Below, one piece after another: positions 1-64,000 of a DNA stretch of 64,000 nucleotides. The notes beneath the pieces were generated by a model that was not told where the DNA came from, searched no databases, and saw only the letters and a list, made by a program, of their open reading frames with translations. Where the stretch lies: NCBI RefSeq assembly GCF_016861655.1, contig NZ_BOLN01000007.1, positions 124,001-188,000 of the forward strand. The letters are read 5' to 3'. The number at the start of each line of letters is the position of its first letter. Positions within the stretch are counted from its first letter, which is position 1. The stretch comes from Levilactobacillus lanxiensis. Its GTDB lineage: Bacteria > Bacillota > Bacilli > Lactobacillales > Lactobacillaceae. The translations under genes were made by a program, and so were the position numbers.

Positions 1-789
1 GTCTTCTCTAAACTGGATATTCCCGATTCTGATACAGGTGCAACGTATAAAGCTCAAAATTTTTATGTTTATTTGAAGCCCAAAGTGATTAGTAGTCCTG
101 TTGTCGACCGGTCCAGTTTGACTGCTGATTCACAGGCAAGCATAACTGTGGGACAAACGGTTGATGCTGATACGTTTAACGCGAAGGCTACCAACAGTGC
201 AGGTGACAGCATTCCAGTCACGGTTGACACAAGCAAGGCTGACCTCAAGAAGCCAGGCACCTATTCGGTCATCCTTACTGCGGCGAACGGTGAAACTAAA
301 ACGGTGACTTTGACCGTTCAGCCTGCCTCAAGTCCTGTAGTTCCTCAGAAAAAGGCAGTTTACGCGTTAAAAAAGATTTACTTGTATCAGAAGCCAACGT
401 TTAACCAACACCAGCGACTAGCAACTTACGTTAAGACGAACCGGACCAAGCGGCCGATGTTTGTGGTTGTGGGCTATGCGCGTTCCAATTCTGGTTTGCT
501 GCGTTACCAGGTGAAGGATGCCGCGGGCAAGACTGGTTATATTACGGCTAAATCTGCTTTTATCGCACCCGTCTATTATCAAAAGTCCGTTAAGCAAATC
601 AAAGTTTTAAACAAGAAAGGTATTAACAGCTATCAAGATTTGAAGTTAACCGAGGCTGGGAAACACGTGAAAATGGGTGCTACACTGAAAGTTATTGGTT
701 TAAAGCATTATCACTTAACAACCCGTTTTGAATTAAGTAACGGGCAATATGTGAGTGCCAATAAAAAGTTAGTTATCGCGGTTAAATAA
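1..789 (+). CDS. Surface protein, C-terminal part, Ig-like and DUF5776 domains (5' truncated)
   Basis: The reading frame is open from base 1 (VFSKLDIPDS...), so the gene starts upstream of the window. Visible residues begin with a region ending YVYLKPKV. It is followed by a bacterial Ig-like segment (GQTVDADTF ... KKPGTYSVILTA ... TKTVTLTV). The last ~140 residues match the DUF5776 pattern of lactobacillar surface proteins: KKIYLYQKPTFNQHQRLATY, RPMFVVVGYARS, LRYQVKD, GYITA, LTTRFELSNGQYVSANKKLV. Such domains end secreted, cell-wall-associated proteins and probably act in wall attachment or adhesion; the function is not established. No sorting signal follows, so retention would depend on the DUF5776 domain. 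A TTG at 73 could be mistaken for a start but is internal. Confidence 0.85.
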   Translation, partial: VFSKLDIPDSDTGATYKAQNFYVYLKPKVISSPVVDRSSLTADSQASITVGQTVDADTFNAKATNSAGDSIPVTVDTSKADLKKPGTYSVILTAANGETKTVTLTVQPASSPVVPQKKAVYALKKIYLYQKPTFNQHQRLATYVKTNRTKRPMFVVVGYARSNSGLLRYQVKDAAGKTGYITAKSAFIAPVYYQKSVKQIKVLNKKGINSYQDLKLTEAGKHVKMGATLKVIGLKHYHLTTRFELSNGQYVSANKKLVIAVK

Positions 790-930
790 GTTCTAATACT
801 AATGTGATGGACCATCACCCATCAGTAAATAATTCAAATAACTTAACTGAGTCTCTCCCGAATCACCTAAATCGTTGGTGATACTGGCCACCAGGGGTAT
901 CCTGTGGGTCAGACGGGGGAGGCTTTTTCT

Positions 931-1293
931 ATGGAATTAGGGACTTGGTCCGACTGGTTTGAAGCGGTCGGCGAACTATTGGCGGTTGTGGTGGCACTGT
1001 TTCTGCCAGTCTATCAGGAACGCAAGCAGCAACGGTTGACGCGCCAACGGGTCAGTCGTAACGTGCAACGACTGACGGTGTCGTTACTGGGAACGACCCG
1101 GAACAGCGCGACTTGGGAAGCGGATTTTCACACGCTGAAGACCATCCTACAACTATACAGGGCCTTACTGACCGACGACCGGGGCGCCTCCATCGTTGCG
1201 TTGGGGGAACAACTCGTGATTGCTGTGGCGGAGCCGGTCCCAGATCAACCGACCATCTCAAAACTGTTAGCGCAATTAGAGGCGTGCAAGTAA
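931..1293 (+). CDS. Small membrane-anchored protein, unknown function
   Basis: A 120-residue product. The start is ATG 931 because GGGGGAGG lies at 915-922, 8 bases upstream; a GTG at 904 has no such site. One N-terminal hydrophobic segment (about residues 10-27, EAVGELLAVVVALFLPVY) is followed by a basic stretch ERKQQRLTRQRVSR and a charged cytoplasmic domain. Small proteins with a SDWF...LLAVVVALFLP anchor recur in lactobacilli, but I know no function. It stands alone, with a hairpin and T-run just downstream. Real gene likely; role unknown. Confidence 0.65.
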   Translation: MELGTWSDWFEAVGELLAVVVALFLPVYQERKQQRLTRQRVSRNVQRLTVSLLGTTRNSATWEADFHTLKTILQLYRALLTDDRGASIVALGEQLVIAVAEPVPDQPTISKLLAQLEACK

Positions 1294-1296
1294 AAA

Positions 1297-1340
1297 GGGA
1301 ACCGCCAACCGAATTGCGTTGACGCGTCCCATTTTTATTT
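1297..1340 (+). terminator. Probable terminator of the small membrane protein gene
   Basis: An imperfect stem GGGA..CG.CAA / TTG.CG..TCCC is followed by ATTTTTATTT, four bases after the stop codon. Confidence 0.5.
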
Positions 1341-1483
1341 GTGAACAAACTAATAAGTTAAGTTTCTGACCCAACTGGGGCCGAAAAAATACCGGAGTCA
1401 AGGGAAACACAGAACGATTGAAAAATTAATTAATATTCGTTGCGGGTAGCGATACTTGATTCTAAAAGAGGTTACCAGCGCAG

Positions 1484-1522
1484 AAAAAAAGCCGCCAACA
1501 TTCGACTGAATGTGACGACGAC
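1484..1522 (-). terminator. Terminator of the DUF4044 gene
   Basis: On the minus strand GTCGTC-ACATTC pairs with GAATGT-GGCGGC (with G-U pairs and one bulge) and is followed by seven T. It lies six bases after the stop of the 40-residue gene. Confidence 0.65.
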
Positions 1523-1527
1523 CCATG

Positions 1528-1650
1528 CTAGCCCATTAATCCTAATGAAGAAATGGCACCGAAGACCAGAGATCCAATGGTTGCGATGATCATGATCCAA
1601 ACGAAAACGTTCGTGATTTTTTGAAATGTTGATTTTTTCTTTTTTTCCAT
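1528..1650 (-). CDS. DUF4044 family 40-residue membrane peptide
   Basis: This gene encodes MEKKKKSTFQKITNVFVWI then MIIATIGSLVFGAISSLGLMG, 40 residues. A poly-lysine N-terminus followed by one transmembrane helix (about 14-36) is the hallmark of the DUF4044 microproteins of lactobacilli. ATG at 1650 is preceded by AAAGAGGTGG at 1661-1670 on the minus strand. A proper terminator follows. Function is unknown. It is transcribed away from the DUF3397/mraZ cluster. The positive-inside pattern suggests the N-terminus stays in the cytoplasm. Confidence 0.85.
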   Translation of the reverse strand: MEKKKKSTFQKITNVFVWIMIIATIGSLVFGAISSLGLMG

Positions 1651-2030
1651 GCGGAAGTAGCCACCTCTTTGCGTCTAGATTACTCAATTAGTTTACCGTG
1701 GCAACGTCAGAATTGCAACCGCCACGCAAAAGTTGTCGCGAAAACGTAAAACCGGGCCGTCACGACGGGGAGTACGACCTGTTTTCACAGTAACTCGTTG
1801 CGAGATGCTGAGATACCTCTGCAGAGAATTAGCGTCGGAAAATAAAACGGTTGCTGGCGAACGGCAGAGGGGTGTCTAGTGAACAAAGTTTAAGAAGCGT
1901 TAACGTTCTGTCCAGTGATTGCAACGTTCGCTAGAAATCCTTATAATTAAACGGAAGTATTCAAGAACGGCGCGACCGGTTTCATGTTGGCACGTTCCCG
2001 GGATGGTGAAAATGAACCGGTAAGTGATTG
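1651..2030. other. Intergenic stretch without a recognised gene
   Basis: It must hold the promoter of the minus-strand DUF4044 gene. At 1999-2015 there is GGGATGGTGAAAATGAA, which looks like one outer arm of an A-type element. No partner arm is obvious nearby, apart from the related but non-complementary arms of the element at 2228. I see no ORF with a ribosome binding site. Confidence 0.4.
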
Positions 2031-2070
2031 CCGTTCCCGGCGGCGGATCCAAGACGCCTCTGGTCGCTCA
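2031..2070 (+). repeat. B-type element remnant: both ends, no interior
   Basis: CGTTCCCGGCGGCGGATCC, the left end of B-type elements, is joined after AAGAC directly to GCCTCTGGTCGCTCAG, the right end. The whole interior with its hairpins is missing. It looks like an internal deletion or excision product. Confidence 0.6.
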
Positions 2071-2227
2071 GACTTGCGAATCATTTTTCATGGTGGTTGT
2101 TCCACCAATCTTTTACTGAAACGTGTCATGTCTTCAGGACAATAGTAGTGGCATGTGACCTAGCCGTTACCGGAATAAAACTGTCGTGGACACGGGGGTG
2201 TGATGGTTTAACCGTGTGTCAGCCGGA

Positions 2228-2391
2228 AGGTCGGTGAAAATAGGCTTAGCCGTGGGAATTTTAGCAGCGGCGTCACCGCTGTTAAATTAGGTGACTTTAA
2301 GACGCGACCCTTGCGGCTTAAAGCAAGGTGGGAGACCGTTCTTTGGCTCCCGCCGTCCGCCCACCGCGTTCCGGCCTATTTTCACCGACCT
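2228..2391 (-). repeat. A-type structured repeat 1
   Basis: Perfect 17-bp terminal inverted repeats AGGTCGGTGAAAATAGG (2228-2244) and CCTATTTTCACCGACCT (2375-2391). Inside is the h3 hairpin GGGAGACC-gttcttt-GGCTCCC with the family's bulged A. Its right end lies about 45 bases before the DUF3397 ribosome binding site. Confidence 0.75.
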
Positions 2392-2450
2392 GGAGGCGCG
2401 AACCACCGCACAAGTTAAAACAAGCAAACAAAAAATAAGGGGGAAGTCGC

Positions 2451-2804
2451 ATGACGTTTTGGACCTCGCCGGCGGGCACGCTGGCCATCCTAGTCATCGG
2501 CTGGCTGTTGATTCGGGGCGTTAAGCGCCTGCTGAAGAAACACTGGCCAGCACAATTGAACACGTGGGACCTGATGGCGCCGATCTTTATCGGCACGTCA
2601 CTCCTTTTGATTCCAGCAGGAGCGGGGCAGATTTTACCGTGGCTGATCATCGGGTGGATGGCCATTGGTATCGTTGTGACACTTTTGCAAGCGATTCACA
2701 ACAAAGAGTTACTTTACTCGACCTTTTTCCGAACATTCTGGCGGCTGACGGACCTGTATTGGGTCGTTGGATTTGCCGCGTGTTTTTTAGTGGTTATTGG
2801 CTAA
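2451..2804 (+). CDS. DUF3397 family integral membrane protein
   Basis: A 117-residue protein with four hydrophobic segments (about 7-23, 42-62, 65-82, 100-117) and a basic loop GVKRLLKKH. It belongs to the DUF3397 family, commonly the gene just upstream of mraZ in lactobacilli. ATG 2451 follows AAGGGGGA (2437-2444). A terminator lies between it and mraZ, so it is a separate transcript head rather than an mraZ operon member. Position suggests a link with envelope biogenesis, but no activity is established. Confidence 0.8.
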   Translation: MTFWTSPAGTLAILVIGWLLIRGVKRLLKKHWPAQLNTWDLMAPIFIGTSLLLIPAGAGQILPWLIIGWMAIGIVVTLLQAIHNKELLYSTFFRTFWRLTDLYWVVGFAACFLVVIG

Positions 2805-2870
2805 ATTAATGCATAAATATTAATTTTTTTGGTTATCGACTCATTTTTAGTAAGCGTTGTAAAACGCGCT

Positions 2871-2907
2871 AGGCCACGGTGAACACTTGTTCGCTGTGGC
2901 CTTTTTA
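2871..2907 (+). terminator. Terminator between DUF3397 and mraZ
   Basis: AGGCCACGGTGAACA pairs with TGTTCGCTGTGGCCT (two small mismatches), followed by TTTTT. Confidence 0.8.
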
Positions 2908-2913
2908 AGTTTT

Positions 2914-2974
2914 GTGGGGAAATTTATAAAAATTCGGAAACGTTGTGGTAGAAAGTGGGGGGGTGTGGTAAACT
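2914..2974 (+). promoter_or_regulatory. mraZ promoter with candidate MraZ boxes
   Basis: Repeated TGTGG/GTGGG motifs occur at 2914, 2945, 2955 and 2964, and the last overlaps an extended -10, TGG-TAAACT (2969-2974). MraZ proteins are known to bind direct repeats with a TGGG or GTG core in front of their own gene, so these are likely autoregulatory sites. The exact boxes are inferred. The same TGTGGTAAACT sequence recurs at the ftsA promoter. Confidence 0.5.
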
Positions 2975-3005
2975 TGGTGATAGTTACAAATGGGAGTGAT
3001 TGGCT

Positions 3006-3437
3006 ATGTTTATGGGGGAGTTTGAACATTCTATCGACACCAAAGGCCGGCTGATCATTCCCGCCAAGTTTCGGGAACAATTGGGCGACCAATTTGTTGT
3101 CACTCGGGGCATGGATGGCTGTTTATTCGGTTATCCCATGCCAGAGTGGGGAGCACTGCAAGAGAAATTGAAAGCCTTGCCAGTCAATCGCAAGGATGCC
3201 CGGGCCTTTGTCCGGTTTTTCTACTCAGCAGCAACGGAATGCGAGCTCGATAAACAGGGCCGCATCAACCTCCCCAAATCACTCCGCGACCACGCAGCGT
3301 TAACCAAACAGTGTGTGATTGTCGGGGTTGCAAATCGCTTTGAAATTTGGAGTGCCGACCGGTGGCAGGACTTTTCCACCACGGCAGAAGAAGACTTCGA
3401 CGATATTGCTGAAAATCTCATTGATTTTGGCATGTAA
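3006..3437 (+). CDS. mraZ: Transcriptional regulator MraZ
   Basis: 143 residues, the usual length. There are two AbrB-like half-domains, each with the DxxGR-type signature: [15 protein letters not shown] (about 11-25) and [15 protein letters not shown] (about 78-92). ATG 3006 is preceded by GGGAGTGA (2992-2998), 7 bases away; an in-frame TTG at 3000 is too close. MraZ assembles into a ring that binds repeats upstream of mraZ and represses the division and cell-wall cluster. It opens the transcript rsmH-ftsL-pbp-mraY. Confidence 0.97.
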
Positions 3438-3459
3438 CGTTTAAGAAAGGAGAGTGTTT

Positions 3460-4404
3460 ATGGAAGACTTTCATCACGTAACGGTATTACTTAAAGAAGC
3501 GGTGGCTGGGTTAGCCATTAAGCCAACTGGCACCTATGTTGACTGCACTCTCGGTGGCGGCGGCCATAGCCAGCGCATCCTTGAGCAGTTGACGACCGGT
3601 CATCTGTACGCCTTTGACCAAGATCAAACGGCGATTACCTACAACGAAGAACACTTAAAAAAATACATCGATGAGGGCAAATTAACCTTTATCAAGAGCA
3701 ATTTCCGGGACATCCAAGCCCAACTCAATCAGCGGGGAATCACCGCGGTTGACGGCATCTTGTATGACCTGGGAGTTTCCTCCCCCCAATTTGACGAGGC
3801 GGACCGTGGCTTTAGTTATCAACATGACGCACCGTTAGATATGCGGATGGATCAGAGCCAGAAACTCACGGCCTGGATTGTGGTCAACGAATGGGAATTT
3901 AACGATCTCATGCGAATCTTCCACCGGTATGGCGAAGAAAAGTTTGCCAAGCCGATTGCCAGAGCCATTGAACGGCACCGGGCAACCGCGCCGATCGATA
4001 CAACTGGTCAGCTGGTTGAAATCATCAAGGAAGGGATTCCTGCTGCGGCACGTCGTCACGGCGGCCATCCTGCCAAGAAGGTGTTCCAAGCCATCCGCAT
4101 CGCCGTTAACGACGAACTGGGGGCCCTGGAAGACTCCTTGGAACAAGCTGTTTCACTCATGGACTTGAACGGCCGTATCAGTGTTATTACCTTCCAGTCC
4201 TTGGAAGACCGACTGGTCAAGACCATGTTCCGGGAAAAATCCTCGTTGCCTGATTTACCCCAAGGCTTACCTGTGATTCCGGACAACTTACAACCTGATT
4301 TCAAACTAGTCAATCGCAAACCTATTTTGCCGTCTGAGGAAGAATTAGCGGCGAACCACCGCGCACATAGCGCAAAGCTCAGAATTTTAGAAAAAATTAA
4401 GTAG
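3460..4404 (+). CDS. rsmH: 16S rRNA (cytosine1402-N4)-methyltransferase RsmH
   Basis: 314 residues. Methylates N4 of C1402 in 16S rRNA using S-adenosylmethionine. The SAM loop [15 protein letters not shown] lies near residues 28-42. Other family marks are [30 protein letters not shown] and the C-terminal [16 protein letters not shown] 3460 is served by AGGAGAG (3448-3454); the in-frame GTG at 3454 is inside the binding site. It sits between mraZ and ftsL, as in nearly all dcw clusters. Confidence 0.97.
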
Positions 4405-4446
4405 TCTTACCAAATCTATTAATTCGACATAGGAAGATGATTATTT

Positions 4447-4848
4447 ATGGCGCAGAATAATTTAGCTGAAGCGGTTCCCCTCGAAGCGGAACCCCAACAA
4501 CGCCCAAACATAGAACAGCCGCAACGTCAGGCTCAGCCCCGGGTCGCCCCACAAGGCAATCCGAGCAGCCAAAAGTTGCCGATTTCTAAATTCGAAAAAT
4601 GCCTGTTAACCGCCTGCGGCTTAGTTTTAGCCGTCCTGATGGTTTGTGTTGTGTCATCCAAAATTACTATGACCAACGCGCAGCACAACCTGCAGAGCAT
4701 CAATAACCGCATCACGACCGTGCAGAACCACAACACGAACGCGCAACAACAGATCAATGAGTTGCAGAGTCGTAGTCGGCTTGATAAAATTGCTAAGAAG
4801 CAAGGCTTGATTTTAGAAAATGCCAGAATAAGGAATGTAAACAAATAA
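4447..4848 (+). CDS. ftsL: Cell division protein FtsL
   Basis: 133-residue bitopic membrane protein. A long Q/P-rich cytoplasmic tail (1-45) precedes one transmembrane helix (about 52-72, CLLTACGLVLAVLMVCVVSS). An extracellular coiled coil follows (NLQSINNRITTVQ..NAQQQINELQ). FtsL forms the divisome subcomplex with DivIB and DivIC and regulates septal synthesis. Sequence identity is weak in this family, so the call rests on topology, size and position. Its TAA overlaps the ATG of the penicillin-binding protein by one base. Confidence 0.9.
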   Translation: MAQNNLAEAVPLEAEPQQRPNIEQPQRQAQPRVAPQGNPSSQKLPISKFEKCLLTACGLVLAVLMVCVVSSKITMTNAQHNLQSINNRITTVQNHNTNAQQQINELQSRSRLDKIAKKQGLILENARIRNVNK

Positions 4849-7007
4849 TGAAAGATTCCCACGAGCGTCAAACGACAAATCAGCAACCCGGCAGAAACCG
4901 CAAGCATTTTGGGCAGTTTCTGTTTTACGCTATCTGCGTGTTGTTTATTTTTGTTGTTTGCCGCTTTTCGTATATCGCAATCGGTAAGAATGTCCAGAAC
5001 GTCAATCTGAGTTCCCAGGCGCAAAAGCTCTACACTGCCAACGAAACACTGAAAGCCAAGCGGGGCACTATTTATGATGCCAACGGCCAGGCTATTGCCG
5101 AAGACACCAGTGTCTACTCACTCTATGTGGTGCTGGACAAGCGGCAAAAGGGTGTGGACGGGCAGAAGCTTTACGCCACGAATAAGCCTAAGATTGCGCG
5201 CGTTTTGGCAAAGTACTTGCCCATCAGCGAGAAGAAGGCCCTAAAGGCGTTGAACCCCAGCAATCGCAACACGTTCCAAGTTGAATTTGGGACGGCGGGG
5301 CAAAACATTTCGTTGACCACTAAGCAGAAAATTCAAAAGGCCCATCTTAACGGGGTCAATTTTATTCAACAGGAAGCCCGGCTGTATCCTAATGGGATTT
5401 TCGCTTCCCATCTAGTGGGACTGGCCGAGTCGAAGACCAACAAGGCGGGGGAGACCACGCTGACCGGGACCATGGGGCTCGAGCAGGCGTTTAACAAAGA
5501 ACTGACCGGGACCAATGGCTCGCAAAAAATCAAGAAGGATATGTACGGTTACCAGTTACCGGGGACCAAGCAGAAATCCAAGAAGGCCAAGAACGGCGAT
5601 AACGTCTACACGACGCTCGATACGCGACTCCAGACCTTGTTGGAAACGGAAATGAGCAGCGTCCAAGACCAGGTCAAGGCCAACTCGATGAACGCGGTCC
5701 TGATGAACGCCAAGACCGGTGCGATTCTCGCCGCCACGCAGCGACCAACCTTTAATGCGTCTACCAAGGCGGGCCTCAGCCAAATTTGGCGGGATACCTT
5801 GGTTCAGGATGCCTACGAACCCGGTTCAACCATGAAGGTCTTCACCATGGCGGCCTCCATTGACAGCGGCAATTACAACGGGAACGCGACCTATCAATCC
5901 GGGAAATATGCCATCGGTAATCAAATTGTCCCTGACTGGAATACGTCTGGTTGGGGAACCATTACCTACGACAAAGGGTTTGCCCTGTCTAGTAACGTGG
6001 CCATGGCGCACCTGGAACAACAGATGGGCGCCAAGACCTGGAAGAAGTACATTGACCGTTTCCGGTTCCTGAAGAGCACCCATTCCGGCTTGCCGGGTGA
6101 GTTGTCCGGGAGCATTGCCTTCCAGCGGCCGATTGAACAGGCCGACACGTCCTTTGGCCAAGGGATTCAGGTCACCTTCTTCCAGATGTTACAGGGGCTG
6201 ACAGCCGTCAGCAACAACGGGAAGATGATGAAACCTTACGTCATCAGTAAGGTCACCGACCCGAACACCAACAAGACCGTCGCCAAGTACTCGCCGAAGA
6301 CCGTGGGTAACCCCATTTCAGCCAAAACGGCTAAAGCGGTTCGGAAACACATGGAAGATGTCGTCTATAAGAGTTATGGTATTGGGGGCGACTATAAAAT
6401 GAGTGGCGAACGGGTCGCTGTCAAGACCGGTACCGCTCAGGTCAGTAACGGGAGCGGGTACTTGTCGGGTGACGACAGCTACCTGTACTCCGTCGCCGCC
6501 ATGGTGCCCGCTAGCAATCCCAAGTACGTGATGTACATCACCATGAAACAGCCGCACTTGGGCAGTAAGACCGCCACGCAGCTGTTGGCTTCGATCATGA
6601 AGCCGGTCATGGCGCGGGCCCTCCAAGAGGATGCCCAAACGACCAAATCAGCTAGCGCCAAGATGCCCGCCGTGACAGGGAAGTCGACCACCAGTGCCTC
6701 AAGCGCACTGACCAAGGCCGGCGCCACGGTGACCATCCTGGGAACGGGGAGTAAAGTGCTGAGCCAATCGGTCAAGACGGGGACCACGCTCTATAATGGG
6801 CAACGGGTCTTCCTGAAGACCGGTGGCGCCGTCGCACTGCCAAGTTTAACCGGCTGGTCCAAGGGTGATGTGGTAAAATTAGCACAGATAGAAGGATTGA
6901 AACTGACCGTGTCCGGTGACGGGTACGTGACGAAACAAAGCGTGAAGGCTGGCACCAGTGTCGGCTCCGGCGCGGGGCTCACGGTCACGTTGAAACAAAA
7001 CAAATAA
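4848..7007 (+). CDS. pbpB: Class B penicillin-binding protein 2B with two PASTA domains
   Basis: 719 residues; septal peptidoglycan transpeptidase. One N-terminal membrane anchor (about 24-46) is followed by a dimerisation domain and the transpeptidase domain. The active-site motifs are STMK (Ser327-Lys330), SSN (381-383) and KTGT (526-529). Two C-terminal PASTA repeats (about 605-660 and 661-719) are usual for Gram-positive division PBPs and bind muropeptides or regulate the protein. It is translationally coupled to ftsL by a TAATG overlap. Confidence 0.96.
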   Translation: MKDSHERQTTNQQPGRNRKHFGQFLFYAICVLFIFVVCRFSYIAIGKNVQNVNLSSQAQKLYTANETLKAKRGTIYDANGQAIAEDTSVYSLYVVLDKRQKGVDGQKLYATNKPKIARVLAKYLPISEKKALKALNPSNRNTFQVEFGTAGQNISLTTKQKIQKAHLNGVNFIQQEARLYPNGIFASHLVGLAESKTNKAGETTLTGTMGLEQAFNKELTGTNGSQKIKKDMYGYQLPGTKQKSKKAKNGDNVYTTLDTRLQTLLETEMSSVQDQVKANSMNAVLMNAKTGAILAATQRPTFNASTKAGLSQIWRDTLVQDAYEPGSTMKVFTMAASIDSGNYNGNATYQSGKYAIGNQIVPDWNTSGWGTITYDKGFALSSNVAMAHLEQQMGAKTWKKYIDRFRFLKSTHSGLPGELSGSIAFQRPIEQADTSFGQGIQVTFFQMLQGLTAVSNNGKMMKPYVISKVTDPNTNKTVAKYSPKTVGNPISAKTAKAVRKHMEDVVYKSYGIGGDYKMSGERVAVKTGTAQVSNGSGYLSGDDSYLYSVAAMVPASNPKYVMYITMKQPHLGSKTATQLLASIMKPVMARALQEDAQTTKSASAKMPAVTGKSTTSASSALTKAGATVTILGTGSKVLSQSVKTGTTLYNGQRVFLKTGGAVALPSLTGWSKGDVVKLAQIEGLKLTVSGDGYVTKQSVKAGTSVGSGAGLTVTLKQNK

Positions 7008-7032
7008 AAGAGAATGAGGATTGAGTCGAACA

Positions 7033-8004
7033 ATGATGAATGTGATTTTACCCCTGTTGGGTGGATTTGTTATAACGGCGGCGTTTATGCCGTCATTGAT
7101 CCGGTACTTCCGGGCGCGGCACGAAGGCCAAATGATTCGTGAAGAGGGTCCCACGTGGCACGAAAAGAAATCAGGAACTCCAACCATGGGGGGCCTGTTA
7201 TTCATTGTTGCCATTGCGGTGATGACACTCGCGACGAGCTGGATCGTTGGCCCACACCATGTGTTGTCGACCACGTGGATCTTACTGTTCATCCTGGTCT
7301 TATACGGCGCCTTAGGGGCGTGGGATGACAGCATCAAGCTGTTTCACCGGCAAAATGAAGGCTTAAAGGCCTGGCAAAAACTACTGGGACAAATCGTTGG
7401 GGCACTGATCTTATTCTGGGTCTACACCCACGAACAACTCCCAATGGCTCTGCACGTTCCGGGGATGGGCAACTGGCACATGAGTGGCTGGTATGCCGTC
7501 TTCGTCATTATTTGGTTAGTTGGCTTCAGTAATGCGGTTAACCTGTCCGATGGCCTCGATGGCCTGGTGAGTGGGTTGGCCAGCATTGCCTTTGCGGCTT
7601 ACGGAATCGTTGCCTGGGACCAGCACCAACTCAACATCGCTATTTTCTGTTTTGCCGTAGTCGGCAGTCTTCTCGGTTTTCTCATCTTTAATCACAAACC
7701 AGCCAAAATCTTCATGGGTGACACTGGGTCATTGGCCTTAGGTGGTGCCTTAGCAGCCGTGTCAATTCTGTTGCATCATGAATTGTCCTTGCTGTGGATT
7801 GGCCTGGTCTTTGTGATTGAGACGGCGAGTGTTATTTTGCAAGTTGCCTCATTTAAGCTAACGGGTAAGCGAATTTTCCTGATGAGTCCGATTCACCATC
7901 ACTTCGAAATGAAGGGGTGGAGTGAATGGAAGATTGATTTGACTTTCTGGGGAATTGGGTTGATTACCGCGGTTACTGGCTTGTGGGTCATCTTACCAAG
8001 GTAG
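7033..8004 (+). CDS. mraY: Phospho-N-acetylmuramoyl-pentapeptide transferase
   Basis: 323 residues with about ten transmembrane helices. Transfers phospho-MurNAc-pentapeptide to undecaprenyl phosphate to make lipid I. Family motifs are [17 protein letters not shown] (catalytic Asp pair), [24 protein letters not shown] and SPIHHHFE. The start is uncertain. ATG 7033 lies 12 bases after GAGGA (7016-7020). An in-frame TTG at 7021 abuts that site and is unlikely, and ATG 7036 is also possible. A strong terminator follows, unusual here because murD normally continues the operon. Confidence 0.96.
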
Positions 8005-8019
8005 AGCTGCGACTGTGGT

Positions 8020-8056
8020 GGGGCTAACCCGCGCGCCGCAGGTTAGCCCCTTTTTT
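8020..8056 (+). terminator. Strong terminator after mraY
   Basis: Perfect 10-bp stem GGGGCTAACC / GGTTAGCCCC and six T. The T-tract is also the start of the left arm of the first B-type repeat. Confidence 0.9.
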
Positions 8057-8288
8057 AGGTTCTCTGGGCGGGCTTGTTACCGCTGCGCTGGCCAGGTGCT
8101 CTCACCCTATGGGGACCGGGCCAAGCCGAAAGGCGGTCTTGGCCCTCGCTTTGAGCCATCGAAAACCACAATGTCTCAAAGTCGTCCCAGTCTGTAAGGT
8201 CGGCAGAAAACGCCGACCAACAGCCTCGACACAGGGTTTCGCACCTGTCCAGCTCCGCTGAAATAGCGGCGGCCAGAGAACCTAAAAA
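8052..8288 (+). repeat. B-type structured repeat, tandem copy 1
   Basis: Outer arms TTTTTAGGTTCTCTGG (8052-8067) and CCAGAGAACCTAAAAA (8273-8288) are perfectly complementary. They continue inward as a looser stem ending CAGGTGC / GCACCTG. The interior has h3, GGGCCAAGCC-gaaaggc-GGTCTTGGCCC. It also has h2, CTTTGAG ... CTCAAAG, and h1, GGTCGGC-agaaaac-GCCGACC. Confidence 0.8.
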
Positions 8289-8355
8289 GAGACTGCCTGC
8301 TTGTTTGGTGTTGTGGGTGTTGGTTGGATTGGCTTAGGGCTGGGATTAGGTTGAC

Positions 8356-8560
8356 TGCGCTGGCCAGGTGCTCTCACCCTATGGGGACCGGGCCAAGCCA
8401 AAGGGCGGTCTTGGCCCTCGCTTTGAGCCATTGAAAATCACAATGTCTCAAAGTCGTCCCAGTCTGTAAGGCCGGCAGAAAACGCCGACCAACAGCCTCG
8501 ACACAGGGTTTCGCACCTGTCCAGCTCCGCTGAAATGGCGGCGGCCAGAGGACCTAAAAA
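8356..8560 (+). repeat. B-type structured repeat, tandem copy 2
   Basis: Nearly identical interior to copy 1 (h1, h2 and h3 all present), but without the left TTTTTAGG arm. The ~70-bp spacers after copies 1, 2 and 3 are also alike (CTGCTTGTTTGG...), so the duplicated unit is about 280 bp. Confidence 0.75.
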
Positions 8561-8630
8561 ATGGGCTGGCTGCTTGTTTGGCGTTGTGGGTGGCTGGTTA
8601 GATTGGTTTAGGGCTGGGATTGAGTTGACT

Positions 8631-8833
8631 GTGCTGGACAGGTGCTCTCACCCTATGGGGACCGGGCCAAGCCGAAGGGCGGTCTTGGCCCTCGCTTTGA
8701 GCCATTGGAAACCACAATGTCTCAAAGTCGTCCCAGTCTGTAAGGCCGGCAAGTATCGCCGACCAACAGCCTCGACACAGGTTTTCGCAACTGTCCAGCT
8801 CCGCTGAAATGGCGGCGGCCAGAGAACCTAAAA
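8631..8833 (+). repeat. B-type structured repeat, tandem copy 3
   Basis: Third tandem copy, close to the first two. The h1 loop differs slightly (AAGTATC). It ends with CCAGAGAACCTAAAA. Confidence 0.75.
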
Positions 8834-9148
8834 CGGACTGTCTGCTTGTTTGGTGTGGTGGGTGTTGGTGAGATTGGCTTAGCCCGTAGAACCAAAAAAA
8901 TTGGACTGGATAATTTTTTTGCCCCTCTTAGGAGCTGGCTGATCATTTTGGTTTAGTCCGTAAAATCTACCACATACAGATTATTCCGGCTGATTATATG
9001 GTTGGACAGTTTGCCATCAGAATTGGTTCGCTGCGCCGTATCATTTGCTGGTTAACCCATTTATAGCGGGTAACCAGTCGGGCGTTCATTAGAGAATTGC
9101 TGGCATTGATTGGGCTGAACGATTAATTTGGTCAACGCACAATCAAGA

Positions 9149-9330
9149 GCCGGAGGAGGACAGGACGGAGACGGCTGTGTCGAGGGTGTTAGGCGGCGTT
9201 TCTTGCCGGCTTACAGCCTGGGACAACCTTTGAGACGTGGGTGTTTCACGGCTCAAAGTTGAGGTGGGAGCCCGTTTCTCAGGCGGAAACCGGCCCCACA
9301 GCAGGCGTAGTCCTGGCAGCCGCAGGCGGC
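9149..9330 (-). repeat. B-type structured repeat, inverted copy before murD
   Basis: Opposite orientation to the three tandem copies. Contains GGGACAACCTTTGAGAC, h1 GGCGGC-gtttctt-GCCGGC and an h3 top GAGCC-cgtttctca-GGC. The outer stem AGGAC / GTCCT is short. It ends about 95 bases before the murD start. Confidence 0.7.
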
Positions 9331-9424
9331 AAATTCACCGCAATCCGGTCCGAAACAAATCTGGTTTAACACAATTAAACAAATTTAAAAACATAAGCAT
9401 AAGAATGGAGAGCGAACGGTTATT

Positions 9425-10804
9425 ATGAAACAAATCACGACGTATCAAAATAAAAAAGTGTTGGTCCTGGGACTAGCCAAGAGTGGGGTCAATGCGGCGC
9501 GCCTATTGAAGCGGCTAGGTGCGCAGGTCACCGTCAGTGATGTCAAACCGTTGGCTGAGAATCAGGATGCGCAGGATCTCCAAGCGGATGGGTTTACCGT
9601 GATCACGGGTGAACAAACCGCTGACCTGTTGGATCCGGGTTACGATTACATTGTTAAGAACCCCGGAATCTTCTACGACGTTCCCGTTGTGCAACGGGCG
9701 TTGGCCGAAAAGATTCCCGTAATTGGGGAAATGGAATTGGTTGGCGAAGTTGCCGACGCTGAATTGGTGGCCGTGACCGGGAGCAACGGGAAGACTACGA
9801 CGACCACGATGATTCAAAAGATGTTGGACCGTGACCGGAAGACGGGCAAGGCCGTTTACGCCGGGAACATTGGGATTCCTGCCAGCAAGGTCGTCCAAGA
9901 AGTCACGCCGGACGATACGTTGGTCCTGGAAGTTTCTAGTTTCATGTTAGCCGAAACGACTGAATTTCATCCCCACATCGCCGTGCTGACCAACATCTTC
10001 TCCAACCATTTGGACTACCACAAAACGCGGGCCAATTACGTGGCTGCCAAGATGAAGATCACCGCAAACCAAACGGAGAAGGATTACTTCGTCGTGAACT
10101 TTGACAACACAGAGTGGCGTGACCTGAGCCGCAACACCAAGGCACAAGTTGTGCCGTTCTCCCGGACCAACCAATCCGAGGATGGCGCTTACGAAAAGGA
10201 TGGCGTGCTGTACTTTAAGGAAGAAGCCATCATGCCCGCCAGTGAAATCAAGGTTCCTGGGGACCACAACGTGGAAAATGCGTTGGCGGCCATTGCTGTG
10301 GCCAAAATCAAGGGCGTCAGCACCAGTGCCATTGTGGCCGTGCTGCGGACCTTTGGGGGCGTGCGTCACCGGACCCAGTACGTGTTAGAAGCCGAGGGTC
10401 GTCAATACTACAACGATTCCAAGGCAACCGACATGGAAGCCACTGAGATGGCCTTAAAGGGCTTCAGCGCGCCCGTTGTCTTACTGGCAGGGGGCTTGGA
10501 CCGCGGCTACACCTTTGAAAAGATGCTGCCAGCCTTCAAGGCCCACGTCAAAGCCATCGTCTTGTTTGGCCAAACGGCTGATTTGTTAGCTGAAACGGCT
10601 AAGCAAGCGGGAATTTCCACCATTAAAATGACTGAAAACGTTGAAACGGCGGTTCCCGTGGCGTACGATTTAAGTGAACCCGGCGACATCATCCTCTTGT
10701 CGCCCGCCAATGCCAGTTGGGATCAATACCCGAACTTTGAGGTCAGAGGTGACCGGTTTATCAAGGCCGTTGAGCAATTAACGGGCAAACAGGAGGAAAA
10801 ATAA
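9425..10804 (+). CDS. murD: UDP-N-acetylmuramoyl-L-alanine--D-glutamate ligase
   Basis: 459 residues. Adds D-glutamate to UDP-MurNAc-L-Ala with ATP. Motifs are [10 protein letters not shown] (N-terminal UDP-binding domain), the P-loop [13 protein letters not shown] (about 117-129), FSNHLDYH and [12 protein letters not shown] 9425 has only a distant GGAGAG (9407-9412), so translation may be modest. The terminator after mraY and 1.4 kb of repeats separate it from the upstream cluster. It therefore needs its own promoter, or read-through; I could not place one confidently in the A/T-rich 60 bases before it. Confidence 0.97.
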
Positions 10805-11898
10805 TGCGATTAATGGTATCGGGTGGCGGTACCGGGGGCCACATTTACCCGGCGCTGGCGCTTATCAAAGCGTTAAAGAAACGCGAACCAGATTCAGAGG
10901 TCATGTACGTGGGTTCTGAACGGGGCTTGGAAAGCACGATTGTGCCGGCCAAGGGCATCCCGTTTCAGGCCACGCGCATCCAAGGTTTCAAGCGTTCGCT
11001 GTCCCTAGAAAATTTCAAAACAATCTACTTATTCTTAAAGAGTGTGCACGCCGCTAAGAAAATGATTCGGCAATTCAAGCCGGACGTGGTGGTCGGCACG
11101 GGGGGCTATGTCTCCGGTGCTGTGGTTTACGCCGCCGCGCGGTTGCACGTGCCCACGATGATTCACGAACAAAACAGTGTCGTGGGGATTACCAACCGGT
11201 TTTTGAGCCGCTACGTGGACCGTATCGCCTACGTGTTTGACGCCGCCCTCGACCAGTTACCCGCTAGCAAAATGGTGAAGACCGGGAATCCCCGGGCCCA
11301 GGAAGCTGCGGAGGTGGTCAGCCACTTTAGTTGGTCCGAGTACAAGTTGCAAGACGACGTGCCGACGCTATTGATCTTCGGGGGTTCCCAAGGGGCCCTC
11401 AAGATCAACGCTGCCACGGTCGCTGCGATTCCAACGTTTAACCAACGCAAGTACCAAGTGGTCTTCGTGACCGGGCAAAAGCGTTACGACGGCGTCATGG
11501 AACAGCTAAAGAACGTTGACGTGGCCGCTAACGTGGTCGTCAAGCCGTACATCAGCAACATGCCAGAGGTCTTGCCCAAGGTCGCCGCAATCGTCGGCCG
11601 AGCCGGCGCAACCAGCCTGGCAGAAATCACGGCTGACGGGATACCGTCAATCCTGATTCCTAGTCCGTACGTCACGGCGAACCACCAAACCAAGAACGCG
11701 CAATCACTGGCGTCCGTGGGAGCAGCGGAGATCATCACCGAAGAAAACTTAACCGGCGAGACCTTAATTAAAAAGGCCGACCAGTTAATGACCGATGATG
11801 GTCTACGCCAAGACATGGCCGCAGCGTCCAAGCAATTAGGCGTCCCAGACGCCGCCGACCGGGTGTTGGACGTTGTTGAAACCCTAAAGCAGGGCTAA
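10804..11898 (+). CDS. murG: Lipid II synthase, GlcNAc transferase MurG
   Basis: 364 residues. Transfers GlcNAc from UDP-GlcNAc to lipid I at the inner face of the membrane. Glycine loops [15 protein letters not shown] (about 6-20) and [10 protein letters not shown] (about 197-206), plus [11 protein letters not shown] and [12 protein letters not shown], are diagnostic. TAATG overlap with murD and a strong CAGGAGGAAAA site indicate coupling. Confidence 0.97.
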
Positions 11899-11908
11899 AC
11901 AGCGTGAA

Positions 11909-12143
11909 ACTAGAAAATGAGTGGTCGCATGTCGTTCCTGGCGGTGGGCGCAAGCAGGCCCGCTATGGGGAACGGCGCCAGCCAAAGGGCGGTCTGCCGC
12001 CTCGACTTGAGGCCTGAAAAAACGTCAGTCTTCAAGCACGTCCCGTGTTCTAAACTGGGAAAAGCACTCAGCCAAGAACACCGACACAGCGGGCCAGCTT
12101 GGCCCACCTCTGGTCACTAAGACGGACGACAATATTTTCTAGT
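11909..12143 (+). repeat. B-type structured repeat after murG
   Basis: Outer arms ACTAGAAAAT (11909-11918) and ATTTTCTAGT (12134-12143) are perfect. Inside them GGTGGGC and GGCCCGCT pair with AGCGGGCC and GCCCACC. The h3 top reads AGCC-aaagggc-GGTCT. It starts 11 bases after the murG stop. Confidence 0.78.
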
Positions 12144-12308
12144 AATAGCGTGTTAGCCTGAAATAAGTCTTCAGGCTGTCTGCATCGGTGTTCGACTGTC
12201 GTCAGTCTGATGACTGTTAGGAAAATAACTAGAAGGACTAACGACACAACGGGCTAGTCCAGCACGACATGGACTAAGCAACTGCGGGTTAACCTCGTGT
12301 CAGCTGCA

Positions 12309-12556
12309 GGGATGGTGCGTGAAAACTGAGTGGCAAGTCTGAGTGACCAGAGGCGGATCAAGACACACAGCTGTGTCGATGGTCTTAGCTGAGTGATTTT
12401 CTCAGCTTAGAGCATGGGACGACCTTTGAGACCGGTTTTCAGGCTCAAAGTCGAGGTGGAAGCCCGCTTCTTAGGCTGGAACCGGCCCCACAGCAGGGGG
12501 TCTTGAATCCGCCGCCGGGAACGGCAGTCACTTGCCGGCTCAGTTTTCACCATCCC
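12309..12556 (-). repeat. B-type core inside A-type arms, before divIB
   Basis: Outer arms GGGATGGTG and TGAAAACTGAG pair with CTCAGTTTTCACCATCCC; the left arm carries an extra CG. Inside is a standard B core, starting GTGACCAGAGG. Its closing stem is GGATCAAGAC / GTCTTGAATCC, and h2 CTTTGAGACC / GGCTCAAAG follows. This copy shows that A and B share one architecture. Confidence 0.8.
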
Positions 12557-12612
12557 GGAGGCGATGACAAAAACAAGTTTAACCCACAAGTAAGGACGGG
12601 AGGTGGACGGCC

Positions 12613-13470
12613 GTGAAGTTTCGGCTGAACCGCAACGAGTCAAAACAACAGCGGGCCATGACGCCATGGGAAGAGTACCAAGCCCAGGCGGAGGCCAAGC
12701 GCAAGCAAGCCAACACCCCCAAGTGGGTGCACAAGGCCAAGCGCATCGGGGACAAGTTGCCCCGGCTCAAGCATCAACGCAACCGAAAACTGATTCGGCG
12801 GCTGAGCATTCTACTGACGAGCTTTACCGTGGTGATCCTGGCGATGGTGTATCTGCTCTCGCCACTGAGCCATTTTCAAACGGTGCGGGTCACCGGGGCG
12901 TCAGCACTCTCGGCCAAACAGGTTCAGCAAGCGACCCGGGTGCGTCCGGGCGATTCAATCTTTCAGGTTGTCGGGCACGAACACCGCCTGCAGCAAAAAG
13001 CAGTGGCGCGTAATTCACGACTTAAGGCCGTTGACATTACCTTCCGTCAGCCCAACCGGGTCACGGTTCACGTCACTGAGTTTGCCACGGCGGGCTACGT
13101 CATGAAGCAAAATCGTTACTATGAGGTCTTAGAAAATGGTATTGTTAGTCAACAATCGGTTGATCAACCCAAGAGTGGCACGCCGGTCTACGGCCATTTC
13201 AAAAAGGCCAAGGCACTTCACCAAATGATCTTGCAATATGCCAAGCTCGATAGTGAAATCAAACGCAGCATCAGTGAGATTCAAGCATCACCGACCAAGG
13301 ATAACCCCGACCGTGTTCATTTGTTCATGAATGACGGCAACGAGGTGTATGCTAGCATCCCTAGTTTCGCCAAGAAAATGGCCTATTATCCAGGCATTGC
13401 GGCCAAGCTGAAACAAAAGGGTGTGGTCAATTTGGAAGTCGGGGCGTACTCGTACCCGTTCAAAAAATAA
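12613..13470 (+). CDS. divIB: Cell division protein DivIB (FtsQ)
   Basis: 285 residues; bitopic protein of the DivIB-DivIC-FtsL complex. The basic cytoplasmic region (1-62) contains TPWEEYQAQAEAKRKQA. One transmembrane helix follows (about 65-84, SILLTSFTVVILAMVYLLS), then an extracellular POTRA domain starting at FQTVRVTGASALSAKQV. GTG 12613 is preceded by GGGAGGTGG (12599-12607). Normally adjacent to murG, it is here 714 bases away behind two convergent repeats. Confidence 0.93.
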   Translation: MKFRLNRNESKQQRAMTPWEEYQAQAEAKRKQANTPKWVHKAKRIGDKLPRLKHQRNRKLIRRLSILLTSFTVVILAMVYLLSPLSHFQTVRVTGASALSAKQVQQATRVRPGDSIFQVVGHEHRLQQKAVARNSRLKAVDITFRQPNRVTVHVTEFATAGYVMKQNRYYEVLENGIVSQQSVDQPKSGTPVYGHFKKAKALHQMILQYAKLDSEIKRSISEIQASPTKDNPDRVHLFMNDGNEVYASIPSFAKKMAYYPGIAAKLKQKGVVNLEVGAYSYPFKK

Positions 13471-13492
13471 TTTCATTTTGATTGCATTGTAT

Positions 13493-13515
13493 AAAAAGCG
13501 TCAATAAGGCTTTTT
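13493..13515 (+). terminator. Weak hairpin after divIB
   Basis: AAAAAGC / GCTTTTT, 7 bp, overlapping the likely -35 of the ftsA promoter. It could be a weak terminator. Confidence 0.35.
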
Positions 13516-13540
13516 CAACCCCTAGTAAATGTGGTAAACT
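13513..13540 (+). promoter_or_regulatory. Promoter of ftsA-ftsZ
   Basis: TTTCAA, 16 bases, TAAACT with an extended TGG (TGTGGTAAACT). The same extended -10 occurs before mraZ. It serves the ftsA-to-divIVA block. Confidence 0.5.
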
Positions 13541-13612
13541 GAAAAATAATTAGGAGAAAAAGCGAATTCATGCAGTGTTGATCGATAATTAACTTAGGAG
13601 GTTCCTTTTTCT

Positions 13613-14947
13613 ATGGATAATTCAGGGATGTACGTTGGTCTCGATATAGGAACCACCTCAATAAAAGTCATTGTTGCTGAGAATGTTAAAGGGCAAATGA
13701 ACGTTATTGGTGTGGGAAACGAACGTTCGAATGGGGTCAGCCGCGGTGTCATCGTGGATATTGACAAAGCAGCTGAAGCCATTCAGCGCGCCGTTCGACA
13801 AGCCGAAGAGAAGGCCAGCATCGAGATTCATGATGTGATTGTGGGGATTCCCGCAAACTTATTAAAAATTGAACCATGTAGTGGCATGATCGCCATTGAC
13901 GACCAGTCACGTGAAATCACGGGTCGTGACGTCCGGAGTGTCTCCGCCGCTGCGCTGATCCAGAGCCTACCGCCAGAACGAGAAGTCGTCGACATTTTAG
14001 CCGATGAATTCGTCGTTGACGGGTTTGATGGTATCAAGGATCCCCGCGGAATGGTCGGGGTACGCCTCGAACTTCATGGGACCATCTTTACTGGCCCCAA
14101 GACCATTATGCACAATACCCGTAAAGCCGTTGAACAAGCCGGCTTGAACCTGCGGGGAACGGTCATCAATCCGATGGCCCAAGGCATGATGGTCATGAAC
14201 GATGGTGAACAAGACTTTGGGACCATCTTGATCGATTTGGGGGGTGGCCAAGCCACTGCTGCGGTCATTCATGATCACCAATTGAAGTACATCGACGTGG
14301 ACCAAGAGGGTGGCCAATTCATTACCAAGGATATTTCCGTGGTTCTGAACACCTCCCTGGACAGTGCGGAGAAGTTGAAGCGCGACTACGGTTACGCTGA
14401 TTCAACGCAGGCCAGCGACGAAGACGAATTTCCCGTTGACGTGGTCGGCCAAAGCCAACCCACGCCAATTTCAGAAAAATACTTAGCGGAGATCATTGAG
14501 GCCCGGTTGGACCAGATCTTCAAGCGCCTCCGCGGTAATTTGGATAAGGTGCAAGCCCTTGAATTACCCGGTGGTATCGTGTTAACCGGTGGGGTTGCGG
14601 CCTTACCAGGCATTACGGATCTGGCCACGGACGAATTTAACACTAACGTTCGGGTTTACGTGCCAGATCAAATGGGACTGCGTCATCCTTCCTTTACGTT
14701 GGCGCTGGCTCTTGTGAAATACTTTGGGGGGCTGAGTGAGATTGATCTGCTCATCAAGAGTGCTTTGACGGGCTCCACCCAACTAGCCGATGAAACCGAC
14801 GAGATTCGTCAACGTGAACAGGATGCTGAGAACCAACAACAGCAATCTGCTGCGCCACAATCAACTCAGGGTAAGCAAGCGAAACCGAAAAAGAAGAAAA
14901 ATCGCTCTGAAGGCATTCGAAAGTTCTTCAGCGACTTCTTCGACTAA
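13613..14947 (+). CDS. ftsA: Cell division protein FtsA
   Basis: 444 residues; actin-like ATPase that tethers FtsZ to the membrane. [14 protein letters not shown] (about 8-21) is phosphate loop 1, and [16 protein letters not shown] and [12 protein letters not shown] are the other nucleotide-binding segments. The Q-rich linker (about 400-425) ends in [17 protein letters not shown], an amphipathic membrane-targeting helix. ATG 13613 follows TTAGGAGGTT. It ends 22 bases before ftsZ. Confidence 0.97.
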
Positions 14948-14969
14948 CGCGAGATGGAGGAATACACAA

Positions 14970-16244
14970 ATGGAATACTCACTAGATTCAGCACAAAATA
15001 ATGGGGCCATCATTAAGGTGATTGGTGTCGGCGGTGGTGGTAACAACGCCGTTAACCGGATGATTGCCGAAGACGTTAAGGGTGTCGAATTTATCGTGGC
15101 CAACACGGATGTGCAGGCCCTCGAAGCCTCAAAGGCCGAAACAAAAATTCAACTCGGGCCGAAACTCACCAAGGGTCTTGGTGCCGGGGCTAACCCAGAA
15201 GTTGGGGCCAAAGCTGCCGAAGAAAGCGAAGAACAGATCACCGAAGCCTTACAAGGGGCCGACATGGTCTTCGTCACTGCCGGAATGGGCGGGGGTACCG
15301 GTAACGGTGCTGCGCCTATCGTGGCTAAAATCGCCAAAGAGGGCGGTGCACTGACGGTTGGGGTTGTTACCCGGCCATTCAGTTTTGAAGGCCCACGGCG
15401 GGGTCGTTTCGCCGCTGAAGGGGTTGCCGCAATGAAGGAGAACGTGGACACGTTGATCGTCATTGCCAACAACCGCTTGTTAGAAATCGTTGACAAGAAG
15501 ACGCCAATGATGGAAGCCTTCCAAGAAGCCGATAACGTCTTACGTCAAGGGGTTCAAGGCATCTCTGACTTGATCACGAGCCCTGGCTACGTTAACTTGG
15601 ACTTTGCTGATGTGAAGACGGTTATGAAGGACCAAGGGGCAGCCCTGATGGGTATCGGCTCCGCTAACGGTGAAAACCGCACGGAAGACGCAACCAAGAA
15701 GGCTATCTCTTCACCACTGCTGGAAGTTTCTATCGATGGGGCCGAACAAGTTCTGTTGAACATCACTGGTGGTCCGGACCTGTCCTTGTTTGAAGCCCAA
15801 GCCGCTTCACAAATCGTGTCCGATGCCGCTACTAGCGACGTCAACATCATCTTCGGGACGTCCATTGACGAAGACCTCGGCGATGAAGTTCGGGTCACGG
15901 TTATCGCAACGGGGATCGACAAGAAGAAGGAAGAACGCGAAGCTGCACAACACAGCCGCGTTGCCCGTCGTGCCGAAAACCAACAACCTCGGAACACGGA
16001 TTCTCGTAACGATGCCCCTAGCCAGGAGACTGAAAAGGATCCATTTGGCAACTGGGACATCCGCGAACCCGCGCACCGTCCAGAACCTAAGAGCAGTAAC
16101 AACACTAGCAGTTCCAACAGTGAATTTGCTGGGGTTGACAAGCCTGATTTCAACATCTTTAACCCGAGTGAAAATGACACCTCGGCAGCAGATGACAACA
16201 AGGGCGAAGACACGCCACCATTCTTCAAGCGGCGGCGGAAGTAA
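14970..16244 (+). CDS. ftsZ: Cell division GTPase FtsZ
   Basis: 424 residues; tubulin-like GTPase forming the Z ring. [11 protein letters not shown] lies near residues 20-30. The tubulin signature GGGTGNG is at 107-113, followed by [13 protein letters not shown] and [20 protein letters not shown] long disordered linker (about 320-410) ends in the conserved tail [10 protein letters not shown], which binds FtsA and SepF. ATG 14970 is chosen for the ideal ATGGAGGAA site (14954-14962). The reading frame extends 60 codons upstream, but that part overlaps ftsA. Confidence 0.98.
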
Positions 16245-16285
16245 CGTCTATCAGATAGAATTCGTGTTGAGAGGAGTGGCGCACC

Positions 16286-16723
16286 ATGGCGGAGAAGTTT
16301 AGTCTCAGCAAATTTTTTGGCATGAACGATGAATATGACGAAGACTACGAGGACGACCCAACAACGGCTCCGGTAGCCCAGTCGAAGCCAAAGCCAACTA
16401 CCCCCAGTCGACCGGCCGACAGTCGAAAGGTGGTTGCCATGCGATCTGCAAATACTAGTCACATCGCGATCTGCGAACCGCGAATCTATTCCGATGCGAA
16501 GTCGATTGCGAAACAGATTACTGGTGGGGATGCGGTCATCGTTAATTTTGCCCGGGTGGATGAATCCCAAGCCCAACGCATCGTGGATTTCTTAAATGGA
16601 ACCGCGTTTGCCGTGGGTGGCGAAATCAAACGGATCGGTGAACAGATTTTTCTGTGCACGCCCCACAACTTCGAGGTCAGCGGCGATGTTGCCGCCAACC
16701 TCGGGACTCAAGTCACACAATAA
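16286..16723 (+). CDS. sepF: Cell division protein SepF
   Basis: 145 residues. The N-terminal amphipathic helix ([13 protein letters not shown]) binds the membrane. An acidic and then proline-rich linker precedes the C-terminal SepF fold (about 65-135: [49 protein letters not shown]), which polymerises and binds the FtsZ tail. It is an alternative Z-ring anchor. It is preceded by GAGAGGAG and lies 41 bases after ftsZ. Confidence 0.96.
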
Positions 16724-16735
16724 AGGAGCAACGCC

Positions 16736-17020
16736 GTGATACAATTTGTCCTTTTGCTATTTAAAGTCTTGAACTGGGCCGTTAGCGCGTACATCCTGTT
16801 GATTGTGGTGTATGCCTTGCTCAGTTGGCTCCCTGGTGGCTATCAGTCAAAATTTGGTCAAATCATTGGCCGACTCGTCGAACCGTTCCTCCACTACTTT
16901 GATTTTGTATCGGTGGGACCACTCGGGTTCGGGCCAGTGGTGGCCATCATCGTCCTCACGTTGGTCCAATACGGACTGTCAGGACTAGAGTCGATGATTC
17001 TTAGATTATTATTTACATGA
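16736..17020 (+). CDS. ylmG: YggT/YlmG family membrane protein
   Basis: 94 residues, two hydrophobic hairpins (about 3-28 and 62-90) around the family motif YALLSWLPGG. YggT/YlmG proteins sit beside sepF in most Bacillota and are implicated in division or chromosome distribution; the biochemistry is unclear. GTG 16736 is read by AAAGGAGC, 12 bases after sepF. Confidence 0.92.
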   Translation: MIQFVLLLFKVLNWAVSAYILLIVVYALLSWLPGGYQSKFGQIIGRLVEPFLHYFDFVSVGPLGFGPVVAIIVLTLVQYGLSGLESMILRLLFT

Positions 17021-17038
17021 AAATAGGAGGCGAAGAAG

Positions 17039-17818
17039 TTGGATGAGAATGTGCTACAGCATTTTCGGCCGGACGAAGCCCCGCTGATTGACGCAATTGG
17101 CGGCTGGATTCAACAAGTCCAAGACGAATATCGCCCCGTTCTCACGCACTTCTTGAACCCCCGGCAAGTGTACATTGCGTCCACCTTGGCCCGTCGAGCA
17201 GACATGCACGTCCGGTTCAGTGGGGGCCACGAACACGCTGAAATGCAGCGGGCGCTGTTTTACCCGGATTACTACGAACCAGAACCGAAGGACTTTGAGC
17301 TGACGGTCCTGCGTGTCGACTATCCCGTAAAATTTGCCACGCTTCATCACAGTCAGATTCTAGGCACGTTGCTGGGTTCAGGCATTGAGCGTGAAATCCT
17401 CGGGGATATTCTCACCGATGGCCTGAACTGGCAGGTAATCACGGAAAGTAGCATGGCGGATTACCTGTTAGGCCAGGTCGATCACATCGGCCGGGTCAAG
17501 GCACGGTTGCAGGAAGAGTCTTGGAACAACTTACTGGTTCCCATGAATGAGTGGGAGACCGAGGGGGCGACGCTGTCGTCACTGCGGTTAGATAACATCG
17601 TGGGAACGGGCTTTCATTTGTCCCGGCACCGCGCCAAGGAACTGATCGAAGGGGGCAAGGTCCGGTTGAACTGGGCCGAGACTCTGAAACCAGATTTCGA
17701 ACTAGACGTGGCGGACATCGTGTCCGTGCGCGGCTTTGGCCGGATTCGGCTGGATGAAGTCGGTGGTCGAACGAAGAAGGAAAAAATTCGGGTCACCCTA
17801 GCGGTGCTGCAGAAATAG
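17039..17818 (+). CDS. ylmH: RNA-binding S4-domain protein YlmH
   Basis: 259 residues. The N-terminal part has the YlmH fold (FLNPRQVYIASTLARR, FSGGHEHAEMQRALFYPDYY). The C-terminal S4 domain (about 182-240: FHLSRHRAKELIEGGKVRLN, GDIVS-like VADIVSVRGFGRI) binds structured RNA. In B. subtilis YlmH has been linked to rescue of stalled ribosomes. TTG 17039 is the start, because AGGAGG (17025-17030) lies 8 bases upstream. Operon with ylmG and divIVA. Confidence 0.93.
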   Translation: MDENVLQHFRPDEAPLIDAIGGWIQQVQDEYRPVLTHFLNPRQVYIASTLARRADMHVRFSGGHEHAEMQRALFYPDYYEPEPKDFELTVLRVDYPVKFATLHHSQILGTLLGSGIEREILGDILTDGLNWQVITESSMADYLLGQVDHIGRVKARLQEESWNNLLVPMNEWETEGATLSSLRLDNIVGTGFHLSRHRAKELIEGGKVRLNWAETLKPDFELDVADIVSVRGFGRIRLDEVGGRTKKEKIRVTLAVLQK

Positions 17819-17837
17819 ATGCGGAGGGAACAGTGCA

Positions 17838-18545
17838 ATGGTATTAAGTCCATTAGATATTCACAATAAAGAGTTTGGCACAAAGATGCGCGGTTACAAC
17901 GTTGATGAGGTCAATGATTTCTTGGATCAAGTCATCAAGGATTACCAAATTACGTTGAACCACAACAAAGAATTAGAGGAACAACTGGATGCTGCGAACG
18001 AGAAGCTCAAGTACTTTAACGACTTGAAGGATTCCCTGAACCAATCCATCTTGGTTGCGCAAGAGGCCGCCGATAAGGTCAAGGCCAACTCCCAAAAGGA
18101 ATCTGAGATTATCATTCGCGAAGCCCAGAAGCAAAGCTCCGACATCGTTTCTGAAGCCACGAACAAGGGTAACCAGATCATGAATGAAGCTTCCAAGCGC
18201 GCCAAGAAGCTGGCCGTCGAAACCGACGACTTGAAGAAGAGCACGCGGGTCTTCCGGCAACGGCTGCAAGTCATGCTGGAAAGCCAGTTGGAAGTGGTCA
18301 AGTCTAACGACTGGGACAGCCTGTTAAAGGAAGGGTCCATGTCCAGCTACGAAGAAATCAAGAAGGTCGTTGGTGACCGGCTTGACAACGAAGGGCCTCA
18401 GGGCGTACACTCAGAAGCATCCCAACCGGTTGAAGAGACGCCGGTAACGGAAGCCCCTGTGACCGATAGTGGGGACGACAATGGTGAAACCGTTGTGATT
18501 TTCCCAGACAACGACCAACCACAGTTTGACAAAGATAATAATTAA
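17838..18545 (+). CDS. divIVA: Cell division initiation protein DivIVA
   Basis: 235 residues. The N-terminal membrane-curvature-binding domain (SPLDIHNKEFGTKMRGYNVD, then EVNDFLDQV) is followed by a long coiled coil (about 35-160) and an acidic tail (about 185-235). DivIVA recruits partners to septa and poles. It is the last gene of the division cluster. The T-box leader of ileS begins almost at its stop codon. Confidence 0.96.
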   Translation: MVLSPLDIHNKEFGTKMRGYNVDEVNDFLDQVIKDYQITLNHNKELEEQLDAANEKLKYFNDLKDSLNQSILVAQEAADKVKANSQKESEIIIREAQKQSSDIVSEATNKGNQIMNEASKRAKKLAVETDDLKKSTRVFRQRLQVMLESQLEVVKSNDWDSLLKEGSMSSYEEIKKVVGDRLDNEGPQGVHSEASQPVEETPVTEAPVTDSGDDNGETVVIFPDNDQPQFDKDNN

Positions 18546-18790
18546 GCACTGAGAAAAGAACCCCTCAAAAAGAAGGTACTAGCGAGTTAGCGATGGTGGA
18601 AGGCTAACGCCCGCTCTTTTTGTCCGGTATCATTCCCAAAGCTCCACGGCTGAACTTGTAGTAAGCGGTGGCGTTCACGACACGTTACGTTGTTTGAGGG
18701 TGGGGTGCGTTTGCCGTTTTGGCTGCGCGGCCTGCTAAATTTGGGTGGTACCACGAAAACGACTTCGTCCCTAGCGGCAAGTCGTTTTTT
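18546..18790 (+). promoter_or_regulatory. Isoleucine T-box leader (ileS riboswitch)
   Basis: Stem I features include AGCGAGTTAGC ... GGTGGAAGGCTAACG. A likely specifier ATC (Ile) lies at 18629-18631 in CCGGTATCATTCC. The canonical T-box AATTTGGGTGGTACCACG follows (18738-18755). The terminator is ACGACTT / AAGTCGT plus six T (18759-18790). Uncharged tRNA-Ile should stabilise the antiterminator and let transcription proceed. Its target ileS is 1.13 kb downstream, beyond four repeats, which is abnormal. No clear promoter was found; it may lie in the end of divIVA, or upstream transcripts may feed it. Confidence 0.88.
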
Positions 18791-19036
18791 GTTTGCTCTT
18801 TTCTGTTGGTCGTTGGTTTGCGCTCCCGGCGGTGGTCCTTTGCTCCCCACGCTGTGGGGCCCGCTTCCAGCCTGAGGGGCGGTCTTCCAGCTCGCTTTGA
18901 AGCCACGAAAATCACGTGTCTTCAAAGTCGTCCCATGCTCTAACTCGGGTGGGAAACCCCGAGTAAGACCATCGACACAGCGTGGTCCGCAAAACCACCT
19001 CTGGTCGCTCACAACGGCCAACCGAAAGGCAAACAA
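18789..19036 (+). repeat. B-type structured repeat abutting the T-box terminator
   Basis: Left arm TTGTTTGC (18789-18796) pairs with GCAAACAA (19029-19036), continued by GTTGG.CGTTG / CAACGGCCAAC. It begins inside the T-run of the T-box terminator. Interior: closing stem GGTGGT / ACCACC and CACGCTGTG / CACAGCGTG; h1 ACTCGGG / CCCGAGT. Confidence 0.8.
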
Positions 19037-19065
19037 GCACTTGGTTTTGTATGGTGTTGACTGTC

Positions 19066-19252
19066 GCTCCCGGCGGTAATCTTTACTCCCCACGCTGTGG
19101 GGCCCGCTTCCAGCCTGAGAGGCGGTCTTCCAGCTCGCTTTGGAGCCACGAAAAGCACGTGTCTTCAAAGTCGGCCCATGCTCTAACTCGGGTGAGAGAC
19201 CCCGAGTAAGACCATCGACACAGCGTGGTCCGCAAAGTTACCTCTGGTCGCT
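19066..19252 (+). repeat. B-type structured repeat, second copy before ileS
   Basis: Closely related to the preceding copy, but the closing stem is GGTAA-CTTT / AAAG-TTACC instead of GGTGGT / ACCACC. This is a paired change on both sides. h1 and h3 are conserved; clear outer arms were not found. Confidence 0.78.
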
Positions 19253-19378
19253 TAGGTTAGTGGTGTCAGTGTTAATTTGTTTTGCTGGCCAATCACTATT
19301 TTCTGTAGTGAATGCAGCTTCACTGCTTTACTTGACCGGTAATACTGGGTTTACAGTCACAACTCGTCTTAGCCGAGA

Positions 19379-19534
19379 GGGGCGTGAAAATGGACTCAGC
19401 CGGTGGATTTCCTGAGGTTTCCTCAGGAAATGGCGACTTTGAAACTCGGTTCTCAGAGGTTCAAAGCGAGCTTGAAGACCGTTCTATGGCTTCAAGCGTC
19501 CTGCCACCAGCGTTCCGGTCCATTTTCACGCCCC
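19379..19534 (-). repeat. A-type structured repeat 2
   Basis: Perfect 17-bp ends GGGGCGTGAAAATGGAC (19379-19395) and GTCCATTTTCACGCCCC (19518-19534). Interior: a stem TTTCCTGAGG / CCTCAGGAAA, h2 CTTTGAAAC ... GGTTCAAAG, and h3 CTTGAAGACC-gttctat-GGCTTCAAG. Confidence 0.8.
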
Positions 19535-19649
19535 GGCAGGCGGAAGGCAAAGACTAGTCAAAGGTCTGAACGCAGTGAATTCAATGTCATTGGTCAAGCT
19601 GACCGGTAACGCTGGGTTAATCGCAATCGTCCATGTAGCCGATAGTGGA

Positions 19650-19771
19650 GCCGGCATTGGGAGCCTAGCCGTGTCGTTATGCTTGGCGGTTTACCGCTTA
19701 GCATAAGGGTGCTTCTGGAGACCGCTTCTCAGGCTTCAGAACGCCCCATGGCTAGAGCTCCCGGGGCTGGC
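19650..19771 (-). repeat. Divergent structured repeat (C variant)
   Basis: Arms TGGGAGC and TAGCC pair with GGCTA and GCTCCC. Interior hairpins are TTATGCT ... AGCATAA with an inner GCGG-TTTA-CCGC, and an h3-like TTCTGGAGACC-gcttctca-GGCTTCAGAA. The h2 hairpin is missing. Confidence 0.6.
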
Positions 19772-19918
19772 GCAACGGTAGGCGGAAGGCAAAGACCAGT
19801 CGAAGGTTTTAACGCAATGATAATTAACGGTCGGGTTGACCGGTGAGCTGAGGTCGGGGGACGGCTTGAGCTCACCGGTTCACCAACCGAGGAACAAATT
19901 TTAAGGAGGAAATACGGT

Positions 19919-22732
19919 ATGCGAGTGAAAGACACGCTGAACTTGGGTAAGACCAAGTTTAAGATGCGCGGTAATTTACCAGTCAAAGAAGTTGACCGGC
20001 AAAAAGCCTGGGCAGACAACAAGATTTACGAAGCCCGTCAAAAGTTAAACGAAGGGAAGCCATCATTTATTTTACATGATGGACCGCCATACGCGAACGG
20101 CCCAATCCACATGGGTCATGCGATGAACAAGATTTCTAAGGATATCATTGTTCGTTACAAGTCCATGAATGGGTTCCGTGCCCCTTACGTTCCCGGCTGG
20201 GATACGCATGGTCTGCCAATTGAACAACAGTTGACGAAGGCCGGTTACGATCGCAAGAAGATGTCCACCGCTGAGTTCCGTGACCTCTGTCGCGACTACG
20301 CGTTGAAGCAAGTTGACTTACAACGCGATGGTTTCAAACGGCTGGGTGTTGCTGCCGAATGGGACAATCCTTACCTGACCTTGAAACCAGAATTCGAGGC
20401 CGCTGAAGTCCGCGTCTTTGGTGAATTTGCCAAGCGTGGGTTGATCTACAAGGGTAAGAAGCCCGTTTACTGGTCATGGTCATCCGAATCTGCTATGGCT
20501 GAAGCCGAAGTGGAATACCACGATGTAACGTCACCATCCGCTTTCTACGGCGAAAAGGTCGTTGACGGCAAGGGTGTCTTAGACGATGACACTTACCTGG
20601 TTGTCTGGACCACGACGCCTTGGACGATTCCTGGTTCTGAAGGGATCACCATCGATGCCGGTATCGAATACGCCGTTGTTCAACCCGCTGGGGAAGACCG
20701 GAAATTCGTTTTGGCTAGCGACTTAGTGGCTGAAAATGCCGAACGTTTCGGTTGGGAAGACGTTAAAGTCTTGAAGACCGTTATGGGTCAAGACATGGAC
20801 AACATCATTGCCCAACACCCATTCATCGCTGACCGCAAGCTGGTTGTGATGTTAGGTGACTTCGTGACGACTGAAACGGGGACTGGTCTGGTTCATACCG
20901 CACCAGGTTTAGGGGAAGACGACTTTAACGTCGGCAAGCTCTACAACCTGCCCGTGTTAGTGCCCGTTAACGACCAAGGATACATGACCGCCGAAGCCGG
21001 CGAAGACTTTGAGGGTGTCTTCTACGAGGATGCCAACAAGATTGCCTTGGATAAGTTAAAGGCCAACAACGCCTTACTGAACTACATGCCATATGAACAT
21101 AGTTACCCATTTGACTGGCGGACCAAGAAGCCCGTTATCTTCCGGGCAACGCCACAATGGTTTGCATCCGTGGACAAGATCCGTGACGAAATCTTGGCTT
21201 CCTTACAAGACGTTAAGTTCCAACCGGATTGGGGCAAGCGTCGTTTGGAAAATATGATCAAGGACCGTGGCGACTGGGTCATCTCCCGTCAACGGGTCTG
21301 GGGTGTGCCACTGCCAATCTTCTATGGTGAAGACGGCGAGGCTATCATCACGCCAGAAACGGTCGACCACGTGGCTGACTTATTTGGTAAGTACGGGTCC
21401 AACATCTGGTTCAAGCGTGAAGCCAAGGACCTCTTGCCCGAAGGCTTTACCAGCGAACACTCACCAAATGGCGAATTCACGAAGGAAAACGACATCATGG
21501 ATGTTTGGTTTGACTCCGGTTCGTCTCACCAGGGTGTGCTGGCCGAACGCGACTACCTGGATTTCCCAGCTGACCTTTACCTGGAAGGTTCCGACCAATA
21601 CCGTGGCTGGTTCAACTCTAGTTTGATCACCAGTGTTGCCGCTACTGGTAAGGCGCCTTACAAGCAGGTCGTCTCACAAGGGTTCACGTTGGACAAAGAT
21701 GGGCACAAGATGTCCAAGTCCATCGGGAACACGATTGCGCCTAGTGAAATCATCCAGAAGATGGGTGCCGACATCGTGCGTCTCTGGGTAACCTCCGTGG
21801 ATACCTCAGCCGACGTCCGGGTCTCAACGGAATCCTTCGTGAAGATTTCCGACAGCTACAAGAAGCTGCGGAACACGATGCGTTACCTGTTGGCCAACAC
21901 CAGCGACTTTGATCCTGAAAAGGATGCGGTTGCCTTTGATCAGCTGACTGCCGTTGACCGGCACATGCTGTACCAACTGAATGAATTCACCAAGAGCGTC
22001 AAGGCCCACTACAACAACTTTGACTTCCTGAATATCTACAAGGAACTCATCAACTTTGTTGTCAGCGACCTGTCTGCGTTCTACCTCGACTTTGCCAAGG
22101 ATGTCCTGTACATCGAGGCCGAAGACAGTGCTGCGCGTCGTTCGATGCAGACCGTCTTCTACCAAATTGCCGTGACCTTGACCAAGTTGATCACGCCAAT
22201 CCTGCCACACACCGCCGAAGAAATCTGGGACTTCCTGAAAGAACCAGAAGACTTCGTGCAATTGGCTGAAATGCCTGCTGTGATGGACATGGATGACGCC
22301 GTTGAAGTCGAAGACGACGAACACAAATCCGCTTGGGACCACTTTATGGACCTGCGGAGCCACGTGTTGAAGGCTTTGGAAGAAGCGCGTGACGCCAAGT
22401 TGATCGGGAAGGCCGCTGAAGCCCACCTGGACTTGTACGTGGATGACGCCACTCAAAACCTCTTGGACAAGCTGAACGTGAACGTTCAACAAATCCTCTT
22501 GGTTTCCGGTTTAGACGTTGCGAAGTTGGACCAAGCCCCAGCTGACGCCTTGAGCTTTGGCGACATGGCCGTTAAGGTCTCCGCCGCTGCCGGTGAGGTC
22601 TGTGACCGTTGTCGGTTGACCAAGGAAGACGTTGGTAGCGATGCTGACTACCCACACTTCTGTGCCCGTTGTGCTGCTATCGTTCGGGCCAACTACCCTG
22701 AAACGGCAACTGAAGGTTTTGAAGAAAAATAA
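19919..22732 (+). CDS. ileS: Isoleucyl-tRNA synthetase
   Basis: 937 residues; charges tRNA-Ile in the cytoplasm. Class I motifs HMGH (64-67) and KMSKS (597-601) are intact. The CP1 editing domain (about 180-400, [14 protein letters not shown]) is present. A C-terminal zinc finger CDRC ... CARC is typical of bacterial IleS. ATG 19919 follows AAGGAGGAAA. It should be controlled by the distant T-box at 18546-18790. No nearer promoter is evident, though one could lie among the repeats. Confidence 0.98.
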
Positions 22733-22751
22733 GCTTAACCGCTAATTTTAA

Positions 22752-22792
22752 AAGTCCCATCACTGGCATGCCGTCGGTGGTGGGGCTTTTTT
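22752..22792 (+). terminator. Terminator after ileS
   Basis: AGTCCCATCAC pairs with GTGGTGGGGCT (with G-U pairs), followed by TTTTTT. Confidence 0.85.
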
Positions 22793-22844
22793 AGGTAAAA
22801 TTTGGTGAACCGAGTGCCGGACCGTACCGCCTAAGAACCATTGT

Positions 22845-22873
22845 TTGCGGTCGACCGTTCAAGCGAGTATAAT
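22845..22873 (+). promoter_or_regulatory. Promoter of the cold-shock gene
   Basis: TTGCGG, 17-base spacer, TATAAT (22868-22873); the start codon lies 27 bases downstream. Confidence 0.7.
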
Positions 22874-22899
22874 TTGCACTATGTATGGGAGGGAACACG

Positions 22900-23124
22900 A
22901 TGTTAACTGGAAAAGTAAAGAGTTACAATGAACAACGCGGTTTTGGCTTCATCACCACGCCCGCAGACGGCGACATCTTCGTGTACTACACGGCCATCGT
23001 CGGGGAAGGGTTCAAAAAGTTAGAAGCTGGTCAGACCGTGCAATTTGTGATTGTTCAAGGCATGCGTGGCCTCCAAGCGGCAAAGGTAACGCCCGTTGTG
23101 ACGGGTAGTACTGAGGAGGCTTAG
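22900..23124 (+). CDS. Cold-shock domain protein with variant RNP2
   Basis: 74 residues; single cold-shock OB-fold binding single-stranded nucleic acid. RNP1 is RGFGFI. RNP2, usually VFVHFSAI, reads IFVYYTAI, with His and Phe replaced by Tyr. ATG 22900 is preferred over ATG 22885 because GGGAGGGAA (22887-22895) sits just before it. The A/T-light, 9-residue C-terminal extension VTGSTEEA is unusual. It is cotranscribed with the Nudix gene two bases downstream. Confidence 0.88.
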   Translation: MLTGKVKSYNEQRGFGFITTPADGDIFVYYTAIVGEGFKKLEAGQTVQFVIVQGMRGLQAAKVTPVVTGSTEEA

Positions 23125-23126
23125 GC

Positions 23127-23669
23127 ATGGACTTAGAAGAGCACGTTGAATCGACCGAGGAACTGTATGACGGTGTGATCGTGAAGCTGGAACGTCAGCG
23201 GGTCCGCCTACCAAATGGGGATACGGCTTCGAGAGAAATTGTGCGTCACGCGGGTGCCGTGGGCATTTTAGCGTTGACGGATGATCATAAAATGATTTTG
23301 GAACGGCAATGGCGCGCGCCCATCGCAGCGGCCACGTTGGAAATTCCAGCTGGTAAATTAGACAGCCGGGACGCTGATAACGTGGAACATGCAGTGATGC
23401 GCGAGCTCAACGAAGAAATTCGTTACCAACCGGGCCAGTTAAAACGGATTACCGGATTTTATTCTAGCGTCGGTTTTTCTGATGAATACATGACGCTCTT
23501 TTTGGCGACTGATTTGAAACCCGTCACGACCGAATTACCCCGGGACCAAGGAGAAAACTTGGAACTGTTGACGGTGACCAAGGAAGAAGCCCAGGCCATG
23601 ATTGACCGCGGCGAAATCAGCGACGCGAAGACAATTACGGCCATCTATTACTGGTTATTACAGAAGTAG
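23127..23669 (+). CDS. nudF: Nudix hydrolase, probable ADP-ribose pyrophosphatase
   Basis: 180 residues. Probably hydrolyses ADP-ribose to AMP and ribose 5-phosphate. Nudix-box core residues are present in GKLDSRDADNVEHAVMRELN and the following EEI. The RELNEE metal-binding part is intact, while the usual TG after it is IR. The upstream LERQWRAPIAAATLEIPAG is typical of the NudF subfamily. Read from GAGGAGG; ends one base before the next reading frame. Confidence 0.88.
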   Translation: MDLEEHVESTEELYDGVIVKLERQRVRLPNGDTASREIVRHAGAVGILALTDDHKMILERQWRAPIAAATLEIPAGKLDSRDADNVEHAVMRELNEEIRYQPGQLKRITGFYSSVGFSDEYMTLFLATDLKPVTTELPRDQGENLELLTVTKEEAQAMIDRGEISDAKTITAIYYWLLQK

Positions 23670-23678
23670 GTGACAGCA

Positions 23679-23969
23679 ATGCGTTCAGACGATGAACAAG
23701 ATAGTCCGAAGACCCGCGCCGATTACCGACGGGAGCAGGAGCGTGCTGAGCAAGAATTCCAGGAACGCGACCGCAAACGGGTGCAAGTCGAAAAGGAATA
23801 TGCCCGCACGCACGGTGGCGAAACGCCCAGTGACGACGAGCCCACTGAACAACGGGTCAATCCCGTGGACAGCAAACAGCAACGGCTAGGACGACGGCTC
23901 AATTGGGCGATCTTCTGGCTGGTGCTTTTGATTATTGCGGTTTACCTCATCCTCTTCTTCCTCGACTAA
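23679..23969 (+). CDS. Single-pass membrane protein, MacP-like
   Basis: 96 residues. A highly charged cytoplasmic region (DYRREQERAEQEFQERDRKR) is followed by one C-terminal transmembrane helix (about 74-95, NWAIFWLVLLIIAVYLILFFL). ATG 23679 is preceded by TAGGTGA. The position between nudF and mtnN matches that of MacP in streptococci, the phosphoprotein that activates the class A synthase PBP2a. I infer a MacP-type role from synteny and topology, not from sequence identity. Confidence 0.65.
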   Translation: MRSDDEQDSPKTRADYRREQERAEQEFQERDRKRVQVEKEYARTHGGETPSDDEPTEQRVNPVDSKQQRLGRRLNWAIFWLVLLIIAVYLILFFLD

Positions 23970-24183
23970 GCTTTAACTTGCTTTGCCGCCGACAGCTGGC
24001 AAGCCCGCCACCCTGTGGGGCAACCCCTGAAGCCTGAGAAGCGGTCTTCAGAGGCGCTTTGAACCTCGAAAGTCACGAGTTTCAAAGTCGTCCCGTGCTG
24101 TAAGGCCGGGAAAATCACCCGACCAAACAGCACCGACACAGGGTTCTGGGCTTACCAGCTTTACGGCTAAGACAGGTTAAAGC
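23970..24183 (+). repeat. B-type structured repeat before mtnN
   Basis: Outer arms GCTTTAAC..TTGCC pair with GGC ... GTTAAAGC. The next stem is AGCTGG-AAGCCC / GGGCTT-CCAGCT, quite different from other copies yet fully paired. h1 CGGG-aaaatca-CCCG; h3 top GCC-tgagaa-GCGGTCT. It starts at the MacP-like stop codon. Confidence 0.8.
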
Positions 24184-24353
24184 CACCGGTTTCTGGTGGT
24201 TGGTTTGTAGGAGTGAGTTAAGGTGTGAGTGAGGCTAGGCTAACAGGGATGAGGCTGTGTATTTATATGGAATATACCATCTCACCTTTTAAAATTAATG
24301 GATAGTAGTGACTCGCAATCACTGGTGTCGGGTTAAACCGGTGTGAGCCGTGA

Positions 24354-24510
24354 GGGCAGTGAAAATGGGCTCAGCCGGGGGATTTTCCAAGGGTTTTACT
24401 TGGAAAATGGCGACTTTGAAACGCGTTTTTGGCGGTTCAAAGCGAGTCTGAAGACCGCTTTTTGGCTTCAGGCGTCCTGCCCCCAGCGTTCCGGCCCATT
24501 TTCACTGCCC
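24354..24510 (-). repeat. A-type structured repeat 3
   Basis: Perfect 17-bp ends GGGCAGTGAAAATGGGC (24354-24370) and GCCCATTTTCACTGCCC (24494-24510). Interior: ATTTTCCAAG / CTTGGAAAAT, CTTTGAAAC..GGTTCAAAG and CTGAAGACC..GGCTTCAG. Confidence 0.82.
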
Positions 24511-24583
24511 GGTAAGGCGCCATCACCCGTAGTTTAACCCGTAAAACAATGTAAGACAAAACGAATAGGAGTGGACACACAAT

Positions 24584-25276
24584 ATGACATTTGGTATTCT
24601 CTGCGCCATGGAAGAAGAAATTAAAGAACTGCACGAAGCTCTGGAAAACGCTCAAACCACGAGCATTCACGGCTTGGAATTTTATCAAGGCACGATTCAT
24701 GGGCAATCCGTTGTCCTGGTTCGTTCCGGTATTGGTAAAGTTGAAGCCGGCTTGACCACGGCACTGTTGATCACCCAATTTGACGTCGATATCGTTATCA
24801 ACTCGGGTTCAGCCGGTGCCTTGGCACCTGACCTGAACATCGGTGACGTGGTCGTTTCCACCGAAACGGCTTACCATGATGCCGACGCCCGGGCCTTTGG
24901 CTACGAATACGGCCAATTGCCCCAACAGCCAGCGCGGTTTGAAGCGTCCAAAGAATGGGGCGAAAAGATCGTGGCGGCCGCTGCGGATACCGGTTTGAAG
25001 ACAAAATTAGGCCTGATTGTTTCCGGTGACCAATTCTTGAATAGTCCTGAAACCATTAAGGACATTATGGGTCACTTCCCAGATGCTTTGTCTGGTGAAA
25101 TGGAAGGGGCCGCTGTTGGTCAAGTGGCGCATCAATTTGACGTGCCATACGTGGTCGTTCGGGCCATGTCCGACAACGCCGACAACGATTCCGGCGTAAA
25201 CTTTGACGACTTTATTATTGACGCGGGGCACCGCTCTGCACAAATGTTATTAGCCTTGTTAGCAGCACAGAACTAA
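24584..25276 (+). CDS. mtnN: 5'-methylthioadenosine/S-adenosylhomocysteine nucleosidase
   Basis: 230 residues. Cleaves the glycosidic bond of SAH and MTA, feeding methyl-cycle recycling and AI-2 precursor formation. Motifs: CAMEEEI (catalytic Glu near 12), NSGSAGAL, VSGDQFLN, GEMEGAAVGQVA (catalytic Glu near 173) and VRAMSDNADND (catalytic Asp near 196). ATG 24584 follows AGGAGTG. The cysteine desulfurase follows 25 bases later. Confidence 0.96.
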   Translation: MTFGILCAMEEEIKELHEALENAQTTSIHGLEFYQGTIHGQSVVLVRSGIGKVEAGLTTALLITQFDVDIVINSGSAGALAPDLNIGDVVVSTETAYHDADARAFGYEYGQLPQQPARFEASKEWGEKIVAAAADTGLKTKLGLIVSGDQFLNSPETIKDIMGHFPDALSGEMEGAAVGQVAHQFDVPYVVVRAMSDNADNDSGVNFDDFIIDAGHRSAQMLLALLAAQN

Positions 25277-25301
25277 CTCGGCTCTTCAGGAGGTTTTTAG
25301 G

Positions 25302-26498
25302 GTGCAAGAGATTCACATTGATAACAGTAATGCCGTCCGGGAAATCTACCTGGACAACGCCGCCACCACACCGATGGCGCCAGAGGTTTTAAATGAAATG
25401 GTCGACAAGATGGCTAACGTGTACGGCAACGCCTCAACCCTGTATGGTTTGGGTCGGCAAGCACACACGGTCATGGAAAACAGTCGCCAGGTGATCGCCA
25501 AAAGCATCAATGCGGCTCACGATGAAGAAATCATCTTCACCAGTGGTGGGAGTGAAAGTGACAACACGGCCATTACCCAAACCGCGTTGACGCGTCAATC
25601 CTTAGGCAAACACATCATTACCACCGAGATTGAACACGAAGCCGTGCTCCGGCCGTTACATGCGTTGGAGGAACAAGGCTTTGACGTGACCTATTTGCCA
25701 GTCGACGAACAGGGACGCATCAGCCTGGACGACTTCAAGGCAGCCTTGCGTGATGACACGATTCTGGTGACCATCATGATGGGGAACAACGAAGTCGGCA
25801 GTCGCATGCCGATTCACGAAATTGGGGAGATTTTAAAGGACCATCAAGCGTGGTTCCACACCGATGCCGTGCAGGCTTACGGGTCACTCGACATCGACGT
25901 GCAACGCGACCACATCGACATGCTCTCGACGTCCGCGCACAAGATCAACGGACCCAAGATGATTGGCTTCCTGTACAAACGTGAAGGCGTGAACTTCCCC
26001 AGCTTGATCAAGGGTGGCGACCAGGAAGAGAAGCGGCGTGCGGGGACGGAAAATGTGCCCGCCATCGCTGGGATGGCCGTGGCCGCTAAGCTGTTGACGC
26101 CGGAAGTGAAGGCTGAAAAGCGGGCCCGGTTCCACGGTTTCAAGCAACAGGTCGTTGACGGTCTGACCAAAAATGGCGTGGACTTTGCCATCAACGGCTC
26201 ACTGGAAGGCGAGAACCTGGAGCACGTCTTAAACATCTGGATCAAGGGAATCTCAACCTACGTGATGCAAACCAACCTGGACTTGGCGGGCATCGCCGTT
26301 TCTGGGGGATCTGCCTGCACGGCCGGGTCAATCGAACCATCACATGTGTTGACCGCCATGTTTGGCGCCGACAGTCCCCGCATTGCGGAGTCGATTCGGT
26401 TATCCTTTGGTTCACAAACGACGAGCGACGACATTGACGCGTTCATTAAGAACGTTAGTGCCATCGTGAAGCGACTTTCAAAGAACGAGGTGAAGTAA
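25302..26498 (+). CDS. iscS: Cysteine desulfurase (tRNA-thiolation type)
   Basis: 398 residues; PLP enzyme that takes sulfur from cysteine as enzyme persulfide. YLDNAATTPM, the PLP lysine in TSAHKINGPKMIGFLY, and the catalytic cysteine in SGGSACTAGS identify an IscS/NifS fold. GTG 25302 follows CAGGAGG (25288-25294). Genes of this type paired with DUF1831 normally supply sulfur to MnmA; here mnmA lies 6 kb downstream. Called iscS loosely; in B. subtilis the counterpart is yrvO. Confidence 0.93.
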   Translation: MQEIHIDNSNAVREIYLDNAATTPMAPEVLNEMVDKMANVYGNASTLYGLGRQAHTVMENSRQVIAKSINAAHDEEIIFTSGGSESDNTAITQTALTRQSLGKHIITTEIEHEAVLRPLHALEEQGFDVTYLPVDEQGRISLDDFKAALRDDTILVTIMMGNNEVGSRMPIHEIGEILKDHQAWFHTDAVQAYGSLDIDVQRDHIDMLSTSAHKINGPKMIGFLYKREGVNFPSLIKGGDQEEKRRAGTENVPAIAGMAVAAKLLTPEVKAEKRARFHGFKQQVVDGLTKNGVDFAINGSLEGENLEHVLNIWIKGISTYVMQTNLDLAGIAVSGGSACTAGSIEPSHVLTAMFGADSPRIAESIRLSFGSQTTSDDIDAFIKNVSAIVKRLSKNEVK

Positions 26499-26499
26499 C

Positions 26500-26841
26500 A
26501 TGTTATTTGAAAAAGAAATGAAAATCACGGGTGACACGGATACTTACGAATTGCACCCAAATATTAAGGCTTACGCGTTGAAGGACGTGGGTTTCCAAGT
26601 CTCCAACGCCGGTAACTACACGCTGGAACGGTCAGTTGACCCAACGTCCCCTTATAACAAGAACCAAATGTTAAAGGTCGTCGTGGCCAAGGACCTCAGC
26701 GGGTTCAAGATGTCCACGACCAACGCCTCCGGTAACGCCCGCGTCAACATTTTCAAGGGCACCCACGCCGAGGGTAACGTGGAACAGTATCATTTCATTC
26801 TGCAAAACCTGATTGACCGGGAAATTTTACAGAAGAAGTAA
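26500..26841 (+). CDS. DUF1831 family protein
   Basis: 113 residues, one base after the cysteine desulfurase. It matches the DUF1831 family found in lactobacilli between the desulfurase and mnmA (LHPNIKAYALKDVGF, YTLERSVDPTSPYN, LKVVVAKDL, VNIFKG). A role in sulfur transfer or complex assembly is inferred from constant gene order. No cysteine is present in this copy, so it cannot itself carry a persulfide. Confidence 0.88.
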   Translation: MLFEKEMKITGDTDTYELHPNIKAYALKDVGFQVSNAGNYTLERSVDPTSPYNKNQMLKVVVAKDLSGFKMSTTNASGNARVNIFKGTHAEGNVEQYHFILQNLIDREILQKK

Positions 26842-26851
26842 AGCATCTAAC

Positions 26852-26881
26852 GTGGTTCTCTCCGGAGAGCCACTTTTTTTT
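26852..26881 (+). terminator. Terminator after DUF1831
   Basis: GTGGTTCTC / GGAGAGCCAC with a tight loop, followed by eight T. Confidence 0.85.
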
Positions 26882-26911
26882 CGAAAAAAATTAAGTTGGT
26901 GGGAAAGGGTT

Positions 26912-27101
26912 GTTCCCGGCGGCGAATTCAAGATGCCCTGCTGTGGGGCACGACTCCGGCCTGAGAAGCGGTCCTACGTCTCGTCTTGAAGCCTCGCAAA
27001 GCCCACGAGTTTCCAAGGTCGTCCCATGCTCTAGGCTGAGTGAAGGAACCTCAGCCAAGACCATCGACACAGCAGGTCACCTTGATTCGCCTCTGGTCAC
27101 T
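26912..27101 (+). repeat. B-type structured repeat after DUF1831
   Basis: Ends GTTCCCGGCGGCG and CGCCTCTGGTCAC. Closing stem GGCGAATTCAAG ... CCTGCTGTG pairs with CACAGCAGG ... CTTGATTCGCC. h1 GGCTGAG-tgaagga-CCTCAGCC; h3 top GCC-tgagaa-GCGGTC. Confidence 0.8.
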
Positions 27102-27421
27102 CATGGTAGTTGTTGAATTTTAGCGAGGTGAACGTAGATTTGCATGTGGGTGTAGTTTGGTTGGGTGACTTAAATTCTTTATGTAGTAAGTAAGGGATAG
27201 TGAGTTGGCGGAGCGTCAATTCTCGGTCAATCCAAACGCCTCAATTCTGTCCGATAATAAACATACATGCTAAACTGTTGATTATAAGAACGAGGTTCGC
27301 TATCATGACAGTAATGGCAGTCAAATTGTTGATACTTAGCTGGTCTCAAACGTGCAATCAATCAGATGGTTGAGGGCAGACACGATTACAGGCAGGATTA
27401 TTATTGTCTAAGGAACAGTCA
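27102..27421. other. Spacer between two convergent repeats
   Basis: 320 bases, richer in A/T than the repeats. It contains no ORF with a ribosome binding site and no transposase trace. A candidate promoter for the acetyltransferase genes may lie here, but I could not fix one. Confidence 0.35.
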
Positions 27422-27648
27422 ACTGAGGGCTACCATGTCAGTAACCAGAGGTAGATCAAGATGAACAGCTGTGTCGATGGTCTAAGCTGAGTGATTTACT
27501 CTCAGCTTAGAGCATGGGGGCGACCTTTGAGACCGCACTGTGGCTCAAAGTCGAGGTGGAAGCCCGTTTCTCAGGCTGGAACCGACCCCACAGCAGGGCA
27601 TCTTGAATCTGCCGTCGGGAACGGGAATAACATACTAGCCACCTCAGT
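27422..27648 (-). repeat. B-type structured repeat before the acetyltransferases
   Basis: Outer arms ACTGAGG-GCTA-ATGT and ACAT-CTAGCC-CCTCAGT pair. Closing stem AGATCAAGATG / CATCTTGAATCT. h1 AGCTGAG / CTCAGCT; h2 CTTTGAGACC / GGCTCAAAG. Confidence 0.78.
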
Positions 27649-27686
27649 AAACCATCCGTGAACGCGTAGATTTGGGGGAATGTATT

Positions 27687-28535
27687 GTGAATGAAATTGC
27701 GGGCGTCACCTTTTTCCAACGAGACCTGACCTATCCTACGAACCGTAATCGGCTACGGCTCCTGTACTCTAAACCGGTGAATGCGTTATTCCGGGAGCAC
27801 CGCGTCTATAGCGAGATTCACTCGCAGGACAGTCGATTTAAAATTGATCAGGACAAAATTTTCTTTGGCAATCAGGCCGTGATCGAACCCTACACGGCGT
27901 TTGGTCGGGGCGCGGCCTTTCATTCGATGGGGGCGTTCAGTTATTCCTGGAGCGTGCTGCCGGTCAACACGGTGGTCGGGCGCTACTCGTCGATTGCGGC
28001 GGGGTCGAGCGTGATGAACGTGGACCACGCGCTGCACCACTTCACGACCTCGAGCCTGACGTTTGACCACTACCATCAGCCGTTCAACGACTACTTGGCG
28101 GACCATCCTGCCTCTAAATTTGATAGCATCGGCCAGGATGGCATGTATCAGATTAAGCCGGTGGTGATTGGCAACGACGTGTGGATCGGCAAGGGGTGTG
28201 TGTTTGGCAACAAGGGCATCGTGGTCAACGACGGGGCAGTTATCGCCGCGGGGTCGCTGGTAACCAAGGACGTGCCGCCGTATGCGGTCGTTGGCGGGTG
28301 GCCGGCCAAGGTCATCAAGTTCCGCTTTGACTTTGCGACGATTCATGAGCTGATGGCGTTGAAATGGTGGCAGTATGATTTCGGCCAATTCGGCGACATT
28401 GAGGTCCAAGAGGACATTGGTCAGTTTATCGAGAAGATTCGGGCAGCGGAGGCGGCTGGCACGCTGGTTCCTTACGCGCCAGCCCCCTTGACGCTGGCGG
28501 ACGTTCAGGCAGCGACGGAACGGGAGGAAGCCTAA
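27687..28535 (+). CDS. Hexapeptide-repeat acetyltransferase, copy 1
   Basis: 282 residues. GTG 27687 is chosen because GGGGGAA (27675-27681) lies just upstream. After ~65 residues of N-terminal extension comes a left-handed beta-helix with hexapeptide repeats: GNQAVIEPYTAFGRG, VNTVVGRYSSIAAGSSVMN, IGNDVWIGKGCVF, VVNDGAVIAAGSLVTKDVPP and YAVVGGWPAKVIKFRF. The likely catalytic His is in NVDHALHHFTTS. It resembles the CatB/Vat xenobiotic and polysaccharide O-acetyltransferases, using acetyl-CoA. Substrate unknown. The next gene is a tandem paralogue. Confidence 0.85.
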   Translation: MNEIAGVTFFQRDLTYPTNRNRLRLLYSKPVNALFREHRVYSEIHSQDSRFKIDQDKIFFGNQAVIEPYTAFGRGAAFHSMGAFSYSWSVLPVNTVVGRYSSIAAGSSVMNVDHALHHFTTSSLTFDHYHQPFNDYLADHPASKFDSIGQDGMYQIKPVVIGNDVWIGKGCVFGNKGIVVNDGAVIAAGSLVTKDVPPYAVVGGWPAKVIKFRFDFATIHELMALKWWQYDFGQFGDIEVQEDIGQFIEKIRAAEAAGTLVPYAPAPLTLADVQAATEREEA

Positions 28536-29375
28536 ATGATAACGGTGATCAAACACAATACTTTCTTTCAGCGAGACGTGCAGTTGACCGACAAGCCGCG
28601 GGCCATCACGGTTCCCGTTCAGCCAGCCGTCGATGATTATTTGCAGGCACATCACATCTATACCCGCTTTAATTCGGCGGCTTCCCGGTTCAAGGTGGGG
28701 ACCGACCAGATTCGCTGGGGCGTGACCGCTAGCATTGAGCCTTACACCACGTTTGGGCGTGGCACGGCCTTTTACACGATGGGCGCGTTCAGCTATTCCT
28801 GGAGTCAACTGCCGGTGAACACGGTGGTTGGCCGCTACACCTCGATTGGGAGTCGGGTCCGTCAGCTCGGGCACAACCATCCCCTGGACCGCTTCACCAC
28901 CTCGAGTGTCAGCTTCGACGGTAAACTGGCGGCGTATCAGGACTATTTGCAAACAAGCGGGCAGACCTACCGTCCCATCGCCAATCCAGCCGCGGCGGTC
29001 CAGCCCATCGTCATCGGCAATGACGTTTTAATTGGCGACGACGTGGTCTTTGGCAATCATGGCGTGGTGGTCAGTGACGGCGCGGTGGTCGCCGCTGGGA
29101 GTTTGGTAACGCACGATGTGCCACCATACGCGGTCGTGGCGGGATGGCCGGCCCGAATCATCAAGTACCGCTTTGATTTCCCCACGATTGACCGCTTGCT
29201 GGACCTGCGCTGGTGGCAGTATGATTTCGGTCGCTTCGGTGAAATCGCCGCGGATGCGCGGATTGAGCCCTTCATTGCTCAGCTGGAAAATCTGGTGGCC
29301 ACACAAGGGTTACAGCCGTTTGAACCAGAACCGGTCACGGCTACTGCGGTGCAATCGTTAGTCAGTGATCTATAG
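28536..29375 (+). CDS. Hexapeptide-repeat acetyltransferase, copy 2
   Basis: 279 residues, starting at the base after the stop of copy 1. It is colinear with copy 1 throughout: both begin near TFFQRD and share SIEPYTTFGRG, MGAFSYSWSQLPVNTVVGRY, IGNDV and VPPYAVVAGWPARIIKYRFDF, then RWWQYDFGRFGEI. The catalytic His is probably in HNHPLDRFTTSS. Copies differ mostly in the N-terminal 70 residues and around the active site, so substrates may differ. They probably function as a heteromeric or sequential pair in envelope glycan acetylation; that is inference. Confidence 0.85.
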   Translation: MITVIKHNTFFQRDVQLTDKPRAITVPVQPAVDDYLQAHHIYTRFNSAASRFKVGTDQIRWGVTASIEPYTTFGRGTAFYTMGAFSYSWSQLPVNTVVGRYTSIGSRVRQLGHNHPLDRFTTSSVSFDGKLAAYQDYLQTSGQTYRPIANPAAAVQPIVIGNDVLIGDDVVFGNHGVVVSDGAVVAAGSLVTHDVPPYAVVAGWPARIIKYRFDFPTIDRLLDLRWWQYDFGRFGEIAADARIEPFIAQLENLVATQGLQPFEPEPVTATAVQSLVSDL

Positions 29376-29423
29376 AAAAACAGGCTAGCCGTTGGGTGGG
29401 TAAACCCGGGGCTGGCCTGTTTA
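29376..29423 (-). terminator. Terminator between converging genes (bidirectional)
   Basis: AAACAGGCTAGCC / GGCTGGCCTGTTT. The T-run is best on the minus strand (TTTTT), ending the small membrane gene, but it can also end the acetyltransferase transcript. Confidence 0.6.
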
Positions 29424-29453
29424 TGTTGTGAGCGAAGTTGACGTGACCGTTGG

Positions 29454-29723
29454 TTAAACAACGGTTGCGTGTGACAGCAGAATAAACTTGAGAACCGCAA
29501 TAAGGAGTAGGAGAATCTGCAGGGCGAGGTCGGCCTCGTTTAGAAAATGGTGGTCCTTGGTCGTGGTGAAGAAATCAAAGTGGCCCGTCAGCGTGACCAG
29601 GGCGAGAAAACTAATGACGGCGAGGACGATGGGCTGGGTCGTCAGGGCGGCCAGAATCAGTAACAGCAACGTGACGCCAAACAGGCCTTCCTGCAGTTTA
29701 GAATTTTGTTGGACAACGTGCAT
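29454..29723 (-). CDS. Small three-helix membrane protein, unknown
   Basis: 89 residues. ATG at 29723 on the minus strand has GGAGGG at 29730-29735 in good position. Three hydrophobic helices (about 14-28, 31-46, 68-84) flank a polar loop FDFFTTTKDHHFLNEADL. I do not recognise the family. It lies between the acetyltransferases and the ABC exporter and is convergent with the former. Confidence 0.6.
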   Translation of the reverse strand: MHVVQQNSKLQEGLFGVTLLLLILAALTTQPIVLAVISFLALVTLTGHFDFFTTTKDHHFLNEADLALQILLLLIAVLKFILLSHATVV

Positions 29724-29856
29724 AATGATCCCTCCAGTGAGCCCGGTAGATGACACTGGGTTCGTTTGATACCGCCATTATGCCGGATTCTAGCGAAATG
29801 ACCAGTTGCCGCAACTATTTTAGCAGAGATGGGTTAGCAAACTATCGTATTACCTG

Positions 29857-29893
29857 AAAATGCTGCTCCCCGAGAAGAGGCGCAGCATTTTTT
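29857..29893 (-). terminator. Terminator of the ABC exporter operon
   Basis: AAATGCTGC / GCAGCATTT with T-runs on both strands, six bases beyond the stop codon at 29899. Confidence 0.75.
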
Positions 29894-29898
29894 GAAGC

Positions 29899-30666
29899 CT
29901 AATTAGCCGAAACGTACTTGAGCAGACCTCGTTGCCATTCAATGTAAGAAATGACCAGCAACACCCCGGTGACCAAGGCCGTCCACAGCAGCAGCCAGGT
30001 GGGCTGGTTATGGCCGAACTGGGCCGGGACGTTGGTGATGGCCAGTGAGGGGATGACCCACAGGAAGAGCTGTTGGATCACCCGCGGATAAATTTTAGCC
30101 GGGCGCGCGGACGCGTCCATCAGGTCTTCTGGCAGGCCGTTGAGTGCGGACAGGCCGTCGACCCAAAAGGCCAGCGTGACCATGATCTGGTTGAGGGCAA
30201 AGACAAAGCCGATGCCGACAAGCACCGCGACCAGATAGAGGAAGAGGTTCAGCGGTGTCGGGTGCAGTTTGCTTAGAATTACACCCTCGATGCCGCCGGT
30301 CAGCAGCAACGTGACCAACGAGGGAAAGTCCACCCGGTAGCACGCATGAAACCAGTACGAGTTGACCGGTCGCAACAAAGAGTAGTCCAGGTTGCCGTCT
30401 AAGATTTGATCGACCAGGTCCTCGTGTCCCGCGACGAATAAGAATTGGTAGGCGTAGCTGATGAGGTTGGCCGTGGTGATGAGGTTCAGGTAGTCGAGAA
30501 AATTCCAGCCGTAAATCGTCGGCGTAAACGAGAAATACACACCCCCAGTGATCAGCTCAATGGCGTAGAACAGGACACCGAAGAGGGCGGTCAGCACGGT
30601 CGTCACCCGGTAGGTCATGGTCTCCGCTAGGCTTTGCGTGACCAGCACGCGATAAATTTTCAGCAT
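29899..30666 (-). CDS. ABC-2 exporter permease (COG3694 type)
   Basis: 255 residues with six transmembrane helices. VDQILDGNLDYSLLRPVN near residues 85-102 is the family signature loop shared with the adjacent permease (VRSGNLSVVLMRPINYF). Such pairs form heterodimeric ABC-2 export channels with one ATPase (COG4586/COG4587/COG3694 triad); the substrate is uncharacterised. Its start overlaps the previous stop by one base (TAATG). Confidence 0.85.
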   Translation of the reverse strand: MLKIYRVLVTQSLAETMTYRVTTVLTALFGVLFYAIELITGGVYFSFTPTIYGWNFLDYLNLITTANLISYAYQFLFVAGHEDLVDQILDGNLDYSLLRPVNSYWFHACYRVDFPSLVTLLLTGGIEGVILSKLHPTPLNLFLYLVAVLVGIGFVFALNQIMVTLAFWVDGLSALNGLPEDLMDASARPAKIYPRVIQQLFLWVIPSLAITNVPAQFGHNQPTWLLLWTALVTGVLLVISYIEWQRGLLKYVSAN

Positions 30667-31442
30667 TAGCTTCCCACCCCCTCATAGGAACGAATCCCCC
30701 GGGGCCAAACAATCTTCAGAATACCCAGGGCGACGACGGCCCAACCCAGCGCCCAACCACCCGCCAGCAAGATCTGGTTGAGCGAGAGTTTGCCTAGGAG
30801 TAGCAGCGTCAGTTGGTTACCGGCCAGGGAAAAGGGATTATAGATTAGCCAGGCAAATGTCGGTGGCAACACCTGAAGTGGAAACGCCTGCCCACCTAGC
30901 AACAGGAAGAGCGCGCTCAGCACGGGCCGCAGCGGCCAGACCTGCACCAGCCAGAAGCTACATAGGCTGATGGCGGTGATCATCAGGAAAAACATCCCAT
31001 AGGTCAACCCCATCAGGAGTAGGCTGGCCAGCGCGTACAGTAGGCCGCGGCGAAAGACGGGACTGATAAAGCCCGTCGCCAGGCCGTAAATGACCAGAAA
31101 AGGCAGGCCTCGTCCCAGGTAATCCCAGAAACTCTGAATAAAATAATTGATGGGGCGCATGAGGACGACGGAGAGGTTGCCACTGCGGACCAGTCCGCTG
31201 AATTTGAAAATGGGTTCCGCGGAAAAAATAAGGGCTAAAACGTTGACCACAATCAGGTAGATGACCATCTGGTTGGGCTGGATGCCGGCAATGTCACTTC
31301 GACCGCTAAAGTTGTAGACGGCCAGCCACATGAAGATGGTGACCATGACATTGACGGCGGTCGTCAGTAGGTTTAAAACCAGGTTGCCCCGGTAGGCCAG
31401 CGTGGCCATCAGGGCGTTTTGACAAGTCAGCCAATATTTCAT
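30666..31442 (-). CDS. ABC-2 exporter permease (COG4587 type)
   Basis: 258 residues, six predicted helices, partner of the next permease. The ATG overlaps the ATPase stop by four bases (ATGA), implying translational coupling and fixed stoichiometry. Confidence 0.85.
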   Translation of the reverse strand: MKYWLTCQNALMATLAYRGNLVLNLLTTAVNVMVTIFMWLAVYNFSGRSDIAGIQPNQMVIYLIVVNVLALIFSAEPIFKFSGLVRSGNLSVVLMRPINYFIQSFWDYLGRGLPFLVIYGLATGFISPVFRRGLLYALASLLLMGLTYGMFFLMITAISLCSFWLVQVWPLRPVLSALFLLLGGQAFPLQVLPPTFAWLIYNPFSLAGNQLTLLLLGKLSLNQILLAGGWALGWAVVALGILKIVWPRGIRSYEGVGS

Positions 31443-32407
31443 TGGGTCGGCGCCTCCTCGGAAAACAGTTGGGTGAGGATGGCGTCCAGGCTGCCGTTGT
31501 GCCGGTTGACGCTTAAAATGCGGCGTGGGTCGATCGGCAATTCGGTTAGCGCAGTCGCGTCAATCTCATAATGGGTCGCATCCACTTGGCGCACGTGGGT
31601 GGGCAGCGGGTCCAGCGGCGTGTCGGTCACAATTTCCAGGAGCGGCACGGTGGCGTAACGACTGATCAGGCCGGTCACGGTGCCGTCGAAAATCTTGTGA
31701 CCGTGGTTGATGACCGCAACGCGTTGGGCCAGCGCCTCGATATCCTTGGTGTTGTGGCTGGTCAGGATGATGGTCATCTGAGTGTCGCGGTTCAGCTGCT
31801 TGAGGAACCGGTAAATGTTGGCCTGACTACTGACGTCGATGCCAATCGTGGGTTCGTCCAGGAAGAGAATCTCGGGCTTATGGATCAGCGCACAGATGAG
31901 TTCGAACTTGATGCGTTGGCCCAGTGAGAGCTTCCGGACGGGCACGTGGAGTTGGGGGGTCACGGCCAGCTCCTTGGTGAGAAACGCCAGCCAGGTGGTG
32001 AAGGCGTCATGGGGGATGTAGTAGATCTCCCGCAGGAGTACCAGGGTGTCCAGTGGTGGCAGGTCCCAGGCCAGCTGACTCTTCTGGCTCAGCATGACGC
32101 CGATACGCTGAAGGAAGGCCGGCCGCTTGCGAAAGGGAACCTGGTCGGTGAACAGGCGGACGTCACCGGTATTAATCGGCAGGATGCCCGTCATCAGTTT
32201 GATCAGGGTCGTTTTACCCGCCCCGTTGGCGCCCAGGAGGCCGAGAACCTCGCCCCGGTTGACGTGCAGTGAAACGTCTTGAACGGCCGCGACGGTGCTT
32301 TTTTGGCGGTGAAAGAGGTCGTGCCAGGCCCCGCTGAAGCCGGCTTGCTTGGTGAAGGTCACGTAGCTAAAATTCGCGTGGTCGACCGAAATAATGGGTG
32401 AAGGCAT
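31439..32407 (-). CDS. ABC exporter ATPase (COG4586 type)
   Basis: 322 residues. Walker A GLLGANGAGKTTLIKLM (about 56-72), signature KLSLGQRIKFEL, Walker B ILFLDEPTIGID and switch His in TSHNTKD. The extra segment HDLFHRQKSTVAAVQDVSL before Walker A and the C-terminal ~90-residue extension are typical of COG4586. ATG 32407 is favoured by AGGAAG eight bases upstream over GTG 32416. Whole operon is three genes. Confidence 0.9.
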   Translation of the reverse strand: MPSPIISVDHANFSYVTFTKQAGFSGAWHDLFHRQKSTVAAVQDVSLHVNRGEVLGLLGANGAGKTTLIKLMTGILPINTGDVRLFTDQVPFRKRPAFLQRIGVMLSQKSQLAWDLPPLDTLVLLREIYYIPHDAFTTWLAFLTKELAVTPQLHVPVRKLSLGQRIKFELICALIHKPEILFLDEPTIGIDVSSQANIYRFLKQLNRDTQMTIILTSHNTKDIEALAQRVAVINHGHKIFDGTVTGLISRYATVPLLEIVTDTPLDPLPTHVRQVDATHYEIDATALTELPIDPRRILSVNRHNGSLDAILTQLFSEEAPTQ

Positions 32408-32460
32408 AGATGTCACTTCCTAACAATGATGGATTCTAATTATTTTCTCATCATTTTATC

Positions 32461-32466
32461 ATTATA
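32461..32466 (-). promoter_or_regulatory. Probable -10 of the ABC exporter operon
   Basis: TATAAT on the minus strand, 53 bases upstream of the ATPase start; the -35 is not clear. Confidence 0.45.
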
Positions 32467-32535
32467 CACGTCCAGGGCGGTTTGACCAGTCACACCACTG
32501 GAAACGGGGCAGTTAGGTGAAAGGAAACGCCAGGC

Positions 32536-32564
32536 TTGCAAAACCGTTTGAAAATGGGTAAACT
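32536..32564 (+). promoter_or_regulatory. Promoter of mnmA
   Basis: TTGCAA, 17 bases, TAAACT. The leader contains a perfect small hairpin AGATTC-tcca-GAATCT (32599-32614), 22 bases before the start codon. Confidence 0.65.
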
Positions 32565-32566
32565 AG

Positions 32567-33763
<1,197 letters not shown>

Positions 33764-33769
33764 TCTTTC

Positions 33770-33814
33770 AGCTCCTCATTGAACCGGCCTCGCTGGTTCA
33801 ATGAGGAGCTTTTT
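33770..33814 (+). terminator. Very strong terminator after mnmA
   Basis: Perfect 16-bp stem AGCTCCTCATTGAACC / GGTTCAATGAGGAGCT and four T. Confidence 0.92.
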
Positions 33815-33843
33815 GGTTTTTACTGGTCGTTGTCAGGGCCTCC

Positions 33844-34009
33844 GGGATGGTGAAAATAGGTCGGAACGCGGTGGGCAGGACGGCCAGAGCCAAAGGGCGG
33901 TCTCTGACCTTGTTTCTGAGCCGAAACCCGCGTCTCAAAAACACCACTTGTCATGAGAACGTTCCGCCCTCACGACAAGTCCCACGGCTGAACCTATTTT
34001 CACCATCCC
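33844..34009 (+). repeat. A-type structured repeat 4
   Basis: Ends GGGATGGTGAAAATAGGT and ACCTATTTTCACCATCCC (33992-34009); apart from the outer partner bases they pair fully. h3 is CCAGAGCC-aaagggc-GGTCTCTG, and a further stem is ACTTGTC / GACAAGT. Confidence 0.8.
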
Positions 34010-34261
34010 TGCGGCGGAGACAGCGATGACTGGCAGCTGATGTGGTGGCGAGGCCGATTCAATGGAGAACTGGTAATGATTTGACTACTGGTAACTGACA
34101 GTCGGAGTTGTGGGGATGTCCTAGGCAACGTAACTTTGATTGAGCGTTATTAGCTAACATAAAGTGGTGAACACGATAGCGGTGGATATAATACCAGCGA
34201 CCTAAGTGAAAGAAACAACCGTAAAATTTAAATCAGTCTGTTCTTGGGCTGCCGGAGCGGA
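34010..34261. other. Spacer between convergent repeats
   Basis: 250 bases without an ORF or recognisable signal. Confidence 0.3.
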
Positions 34262-34429
34262 GGTGAATAGGGACAAGCCCCTGTGTCGGTGGTGTTAGCT
34301 AGGGTTCTTTCCTAGCTTACAGCACGGGACGACCTTGGAGACTCGTGGCCTTCGAGGCTTCAAGGCGAGTCGGAGGACCGCTTCTCAGGCCGCAGGCGGT
34401 CCCCACAGGGGAGCAGTCCCTATTTCACC
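34262..34429 (-). repeat. B-type core with A-like arms, before the phosphatase
   Basis: Arms GGTGAATAGGGAC (34262-34274) and GTCCCTATTTCACC (34416-34429) pair, next to CCCCTGTG / CACAGGGG. h1 AGCTAGG / CCTAGCT; h2 CTTGGAGACTCG ... CGAGGCTTCAAG. Outer arms resemble the A type, the interior the B type. Confidence 0.78.
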
Positions 34430-34484
34430 GCAGCGGAGGCAGACCAAGAACCACAGCAATTTGAATTTTCTAACGGATGTTTCT

Positions 34485-34512
34485 TTGAAAACTTAGGAAA
34501 AACTGGCATAAT
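34485..34512 (+). promoter_or_regulatory. Promoter of the histidine phosphatase operon
   Basis: TTGAAA, 16 bases, CATAAT; start codon 38 bases downstream. Confidence 0.55.
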
Positions 34513-34550
34513 ATAGACTATGTGACTTTACGGAAAGGACGGCAACAATT

Positions 34551-35207
34551 TTGAAATTATACTTTATTCGCCACGGCAAGACCGAATGGAACCTGGAAGG
34601 CCGGTTCCAAGGCGCCGGGGGCGATTCCCCACTGTTAACCGAGAGCTACGACCAGATGGTGCAGGTCGGCCGTTTTTTGAAGGACACGCCGTTCACCCAC
34701 GCGTACGCCAGTCCCATCAAACGGGCCCGGGTGACGGCCCAACACGTGGTCAAAGAATTACACCAACAGGTGCCGCTGACGCTGGTTAGCCGCCTGGAGG
34801 AATTTCATTTGGGCAAGATGGAAGGTATGGCGTTTACCGCGGTGCGCGACCAATTCCCAGCCGAACTCGATGCCTTTCGCAATCATCCGGACCGCTATGA
34901 TGCGGCAAAGATTGGTGGGGAGACGTTTACCCAGGTGATCGACCGGATGACGCCCGCCATTCAGAAAATCGTGGCGGCTAATCCCAAGCCGACCGACAAT
35001 GTTCTCATCGTTAGCCATGGTGCGGCCCTGAACGCGGAAATCAACGCGTTACTGGGGACCCCACTGGCCGACCTGCGGAAACGTGGGGGCCTGCGAAACA
35101 CCAGTGTGACGGTTCTGGAGACCGTGGACGGGCACCACTACGACCTGGTCGACTGGAACGATACCAGCTTCTTGACGGCAGCTGCAACGCCAACCGATAC
35201 AATTTAG
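34551..35207 (+). CDS. Histidine phosphatase family protein (phosphoglycerate mutase-like)
   Basis: 218 residues. RHGKTEWN (7-14) carries the phosphorylated His, YASPIKRARVTA the second arginine, EFHLGKMEG the acid, and VSHGAALNA the second His. This branch (GpmB-like) usually comprises broad phosphatases rather than glycolytic mutases. TTG 34551 is preceded by GGAAAGGA. Followed 8 bases later by the TPR gene. Confidence 0.88.
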   Translation: MKLYFIRHGKTEWNLEGRFQGAGGDSPLLTESYDQMVQVGRFLKDTPFTHAYASPIKRARVTAQHVVKELHQQVPLTLVSRLEEFHLGKMEGMAFTAVRDQFPAELDAFRNHPDRYDAAKIGGETFTQVIDRMTPAIQKIVAANPKPTDNVLIVSHGAALNAEINALLGTPLADLRKRGGLRNTSVTVLETVDGHHYDLVDWNDTSFLTAAATPTDTI

Positions 35208-35215
35208 GTGATAAA

Positions 35216-35902
35216 ATGACTGAAGAAAAAATGACCCGCGATGCGGATAAAGAAAAATCAGAACAAATGGTCCATCAATTAGTTCAACGAATCGACACCC
35301 ATCCCGGTGATGCGGAAGCGTATTACGAGTTGGCCACGGTGCTGGTCGACCTGAACTCCTACGCCCAAGCCGAGGAACTCCTGATGAAGGCCCTCGGGCT
35401 CTTTGCGACCCAACCAGCCGTGGTGGAAAAACTCCGCTACGGACTAGGCAACGTGTACTACGCTGCGGAAGATTATACTAAGGCCATCCAGCAATTTGAT
35501 CAGCTGGGGGCGCAGTGGAAGGGCGCCGGCTACCTGATGATGGCTCAGAGCTATATGGCCAACGGCGACCACAAGCGGGCACTGGCCTTTGCCTTAACGG
35601 CGCTGACTAGCCAGCCAAATGACGAGGCGACCCTCCAGGTCATGGCCGAAAACCTATTGGCTCTGGGGAACATGGACCAGGCGGCCGAATACTATGACCG
35701 CGTGCTCCAGCTGGATGCCAAGAACGGCCGGGCCCACTTTGACCGCGGCCTGGTGGCCATGGTTTTAGGCCAACCCTACCAGGACCATTTCGCCCAGGCC
35801 AAGCAACTGGACCCCACGTACTATGAGAAGGGCCAGCAACGGCTAGCCGACATTGAACGCTTCGTGCAAACGCAACGGGGCAAGACTGACGACCAAAAGT
35901 AA
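35216..35902 (+). CDS. TPR-repeat protein
   Basis: 228 residues built of about five tetratricopeptide repeats, e.g. AEAYYELATVLVDLNSYAQAEELLMKAL split across residues 37-64, VYYAAEDYTKAIQQFDQL and AAEYYDRVLQLDAKNGRAHF. No signal peptide, so a cytoplasmic scaffold. It lies between the phosphatase and recD2, 13 bases before the latter, as in many lactobacilli. Binding partner unknown. Confidence 0.85.
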   Translation: MTEEKMTRDADKEKSEQMVHQLVQRIDTHPGDAEAYYELATVLVDLNSYAQAEELLMKALGLFATQPAVVEKLRYGLGNVYYAAEDYTKAIQQFDQLGAQWKGAGYLMMAQSYMANGDHKRALAFALTALTSQPNDEATLQVMAENLLALGNMDQAAEYYDRVLQLDAKNGRAHFDRGLVAMVLGQPYQDHFAQAKQLDPTYYEKGQQRLADIERFVQTQRGKTDDQK

Positions 35903-35915
35903 GGGAGGCGCACAG

Positions 35916-38471
35916 ATGGCAACCGAATCGCTCGATTTATTTGAAGAAAGTGGCGCGCCCCAGGCCGATTACGTGGTCGGCACCGTCAGTGCGGTCTTTT
36001 TTGCCAGCAACGATAGCTTCTACAAGGTCATGCTGGTCAAGGTATCCGAGACCAGCATGGACTGGCACGAGGACGAAATCGTCGTCACCGGGAACTTTGC
36101 CGATATCAAGGACGACGTGACCTACCGCTTCACGGGTAAGCGCGTGGAACACCCCAAGTATGGGGTCCAGTTTCAGGCGGATAACTATCAAAATGAAACG
36201 CCAACCACCCGCAACGGCGTGGTCGGCTATTTAAGCGGTGACGACTTTCCTGGGCTGGGCAAGAAGACAGCCGAGAAAATTGTGGATGCTTTGGGCACCA
36301 ACGCCATTGAAGAAATTTTAAACGATCCGGCGGTGCTTCAGCCACTTGGCTTGTCGCCCAAGGTGTCGGCGACCCTGATCAGTCAACTCCAGACCAATAA
36401 CGGGATGGAGCAGATCATCATCGGCCTCAACGGTTACGGCTTCGGGAGCACGTTGGCCGCAGCCATTTATAACCGGTACCAGGAAAAAACGCTGGACGTG
36501 ATTCACGAGAATCCGTACCAATTGGCCGAAGACATCAACGGGGTCAGCTTCCGGCGGGCAGACCAAATCGCCACCCAGCTGGGTTACGAGGCGGATAAGC
36601 CCGAACGGTTGCGGGCCGGCCTGTTACAGACGCTCAACGACCTGTCGGTGGCTAACGGGGATACCTATACCACGGCTAAACCGTTACTGGCCAACGCGTT
36701 GAGCCTGTTGGAAAATTCACGCAACGTTCGCCTGGACCCAGCCAAACTAGCGGATGAACTGCTGGAACTGGCTAAGGAACAGAAGGTCGTGGGCGACGAC
36801 CAACGCATTTATTTGAAGACGCTCTACGACGCCGAATGGCAGATTGCGGAGAACCTGCAGCGACTGTTAAAGGCAGATGATTCGCCGGCTAAGTTCAATG
36901 ATGACGCCATCCGTAAGCAACTCCGTATCGTGGAGAAGCAGGGCGACATCGTGTACGATGAGTCCCAAACGGCGGCGTTGACCGCGGCTATCCAGGCCAA
37001 GGTCATGCTGCTGACCGGGGGACCCGGGACCGGGAAGACCACGATTATTCGTGGCCTCGTCAATTTGTACGCTCGCATGCACGAGGTCTCACTCGACATC
37101 AACGAATACAAGGAAAAGCCGTTTCCAATCCTCCTAGCCGCGCCAACCGGTCGGGCGGCCAAGCGGATGAGCGAGTCGACTGGCTTACCGGCCGGCACGA
37201 TTCACCGCTTGCTGGGCCTGACCGGCCGGGAAGATAACCTGGATGAGGCGGCCACCAACGACTTAGAGGGCGGGCTATTGATCATCGATGAAACGTCGAT
37301 GGTCGACGTTTACCTGATGAAGACACTCTTGCGGGCCGTGCCCGTGGGGATGCAGGTCGTGCTGGTCGGCGATAAGGACCAACTGCCATCCGTCGGCCCC
37401 GGTCAGGTCTTTCACGACCTGTTGGCCAGTGACCAGCTGCAAAAGATTCAGCTCGATACGATTTATCGGCAGGAGGATGGCTCGTCCATCATCCCGCTGG
37501 CCCACGCTATCAAATCGGGGAAACTACCGGCTGACTTCACCAAGAACCAAAAGGACCGGTCGTTTATCGCCTGCCACGCCAATCAGGTGGAGAGTGTGAT
37601 TGACCAAATCGTTCAGAAGGCCCACGCCAAGGGCTTTTCCGCCAGTGATATTCAGGTGCTGGCGCCCATGTACCGGGGCTCGGCCGGGATTGACCGGCTA
37701 AACGTGGTATTACAGGATATCTTGAACCCGAAAAAGTCTGAACGGACCAAGGAAGTTGAGTTCCGTAACCAGAAATTTCGGATTGGCGACAAGGTCTTGC
37801 ATCTGGTCAACAGCCCCGAAAACAACGTGTTTAACGGGGATATCGGGGTGATTACCGGGATCGATTTGGCCAGCGATAAGCACAGCGAGGTCAAGAGTGA
37901 TCAGCTGACGATTGCCTTTGAACAGACCGAGGTCACGTATGCCCGGAACGACTGGAATCGGCTAACGCTGGCTTACTGTATGTCGATTCACAAGTCACAG
38001 GGGTCCGAATTTAAAATGGTGATCCTGCCCATGGTCGGCCAGTACAACCGGATGCTCCAACGAAACCTGCTGTATACGGCGGTCACGCGGGCGGCGGACA
38101 TGCTGATCCTTCTGGGTGAGCCGCGGGCCTTCGAGGCCTGTGTCACCAGCCTGGGCGTCAACCGAAACACTACGCTGACAACGCGGATTCAAACGGTGCT
38201 GGACCCAGATGGGACGCCCGCGGAGCCTGACGAGCCGGTAGAAACGACGTCGACTGTTGAGACCGAGACGCCGGCACCGGCTGCGGCACCAACCACGGCT
38301 GCGGTGGAAACGCCCGAGCCAGCCACGGCAGATGGCACGTCAACTGACACGCCAGAACCCACGACGCCAACGGATTACCGTTTGACGCCGGAACTGGTTT
38401 TGAGCCGAAAGATTGATCCCATGATCGGGATGCAGGGTGTGTCACCCAAACAATTTATGCCATCCGTATAA
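35916..38471 (+). CDS. recD2: RecD2-type ATP-dependent 5'-3' DNA helicase
   Basis: 851 residues. ATG 35916 follows AAGGGAGG (35902-35909); an upstream ATG at 35853 overlaps the TPR gene. N-terminal OB and helix-hairpin-helix segments (GDDFPGLGKKTAEKIVDALG) distinguish RecD2 from RecBCD RecD. Walker A LLTGGPGTGKTT (about 365-376), DE box LLIIDETSMVDV, QxxR-type and motif VI YTAVTRAADMLIL are all present. RecD2 acts in mismatch repair and fork processing. The last ~85 residues hold a proline/threonine/glutamate-rich tail (about 764-826) before a short conserved end. Confidence 0.94.
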   Translation: MATESLDLFEESGAPQADYVVGTVSAVFFASNDSFYKVMLVKVSETSMDWHEDEIVVTGNFADIKDDVTYRFTGKRVEHPKYGVQFQADNYQNETPTTRNGVVGYLSGDDFPGLGKKTAEKIVDALGTNAIEEILNDPAVLQPLGLSPKVSATLISQLQTNNGMEQIIIGLNGYGFGSTLAAAIYNRYQEKTLDVIHENPYQLAEDINGVSFRRADQIATQLGYEADKPERLRAGLLQTLNDLSVANGDTYTTAKPLLANALSLLENSRNVRLDPAKLADELLELAKEQKVVGDDQRIYLKTLYDAEWQIAENLQRLLKADDSPAKFNDDAIRKQLRIVEKQGDIVYDESQTAALTAAIQAKVMLLTGGPGTGKTTIIRGLVNLYARMHEVSLDINEYKEKPFPILLAAPTGRAAKRMSESTGLPAGTIHRLLGLTGREDNLDEAATNDLEGGLLIIDETSMVDVYLMKTLLRAVPVGMQVVLVGDKDQLPSVGPGQVFHDLLASDQLQKIQLDTIYRQEDGSSIIPLAHAIKSGKLPADFTKNQKDRSFIACHANQVESVIDQIVQKAHAKGFSASDIQVLAPMYRGSAGIDRLNVVLQDILNPKKSERTKEVEFRNQKFRIGDKVLHLVNSPENNVFNGDIGVITGIDLASDKHSEVKSDQLTIAFEQTEVTYARNDWNRLTLAYCMSIHKSQGSEFKMVILPMVGQYNRMLQRNLLYTAVTRAADMLILLGEPRAFEACVTSLGVNRNTTLTTRIQTVLDPDGTPAEPDEPVETTSTVETETPAPAAAPTTAAVETPEPATADGTSTDTPEPTTPTDYRLTPELVLSRKIDPMIGMQGVSPKQFMPSV

Positions 38472-38488
38472 AATAGCGGTTGCAAGCG

Positions 38489-38517
38489 TTGCGTTTCCGG
38501 TCAAAGATTGCGATAAT
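38489..38517 (+). promoter_or_regulatory. Promoter of prs
   Basis: TTGCGT, 17 bases, GATAAT; 111 bases before the start codon. Confidence 0.55.
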
Positions 38518-38627
38518 AAAGACAGAAAAAAGCGCGCTACTGGGCGTCAGTTGGTCTGATGAAAATGACCAGTGCCCGGTAGTCCGTAAAATATACGAAT
38601 TTGTGGAAAACCCACAGGGAGGCTGTT

Positions 38628-39614
38628 ATGGCAGAACACGTCGAAGCTGGCAGAATGAAAGTCTTTGCTTTGAACTCGAACCGACCACTCGCCGAAAAGA
38701 TTGCGAAGGCGGCAGGTGTCGAATTAGGGAAGGCAACAATCAAGCACTTTAGTGACGGTGAGATTCAGATCAGTATTGACGAAAGTATTCGGGGGGATGA
38801 ATTGTTCCTGATTCAATCCGTTTCGGATCCGGTTAACACGAACCTGATGGAATTATTGATCATGGTGGATGCTGCACGGCGGGCCAGCGCTGAGAAGATC
38901 AACGTGGTCATTCCGTACTACGGTTACTCACGGGCCGACCGTAAAGCCCGTTCCCGCGAACCCATTACGGCCAAGTTGATTGCGTCATTGCTACAAATGG
39001 ACGGCGTCAACCGGGTCATTGCCTTAGACCTGCATGCGGCTCAGCTGCAAGGATTCTTTGACATTCCCGTTGACCACCTCCAGAGTGACCGGTTACTGAC
39101 CAGCTACTTTGAAAACAGCACGACCTTGGCCGACGAGGATATCGTCGTGGTTGCGCCTGACCATGCTGGTGTCAGTCGGGCCCGGCGGTTAGCTGAACTC
39201 TTAGGCGCCCCGATTGCCATTATCGACAACCGTTCCGATACGGAGAACGCGGCTCATCCTGAAGCCGTCATTGGGGATGTGAAGGGGAAGCACGCCATCC
39301 TGGTGGATGATATCATTGATACCGCCATCCGGATCACCGTTTCCGCCGACGCCTTAAAGAAGGCCGGTGCGGCGGATGTTTACGCGGCAGCGACCCACGC
39401 GGTTCTGTCCGGTGACGCGACCCAACGCATTAACGATTCCGTGTTGAAGAAGGTCGTCATTACCGACTCCATTCAATTGCCAGAGGACAAGCAAAGCGAC
39501 AAGTTTGTCGTGATGTCCGTGGGCGAAATGTTTGGGAAGGCCATCGACCTGATTTACCATGAAGAACCCGTCGATTCCCTGTTCCACAAGGCACTTAAGC
39601 GCCAAGAACAGTAA
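38628..39614 (+). CDS. prs: Ribose-phosphate pyrophosphokinase with variant PRPP loop
   Basis: 328 residues; makes PRPP from ribose 5-phosphate and ATP. ATG 38628 follows CAGGGAGG (38615-38622). [29 protein letters not shown]-type flexible loop (read in two parts), [11 protein letters not shown] and [16 protein letters not shown] are conserved. The PRPP-binding loop reads [15 protein letters not shown] where classical enzymes have DTAGTIT. Gly-Thr to Ile-Arg is a marked change. Lactobacilli often carry two prs genes, and this is likely the second paralogue, perhaps with altered regulation. Single-gene transcript. Confidence 0.92.
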
Positions 39615-39625
39615 AAATTGAACTG

Positions 39626-39666
39626 AAAAAAGTGGTTTTGGATTTTTTCCAAGACCACTTTTTTGT
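39626..39666. terminator. Bidirectional terminator between prs and the PucR-type gene
   Basis: AAAAAAGTGGT-TTGG / CCAA-ACCACTTTTTT; T-runs on both strands. Confidence 0.85.
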
Positions 39667-39705
39667 TTGAAAATAAGTTCATTTTCGAATTTTAAAAAAC
39701 AGTGA

Positions 39706-41169
39706 CTAACAGTCAAAATGCATGTTGGGGATGCCTTGCGTGTTTTGGGTTAACGTGTCTGCTAGCAAGAATCCTAGTCGATAATTTAGTGACCTTTCAG
39801 GAGTTTGAAAGTCCTCATGAATCAGGGCTTTAATTTTATCAATACGATAGATAAGTGTATTGGGGTGTACGTTTAAGTGTTTTGCGGCTAGGGAAGCATT
39901 TTGGTTACAGTACAAATATGTTCGCAGTGTTGTGTAGTAAGGGATCTCCTGCTGGGTCTCTAATTCTTTTAAATACATAATTTCCGGCTGAATGTAAGAC
40001 GACAACTCAAATTTTTCTTTAGCCTGGCTCAAGAATTCATGGGTGGCGATGTCCTGAAAGGCGACGGTTGTTGTTTTTAAGCGGGAATCGGTCGCGTAAT
40101 TTAGCGCAATACGAGATTGCTGAAAGGCGTGTTTAATACTATGTTCTTCTTCGAAAGGCATACTGATACCGGTGAACATTTGGCGGTCATCTGTTAGCTC
40201 TTTTATTCGTTGAATGATCGTGGGTGTCGTTGTTAGAAGCTGAGAGAAGCCCAATAACAAAATCAATTCACCATTATCATACATATAATAGCCATGTTGG
40301 GATAATAAGGAAAGTTGCTGAAGAAGGTCCTGCTTGAAGATGTTGTTAGCAGAAGAATTAAATTTAAAACTGAAGATGTACTGGTAAGGCTGTAAGGTTT
40401 GAAAAATCTGTTTAGACTTGGAAGCTGCTATTGGGCTCCCATGAAACAAGTTCTCAAGGTCAGATGAATAAAGAATATTGGCAGTTTTAATCGGTTGATA
40501 GTTTGAGAGACTAGGAATTAGTTCTTGGTTAAGGTCTTTGAGCTTGGCAACTAATAGGCATGAAAGAAGCAAATCTAGCTGATTATCATTGGATAGAAAA
40601 GCATATATATTTCCGTACCAGTGATCATCAAGCCAGAAACTAGCGACAATTCGTTGGTTCTCGCTACCTCGTTGCTCAATAAATGGAAAGCTATGAGTCG
40701 GTAAAATTTTCTCCTTAGTCAAGAGTGAGTTAATTTGGGAGTCACTCGTTGAATTTGAACTGCGGGCAATGATTCTTTTGGAACTATCTACAATAACGAT
40801 AGGAGCTGATATTGTTTGAGCCGTGAGGTTAAAGACGCGTTGCAAATCTTGTTTACCACCATAATCTGCTTGAATTTTTGAAAAAAGTTGTAGGGCAAGA
40901 TAATCCGTTGAGAGAATATGGTTGATTTGCGCAATAAGTGTCGCATCTATGGCAATTGGAAGCGATAAGTTTACCCTGTTTTTAACAATTCTAAGCGATA
41001 ATCGGGGACCTTGCTCTAAGAATATTTTAGGATACTGGGCTGAATATAGTGCCAAATAGGTCGGACGATGTGTTGCGCAAATCTGCACAACCTCTGACCG
41101 CCAGACGGCACTTGTTTTTAAACTTTTTGGGGAAAAGCCCAAGGAACGGATTAGCCAATCTAACCGCAA
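39706..41169 (-). CDS. PucR/CdaR-type transcriptional regulator
   Basis: 487 residues. The C-terminal helix-turn-helix of the PucR family (about 418-455: LRTYLYCNQNASLAAKHLNV, then HPNTLIYRIDKIKAL) follows a GGDEF-like middle region (about 265-390). The N-terminal ~250 residues are a divergent sensing part. TTG 41169 is the start; AGGAGG lies 12 bases upstream, somewhat far. Divergent from the SDR gene, which it probably regulates. Codon use is clearly richer in A/T than that of neighbours, suggesting acquisition. Confidence 0.8.
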   Translation of the reverse strand: MRLDWLIRSLGFSPKSLKTSAVWRSEVVQICATHRPTYLALYSAQYPKIFLEQGPRLSLRIVKNRVNLSLPIAIDATLIAQINHILSTDYLALQLFSKIQADYGGKQDLQRVFNLTAQTISAPIVIVDSSKRIIARSSNSTSDSQINSLLTKEKILPTHSFPFIEQRGSENQRIVASFWLDDHWYGNIYAFLSNDNQLDLLLSCLLVAKLKDLNQELIPSLSNYQPIKTANILYSSDLENLFHGSPIAASKSKQIFQTLQPYQYIFSFKFNSSANNIFKQDLLQQLSLLSQHGYYMYDNGELILLLGFSQLLTTTPTIIQRIKELTDDRQMFTGISMPFEEEHSIKHAFQQSRIALNYATDSRLKTTTVAFQDIATHEFLSQAKEKFELSSYIQPEIMYLKELETQQEIPYYTTLRTYLYCNQNASLAAKHLNVHPNTLIYRIDKIKALIHEDFQTPERSLNYRLGFLLADTLTQNTQGIPNMHFDC

Positions 41170-41311
41170 AAGAGCTAGATACCTCCTTTTATAATGCCAC
41201 CAGGAACAAAATAATCAGTCTATTTTGGGGAATATCCTAATGATTAATGTAGACGCTTTCATTATACTCAATTGTGAAGTCGAATTCAAAATATATTGAG
41301 GAGCGATGACT

Positions 41312-42070
41312 ATGTTAAAAGGCAAAGTAGCATTAGTAACGGGGAGTAAATCTGGTATCGGTTTAGCAACAGCAAAAATTTTCGCAAGAGAGGGCGCTAA
41401 GGTTGCTATGGCCGATGTTGATATGGCGGGCTTGGCATCAGCAGCTAAAGAAGTTTCCCAGTATGGTGGTGAGGTGTTGACCATCAAAATGGATATCAGT
41501 CAGGAAAAAGAAGTTGAAGATGGCTTACAGCAAATTTTGAATAAATTTGGGCGCTTAGATTATGCGGTCAATAATGCGGGTATTTCTGGTACATTTCGGC
41601 CGTTTGCTGAATTGACAAATGAAGAGTTTGATCAAACAATTAATATTGATTTGCGCGGCACGTTTTTGACAATGCGTGCTGAACTAAAGCATTTCGTTTC
41701 GGTGGGTAAGGGATCAATTGTGAACACTTCTTCCTTAGGAAGTGTTGTGGCAAATCCGACGATGGGGCCATACATTGCGGCAAAGTCAGGTGTCATCGGA
41801 ATGACTAAATCAGCTGCGGTTGATTATGCAGACAAAAATATTAGAGTCAATGCGGTTGCTCCTGGAGTTACCTATACAGGAATGACTAAGAGCGTTTTGG
41901 ACGGCGAAAATGAGCTTGGCAATCTAGCCATGAGCCTAATACCGATGAAACGATATGCTAAGCCAGAGGAGATTGCCGAGGTTATTGTTTTCTTAGCATC
42001 AGAAAAGGCAAGCTTTGTGACGGGACAAACAGTTGTTATTGATGGTGGTTCCTCTGAAGGTAGTAAGTAA
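41312..42070 (+). CDS. Short-chain dehydrogenase/reductase
   Basis: 252 residues; NAD(P)-dependent oxidoreductase. TGSKSGIG (10-17) cofactor loop, NNAG, catalytic Ser in NTSSLGS and YIAAK (Tyr/Lys), ending FVTGQTVVIDGGSSEGS. The acidic ADVDMAGL after strand 2 suggests NAD preference. ATG 41312 is favoured because GAGGAG (41298-41303) is 8 bases away; ATG 41306 is too close. Substrate unknown. A/T-rich like the divergent regulator. Confidence 0.9.
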   Translation: MLKGKVALVTGSKSGIGLATAKIFAREGAKVAMADVDMAGLASAAKEVSQYGGEVLTIKMDISQEKEVEDGLQQILNKFGRLDYAVNNAGISGTFRPFAELTNEEFDQTINIDLRGTFLTMRAELKHFVSVGKGSIVNTSSLGSVVANPTMGPYIAAKSGVIGMTKSAAVDYADKNIRVNAVAPGVTYTGMTKSVLDGENELGNLAMSLIPMKRYAKPEEIAEVIVFLASEKASFVTGQTVVIDGGSSEGSK

Positions 42071-42336
42071 GCTAGGCTGAGTGCAAAAACTTTGTCTGCC
42101 TAATTTGGCAGTAACTGATTATTAGCAAATCAGTTTGTTTTAGAAAAAAGTGAGGCTGATTTTGACAAGCACCAGTGAAATTAATGCCAAGTGGTGAGGT
42201 CTTACTGGGTAGAAGCCTTTAGTTAACAACAGAGATTAGCAAGGTGGTTGCAAAAATAATTGCAACCACTTTTTTCGTCGTAACAGCTAATATACACAGA
42301 TTTGGTAAAGTTAGTGTACAGGCTTGGTAAAGGGAA
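42071..42336. other. Intergenic region after the SDR gene
   Basis: A/T-rich; no ORF recognised. It ends with a strong terminator (42243-42276) some 170 bases after the SDR stop, so a long 3' untranslated region or small RNA is possible. Confidence 0.3.
42243..42276 (+). terminator. Terminator downstream of the SDR gene
   Basis: GTGGTTGCAA / TTGCAACCAC perfect 10-bp stem and six T. Confidence 0.88.
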
Positions 42337-42365
42337 TTTACAACCTTTTGTGCGTTAGCTATAAT
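42337..42365 (+). promoter_or_regulatory. Promoter of the methyltransferase gene
   Basis: TTTACA, 17 bases, TATAAT; near-consensus. Confidence 0.75.
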
Positions 42366-42406
42366 GAACGAATCGGGGTGATTGTGAAAATTTGGGGGAG
42401 GTCAGA

Positions 42407-43132
42407 ATGATGTCTAATTGGAAAACTTTTGGGATCGATGCGCCACTCGTTCCCACGCTGTATCTGTTGGCGGCGGTCCTTTTGTTTGTGCAGGGCTATG
42501 TGTTGCGACCAGCGGCACCCATCGTCCTAGAGGTGATTGCGGCGGTCATCGTGTTCGTCGAGGGGGGACTCTTCTTACATACCACGGTTCGGGGAAAGTA
42601 TCGGTTGTTTGATCAGCTGATTCCGCGACTGGGCGTGAAGGCGACCGACCAGATTCTGGATCTCGGCTGTGGCCGGGGGGCACTGTTAACCCGGTTGGCC
42701 GGGCAATTAGAAAAGTCGGGACAAGCCGTGGGACTGGACTTGTGGCATTCACGCGACCAGTCGCATAACGCCGCGGCAGTCACTCAGCGAAACGTGACGG
42801 CATTAGGGCTCACCGACCGAGTCAAATTAGTGACCGGCGACATGGTGGCGTTGCCCTTTTCGGACGACCAATTTGACGTCATCACCACCAGTTTTGCGTT
42901 GCATAATATTCATGGTATCCAGCAACGACAACGGGCGCTACAAGAGGCGGTTCGGGTGTTGAAACCAGGTGGCCAGTTGGTCATCATTGACACTGGCCAT
43001 CACGCCGCTGAGTATCGTCAGATTCTCAATGCGGCGCATATGGATGTTCGAGAAGCCCATTCGCTGGGTATCAACGGGTGGTGGTCTGGCCCTTGGATGA
43101 ACAGCTACTTGGTGCGCGGGGTTAAGGTGTAA
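42407..43132 (+). CDS. Membrane-anchored SAM-dependent methyltransferase
   Basis: 241 residues. Two N-terminal transmembrane helices (about 15-32 and 36-55) precede a class I methyltransferase: ILDLGCGRGALLTRLA (motif I), VGLDLWHSRDQS, VTGDMVALPFSDDQFDVITTSFALHN and VRVLKPGGQLVIID. ATG 42407 follows GGGGGAGGT. Membrane anchoring suggests a lipid, quinone or envelope substrate, but none is identified. Single-gene transcript. Confidence 0.85.
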   Translation: MMSNWKTFGIDAPLVPTLYLLAAVLLFVQGYVLRPAAPIVLEVIAAVIVFVEGGLFLHTTVRGKYRLFDQLIPRLGVKATDQILDLGCGRGALLTRLAGQLEKSGQAVGLDLWHSRDQSHNAAAVTQRNVTALGLTDRVKLVTGDMVALPFSDDQFDVITTSFALHNIHGIQQRQRALQEAVRVLKPGGQLVIIDTGHHAAEYRQILNAAHMDVREAHSLGINGWWSGPWMNSYLVRGVKV

Positions 43133-43171
43133 ATCGTAAGAGTTTTTATCTTCAGTTAAGCGTACTAGAAC

Positions 43172-43216
43172 AAAATAAGGTCCGAAACCAATTAACGGTT
43201 TCGGACCTTATTTGTA
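43172..43216. terminator. Bidirectional terminator
   Basis: AAATAAGGTCCGAAACC / GGTTTCGGACCTTATTT, perfect 17-bp stem between convergent genes. Confidence 0.9.
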
Positions 43217-43221
43217 AAATA

Positions 43222-43911
43222 TTAAATCATTTTCATATGAATTGATTTCCGGTCATAATCTAAATACCGCTCGAGCCAGTTCTGCCCAGCCGTTAAGACC
43301 ACGCAACAGAGCCAATAAAGAATGGCAATCGTGATGTAGATCGTCATGTAGTCCTGATTGGCCCCGGCCACAATTTTTGCGTCCATAAACATTTCGGTCA
43401 CGGTGATCATGGCGGCCAGCGAGGTGCCCTTGAACATGTCCAGCAGAATGTTGCCGAGGGCTGGAATGCTGATGCGAAAGGCCTGCGGAATGATAATCAG
43501 GCGCATGACCTTGCGATAGGGCAACCCAATCGAGTAGGCGGCTTCGTACTGACCGTGGTCGATCCCCAGAAATGAGGACCGGAAGACCTCGGACACGAAC
43601 GCCGCGGCACCAATCGTAAACGATATGATGGCGGCGGGGATGGCAGTCAGGCCAAAGCCAAAGTAGACGATGAACAGGACGACCAGCATGGGCACGCCGC
43701 GCATAAAGGAAATATAGGCGCGGGCAATCCAGTGCAGTACCCGAATGTGGCTGAGTTGCGCCAGCGTCAGGAACATTCCCAGAATTGTGGCCAACACGAA
43801 GGCCATTAAAGTTAGGTAGATGGTCATCGGCAGTCCCGCCAGGATCTGGGGGATGGATGACCAAGCCAACTTGGCGTTAAAAAATCCCGGAATCGAGAAA
43901 TATTTTAGCAC
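43222..43911 (-). CDS. Amino-acid ABC transporter permease (His/Glu/Gln/cystine family)
   Basis: 229 residues. LPMTIYLTLMAFVLATILG and the EAA-loop GQYEAAYSIGLPYRKVMRLI followed by PQAFRISIPALGN mark the polar amino-acid importer family. About five transmembrane helices. GTG 43911 is read by AGGTGG seven bases upstream. It lies 19 bases after the binding-protein gene. No ATPase gene is adjacent, so the importer must borrow one. Confidence 0.9.
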   Translation of the reverse strand: MLKYFSIPGFFNAKLAWSSIPQILAGLPMTIYLTLMAFVLATILGMFLTLAQLSHIRVLHWIARAYISFMRGVPMLVVLFIVYFGFGLTAIPAAIISFTIGAAAFVSEVFRSSFLGIDHGQYEAAYSIGLPYRKVMRLIIIPQAFRISIPALGNILLDMFKGTSLAAMITVTEMFMDAKIVAGANQDYMTIYITIAILYWLCCVVLTAGQNWLERYLDYDRKSIHMKMI

Positions 43912-43930
43912 AGTGGCGCCACCTGACTTT

Positions 43931-44815
43931 CTATTGACCCGTGTACTTAGACTTAATGGTGAAGTTCTTAGAAATCTTCACGTTCGGCTTCTTCGTGACA
44001 TCGGCGCCATAGTACTTTTCAGAAATCTTCTTGATGGTACCGTTCTTTAATAATTTTTGAACTTCTTTGTCGACTTCGGCCTTCAGCTTGGTGTTGCTCT
44101 TCTTCATCAAGATCCCCACACCCTGACCATCATCGCTGGTGGTAAAGTACATGTTCTTGACTAAATGCAGGCCATTGTTTGGAATCGCCTTCAACGCTAG
44201 CTTTTGCAGGTAGTAGTCGTTCATGATCATATCAGTCTTGCCATTTTTAACGTCCTTCAAATAAACATCATTCGAAACGTTGTCATAGTTGACCAATTTG
44301 GCACCAAGTTGTTGGGCCAGCCGTTGATAGCCCGTTCCGGCTTCACCAGCAGACTTCTTCCCCTTGATGTCTGACCAATTGTGGATGCCGGAGTCATTAC
44401 TGTTCCGGACCATGATACTGTTGAAGGAGTGCTTGTACACCGTGGACAGCGCATACTGCTTCTTCCGGGCAGGGGACAACCCAAAGTCGTTGGCTGCCAT
44501 ATCGGCCTTACCCGTGTTGACCGCCGTTAATTGACCGTCAACGCTGAGTTCCTTGAACTCAACCTTCTTGTGCAGACCCTTGGCGACGGCACGAACAACT
44601 TCAATGTCATACCCCGTCAGCTTACTATTCTTGGAGGTGTGGAACGACGTGGGGTATAAAGTCCCAGACGTTGCCACAATCAAGGTCTTCTTGTTAGCAA
44701 CCTTGGTGTTTGTTGACTCCGACGACGATGAGCTCTTCCCGCAACCAACGAGACCGACGCCCATCACTAAGCTTAAACCTAAACCTAAAACCAACCATTT
44801 CTTCGTCTTATTCAT
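43931..44815 (-). CDS. Amino-acid ABC transporter substrate-binding lipoprotein
   Basis: 294 residues. Lipoprotein signal LGLGLSLVMGVGLVGC with lipidated Cys25, serine-rich linker, then a family 3 solute-binding fold (LTGYDIEVVRAVAKGLHKKV, ADMAANDFGLSPARKKQYALS, GEAGTGY). ATG 44815 is favoured by AAAGGAATGA. Ligand could be cystine or a polar amino acid; I cannot decide. Confidence 0.9.
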   Translation of the reverse strand: MNKTKKWLVLGLGLSLVMGVGLVGCGKSSSSSESTNTKVANKKTLIVATSGTLYPTSFHTSKNSKLTGYDIEVVRAVAKGLHKKVEFKELSVDGQLTAVNTGKADMAANDFGLSPARKKQYALSTVYKHSFNSIMVRNSNDSGIHNWSDIKGKKSAGEAGTGYQRLAQQLGAKLVNYDNVSNDVYLKDVKNGKTDMIMNDYYLQKLALKAIPNNGLHLVKNMYFTTSDDGQGVGILMKKSNTKLKAEVDKEVQKLLKNGTIKKISEKYYGADVTKKPNVKISKNFTIKSKYTGQ

Positions 44816-44898
44816 CAATTTTTCATTCCTTTCAATTTGTGACCTAAGACTTTTTAAGTATAACTATTTGAAAACGCTTTTACAACCGTCGCGTTTGC

Positions 44899-45129
44899 AA
44901 ATGTCTTGGCAAAATAGGGTCGTTCCCGGCGGCGAATTCAAAGTTCCCTGCTGTGGGGAACGCTTCCAGCCAAAGGGCGGTCTTCCAGCTCGCCTTGAAA
45001 CCTCGCTGAAATTCGCGAGTTTACAAGGTCGTCCCGTGCTCTAGGCTGAATGAAAAACTTCAGCCAAGACCGCCGACACAGCAGGAAACTTTGATTCGCC
45101 TCTGGTCACTTAGATTTGCCACAGCATTT
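44899..45129 (+). repeat. B-type structured repeat after the binding-protein promoter region
   Basis: Outer arms AAATG-TGGCAAA pair with TTTGCCA-CATTT. Closing stem GGCGAATTCAAAG / CTTTGATTCGCC. h2 CTTGAAACCTCG ... CGAGTTTACAAG; h3 top AGCC-aaagggc-GGTCT. Confidence 0.8.
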
Positions 45130-45484
45130 ACGTCGGATGGTTGTGGCTTCTTAGTGTATGTCGGTATGATTGAATGATGTGTGGGATTCACAAAAAGCCT
45201 ATTTTGTTGCGGGTTTTGACAAAGGATGCAAGTAAACGAAGCCCAACAAAACAAAAAATTCGTTTCTACTATGAAAAGTCGGTAAATTGCGGGGCACTGT
45301 ACAACAAAATTTAATTGGAAAGCGGTATAGTTACAGTTGGTCCTAGTTTTTAGTAAGTGAATTTTTAGAGCGAGTGGCTTAATCGTGTAGTCAAAGGACC
45401 TGTTGCCGGACTATTCAAATTGAATTGATATCGTTCACAAATGTATGGATCGGTTGCTCGCTAGTAGGTGTTGGAATCGTAAAA
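45130..45484. other. Spacer between convergent repeats
   Basis: A/T-rich, no gene. It contains an inverted repeat TTTTGTT-GGG / CCC-AACAAAA (45202-45251) with a 28-base loop. It must include promoters toward the amidase. Confidence 0.35.
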
Positions 45485-45705
45485 TATTGCGTCAATATCA
45501 GTGACCAGAGGCGAATCAAGGTGACCTGCTGTGTCGGTGTTGTTGGCTGGGGTTCTTTCCCAGCCTAGAACACGGGACGACCTTGGAAACTCGCGAACCT
45601 TAGCGAGGTTTCAAGGCGAGGTGGAAGACTGCTTTTCAGTCTGGAACCGTTCCCCACAGCTGGGCACCTTGAATTCGCCGTCGGGAACGAAGCTGATGTG
45701 CCAAT
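45485..45705 (-). repeat. B-type structured repeat before the amidase
   Basis: Arms ATTGC..ATCAG / CTGAT..GCCAAT. h1 GGCTGGG-gttcttt-CCCAGCC; h2 CTTGGAAACTCGC ... GCGAGGTTTCAAG; h3 AGACTG-cttt-TCAGTCT. In closing stem, GAATCAAGGTG pairs with CACCTTGAATTC. Confidence 0.8.
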
Positions 45706-45754
45706 TTTTATGGTTCCAGAACGACGTACATAAAATTTGTAGGAGGCGTTTGAT

Positions 45755-47242
45755 TTGGCAATTACGGATTGGATCGGTACACCAGCATTAACGTGGGCAC
45801 AACGGGTGCGCAGCAGTGAAGTGACCAGCCAAGAGCTGATTGAACGAGCATTTGCCGAGATTGAAAAACAGAACCCGCAGTTAAATGCGGTGATTACGAC
45901 TAGAAAAGAGAAAGCCTTAAAGGAAGCCGCGGCCCAAACCGATACCGGCCAGCCATTTCTGGGCGTGCCCTTACTTTTGAAGGGCCTGGGCCAACAGCTG
46001 AAGGGCGAATCGAGCACGAGTGGTTCGCGCCTGTTGAAGGACAACGTCGCCACCCAGACGAATTTTTTTGTCGAAGCACTGCAACGGGCCGGGTTCATTG
46101 TGATTGGTCAAACCAATTTCCCTGAATTTGGGTTTAAAAATATCACGGACGCCGACATCTATGGCGACGCCCATAACCCGTGGAACCTGGATTACCAACC
46201 CGGGGGCTCCTCTGGTGGTGCTGGGGCTGCGGTGGCCGCAGGGATTGTGCCCCTAGCTGCCGGCAGTGATGGCGGCGGGTCGATTCGGATTCCGTCATCG
46301 TGGTCCGGAACCATTGGTCTGAAGCCAACGCGGGGTCGCGTCCCCGTGGGCCCTGGCGATTGGCGTTCCTGGCAAGGGGCAGCCATTGACTTCGGTCTGA
46401 CCCGCTCCGTGCGAGATACCGCAGCCTTGCTGGACAGTTTACAAACGATTCAACCGGCGGCCGTTTTCCAGCAACCGTTGGAACAACCGGGTTTCTTAGC
46501 GCAGTTGGATCAGCCCGTTCAGCCCGGGGTTATCGGCTATACGACCGAATCCCCCGTTGGCACGCCGGTCAGTCCGGACGCGGTCAAGGCGGTCGAAGAG
46601 GCTGTGGCCTTTTTAACCAGTGAAGGATTTGACGTCGAAGAGGTTCACAATCCCATCGATGGTGTGGCCTTAATGGAAAGCTACTACACCATGAACGCTG
46701 GGGAAACGGCGGCCTTCATGGGCGAGATGCAGGACGGTATGGGCCGGCCATTGACGCGTGACGACATGGAGCTCCTGACGTGGGCGCTGTATCAGACCGG
46801 GCTGAATACCAGCGCGGCCGAGTACAGCCAATCTCTTGGTAAATGGGACCAGGCGGCCTGGCAAATGGCCCAGTTACACGCCAAGTACCCGGTCATCCTG
46901 ACGCCAACGACCGCCTGGCCAGCACCCAAGGTCGGTGATACGTTGGTTTCTGCAGAAAATGCCGCGAAGATGGCCGACATCACGAGTTTGAAGCCAGCCG
47001 CACAAAAGCAACTGATCTACGACCAATGGTTGTCCGCACTGACCCGCTCGCCATTTACGCAACAGGCCAACCTCACCGGGGAACCGGCCATCAGTTTACC
47101 AACGGCCGTGACCGCCGATGGATTACCGCTGGGGATTCAATTTAATGCGGCCAAGGGTCAGGAAGCGGTTTTATTAAAGCTCGGGGCTTTATTCGAACGT
47201 GCAGGTAAGCTAAAATTGTTACACCAGACTATTTTAGATTAG
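45755..47242 (+). CDS. Amidase signature family protein
   Basis: 495 residues. Ser-cisSer-Lys triad: Lys76 (VPLLLKGLG), cis-Ser in GGSSGG (150-155), nucleophile Ser176 (SDGGGSIR). The absence of the GatA tRNA-binding features and of gatC/gatB neighbours indicates a free amidase, not Glu-tRNA amidotransferase. TTG 45755 follows AGGAGG (45741-45746). The OppA-like gene follows 13 bases later, so it may act on imported peptides or amides; that is inference. Confidence 0.88.
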   Translation: MAITDWIGTPALTWAQRVRSSEVTSQELIERAFAEIEKQNPQLNAVITTRKEKALKEAAAQTDTGQPFLGVPLLLKGLGQQLKGESSTSGSRLLKDNVATQTNFFVEALQRAGFIVIGQTNFPEFGFKNITDADIYGDAHNPWNLDYQPGGSSGGAGAAVAAGIVPLAAGSDGGGSIRIPSSWSGTIGLKPTRGRVPVGPGDWRSWQGAAIDFGLTRSVRDTAALLDSLQTIQPAAVFQQPLEQPGFLAQLDQPVQPGVIGYTTESPVGTPVSPDAVKAVEEAVAFLTSEGFDVEEVHNPIDGVALMESYYTMNAGETAAFMGEMQDGMGRPLTRDDMELLTWALYQTGLNTSAAEYSQSLGKWDQAAWQMAQLHAKYPVILTPTTAWPAPKVGDTLVSAENAAKMADITSLKPAAQKQLIYDQWLSALTRSPFTQQANLTGEPAISLPTAVTADGLPLGIQFNAAKGQEAVLLKLGALFERAGKLKLLHQTILD

Positions 47243-47255
47243 AGGAGCGAAAGTT

Positions 47256-48905
47256 TTGAAGGGAAAGCAAGTTAGTATTTTAATTGGGGTCGCGTTGTTG
47301 GTTGCGGGCGGATTAGCCGCTTGTGGCAAGTCAACGTCCAGCACCAACAAGTCCGGCCAGTTGGCGACGAATCAGTCCGTCAAGTTGTCGGCAAAATCTG
47401 AGGTCACCACGCTAGACGTGTCCAAGGCCGCAGATTCCACGAGTTTAACCATGCTGTACCATACGCAAGAAGGGTTGTATCGGTTAGGCAAGAATGAAAA
47501 ATTGATCAACGCCATGGCCACCAAGACGACGGTGTCTAACGGCGGGAAGACGTATGTGTTTAAATTGCGGCAGAACAACCACTGGAACGATGGTAAGGCC
47601 GTAACGGCCAACGACTTCGTTTACTCTTGGCGACGGACGGTCAATCCCAAGACGGCATCCGAGTATGCTTACTTGATGGCCGGCCTGAAGAATTATAATG
47701 CCATTCAAAAGGGCAACCTCGGACCAGACCAATTAGGCGTTCAGGCCGTGAACAAAAACACCCTGAAGGTTACCTTGAGCAAGCCAGTCGCTTACTTCAA
47801 ACTGTTGTTGGCCTTCCCAACCTTCTTCCCACAGGAACAAAGTGTCGTGGAGAAGAATGGGAGCGACAACGGTCATTCAAGCAGCCAGACGGCGTACGAT
47901 GGGCCATTTACCATGACCAAGTGGCAAGGGACCAACCAGAGTTGGGTCTTGAAGAAGAACACCAAGTTCTGGGACAAGAAGGCTATCACGCTGGACAAGA
48001 TGAACTTCCAAGTGGTCGCTGATCCTTCGACCGGGTTGAGTTTATACCAGAAGCATGAACTGGACGCCACGACCCTGGATGGGACGCAGGTCGCCAACCT
48101 GAAGAACAATCAGGACATGAAGACCTTTGTCGGCGGGACCACCTACTACATGCAGATGAATCAGAAGAAGGTCAAGGCCTTACGGAATTTGAAGGTGCGT
48201 CAAGCCTTATCCATGGCCATCGATAAGCAACAATTGGGCAAGAGCGTTTTGCGTGATGGGTCCAAGGCACCAATGGGCTTCGTTTCCCAAAACCTGTCCC
48301 GTAATCCAAAGACGAAGACTGATTTTGCTAAGGACGCCTACGTTAAGGATGGGGTCACTTACGATTTGAAGCAGGCCAAGACCTTGATGAAGGCTGGCTT
48401 AAAGGCTTCCGGTCAAAAGAGCCTGAAGTTAACGTTGCTGGCAGATGATACGAGTGTGACCAAGACGGTGGCACAGTACATCCAAGCCGAGCTGCAAAAG
48501 ATGCCAAACGTTAAGGTCACCATCAACACGTTACCTTACAAGACGCGGTTGAGTCGGTCAAATGCCGGGAACTTCGAGCTGGTTCTGTCCAGTTGGGGCG
48601 CCGACTTCGCCGATCCAATCAACTTCTTATCCCTGATGAGCACCGGTAACACCAACAATAACGGTGACTTCTCGGATGCCAAGTATGACGGCTATGTGAA
48701 GGATTCAGAAAATAAGGACGCCAACAATCCAACGGCTCGTTACCAAGACCTGGTCAACGCCGAAAAGCGCTTGATGACGCAACAAGGGGTCGTGCCATTG
48801 TATCAACCCGCTACCGTTGAAATGTGGAACTCCAAGGTTTCTGGGTATGTTTGGAATCCGGCGGGGATGAGTCGCGGCTACCAATGGATGAAGGTCGAAA
48901 AGTAA
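47256..48905 (+). CDS. Oligopeptide-binding lipoprotein OppA-like
   Basis: 549 residues; family 5 solute-binding lipoprotein. Signal VALLVAGGLAAC with lipidated Cys23. KLRQNNHWNDGKAVTANDFV, VRQALSMAIDK and PLYQPATVEMWNSKVSGYVW are typical. TTG 47256 follows GAGGAG. No permease or ATPase genes are nearby, so it feeds a distant Opp system or acts as an orphan receptor. Cotranscribed with the amidase. Confidence 0.92.
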   Translation: MKGKQVSILIGVALLVAGGLAACGKSTSSTNKSGQLATNQSVKLSAKSEVTTLDVSKAADSTSLTMLYHTQEGLYRLGKNEKLINAMATKTTVSNGGKTYVFKLRQNNHWNDGKAVTANDFVYSWRRTVNPKTASEYAYLMAGLKNYNAIQKGNLGPDQLGVQAVNKNTLKVTLSKPVAYFKLLLAFPTFFPQEQSVVEKNGSDNGHSSSQTAYDGPFTMTKWQGTNQSWVLKKNTKFWDKKAITLDKMNFQVVADPSTGLSLYQKHELDATTLDGTQVANLKNNQDMKTFVGGTTYYMQMNQKKVKALRNLKVRQALSMAIDKQQLGKSVLRDGSKAPMGFVSQNLSRNPKTKTDFAKDAYVKDGVTYDLKQAKTLMKAGLKASGQKSLKLTLLADDTSVTKTVAQYIQAELQKMPNVKVTINTLPYKTRLSRSNAGNFELVLSSWGADFADPINFLSLMSTGNTNNNGDFSDAKYDGYVKDSENKDANNPTARYQDLVNAEKRLMTQQGVVPLYQPATVEMWNSKVSGYVWNPAGMSRGYQWMKVEK

Positions 48906-48943
48906 CGGTCACTGGTTAATTTAGTGTCTTACAGCGCCTTACC

Positions 48944-49101
48944 GGGCGGGAAAAATAACCTGGAACGCGGTGGGGAGGACGTCCCGAGCCGAAGGGCGGT
49001 CTCGGGACTTGCTTTGAGCCTCTGAAAAACAAGTCTCAAAGTCACCATTTTCTAAGGAAATCACTTAGAAAATCCCACGGCTGAGGCTATTTTTCCCGCC
49101 C
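48944..49101 (+). repeat. A-type structured repeat 5
   Basis: Arms GGGCGGGAAAAATA (48944-48957) and TATTTTTCCCGCCC (49088-49101). h3 TCCCGAGCC-gaagggc-GGTCTCGGGA; h2 CTTTGAG ... CTCAAAG; ATTTTCTAAG / CTTAGAAAAT. It may double as terminator of the amidase operon. Confidence 0.82.
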
Positions 49102-49156
49102 TCACGGCTGACACGGGACTAACCTGCGACGGTATTATTCGAGCTTTCCGGTTTTA

Positions 49157-49211
49157 CTTTCTAGAATTTAAATGGTTTATGTGGGTCGTGTTGGGCATTA
49201 CGCTGGGAGGC
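49157..49211 (+). repeat. Direct repeat, left copy
   Basis: Begins CTTTCTAGAATTTAAAT and continues TATGTGGGTCGTGTT ... ACGCTG. A second copy, with few differences, is 269 bases downstream. Confidence 0.75.
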
Positions 49212-49390
49212 GTGGGGTCCGGCATGGCTCTTTATGTTTCTGCGGCCTGAGAAGCGGTCCTCCGGCTCGGTTGGAAAGCGGGTTGAGAACCACCCGTTTC
49301 CCAACACGTTCCACGGGGTAAGCTGAGCAAATCACTCAGCTTACCCCGTCGACACAGCCAGCTGCGTGTCTGGCTGACTTCGGCTGGCAG
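49207..49390 (+). repeat. B-type structured repeat between direct repeats
   Basis: h3 top GGCC-tgagaa-GCGGTCC; h1 GGTAAGCTGAG / CTCAGCTTACC, perfectly paired; a CGACACAGC box follows. Arms are less clear than in other copies. Confidence 0.65.
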
Positions 49391-49425
49391 CAAGGTTAAG
49401 TTCGTTTGGACTTTCCCTGATTTTG

Positions 49426-49480
49426 CTTTCTAGAATTTAAATCGTATATGTGGGTCGTGTTAGAGAATACGCTGAGAAGT
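49426..49480 (+). repeat. Direct repeat, right copy
   Basis: Same CTTTCTAGAATTTAAAT and TATGTGGGTCGTGTT blocks as 49157-49211. Differences are single bases plus a short indel. Confidence 0.75.
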
Positions 49481-49519
49481 GTTTCTTGACACGGCCTTTT
49501 GTGTGTCTGGGGGGCAAAT

Positions 49520-49731
49520 GGTGAGAATTGGTGGCAAATGTTAGTGACCAGAGGCGGATCAAGGCGAACAGCTGTGTCGATGTTCTCAGCTTAGAACATG
49601 GGACGATCTTTGTGACCAATTCTCAGGCACAAAGTCGAGGTGGAAGACCGTTTCTCAGGCTGGAACCGGCCCCACAGCAGGGCACCTTGAATCTGCTGTC
49701 GGGAACGGGCACGGCAGACACAATTTTCACC
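49520..49731 (-). repeat. B-type core with A-like arms, before murQ
   Basis: Arms GGTGAGAATTG (49520-49530) and CAATTTTCACC (49721-49731). Closing stem GGATCAAGG / CCTTGAATC. h2 CTTTGTGACC ... GGCACAAAG, changed on both sides relative to CTTTGAGACC / GGCTCAAAG. h1 is shortened. Confidence 0.8.
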
Positions 49732-49885
49732 ACTCCGGAGACACAAACAAGGCTCAATCCTTTTAGTAAATGTTAACTAAATGACAGGTAAAATTTTTAT
49801 TTTCCATGAAAGCGGATGGCGACGGCTTTTCGCTTTTTTATTTTCCGATAATAACGAAGAAATTTGCCTGAAAATCAAATCCGAA

Positions 49886-49914
49886 TTGAAATTAAATATG
49901 AAACATGTTATACC
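49886..49914 (+). promoter_or_regulatory. Promoter of murQ
   Basis: TTGAAA, 17 bases, TATACC; 64 bases before the start codon. Confidence 0.6.
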
Positions 49915-49977
49915 TAGGATAGTAACTATGAAAGCGAATACATAACCGTGAAACTTGCGGATTTGGAGGCCGACACG

Positions 49978-50886
49978 ATGCAATTTGATGATTTACTGAC
50001 AGAACAACGGAATCACCGGTCAACACATATTGATCGAGAATCCACGTTAGAAATGGTTGCGACGATCAACCGAGAGGATCACCGCGTAGCGCGCGCCGTA
50101 CAAAAGCAATTACCGCAAATCGCAGCGGCGATTGATGCTGCGTACCCACTCTTTGATCAGGGTGGCCGTTTGATTTACGTGGGGGCCGGGACTTCTGGTC
50201 GACTCGGCGTGATTGATGCGACCGAACTGCAACCGACCTATGGGCTGAGTGGCGAACAGACCTTTGGCTTGATTGCCGGGGGCACGGACGCTTTGACCCA
50301 CACAGTCAAGGCGGCAGAAGATTCTGTTGAACTGGCGCAAAATGACATGGCTGGCGTTGACTTGACCGACAAGGATGTGGTGATTGCGAGTGCCGCTTCC
50401 GGCCAGACGCCTTACACGTTGGCTGCCTTGAAGTATGCGCAGGATCATGGTGCCGTGGGCATTGGTTTTTCCTGTATCGAGGGGAGCCCGCTGTCCGAGC
50501 TAGCCGACTATGCGATCACACCGGTCGTGGGACCGGAAATCATTACCGGGGCTACGTTACTAAAGGCTGGGACTGCCGAGAAGATGGTGCTGAACATGTT
50601 GTCCACGGGCATCATGATCAAGACAGGCAAGGTCTATCAAAACTTGATGATCAACGTCGTGCCAACCAACGATAAGACGTTTGAACGGGCCAAGAAGATC
50701 ATTGCTGAAGCGACCCAGACATCCACCTTGGCCGCAGAACGGGCCTTGGAGCGGTCAGATAACAATGTGCCGCTCGCTATCGTTTTGATCGAAACGAAGG
50801 GGACCATCGCGGAGGCGAAGTCCTTGCTGGAGGCTACCGGCGGCCACGTTTCACAAGCGGTTAAATTGAACGATTCACAACATTAA
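49978..50886 (+). CDS. murQ: N-acetylmuramic acid 6-phosphate etherase
   Basis: 302 residues. Cleaves the lactyl ether of MurNAc 6-phosphate to GlcNAc 6-phosphate during cell-wall recycling. SIS-domain motifs GRLIYVGAGTSGRLGVIDA, ELQPTYG, IASAASGQTPYTLAAL and GTAEKMVLNMLST are diagnostic. ATG 49978 follows TTGGAGG. No murP-type PTS gene is adjacent. Confidence 0.95.
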   Translation: MQFDDLLTEQRNHRSTHIDRESTLEMVATINREDHRVARAVQKQLPQIAAAIDAAYPLFDQGGRLIYVGAGTSGRLGVIDATELQPTYGLSGEQTFGLIAGGTDALTHTVKAAEDSVELAQNDMAGVDLTDKDVVIASAASGQTPYTLAALKYAQDHGAVGIGFSCIEGSPLSELADYAITPVVGPEIITGATLLKAGTAEKMVLNMLSTGIMIKTGKVYQNLMINVVPTNDKTFERAKKIIAEATQTSTLAAERALERSDNNVPLAIVLIETKGTIAEAKSLLEATGGHVSQAVKLNDSQH

Positions 50887-50964
50887 AGTTGGCAAGAAAC
50901 TTGACTGGTCCACACCAATTCTCTATACTTTAGCTTAGGTATAAGTGGAAAGGAATGTGGCAGA

Positions 50965-51954
50965 ATGTATCTTGCAGATGAACACCGTTACGACAAAATG
51001 CCGGTTCGCCGGGCAGGAAATACGGGTTTCCAATTACCCGCAATTTCTTTTGGGATGTGGCACAGCTTTGGGGAGAACGCCAACTATGGCGACACCCGCG
51101 ACATTATCCTGAAGGCCTTTGACGCCGGTATTTTTAGTTTCGACTTGGCGGCAAACTATGGTCCTGGCTCATACGCAGCGGAAAGTCTCTTTGGTGAGGT
51201 TTTACACCGCGAATTGATGCCATACCGTGATGAATTGGTCATCAGTAGTAAGGCTGGTTTCCATATGTGGCCTGGCCCTTATGGTCAAATGAGTTCCAGA
51301 AAGGCTTTGACGGCCTCTTTGGATCGTTCCTTGAAGGCAATGGGGTTGGACTATGTGGATATTTACTACAGCCACCGGTTTGATGCCGAAACGTCTCCTG
51401 AAGAAACGGCTGTGGCCCTGGACGACTTGGTTCGCCAAGGGAAGACGCTGTACGTTGGGATTTCCAACTACACGAAGCCACAAGCCGAAGCCATGATCAA
51501 AATTTTCAAGGATTTGCACACGCCATTTGTCGTGGACCAAGTTTCTTACAACATGTTGAACCAAACCGCTAATGATGATGGCTTGTTCGACATGCTGGCC
51601 CAAAATAACGCCGGGGCTATCGCTTACGGGCCGCTGTCCGAAGGGTTATTGACGGACAAGTACCTCGATGGGATTCCTGAAGACGTGGACATTCACTGGT
51701 CCAACGAATTTGTTTTGGACAACGGTCGCGACAAGATGGTCCAAAAGCTCCAAGCACTCAACAAGATTGCGCAGAGCCGGGGCCAAAAGCTCTCCCACAT
51801 GGCCTTAGCCTGGTTATTACACAACCCGGTTATCACCAGTGTCATCACGGGGGCTTCCAAGCCAGAACACTTGAACGAAAACATCAAGGCTGTTCAAAAC
51901 CTGGAATTCGACCCAGAACAATTAGCAGCAATCGATAAAATTTTAAAGGCTTAA
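50965..51954 (+). CDS. Aldo/keto reductase (YghZ/KvBeta-like)
   Basis: 329 residues. NADPH-dependent (beta/alpha)8 barrel with Asp (FDLAANYG), catalytic Tyr (AANYGPG), Lys (VISSKAG) and His (YYSHRFD). YVGISNYT and the C-terminal cofactor site TSVITGASKPEHLNENI are conserved. It resembles enzymes reducing glyceraldehyde 3-phosphate or methylglyoxal, but the substrate is not proven. ATG 50965 follows AAAGGAATG. Confidence 0.9.
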   Translation: MYLADEHRYDKMPVRRAGNTGFQLPAISFGMWHSFGENANYGDTRDIILKAFDAGIFSFDLAANYGPGSYAAESLFGEVLHRELMPYRDELVISSKAGFHMWPGPYGQMSSRKALTASLDRSLKAMGLDYVDIYYSHRFDAETSPEETAVALDDLVRQGKTLYVGISNYTKPQAEAMIKIFKDLHTPFVVDQVSYNMLNQTANDDGLFDMLAQNNAGAIAYGPLSEGLLTDKYLDGIPEDVDIHWSNEFVLDNGRDKMVQKLQALNKIAQSRGQKLSHMALAWLLHNPVITSVITGASKPEHLNENIKAVQNLEFDPEQLAAIDKILKA

Positions 51955-51967
51955 TGATTAAGCGAAA

Positions 51968-52010
51968 AGGACTAAATTTGGCGGGCAATCGTCAATTTGG
52001 TCCTTTTTTT
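51968..52010 (+). terminator. Terminator after the aldo/keto reductase
   Basis: GGAC-AAATT / AATTT-GTCC and seven T. Confidence 0.8.
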
Positions 52011-52368
52011 CGGAAAATTTAACGAGCAACTTCGTCATTGAAGTAAAACTGAAAGTCACAGTTGGCCGAAATTGGGTGGGCCAATTTTAGAACTGGACTC
52101 TAAGAAAGTGGCCGATTTGGAGGAGTAATCACTAAGCCACCCCCTAATTTGCGGGTAACTGTGTGAATACGTTGCAAGTGAAAAGGGTCAAACGCTGAAA
52201 TTTTTAAAATAGTCGCAAAATCCCGCGTGCCATGGGGTATAATAAAACATAGGTTAAACTTGGTGCTAGCGAAATCAGCGGTACGGTCATACACTGATCA
52301 CTAGTTACCAGGACGTTCAACAACGAGTGAACCGCTTATCCGCAAGGAAACCGGCGTCAGTACGCGAT
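52011..52368. other. Intergenic region before the rbsR-side repeat
   Basis: 358 bases without a supported gene. GGGGTATAATAAAACA near 52233-52248 looks like a -10, but no matching start follows, since the next gene is 430 bases on. Confidence 0.3.
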
Positions 52369-52600
52369 AGTGAAAATGAGAGCACTAGTTTGAGTGACCA
52401 GAGGCAGATCAAGGTGCCCGGCTGTGTCGGTGGTCTTAGCTGAGTGAATTTCTCAGCTTAGACCACGGGACGACCTTGGAAACTCGCGAACCGCAGCGAG
52501 GTTTCAAGGCGAGGCCCCAGACCGCTCCTCAGGCTGGGGCCGTTCCCCATAGCAGGGCACCTTGAATCTGCCGGCGGGAACGGGTGATTTCATTTTCACT
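52369..52600 (-). repeat. B-type core with A-like arms, before rbsR
   Basis: Arms AGTGAAAATGA (52369-52379) and TCATTTTCACT (52590-52600), perfect. Closing stem GGCAGATCAAGGTGCCC / GGGCACCTTGAATCTGCC. h1 TGGTCTTAGCTGAG / CTCAGCTTAGACCA; h3 CCCCAGACC-gctcctca-GGCTGGGG, longest example of the variable stem. Confidence 0.85.
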
Positions 52601-52669
52601 GCTCTGAGTGTCCTGACGATGACGGTTTTTCTGCGGTTGGCGGTTAAATCTAGACGGTGGAGGTTGGCT

Positions 52670-53677
52670 ATGACACGTAAAGTAACGATCCGGGACCTTG
52701 CTGAAGCGGCGGGCGTTTCGGTCACAACGGTTTCGCAAATTTTAAACGGTAAGGGCGAGCGCTTCAGTCTGGATACTCGGCGGCGGGTTCATCAGCTACA
52801 AGAAGAGATGGGCTACGTGCCCGACTTCAACGCCCGTAACCTGATTATGAAGTCGGCCCAGACGATTGGTGTGCTGGTCCCGAACCTGGGGAACCCCTTC
52901 TTCAGTATGTTTGTCCGCGGGGTGCAGGAGACCAGCCGGGAGCGGCACTTCATCCCCTTAATCTTTGGGGCTAACCATGATGAAAAGCTAGAGAGCTACT
53001 ACCTTGAGGAACTGATCAAGCGCGCGGTTGACGGCCTCATCATTGCCAGTGCCTCAATCACGGCCGAAGCTATCGATAATATTTTAAAAAAGAACGGGAT
53101 TCCGTACCTGTTGATCGATCAAAACGGGGGACCTAGTGTGGACCGCGTACGGATCAACGATGAACAGGGTGGACAGCTTGCTGCGGACCATCTGTTAGCG
53201 TTGGGTCACGAAAAAATTGCGGTCGTCATGCCCGATGACCCGACGCAAAACCTGCAGATTCGGTTGGCTGGGTTTAAACGTCGGCTCGCTGAACATCACG
53301 TGGACCTGCCGGAAAATGCTATCGTGTATTCAGCCATGACCAAGTTAGGCGGTTACCAAGCAACGGCAGCCGTCCTGGCTCAGCACCCAACCGCGGTCTT
53401 CGCCATCAACGACGAGACGGCGTTGGGACTCATGCGTGGGCTCCACGAGCAGGGATTATCGGTGCCCAACGACATCTCAGTCTTAGGCTACGATGACATC
53501 GACCTGGACGAGTACGTGGTGCCGAAACTGACCACGATTCACCAACCGGTCGTAACCATGGGTCAACAGGCGACCGGGCTATTGATCAACCGCATCAAGG
53601 ATCAACGGCAGGCGGCGCAGCTGGTAGATTTACCGGTCGACCTGCGTGAACGCGAAAGCACGGCGCATTTGAAATAA
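52670..53677 (+). CDS. rbsR: LacI-family regulator, probable ribose repressor
   Basis: 335 residues. HTH TIRDLAEAAGVSVTTVSQILNG (about 5-26, read in two parts) and hinge, then a periplasmic-binding-like core (IGVLVPNLGNPFFSMFVRGV, FAINDETALGLMRGL, ISVLGYDDIDLDEYVVPKLT). ATG 52670 lies after GGTGGAGGTTGG. An upstream extension of the frame runs into the repeat and is not coding. Probably represses rbsK through the palindrome at 53762-53775; ribose specificity inferred from the neighbour. Confidence 0.88.
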   Translation: MTRKVTIRDLAEAAGVSVTTVSQILNGKGERFSLDTRRRVHQLQEEMGYVPDFNARNLIMKSAQTIGVLVPNLGNPFFSMFVRGVQETSRERHFIPLIFGANHDEKLESYYLEELIKRAVDGLIIASASITAEAIDNILKKNGIPYLLIDQNGGPSVDRVRINDEQGGQLAADHLLALGHEKIAVVMPDDPTQNLQIRLAGFKRRLAEHHVDLPENAIVYSAMTKLGGYQATAAVLAQHPTAVFAINDETALGLMRGLHEQGLSVPNDISVLGYDDIDLDEYVVPKLTTIHQPVVTMGQQATGLLINRIKDQRQAAQLVDLPVDLRERESTAHLK

Positions 53678-53691
53678 ATTTCAGTTAGTTC

Positions 53692-53720
53692 TTGTAAGCC
53701 TTTTCGAAACATGATACGCT
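53692..53720 (+). promoter_or_regulatory. Promoter of rbsK
   Basis: TTGTAA, 17 bases, TACGCT; the operator palindrome lies 42 bases downstream. Confidence 0.45.
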
Positions 53721-53761
53721 AAGGGTAATCTAAACGGATACCCTCGGTGTGTCAGCATTGA

Positions 53762-53775
53762 GTAAAACGTTTTAC
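53762..53775 (+). promoter_or_regulatory. Operator palindrome of the RbsR type
   Basis: GTAAAACGTTTTAC is a perfect 14-bp palindrome with central CG, the form bound by LacI-family proteins. It lies 35 bases before rbsK. A CcpA cre site would look similar, but usually is less symmetrical. Confidence 0.75.
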
Positions 53776-53810
53776 AATTTTAAACACTGCTTAAGGAGTG
53801 AAGGTAAATT

Positions 53811-54731
53811 ATGTCAAACAAAGTTACGGTTCTCGGAAGTCTAAACGTAGATACGACGCTGCGAGTTGCACGGATGCCCCAACCTGGGGAAACGTTGTCA
53901 ACGGAAAACAAGAGTAGCGCTGCCGGTGGGAAGGGTGCTAACCAAGCGGTTGCGGCTGCCCGGGCCGGTGCTGAAACCAGCTTTATCGGTAAGGTCGGTA
54001 ACGATGACGCCGGTCGGTTCATGGTGGAATCTCTGAACAATGACGGCATCGATACCAGTGCTATCATCACGGATAAGACGGTCGGAACCGGTTCTGCGTT
54101 CATTCTCCTGGATGAAGCTGGCCAAAACAGTATTTTGGTCTACGGTGGGTCCAACCAACAGATCAAAGCGGACGAAGTCATTGCCCGTGAAGATGAAATT
54201 GCGAAGGCTGATTTCCTGATCACCCAGTTTGAAACGCCACAAGCCGCAACCTTGGCAGCGTTTAAAGTTGCCAAACAACACGGGGTCACGACCATTTTGA
54301 ACCCGGCACCAGCTGCTAAGATTGACCCAGAGATTTTGAAGGTAACGGACCTGGTTGTCCCTAACGAAACGGAAAGTGCTGAGCTGACTGGTATCGAAGT
54401 GACTGACGAAGCCTCGATGGATGCGAACGCTAAGAAATTCCGTGAAATGGGCGTGAAGAACCTGATCATCACGGTCGGGAGCAAGGGGGCTTATTACGCC
54501 ACTGCTAACGAATCTGGCTTCGTGCCAGCGTTCAAGGTACACGCAGTCGACACCACGGCTGCTGGGGACACGTTTATTGGGGCTTTGAGCTCACAATTAA
54601 AGCCAGACCTGAGCAACGTGGCCACGGCCTTGGTCTTTGCCCAACGCGCTAGTTCCTTGACTGTTCAAGGTTTAGGCGCAATGCCATCGATTCCAACGGT
54701 TGCTGAAATCGAAGCGGCTAGCCAAAAGTAA
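53811..54731 (+). CDS. rbsK: Ribokinase
   Basis: 306 residues. Phosphorylates ribose to ribose 5-phosphate. PfkB signature 1 GGKGANQAVAAARAGAETSF (about 43-62) and signature 2 DTTAAGDTFIGAL (catalytic Asp in AAGDT) are intact. NxxE-type PNETESAEL present. ATG 53811 follows AAGGAGTG. Neither rbsD nor a ribose transporter is nearby. Confidence 0.95.
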   Translation: MSNKVTVLGSLNVDTTLRVARMPQPGETLSTENKSSAAGGKGANQAVAAARAGAETSFIGKVGNDDAGRFMVESLNNDGIDTSAIITDKTVGTGSAFILLDEAGQNSILVYGGSNQQIKADEVIAREDEIAKADFLITQFETPQAATLAAFKVAKQHGVTTILNPAPAAKIDPEILKVTDLVVPNETESAELTGIEVTDEASMDANAKKFREMGVKNLIITVGSKGAYYATANESGFVPAFKVHAVDTTAAGDTFIGALSSQLKPDLSNVATALVFAQRASSLTVQGLGAMPSIPTVAEIEAASQK

Positions 54732-54751
54732 TTTTTCAGAAAACAGATAAT

Positions 54752-54800
54752 CAAATCGCAGACTTAACCGATAATTTTCGGAAAAGTTTGCGATTTTTTT
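54752..54800 (+). terminator. Terminator after rbsK
   Basis: AAATCGCA-ACTT / AAGT-TGCGATTT and a run of eight T. Confidence 0.85.
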
Positions 54801-54903
54801 TGCGTTTTGGGACAACCGGTTGCAAACTATTTAAATCGGTCTATTTGGTATATCTATTTTTTGACGTTTAGAATCACCGGTATAACAACTTTCTGGCGAG
54901 GGG

Positions 54904-54932
54904 TTGCAATAACCATTTTAAATTGGTATAGT
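54904..54932 (+). promoter_or_regulatory. Promoter of the transketolase gene
   Basis: TTGCAA, 17 bases, TATAGT. It is followed by a 113-base leader with no clear structure. Confidence 0.68.
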
Positions 54933-55045
54933 GATGAAAGTCGATGAGCGATTGGCGATTTTACCGGTAAGATCAACGAATTGGGAACATCAACCAAAAA
55001 CAAGGCCGTGATTGGTCCGGCCGATTTAAGTGAGGTTATTTAAAA

Positions 55046-57067
55046 ATGTTGAATGAAGAAGTCGTTACTAACCAAATGGATTTTGATGAAACGGATACAC
55101 AAGCGGTCACTGCCGTGCGGATGTTAAGCATGGATATGATCTCGCGGGCACGGTCGGGCCATCCCGGTCTACCGTTGGGGGCGTCACCGATGGCCTACGT
55201 GTTATTTTCTCGGCACCTGCGGGTTGACCCCTCATTTCCACAGTGGTTCAACCGTGATCGGTTTGTCCTCTCTGCAGGGCATGGGTCAGCGATGCTTTAC
55301 AGCCTGTTGCACCTTAGCGGGTTTGCACTGGACCGCCACGATTTAATGAATTTCCGACAACTGGGCAGTAAGACCCCGGGCCATCCCGAAGTCGGCGTGA
55401 CCCCTGGGGTGGACGCGACGACCGGGCCATTAGGTCAAGGCATCGGCATGGCGGTTGGGATGGCCATGGCCGAAAGTCATTTACGGGCAACCTACAATCA
55501 ACCGAATTTAAACGTGGTCGACCACTATACTTACGCGTTGTGTGGCGACGGTGACTTGATGGAAGGGGTCGCCGCCGAAGCCGCTAGCTTAGCCGGCCAA
55601 CTCCAACTCAATAAATTAATTGTTTTGTATGATTCAAACGATATTTCACTGGATGGGCCATTAAGTAATGCCTGCCAGGATGACGTGGGCCAACGGTTTG
55701 AAAGCTATGGCTGGAACTATCTGCGGGTTGCCGATGGTGAGGACCTGGAAGCCATTGACCGGGCCATTCGCACGGCCAAAAATAATCAATCTGGGCCAAC
55801 TCTGATTGAGGTCAAGACACAGATTGGGGCCGGGAGCCCCGCCGCAGGAACGAACAAGGTTCATGGGGCACCGCTCAGCGAGGCGGATCTGGCCACGACG
55901 CGGCAGAACTATAATTGGGACTGTGATCCCTTTACAGTGCCAGCCGCCGTGCATGAACGGTTCATGACCACTATCAAGGCTCGCGGCTGGGCGAGCCACC
56001 AAGAATGGTCGAACCTAGTTGCCCGTTATTCCGACGTGGAACCAGAATTGGCCACCCAATTTGCGCAGGGCATCAGTCAGGCGTTACCCGATGACCTGGC
56101 CACGCAACTGCCAACGTATTACAAGAAGGACCAGTTAGCCACCCGGGCTAGCGGTCATGAAGTGCTCCAACGGTTGAGCGCGGCGGTTCCTAACCTGTGG
56201 GGCGGGTCCGCGGACCTGTTTAGCTCCAACAAGACGGCGGTGACCGACAGTGAGCGGTTCAGTGCTGAGAACCCTCGTGGGAAAAACTTGTGGTTTGGGG
56301 TGCGGGAATTTGCTGAAGCCGCAGCGATGAACGGGATTGCCTTACATGGTGGGACCCGAATTTACGGGTCAACGTTCTTCGTGTTCTCCGATTACATGAA
56401 ACCAGCGATTCGGTTGGCTGCTATCCAACACCTGCCAGTGACGTACGTGTTTACCCACGATTCTCTGGCGGTGGGGGAAGATGGCCCGACCCACGAACCC
56501 GTTGAACAATTAGCCGCTTTACGGGCAATCCCCGGGTTAACGGTCTACCGGCCAGCCGATGGCAATGAGACCGCGGCGGCCTGGCTGGCAGCGATGCAGG
56601 CGACGGACCATCCAACGGCCATCGTCTTGTCTCGCCAAGGCTTAGCGACGTTGCCACGGCCGATGGCTGTTAAAGCGGGCGTAAAGCGGGGCGGCTACGT
56701 GGTCGCAGATGCGCACGATGAGGCGGAAGGTATCTTGATGGCTTCCGGTTCAGAAGTGAACCTGGCCTTGGCCGCACAGGCAAAATTAAGCGAGCTCGGC
56801 CACGACGTCCGCGTCGTTTCACTGCCAAGTTTTGAAAAATTCAATGCGCAATCCGCTGAGTACCAAGACCGAATTCTCCCACGGCACTTGCACCGTCGGG
56901 TCGCCGTGGAAATGGCCAGTGGCTTAGGCTGGTGCCAATACACGGGCCTGGATGGCATCATGCTCACCCAGGAACGGTTCGGCGCCAGTGGTCCAGGAAG
57001 CACCGTCACCGAGATGGCGGGCTTCACACCAGAACGCGTGGTGCAAGCTTACTTAGCGCTAAACTAA
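55046..57067 (+). CDS. tkt: Transketolase
   Basis: 673 residues; thiamine-diphosphate enzyme moving two-carbon units between sugar phosphates. [35 protein letters not shown], the ThDP motif [14 protein letters not shown]...[23 protein letters not shown] and [14 protein letters not shown] are all intact. ATG 55046 has GAGG 10 bases upstream. Following rbsK, it links ribose 5-phosphate to the rest of pentose metabolism. In a heterofermenter it would mainly serve nucleotide and aromatic precursors. Confidence 0.95.
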
Positions 57068-57120
57068 CGCGGTCAAATAAGTAACCAATATTCGGGGAAG
57101 CAACACACATCGGAGACAGC

Positions 57121-57146
57121 AAAGCTGGGACACGGGTCCCGGCTTT
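57121..57146 (+). terminator. Probable terminator after transketolase
   Basis: AAAGC-GGGAC / GTCCC-GCTTT, only a short T-rich tail. Confidence 0.55.
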
Positions 57147-57244
57147 GTTGCGTTCTGAAGTAATCAACTGGCTAACAGGCTATAGCAAGCATGTCATTAG
57201 CTATAAGACAATTTAATAACCCTTCGAAAAGAATCACGATTGTT

Positions 57245-57477
57245 GTTGAAAATAAATGGTCGATGTCAGCGGACCAGAGGCGGATCAAGGCGACCGGCTG
57301 TGTCGGTGGTCTTGGCTGGGGTATTTTCCCAGCCTAGCCCACGGGGCAACCTTTGAGACCGCACCCCAGGCTCAAAGGTGAGGTGGAAGCCCGTACTTTG
57401 GCTGGAACCGTTCCCCACAGCAGGGCGCCTTGAATCCGCCGTCGGGGAGCGAAAGATAGGACCAATTTGTTTTCAAC
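57245..57477 (-). repeat. B-type structured repeat before the NlpC/P60 gene
   Basis: Arms GTTGAAAATAAAT-GGTC (57245-57261) and GACCAATTTGTTTTCAAC (57460-57477). Closing stem GGCGGATCAAGGCG / CGCCTTGAATCCGCC, h1 GGCTGGG / CCCAGCC, h2 CTTTGAG / CTCAAAG. Confidence 0.83.
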
Positions 57478-57557
57478 GTAACAAGTTTCCGCCCAAACCT
57501 AGTAAGTTGTTAAAATTATTGGTATATTGGGGGTAAAGACACTGGAGGCGGTTTTTA

Positions 57558-58451
57558 ATGGATATTCGACGGATCAAGGTACCGACAGCGCTGGTGTGGT
57601 CTACACCAACGACCGTCACAAAAACGGATCGACCTTACTTGAAGGATGGCAATCTCACGACCTGGTTAGCGAGCTTAAAACCAGCAGAACGGGAACAACT
57701 CGCAGATAAGAATCGGGTGGTCAGTGAAGCTTTGTTTAACGATCGGGTGATTTTAGACCGGGTCGAGGGTGAATGGGCCCACGTTTTCGTTACCCGGCAA
57801 AGCAGTCGTCAAGAACGACGCGGTTATCCTGGTTGGATTCCATTAACGCAACTGACTACCAGTGACGAGGAACTCGATTACCCAACGACCACGGTGCGGT
57901 TGGCCCATCCGGTTACCCAACTCTTAGATGAGAACAAGCAACCCCTGATGGAACTGCCGTTGGGGACCATTTTGCCGACGACGGGCCAGGACAGCGAGTG
58001 GATCCAAGTGGTCACGCCGCTAGGGCATGGCTGGATCACGGCCGCCGCGGCCACACTAGGCGTCGAGGGTGCCGATGATGGTAGCCGGCTCCTAACCTTA
58101 GGCAAACAATTTCTGGACACGCCTTACCTGTGGGGTGGCATTACACCTCAAGGCTTTGACTGTTCCGGCTTAATTTACGCGCTACACCGGGCGTTGGGCT
58201 ACATGATTCCCCGGGATGCACAGGATCAATTTGCCAATGGCTATCCGGTTGCACCGGAAGAACTGGCCGCCGGTGACCTGGTCTTCTTTGCCCGGGAACA
58301 CGGCACGGGTGAGATTCACCACGTGGGTCTGTATGCCGGCAGTGGGAAAATGTTACACGCGCCTAAGCCGGGTGAAGCGGTGCAATTGGTCTCGATGACG
58401 GCGACCGGTTTGGCCCCAGAATATGCGGGTGCCCGGCGTTTCTGGCAATAA
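57558..58451 (+). CDS. Cytoplasmic-type NlpC/P60 endopeptidase with SH3 domains
   Basis: 297 residues. No signal peptide. Two SH3-like regions (about 45-105 and 110-165) precede an NlpC/P60 domain with Cys (FDCSGLIY), His (IHHVGLYAG) and a third polar residue (LHAPKPG). The architecture is that of YkfC-like gamma-D-glutamyl-L-diamino-acid endopeptidases, which degrade recycled muropeptides in the cytoplasm; murQ nearby fits. ATG 57558 follows GGAGG. Confidence 0.88.
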   Translation: MDIRRIKVPTALVWSTPTTVTKTDRPYLKDGNLTTWLASLKPAEREQLADKNRVVSEALFNDRVILDRVEGEWAHVFVTRQSSRQERRGYPGWIPLTQLTTSDEELDYPTTTVRLAHPVTQLLDENKQPLMELPLGTILPTTGQDSEWIQVVTPLGHGWITAAAATLGVEGADDGSRLLTLGKQFLDTPYLWGGITPQGFDCSGLIYALHRALGYMIPRDAQDQFANGYPVAPEELAAGDLVFFAREHGTGEIHHVGLYAGSGKMLHAPKPGEAVQLVSMTATGLAPEYAGARRFWQ

Positions 58452-58479
58452 AGCAAGTCTGAAGAATTCTCTAAATTCA

Positions 58480-58513
58480 TGGCAGGACTCCACGCAACGG
58501 GTGGGGACCTGCT
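58480..58513 (+). terminator. Hairpin between NlpC/P60 and DUF1002 genes
   Basis: GCAGG-CTCCAC / GTGGGG-CCTGC; no immediate T-run, but CTTGTTTTT follows. Terminator or leader structure. Confidence 0.45.
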
Positions 58514-58562
58514 ATACTTGTTTTTGGGGGAAGTATTCTAACGAGAAGAGAGGAACATTCTA

Positions 58563-59591
58563 ATGAAGATGAAACACGTTGTTTTAGGATTGGCCGCGGC
58601 CTTATTAGCAGTCGGCATCGGCGGTCAAACGTTGGCAGTTCACGCTGACACGACGGATAGTTCCACGGATACCACCAATACCAGCAGCTCCGCAACGAGC
58701 GGCAGCACTGTGCAAACCAAGGCACTGTCCAAGGCCTACGTGGTCTACGGCGCTGGTTTAGCCAGTGAGGACAAGGATACGGTCGCCTCTGCATTAGGCG
58801 TAAAATCAAATTATACAGCCTTAACGGCAACGGGGAGTGATTATGCCCAATACCTAAATTCAGCCGGAACGACCGATGCCAGCATGATCAGTTCCGTGGC
58901 GTTAGCCCCCGCTGACCCAGGAACCGGCGTCAAGGTCAACATTGCCGAATATAATGGGAGTAACAACATTACCGAAGTGACCTCACAACAATACGCGATG
59001 GTCGCAACCATGGCGGGGGTCAAGGACGTCATCATTACCGTGACGGCGGACAAATCCGTTTCCGGTGAATCTGCGCTGACCGGGGTATACAAGGCCTTAG
59101 CCGCAGACGGCTTGACGTTGAATTCAGAAAACACCCAAGCCGCTAATGGCGTGCTGGATGCCACCCAACCAGCCATTGATTCCAATAGCAGTAACAAGAA
59201 ATACCCAGGGAAGTTGATGTCCGCTGTCGGGTCCGTTTCCTCCGACCTGGCTAAGCAACGACAAAACGGCGATGACCTCGCAACCAAGGCGGACATCGAA
59301 GAGATGTTGCAAAAGGCCTTGGCCAAGCAGGGTATCGATGGTCAAACAAGTTCTACCCAGATCACCAACATTGCCATCGCGTTGAGCAAGGTGCAACAAG
59401 CCCCAGTCTCAACCAGTAAGAACTACGTCACCAATGTCACCAACGTTGCCAATAACCTGGCAAATAGTATTGGGGACAAAATGGCTGGCGTGAAGGACTT
59501 TGCCAACAGTGCGGATGCCCAAAAGGCTGAGAACTTTATTGTGCAAATTTGGCAGAAAGTCGTCAACTGGTTTAAGAGCTTAGTTGGCTAA
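58563..59591 (+). CDS. Secreted DUF1002 protein
   Basis: 342 residues. Signal peptide (1-29, VVLGLAAALLAVGIGGQTLAVHA) followed by a T/S-rich linker and the DUF1002 domain (about 52-290: VVYGAGLASEDKDTVASALG, PADPGTGVKVNIAEYNGSNN, VKDVIITVTADKSVSGESAL). Function unknown; the family is exported in Bacillota. The C-terminal ~30 residues are aromatic and basic (IVQIWQKVVNWFKSLVG). ATG 58563 follows AGAGGAA. Confidence 0.87.
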   Translation: MKMKHVVLGLAAALLAVGIGGQTLAVHADTTDSSTDTTNTSSSATSGSTVQTKALSKAYVVYGAGLASEDKDTVASALGVKSNYTALTATGSDYAQYLNSAGTTDASMISSVALAPADPGTGVKVNIAEYNGSNNITEVTSQQYAMVATMAGVKDVIITVTADKSVSGESALTGVYKALAADGLTLNSENTQAANGVLDATQPAIDSNSSNKKYPGKLMSAVGSVSSDLAKQRQNGDDLATKADIEEMLQKALAKQGIDGQTSSTQITNIAIALSKVQQAPVSTSKNYVTNVTNVANNLANSIGDKMAGVKDFANSADAQKAENFIVQIWQKVVNWFKSLVG

Positions 59592-59621
59592 TAAGCAGTA
59601 AGAACGGCGGGTTAACAAATT

Positions 59622-59648
59622 AACGGGAGTTTATCTCCCGTTTTTTTG
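59622..59648 (+). terminator. Terminator after the DUF1002 gene
   Basis: AACGGGAG-tttat-CTCCCGTT and seven T. Confidence 0.9.
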
Positions 59649-60074
59649 TGCCCTTTTTTAAATTTCACAAAGTTGCGGGCTTGCCGAATACTTGTAGCAT
59701 GCAGAAAGCGTCATCAATATTAATTTGTATTCTGCAATTAATCGTAAAATGTGACGCTTATGTAAATGTGTGATAGTGACGGGTAACCAGTTGATGAATG
59801 AAAAAGAACAGACGTTTGAATAGTAAGTGAAGGAAAATAGCGACAGAAAGGGCTTTCAAGAACACTATAAATTTCAGAAAGCATCAAAGGGAACACCGGT
59901 TCAGCTTAAAAAATCCGTTAACAATTCCTTAATATTTCACAAGGAACTGAGAAAACGTGTGGTACTATTAGTTTGTGATTCGTGTTGACTATGAACGAAC
60001 GGGATTACGCTTGATCGGCGTGTGACCACGTTCACTTTGTTTGAAAAAATCTAAAGTCATAAAAGGACGTGTTG
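59649..60074. other. Long leader region of the LysM-P60 gene
   Basis: About 425 bases, A/T-rich, without an ORF of note. A possible extended -10 TGTGG-TACTAT lies at 59958-59968, about 107 bases before the start codon. I did not recognise a known riboswitch; c-di-AMP (ydaO) signatures are absent. Confidence 0.4.
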
Positions 60075-61706
60075 GTGAAGATGAGTACAGGACAACGCAA
60101 AACCAAAGCATTTGTTGGGGTCGTCGGGGCCATTGGGGCATTCGCGGCGGGCGCAACAATTACCGCAAATGCGGATAGTATCCAAGTTAAGCCAGGAGAC
60201 ACCGTGTGGGACCTTTCACAAAAACTCGGTGTTTCTATTCAGGATTTAGAACAACAGAATTCAATTGATGCTAAGACCGATTTAATCTTTGTTGGGCAAC
60301 GATTACAAGTCAAATCAGCTAAAACCGCTAACCAATCATACACAGTCAAGTCTGGCGATACCTTATGGGATCTTGCTCAGACCTACCACTTAACGGTGGC
60401 ACAGTTACAGAAGGCTAATGATATGTCCGGCGATATGTTAAGTGTCGGTCAGAAGTTGACGATTCCACAAACGAACGCAACCAAGAGTGACAGCACAACC
60501 AGTCAAGCAACGGCTAGTGCCACCAGTCAGTCCACGCAAAAAGCAAACGCCGTTCAAGCCCAAATCGTGGCTGAACAACAGGCCGCTGCAAGTAAGCAAA
60601 AGCAACAAACCGCTGCAGCTACTAGTAGCTCGACGGTGACGAGTGCGGCGAAGTCAACGAGCTCAACGCCAGCAACTACTGGACAGAGTAATGCCGCCCA
60701 GTCATCATCAACGACGGCGACGAGTCAGGCGAAGTCCTCAACGGCCCAAACGGGTTCGCAAACGACTAGTCAATCAGCTTCAACGAGTTCGACGATGAAG
60801 CACCAGGCGGCTGCACAATCAGTTTCACAGCCAGCGAGTTCATCCGTGACGACGCCTTCGTCATCAAGTGTGTCAAGTCAGAGTGCTACGTCAAATGCAA
60901 CGACGTCTTCAGTTGCCAGTCAGTCGCAATCAGCAACGAGCAACCAGACGCCAACTAGCAATGCCGCGACAACGACGCAACGGCGTAGTCGCGCAGCTTT
61001 GGTACGGTCAACGACACCAAGCGCTACTAGTCAAAGCACGACGAGCCAGAGCCAAACTAGTGCGGCGGCTAACCAGTCAACGACTAGTCAAAGCACCGTA
61101 CAGAACAGTACCAGCACGCCAGCTGCCACGAGTAGCAGTGCGGTAACGCAAACGGGCAGCCAAAACGCGACGGCCACGACTGCGGCTAAGAAGACCAAGC
61201 GGATCAAGACCACGACGCGTTCTGCTGTGAATAATCAGACCACGTCATCTGCTTCTGCAGCGCAAGGGTCCACGTCTAGTTCAACGGCAGCCGTTGCATC
61301 GACCAGTAGTTCCACAAAGAAGCAAGCTAGCACCAGTGGCTTGACCTCAGGTTCCGTTACGGGCTTGGCCTTGAAGTTAGCTTCGGCCAACATTCCTTAT
61401 GTCTGGGGTGGGTCATCCTTGAGTGGGATGGACTGTTCTGGCCTGGTTGCTTACGTTTACCTGCACGCTCAGGGCATTAGCCTGCCCCATAACACGGTTT
61501 CCCAAGAAAGCTACGTTACCACGCACTCTGTGGGCTCAGCTAAGCCTGGGGACATCCTGTTCTGGGGATCTAAAGGGGCTACGTACCACGATGCCATTTA
61601 CTTAGGCAACAACCAATTTGTTGCGGCACCAGAACCTGGTCAAAACGTCAAGGTCCAATCCATCAGCAAGTATTTCATGCCTTCCTTCGCGGGAACCCTG
61701 AAGTAG
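60075..61706 (+). CDS. Secreted LysM-NlpC/P60 peptidoglycan hydrolase
   Basis: 543 residues. Signal peptide (about 1-34, VVGAIGAFAAGATITANA). Two LysM domains (about 36-80 and 88-132) bind glycan. A very long Ser/Thr/Gln/Ala linker (about 135-415) is probably O-glycosylated or disordered. A C-terminal NlpC/P60 domain has Cys454 (MDCSGLVAY) and His in YHDAIYLG. It resembles p60-type cell-separation autolysins. Start GTG 60075 (AAAAGGA 7 bases upstream); ATG 60081 is possible. Confidence 0.9.
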   Translation: MKMSTGQRKTKAFVGVVGAIGAFAAGATITANADSIQVKPGDTVWDLSQKLGVSIQDLEQQNSIDAKTDLIFVGQRLQVKSAKTANQSYTVKSGDTLWDLAQTYHLTVAQLQKANDMSGDMLSVGQKLTIPQTNATKSDSTTSQATASATSQSTQKANAVQAQIVAEQQAAASKQKQQTAAATSSSTVTSAAKSTSSTPATTGQSNAAQSSSTTATSQAKSSTAQTGSQTTSQSASTSSTMKHQAAAQSVSQPASSSVTTPSSSSVSSQSATSNATTSSVASQSQSATSNQTPTSNAATTTQRRSRAALVRSTTPSATSQSTTSQSQTSAAANQSTTSQSTVQNSTSTPAATSSSAVTQTGSQNATATTAAKKTKRIKTTTRSAVNNQTTSSASAAQGSTSSSTAAVASTSSSTKKQASTSGLTSGSVTGLALKLASANIPYVWGGSSLSGMDCSGLVAYVYLHAQGISLPHNTVSQESYVTTHSVGSAKPGDILFWGSKGATYHDAIYLGNNQFVAAPEPGQNVKVQSISKYFMPSFAGTLK

Positions 61707-61773
61707 AGCGTTTCCATCCGAAGCAGGGGTTTAGCCACTTTGGCCAAACTGCCGAAAAAAGTTAAGATTATCG

Positions 61774-61802
61774 TTAACAAATCCGTGACCAAGTGTTATG
61801 AT
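61774..61802 (+). promoter_or_regulatory. Promoter of the 68-residue gene
   Basis: TTAACA, 17 bases, TATGAT. Confidence 0.6.
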
Positions 61803-61867
61803 ACTTTTTGTCATTTAGAGACAGACAAGTAATCATAAATAAACCTGGTTGAAGGAGTTGTGTATTG

Positions 61868-62074
61868 ATGAGTAATCGAATTGAGATTCTGGAAGAATAC
61901 CGGCAAGCTAATTCACAGTTAGCCACGCTTAAGCGGAAAGAGTCTGAGAGTGTTTGTTCTAGTTCGGAAACGGTGCGAATTGAGCCCCGTTACGGCGAGG
62001 AAATGCATGACCTATCCAATAAGTGCGCTCAGCTGGACATGATTCTGGAAGCAATGGATGCTTCGGAAGATTAA
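61868..62074 (+). CDS. Small cytoplasmic protein, unknown
   Basis: 68 residues, charged, probably helical (NRIEILEEYRQANSQLATLKRKE, seen in two helices) with a C-terminal GEEMHDLSNKCAQLDMILEA. ATG 61868 has AAGGAG nine bases upstream; TTG 61865 is possible. It has a promoter and terminator of its own, so it is very likely real. Family unknown to me. Confidence 0.65.
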   Translation: MSNRIEILEEYRQANSQLATLKRKESESVCSSSETVRIEPRYGEEMHDLSNKCAQLDMILEAMDASED

Positions 62075-62088
62075 CTAAAAACCTATCG

Positions 62089-62122
62089 AGGAGTTTGGGG
62101 ATAAATCCCAGGCTCCTTTTTT
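62089..62122 (+). terminator. Terminator after the small gene
   Basis: GGAG-GGG / CCC-CTCC followed by TTTTTT. Confidence 0.7.
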
Positions 62123-62174
62123 GCTGGCTAGATTCCAGTGACTGACAGCCGTCGAACGCCAATATTGGGATATA

Positions 62175-62226
62175 CAAAAAGCCGTAGAGTGGCTGGACAG
62201 GTGTCCAAGTCATTCTACGGCTTTTA
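62175..62226 (-). terminator. Terminator of the lipid kinase gene
   Basis: AAAAGCCGTAGA / TCTACGGCTTTT with an inner GGAC / GTCC; T-runs on both strands, and 15 bases beyond the kinase stop. Confidence 0.85.
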
Positions 62227-62240
62227 AGATAAGAACCTTA

Positions 62241-63200
62241 TTAGATGGTTAAATCAAACCAGAAGGGATACTGTTTAACCCCAACGTAGACGTCGAAGAA
62301 ACGTCCGCCCATCTCTTCACCGTCTAATTGGCCGTATTCGATGGCCGGAACGGTGAGGTGGACCTTTGATGCCTGATAGTAGTGAACGGCCTTAGACGTC
62401 AAATGACGCTTAAATACGAGCCGTAGGGCTAACCACATCAGCTTCAAGAAGTTAGGCTTCTCGATAACGACCAGGTGGAGTTGATGATCTTCAATCGTGG
62501 CCCCTGGAGCGATTCCGACGCCACCGCCGAAGTAGGGATGATTAGTTGTAGTCACCAAGAAGGCGTTGGCATAGATGTCTCGTTGGTTGCCCACGTGGAC
62601 GGTCAACGTGAAGCCAGATTGGTTGTAATACACATCTAATGCTGACGCCAGGTAAGATAGGGAGCCCATGTGGTGCTTGTTGAGCCAAATCTTGGCTTTG
62701 GATTGATTGGCTTTCGTGATGATGGCCGCATCGAAACCAATACCCAAATTGTTCGTGAAGACACCGTGTTCATGCTTAATCGTTTCATCGTACGCACCAA
62801 TATCATAATTGGTTGCGTGGGTACACTGGATGACCTGATCGAAGGCGTCTTCCCACTTCAGGGCCATACCGGCGCCGCGGGCAAAGTCGTTGCCGGACCC
62901 GATGGGGATGTAGCTAACCGGAATCGGGTAAGTCCGGGGTTGTTTGGTGAGACCGTTAATAGCCTCGTGCAGGGTGCCGTCGCCCCCAATGGCGAGAACC
63001 ACCCAATTTTGGTGGGGTTCATCGGGGAGTTGTTTGGCAAATTGCTCACTCAACAGAATGGCGTGGTGGGGGTACTCCGAAACAGCCAGTTGGTAGGAGA
63101 CCTGGGCGTCATCAAGGCGTGCCTTGATCTGAGGCCAAAGTGTAGCGGCCTGGCCACTTCCTGCATGTTCATTTAGGATGATATAGAACTGGACAGTCAC
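62241..63200 (-). CDS. YegS/DagK family lipid kinase
   Basis: 319 residues. GGDGTLHEAINGL (about 73-85) is the ATP-binding signature; IPIGSGNDFARG and NNLGIGFDA are also diagnostic of diacylglycerol or related lipid kinases. Likely returns diacylglycerol to phosphatidic acid during lipoteichoic acid turnover; substrate not proven. GTG 63200 follows GAGGAG. Single gene. Confidence 0.9.
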   Translation of the reverse strand: MTVQFYIILNEHAGSGQAATLWPQIKARLDDAQVSYQLAVSEYPHHAILLSEQFAKQLPDEPHQNWVVLAIGGDGTLHEAINGLTKQPRTYPIPVSYIPIGSGNDFARGAGMALKWEDAFDQVIQCTHATNYDIGAYDETIKHEHGVFTNNLGIGFDAAIITKANQSKAKIWLNKHHMGSLSYLASALDVYYNQSGFTLTVHVGNQRDIYANAFLVTTTNHPYFGGGVGIAPGATIEDHQLHLVVIEKPNFLKLMWLALRLVFKRHLTSKAVHYYQASKVHLTVPAIEYGQLDGEEMGGRFFDVYVGVKQYPFWFDLTI

Positions 63201-63355
63201 CGTACTGCTCCTCTCAATTTTTAGTCCATTTCATTATAAACGAAAACTAGCGGGGTGCCTAGTGATTATCGTCGACTTTCCTTAGTTGTAATAATTAAGA
63301 CGGCAATGGGTTCGAACATGGCTAAATGACAACGTTTTCATGGACTTTGCACAAC

Positions 63356-63390
63356 TAAAAAGGACCCGAGACGATTGGTCTCGAATCCTT
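63356..63390 (-). terminator. Terminator of the RNase J gene
   Basis: AGGA-TCGAGAC / GTCTCG-GTCCT and TTTT on the minus strand. Confidence 0.78.
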
Positions 63391-63398
63391 CAGATAAA

Positions 63399-64000
63399 TT
63401 ACTTTGTCATGATGAACATTGGCAGAATCATTGGGTGCCGCTCAGTCTTCTCAAACAAGAAGTTTTGCAGGTCGTCAATGACCGCGTTGCGAATGGAGGC
63501 TTCAGTCGCCTTCGGATTGCGCATCGCACGACGGATTGTCTGGAAGACGCGCCGACGACCTTCGTTCAACAGTTCACCGGATTCTCGCATGTAGACGAAG
63601 CCACGAGAAAGCAGGTCTGGACCGGCCTTGATCTCTTGGTTCTTGAGATCGATCGTGGCAACCACGACCACCAGACCTTCTTCGGAGAGCAATTGACGGT
63701 CGCGTAACACGACGTTGCCAATGTCACCGATGCCAGAGCCGTCAATGTAGACGTCCCCGGCGGTGAAGTGACCAGCGACCCGAGCAGAGTCCTGGGTGAG
63801 GGCGAGAACGTCCCCATTTTGCAGGATAAAGCTGTGATCGAGGGGAACCCCACATTGTTCAGCCAGTTCAGTATGAATCTTCAACATCCGGTATTCCCCG
63901 TGAATGGGCATGAAGAATTTCGGTTGCATCAGCCGGAGCATCAGCTTCTGTTCTTCTTGACCACCGTGACCGGAAGTATGAATGTTGTTGACCTTACCGT
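63399..64000 (-). CDS. rnj: Ribonuclease J, C-terminal part (truncated by window end)
   Basis: The frame is open to base 64000. It reads GKVNNIHTSGHGGQEEQKLM then LRLMQPKFFMPIHGEYRML, the hallmark of RNase J metallo-beta-lactamase nucleases (SGHGGQEEQ, PIHGEYRM). The C-terminal domain runs ~150 residues further to IMTK. RNase J degrades and matures RNA by 5' exo- and endonuclease action. J1 versus J2 cannot be decided from this part. Confidence 0.95.
   Translation of the reverse strand, partial: GKVNNIHTSGHGGQEEQKLMLRLMQPKFFMPIHGEYRMLKIHTELAEQCGVPLDHSFILQNGDVLALTQDSARVAGHFTAGDVYIDGSGIGDIGNVVLRDRQLLSEEGLVVVVATIDLKNQEIKAGPDLLSRGFVYMRESGELLNEGRRRVFQTIRRAMRNPKATEASIRNAVIDDLQNFLFEKTERHPMILPMFIMTK

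Follow-up and report, generated by a model that had tools for sequence, protein, structure and literature searches.

The window, by which we mean the whole 64-kb stretch of Levilactobacillus lanxiensis DNA that was analysed, carries many copies of a structured element, here termed the core, in the gaps between its genes, including gaps within the peptidoglycan and division gene cluster (dcw) (Table 1). An earlier note on this DNA had put their number at about 25 in 64 kb. A covariance model, R1, with a seed of 33 sequences (15 window copies plus 18 from elsewhere in the same genome), recovered 24 of the 25 places listed there when run with filters off (24 copies, E ≤ 1.9e-7), while the 25th, at 2031, turned out to be a remnant. 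Fifteen of the 24 stand in the R1 seed and thus match by construction; nine lie outside it. Altogether R1 gave 36 window matches; the 12 weaker ones comprise the remnant together with shadows on the opposite strand and single hairpins belonging to those 24 copies. Self-comparison of the window placed repeated segments in most of the gaps on the earlier list.

Table 1. Cores and related features of the window, with the scores or observations on which each assignment is based.
Feature	Position	Strand	Basis
Core remnant	2032..2065	-	R1, 34 nt, E 2.1e-4; listed place 2031
B-type core	2226..2396	+	R1 E 3.2e-10; R2 155.8 bits, in R2 seed
A-type core, tandem unit 1 of 3 (~272 bp each)	8077..8260	-	R1 124.9 bits; tandem repeat D1
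A-type core, tandem unit 2	8349..8532	-	R1 123.8 bits
A-type core, tandem unit 3	8623..8806	-	R1 121.2 bits, outside R1 seed
A-type core before murD	9148..9331	+	R1 149.4 bits
Inserted stretch murG-divIB (minus core, spacer, plus core)	11899..12612		714-bp gap compared with relatives
A-type core after murG	11933..12115	-	R1 162.8 bits
A-type core before divIB	12345..12523	+	R1 210.2 bits
A-type core	18821..19006	-	R1 172.4 bits
A-type core	19065..19249	-	R1 165.1 bits
B-type core	19377..19539	+	R1 45.6 bits; R2 150.5 bits, in R2 seed
Short core lacking one hairpin on visual inspection	19643..19781	+	R1 58.2 bits; alignment
A-type core	23984..24167	-	R1 127.3 bits
B-type core	24352..24516	+	R1 50.6 bits; R2 157 bits, in R2 seed
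A-type core	26911..27098	-	R1 181.8 bits
A-type core	27443..27623	+	R1 185.8 bits
B-type core	33836..34014	-	R1 31.9 bits; R2 148.1 bits, in R2 seed
A-type core	34255..34439	+	R1 171.6 bits
A-type core	44921..45107	-	R1 174.5 bits
A-type core	45503..45689	+	R1 187.1 bits
B-type core	48938..49103	-	R1 53.0 bits; R2 149.6 bits, in R2 seed
Partial core	49233..49356	-	R1 59.8 bits, model positions 28-152
A-type core, hairpin 1 shortened	49546..49707	+	R1 163.1 bits; alignment
A-type core	52396..52582	+	R1 178.2 bits
A-type core	57272..57450	+	R1 180.2 bits

The cores fall outside the genes predicted by our own script, in agreement with the earlier statement that they encode no protein, and their 3' ends mostly lie near the adjoining gene. 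Sampling 400 kb of the window's genome yielded 95 copies, or about 1 per 4 kb, which by extrapolation corresponds to ~700 copies per genome. R1 copies are spread evenly across gap types, convergent ones included (26–30% of gaps each); a role confined to leaders therefore fits badly. The murG–divIB gap, 714 bp long here, measures 641 and 740 bp in the two nearest relatives, 111 bp in a third and 30–58 bp in a further 28 loci, of which 26 are named Levilactobacillus and 2 Lactobacillus sp.

A branched core fold

The core fold is real. The covariance analysis proposed in the earlier note supported it, with changes on both sides at 32 of 48 pairs in the 33 copies, rising to 45 of 48 in 50 copies (nine other genera), and 94.1% of the pair cells were paired in the 33 copies as opposed to 29–42% when the partners were slid. 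Equally good folding of shuffled copies, which would have spoken against the fold, was not observed: z was below −3 in all 24 window copies (mean −6.8; 60 dinucleotide shuffles each) versus 2 of 24 control pieces. Regarding the plan originally proposed (outer arms, a closing stem and hairpins, resembling a branched RNA), the structured and branched character stands; the description has to be amended in that there are at least two core subtypes (A and B), the arms are variable and the order of copies is strict. The outer arms of 73 A-type copies pair better with their own partner than with the arms of other copies (mean −28.9 versus −17.9 kcal/mol), own-partner pairing lying beyond the 5th percentile singly in only 22 of the 73.

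Rfam 15 returned no match for the window at the gathering threshold, in keeping with the earlier impression that no named family has this plan; at E up to 5 there was one match far below threshold (801 bases searched), and at E up to 1 none in the loci of six relatives. A tRNA-derived origin was rejected, as ARAGORN detected neither tRNA nor tmRNA genes anywhere in the window.

Mobile units in related genomes

A genome of another genus, G390, has undergone a recent burst that left closely similar units at 15 loci. The burst unit is ~540 bp long and has 14-bp terminal inverted repeats, target duplications of 7–9 bp and two cores oriented 5'-to-5'. Both 14-bp ends were located at 13 of the 15 loci (unit lengths 362–544 bp), and 13 of the 15 likewise hold two inverted cores per unit; the target repeat is exact over 7–9 bp in 8 of the 13 units, extends over 8 bp with one mismatch in three more and was not seen in two (L292, L293). 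Within Levilactobacillus, locus L060 contains a unit of 594 bp (1425–2018) that has both ends, encloses one core on the minus and one on the plus strand, and is flanked on both sides by GAAAGTAA, an exact 8-bp duplication, and the target duplication at L251 has one mismatch. The full-length mobile unit of the relatives thus measures ~520–600 bp, is bounded by terminal inverted repeats of ~14 bp (YTAAAGGTTGAAAG) and ~8-bp target duplications, and encloses two structured cores of ~150–185 nt, inverted 5'-to-5' with their 3' ends outward. Because the G390 burst and L060 display both ends and target duplications, the elements are, judged from sequence, non-autonomous mobile elements by descent. 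This contradicts the hint in the earlier note that mobility was improbable with no transposase in sight.

Features typical of a MITE are distributed accordingly between the window and its relatives. The elements are short, numerous and apparently without a transposase of their own, no window copy having its middle inside a predicted gene; terminal inverted repeats were found in G390 and at L060 but at 0 of 24 window copies, and target-site duplications likewise in the relatives, namely in G390 units and at L060. Within 170 nt, the known terminal repeat was absent from all 95 + 24 copies of the window's genome (the 24 being those of the window) and from the vicinity of 58 and 38 copies of two near relatives; because of this absence, descent of the window copies from exactly the G390-type unit rests on the shared cores. 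Separate ends for B-type copies were considered and rejected: complementary TTAAAC..GTTTAA arms occur, but a target duplication was apparent in none of the 14 cases inspected.

The two cores held 5'-to-5' by the mobile unit explain why minus precedes plus in every mixed gap (25 of 25, counting the window and 400 kb of the same genome). Adjacent copies formed 58 minus-plus, no plus-minus and 27 same-strand pairs, orthologues being counted more than once, and a possible remnant of a lost opposite core was detected in 7 of 53 single-copy gaps.

In the scan of Lactobacillaceae suggested in the earlier note, 103 of 397 genomes and 11 of 40 genera gave matches, Levilactobacillus brevis being among the hosts by name (locus L107), and in a sample of 398 Bacilli genomes R1 matched none except the window's own. 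Carriage by phages or plasmids was rejected, as an A copy, a B copy and the whole unit (blastn for the unit) found no match in either the phage or the plasmid collection; copies from two other genera likewise found none in the plasmid collection. Among viral contigs the end motif had 9 exact matches.

Constraint on resident copies and competing explanations

Sequence divergence was analysed in 48 orthologue comparisons with two relatives, covering 38 distinct copies of one species trio; orthologues of more than 10.5% divergence, which carry most of the double changes and may be converted copies, were dropped. Differences affected 125 of 4501 paired sites (2.8%) and 260 of 3410 unpaired sites within the core (7.6%), compared with 12.0% in the 40-nt flanks, for which the set includes one antisense duplicate more (110097-110275). 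Paired divergence was below unpaired divergence in 34 of the 38 copies. The earlier description of the copies as diverged and old is borne out, and its alternative "ancient and maintained" gains support from paired sites changing least at orthologous loci. Correction of one arm by template switching is disfavoured as a cause of the covariation, given the reduced paired divergence and the 92 single versus 17 double changes among the filtered orthologues, counts that include the antisense shadow at 110097-110275. Inside the G390 burst, 17 of 192 paired and 50 of 351 unpaired sites were variable, a difference that is not significant (p = 0.08); an orthologue search in a second genus yielded 8 matches in two 40-kb pieces.

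The two strands are not equivalent. Read on the plus strand, Watson–Crick pairs changed to G-U in 45 and to A-C in 22 unique events (p = 0.007), and G-U also exceeded A-C by cell counts, which carry less weight because they depend on an alignment fitted to the model; divided by context, the ratio was 27 to 9 in copies facing a gene start, where alone the excess is clear, and 18 to 13 in those facing a stop (p = 0.47). Unpaired purines of the plus strand are kept and pyrimidines are not, in both contexts, with A/G exchanges at 31 of 1422 purine sites versus C/T exchanges at 120 of 1328 pyrimidine sites, and 7–9% for both in the flanks. Promoter scans found no enrichment pointing into the cores, although they do recover promoters ahead of control genes (0.37 versus 0.15 for shuffled sequence). 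An intrinsic terminator lies within 130 nt of 1 of 39 genes whose stop is ≤60 bp from a core 3' end versus 25 of 131 others, a scarcity beside core 3' ends that is suggestive only.

We consider it reasonably probable that the elements are old copies of a MITE-like non-autonomous DNA transposon of part of the Lactobacillaceae, the plus-strand cores of which were retained, presumably as cis-acting RNA. The unit would have been mobilised in trans by a putative transposase; once in place, it would lose its ends and centre to decay but keep the plus-strand fold as cis-acting RNA when transcribed, possibly setting the site at which a transcript is processed, protected or ended beside a gene. A more far-reaching and tentative version sees a domesticated RNA layer, in which a single type of branched RNA domain would stand next to genes in hundreds of copies, each with its plus strand under selection, in sense orientation within leaders and in antisense orientation at the 3' ends of genes, such that the nascent fold would mark transcript boundaries and make insertion tolerable even in essential operons such as dcw. 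A purely selfish MITE, whose fold would serve transposition only (as ssDNA or RNA read by the machinery) and whose resident copies would lack a host role, could account for the terminal repeats, target duplications and burst, for the even spread over gap types, for the many internal deletions and tandem duplications of copies between close relatives and for the lack of significant constraint inside the burst. It predicts even decay of fixed copies, however, which is at odds with the graded divergence of paired sites, unpaired sites and flanks, and the cores remain where terminal repeats are not detectable; we regard it as rather unlikely.

The strand asymmetry, with G-U in excess of A-C overall and plus-strand purines conserved in both contexts, also makes it improbable that selection acts on a DNA-level element whose palindromic cores form cruciforms or protein-binding DNA with a nucleoid, gyrase or replication role, despite the indifference to gene orientation, the good folding of both strands (mean z −6.8 and −5.9) and the indistinguishable G-U and A-C counts in stop-facing copies. 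The conserved, RNA-like structured core with its compact 3' and long 5' side might suggest retroposition of a SINE-like RNA through a reverse transcriptase or, alternatively, mobilisation by an HUH (Y1) transposase, the enzyme class (RAYT) to which REP palindromes are linked. Both ideas strike us as very improbable in view of the terminal inverted repeats with ~8-bp duplications, and dependence on either enzyme was rejected as unrelated to copy presence across 35 genus genomes: reverse transcriptase domains occur in only 10 of them, and Y1, found in 23, is missing from G012, a genome rich in copies, but occurs in G021 and G031, in both of which zero copies were found.

If the folds of the favoured, retained plus-strand cores act in the cell, many genes would be affected at once and the conversion of a mobile element into a host RNA part would become directly testable; if they are inactive, we are dealing with a large MITE lineage, absent from the open-licence literature searched, whose deep covariation is able to mislead RNA-gene searches. 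As selection seems to keep the folds intact, hundreds of genes may be accompanied by RNA-like parts that form a layer not described before.

Relation to known repeat families

Non-autonomous MITEs are a known kind of element; the present family is apparently new to the literature searched, as it was not found in open-licence PMC papers on Lactobacillus repeats, RNA motifs and MITEs. In its available portions, a survey of stem-loop sequences names L. johnsonii alone among lactobacilli (PMC2267715). According to the accessible text on bcr1-bcr18, these are intergenic repeats of the Bacillus cereus group, of which bcr1-3 are MITE-like and often located in UTRs or operon gaps and bcr10 and bcr18 have conserved secondary structures (PMC3446304). 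They resemble our elements as intergenic repeat families with MITE-like or structured members, but belong to another host group and are set apart, by description, from a unit of two inverted cores. The pneumococcal BOX, RUP and SPRITE elements, as far as the consulted sections of their description go, are small interspersed repeats that fold extensively, insert slowly at present, probably affect co-transcribed genes and are over-represented between convergent genes (PMC3049150). Small, interspersed and structured as well, the elements described here differ from them in their even spread and, compared by description, from the modular boxA-boxB-boxC of BOX in having two inverted cores with two to three hairpins each. 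REPs share the many intergenic palindromic copies, but measure 20–40 bp in the excerpt at hand (PMC3733652) versus ~150–185 nt for the cores. Correia and ERIC elements, portrayed in the retrieved part of their source as MITEs with transcripts cleaved by RNase III or RNase E (PMC10969869), live in different hosts and, likened by description, illustrate one way in which a folded element might act within an mRNA.

Structure and distribution of the core

Repeated segments were visible on comparison of the window with itself. The founding alignment comprised 33 copies, of which 15 come from the window and 18 from the rest of its own 3.03-Mb genome. The core structure that we drew on it by hand has a closing stem, a further short stem (GCUGUG/CACAGC) and three hairpins; 32 of its 48 pairs were altered on both sides, and pairing was found in 94.1% of cells versus 29–42% with slid partners. 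Covariance models were made from this alignment (R1, A-type cores) and from 34 copies of a second subtype, B (R2), with 34 of 54 pairs altered on both sides. Since R1 picks up B copies and R2 picks up A copies, the two subtypes are related. At E ≤ 1.9e-7, R1 recovered 24 window copies, including nine that its own seed lacked, and all 24 folded with z < −3 (mean −6.8), compared with 2 of 24 control pieces. In model-fitted alignments, which lean towards the model, pairs altered on both sides numbered 43 of 48 among 124 distinct Levilactobacillus copies (own and other genomes) and 45 of 48 among 50 copies from nine other genera, the latter being 92.9% paired versus 34–39% with slid partners. The core is deeply covarying, and its structure is not due to chance. 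Upon inspection of the alignments by eye, hairpin 1 carries a conserved U-U mismatch, hairpins 2 and 3 an A-G mismatch or a bulged A, and GUG/CAC at the junction is nearly invariant.

The host genome belongs to Levilactobacillus, as the MurG of the window shares 99.7–100% identity with that of L. mulengensis and L. wangkuiensis. R1 matches this genome at at least 150 places; R1 and R2 together gave 95 copies in the first 400 kb of contig 1, which extrapolates to roughly 700 in total. R1 matches occurred in 33 of 35 genomes of the genus and, within Lactobacillaceae, in 103 of 397 genomes, spread over 11 of 40 genera, and a Bacilli class sample of 398 genomes gave none except in the window's own genome; searches over more than 40 genomes ran with stricter filters that weak copies can escape. 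Most relatives carry dozens of copies, though two of the 35 genomes (G021 and G031) matched neither R1 nor R2, with loss or an early branch as candidate accounts. At least 150 B-type copies were found in a genome taken as L. brevis CD0817. On contig C1 of the L. brevis-like genome G003 (region 1–149646), R1 at E 1e-5 was without match in the first 140 kb, and among the R2 matches listed none lies before 149,647.

A mobile unit in relatives and its remains

When a single locus from another genus (g55) served as query, genome G390 gave many equally scoring copies; 15 of these loci were sampled. They have a unit in common, mostly 92–99% alike (84–90% for L294), with boundaries sharp at YTAAAGGTTGAAAG and its inverse. 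Both ends are present in 13 of the 15 loci, at unit lengths of 362–544 bp; eight of these 13 units have exact target duplications (7–9 bp), three further ones an 8-bp duplication with one mismatch, and two (L292 and L293) none. In 13 of the 15 loci, R1 detected a minus core together with a plus core. What moves is thus the core pair, and this accounts for an order rule: minus copies precede plus copies in all 25 gaps holding both orientations, and plus-minus neighbours numbered zero across the five sets counted, with 56 additional gaps carrying a single orientation only. A Levilactobacillus locus, L060, has a comparable arrangement (see table), and L251 a target duplication with one mismatch. 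Relatives therefore harbor a mobile, MITE-like, double-core unit.

Units and other features by position
Feature	Sequence	Position	Details
Unit	L289 (G390)	719–1261	Cores 798–975 and 1002–1183, 26 bp apart (R1)
Unit	L060 (Levilactobacillus)	1425–2018	GAAAGTAA at both sides; minus and plus core inside
Extra plus copy	L060	2029–2191	Adjoins unit
Split dcw cluster	Window	7021–13467	Two long non-coding gaps, 1420 and 714 bp
murG-divIB gap	L105	11092–11836	A-type and B-type plus units in tandem, spacer repeated
Similar stretches	Window	28156–28399; 29002–29245	244 nt each, 70% identical, in two adjacent reading frames
Long stretch	Own contig 1	123874–124318	445 bp versus 72 bp in G012; inverted repeat AAAAAGTAGTAGATA...; no R1 or R2 match

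When up to three mismatches were allowed, 9 of 50 copies from other genera, 5 of 70 from other Levilactobacillus genomes and 1 of 18 from G003 had the end motif on the expected strand, downstream of their core (controls in the same order: wrong strand 1, 1 and 0; upstream 3, 2 and 0). Within 170 nt, it was found in none of 119 copies tested in the own genome and in none of 58 and 38 in near relatives. The window copies are thus old, their ends changed or lost; the window's species has retained the cores, with the known ends undetectable. Among close relatives, differences at copies are mostly internal deletions and tandem duplications, and a junction AGCCG/GTAAGGCG is common to two loci where the B core is missing. 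Both relatives lack a 339-bp stretch that in the own genome is bounded by a direct repeat.

Gene context and rates of change

The middle of an R1 copy fell inside a predicted gene in 0 of 91 cases (own 400 kb), 0 of 18 (G003, 400 kb) and 0 of 24 (window). In the own 400 kb, gaps of the four gene orientations carry copies at similar frequency (33/114, 13/49, 8/31 and 13/44; 26–30% each), and outermost copies lie at a median of 21 bp from a stop (n = 41) and 100 bp from a start (n = 42). Single copies have their 3' side closer to a gene than their 5' side (own 44/48, window 3/3, G003 9/10).

In the dcw cluster of the window, copies break up mraY / murD murG / divIB. Counterparts of the 1420-bp gap (30 other loci) and the 714-bp gap (28) vary or are short. 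The murG-divIB gap of 714 bp measures 641 and 740 bp in the two nearest relatives, 111 bp in L106 and 30–58 bp in 28 more loci (26 named Levilactobacillus), a comparison that omits seven more distant loci; L104 and the window retain just one of the two tandem plus units of L105. In the mraY-murD gap of six loci (L118, L120, L124, L127, L128 and L130), a conserved block of ~80 nt, GAATATCGAAGATTT...GATAAACTAGAGATAGTG, precedes murD, whose promoter region it may be; L118 and L127 have this block between their minus and plus copies. Elsewhere in the window, the two similar stretches in adjacent frames are apparently a tandem gene duplication, the first frame being without a Pfam match at 1e-5.

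To assess rates, copies of the own genome were set against their orthologues in two relatives, of 91.6% and 90.4% identity; with core divergence up to 10.5%, this gave 48 comparisons covering 38 distinct copies. Differing sites amounted to 125/4501 when paired versus 260/3410 in the unpaired core, paired being below unpaired in 34 of 38 copies; 40-nt flanks differed at 12.0% (49 comparisons, including one antisense duplicate). Unpaired A<->G differences were found at 18/888 purine sites in start-facing and 13/534 in stop-facing copies, C<->T differences at 79/779 and 41/549 pyrimidine sites, respectively; in flanks the two classes were similar (both 7–9%). Paired sites and plus-strand purines hence change more slowly. 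Single changes between Watson-Crick and G-U exceeded those to A-C (45 vs 22 unique events, p 0.007; 27 vs 9 in start-facing, 18 vs 13 in stop-facing copies). This excess and the purine conservation implicate the plus strand, either as RNA or in the form of single-stranded DNA. Orthologues of greater divergence, which bear most double changes, were excluded (63 comparisons at a looser cut); they may be converted copies.

Possible role and known kinds

Judged from sequence, the cores probably function as RNA. The RNA core would then act in cis at transcript boundaries, and a transposase would move the unit. Several points weigh against this reading: a promoter signal pointing into the cores was not found, copies are spread evenly over gap types, the strand signal in stop-facing copies is weak, and the rate evidence comes from one species trio. 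The element may be purely selfish, should the rate pattern fail to recur elsewhere; in nine units of the G390 burst, variable sites followed the same trend, not significantly (paired 17/192 vs others 50/351, p 0.08).

The element was not described in the literature searched, which comprised open-licence papers. It fits those MITE features that are open to testing in relatives and, likened by description rather than by sequence, may work in the manner of the structured bacterial repeats bcr, BOX and Correia.
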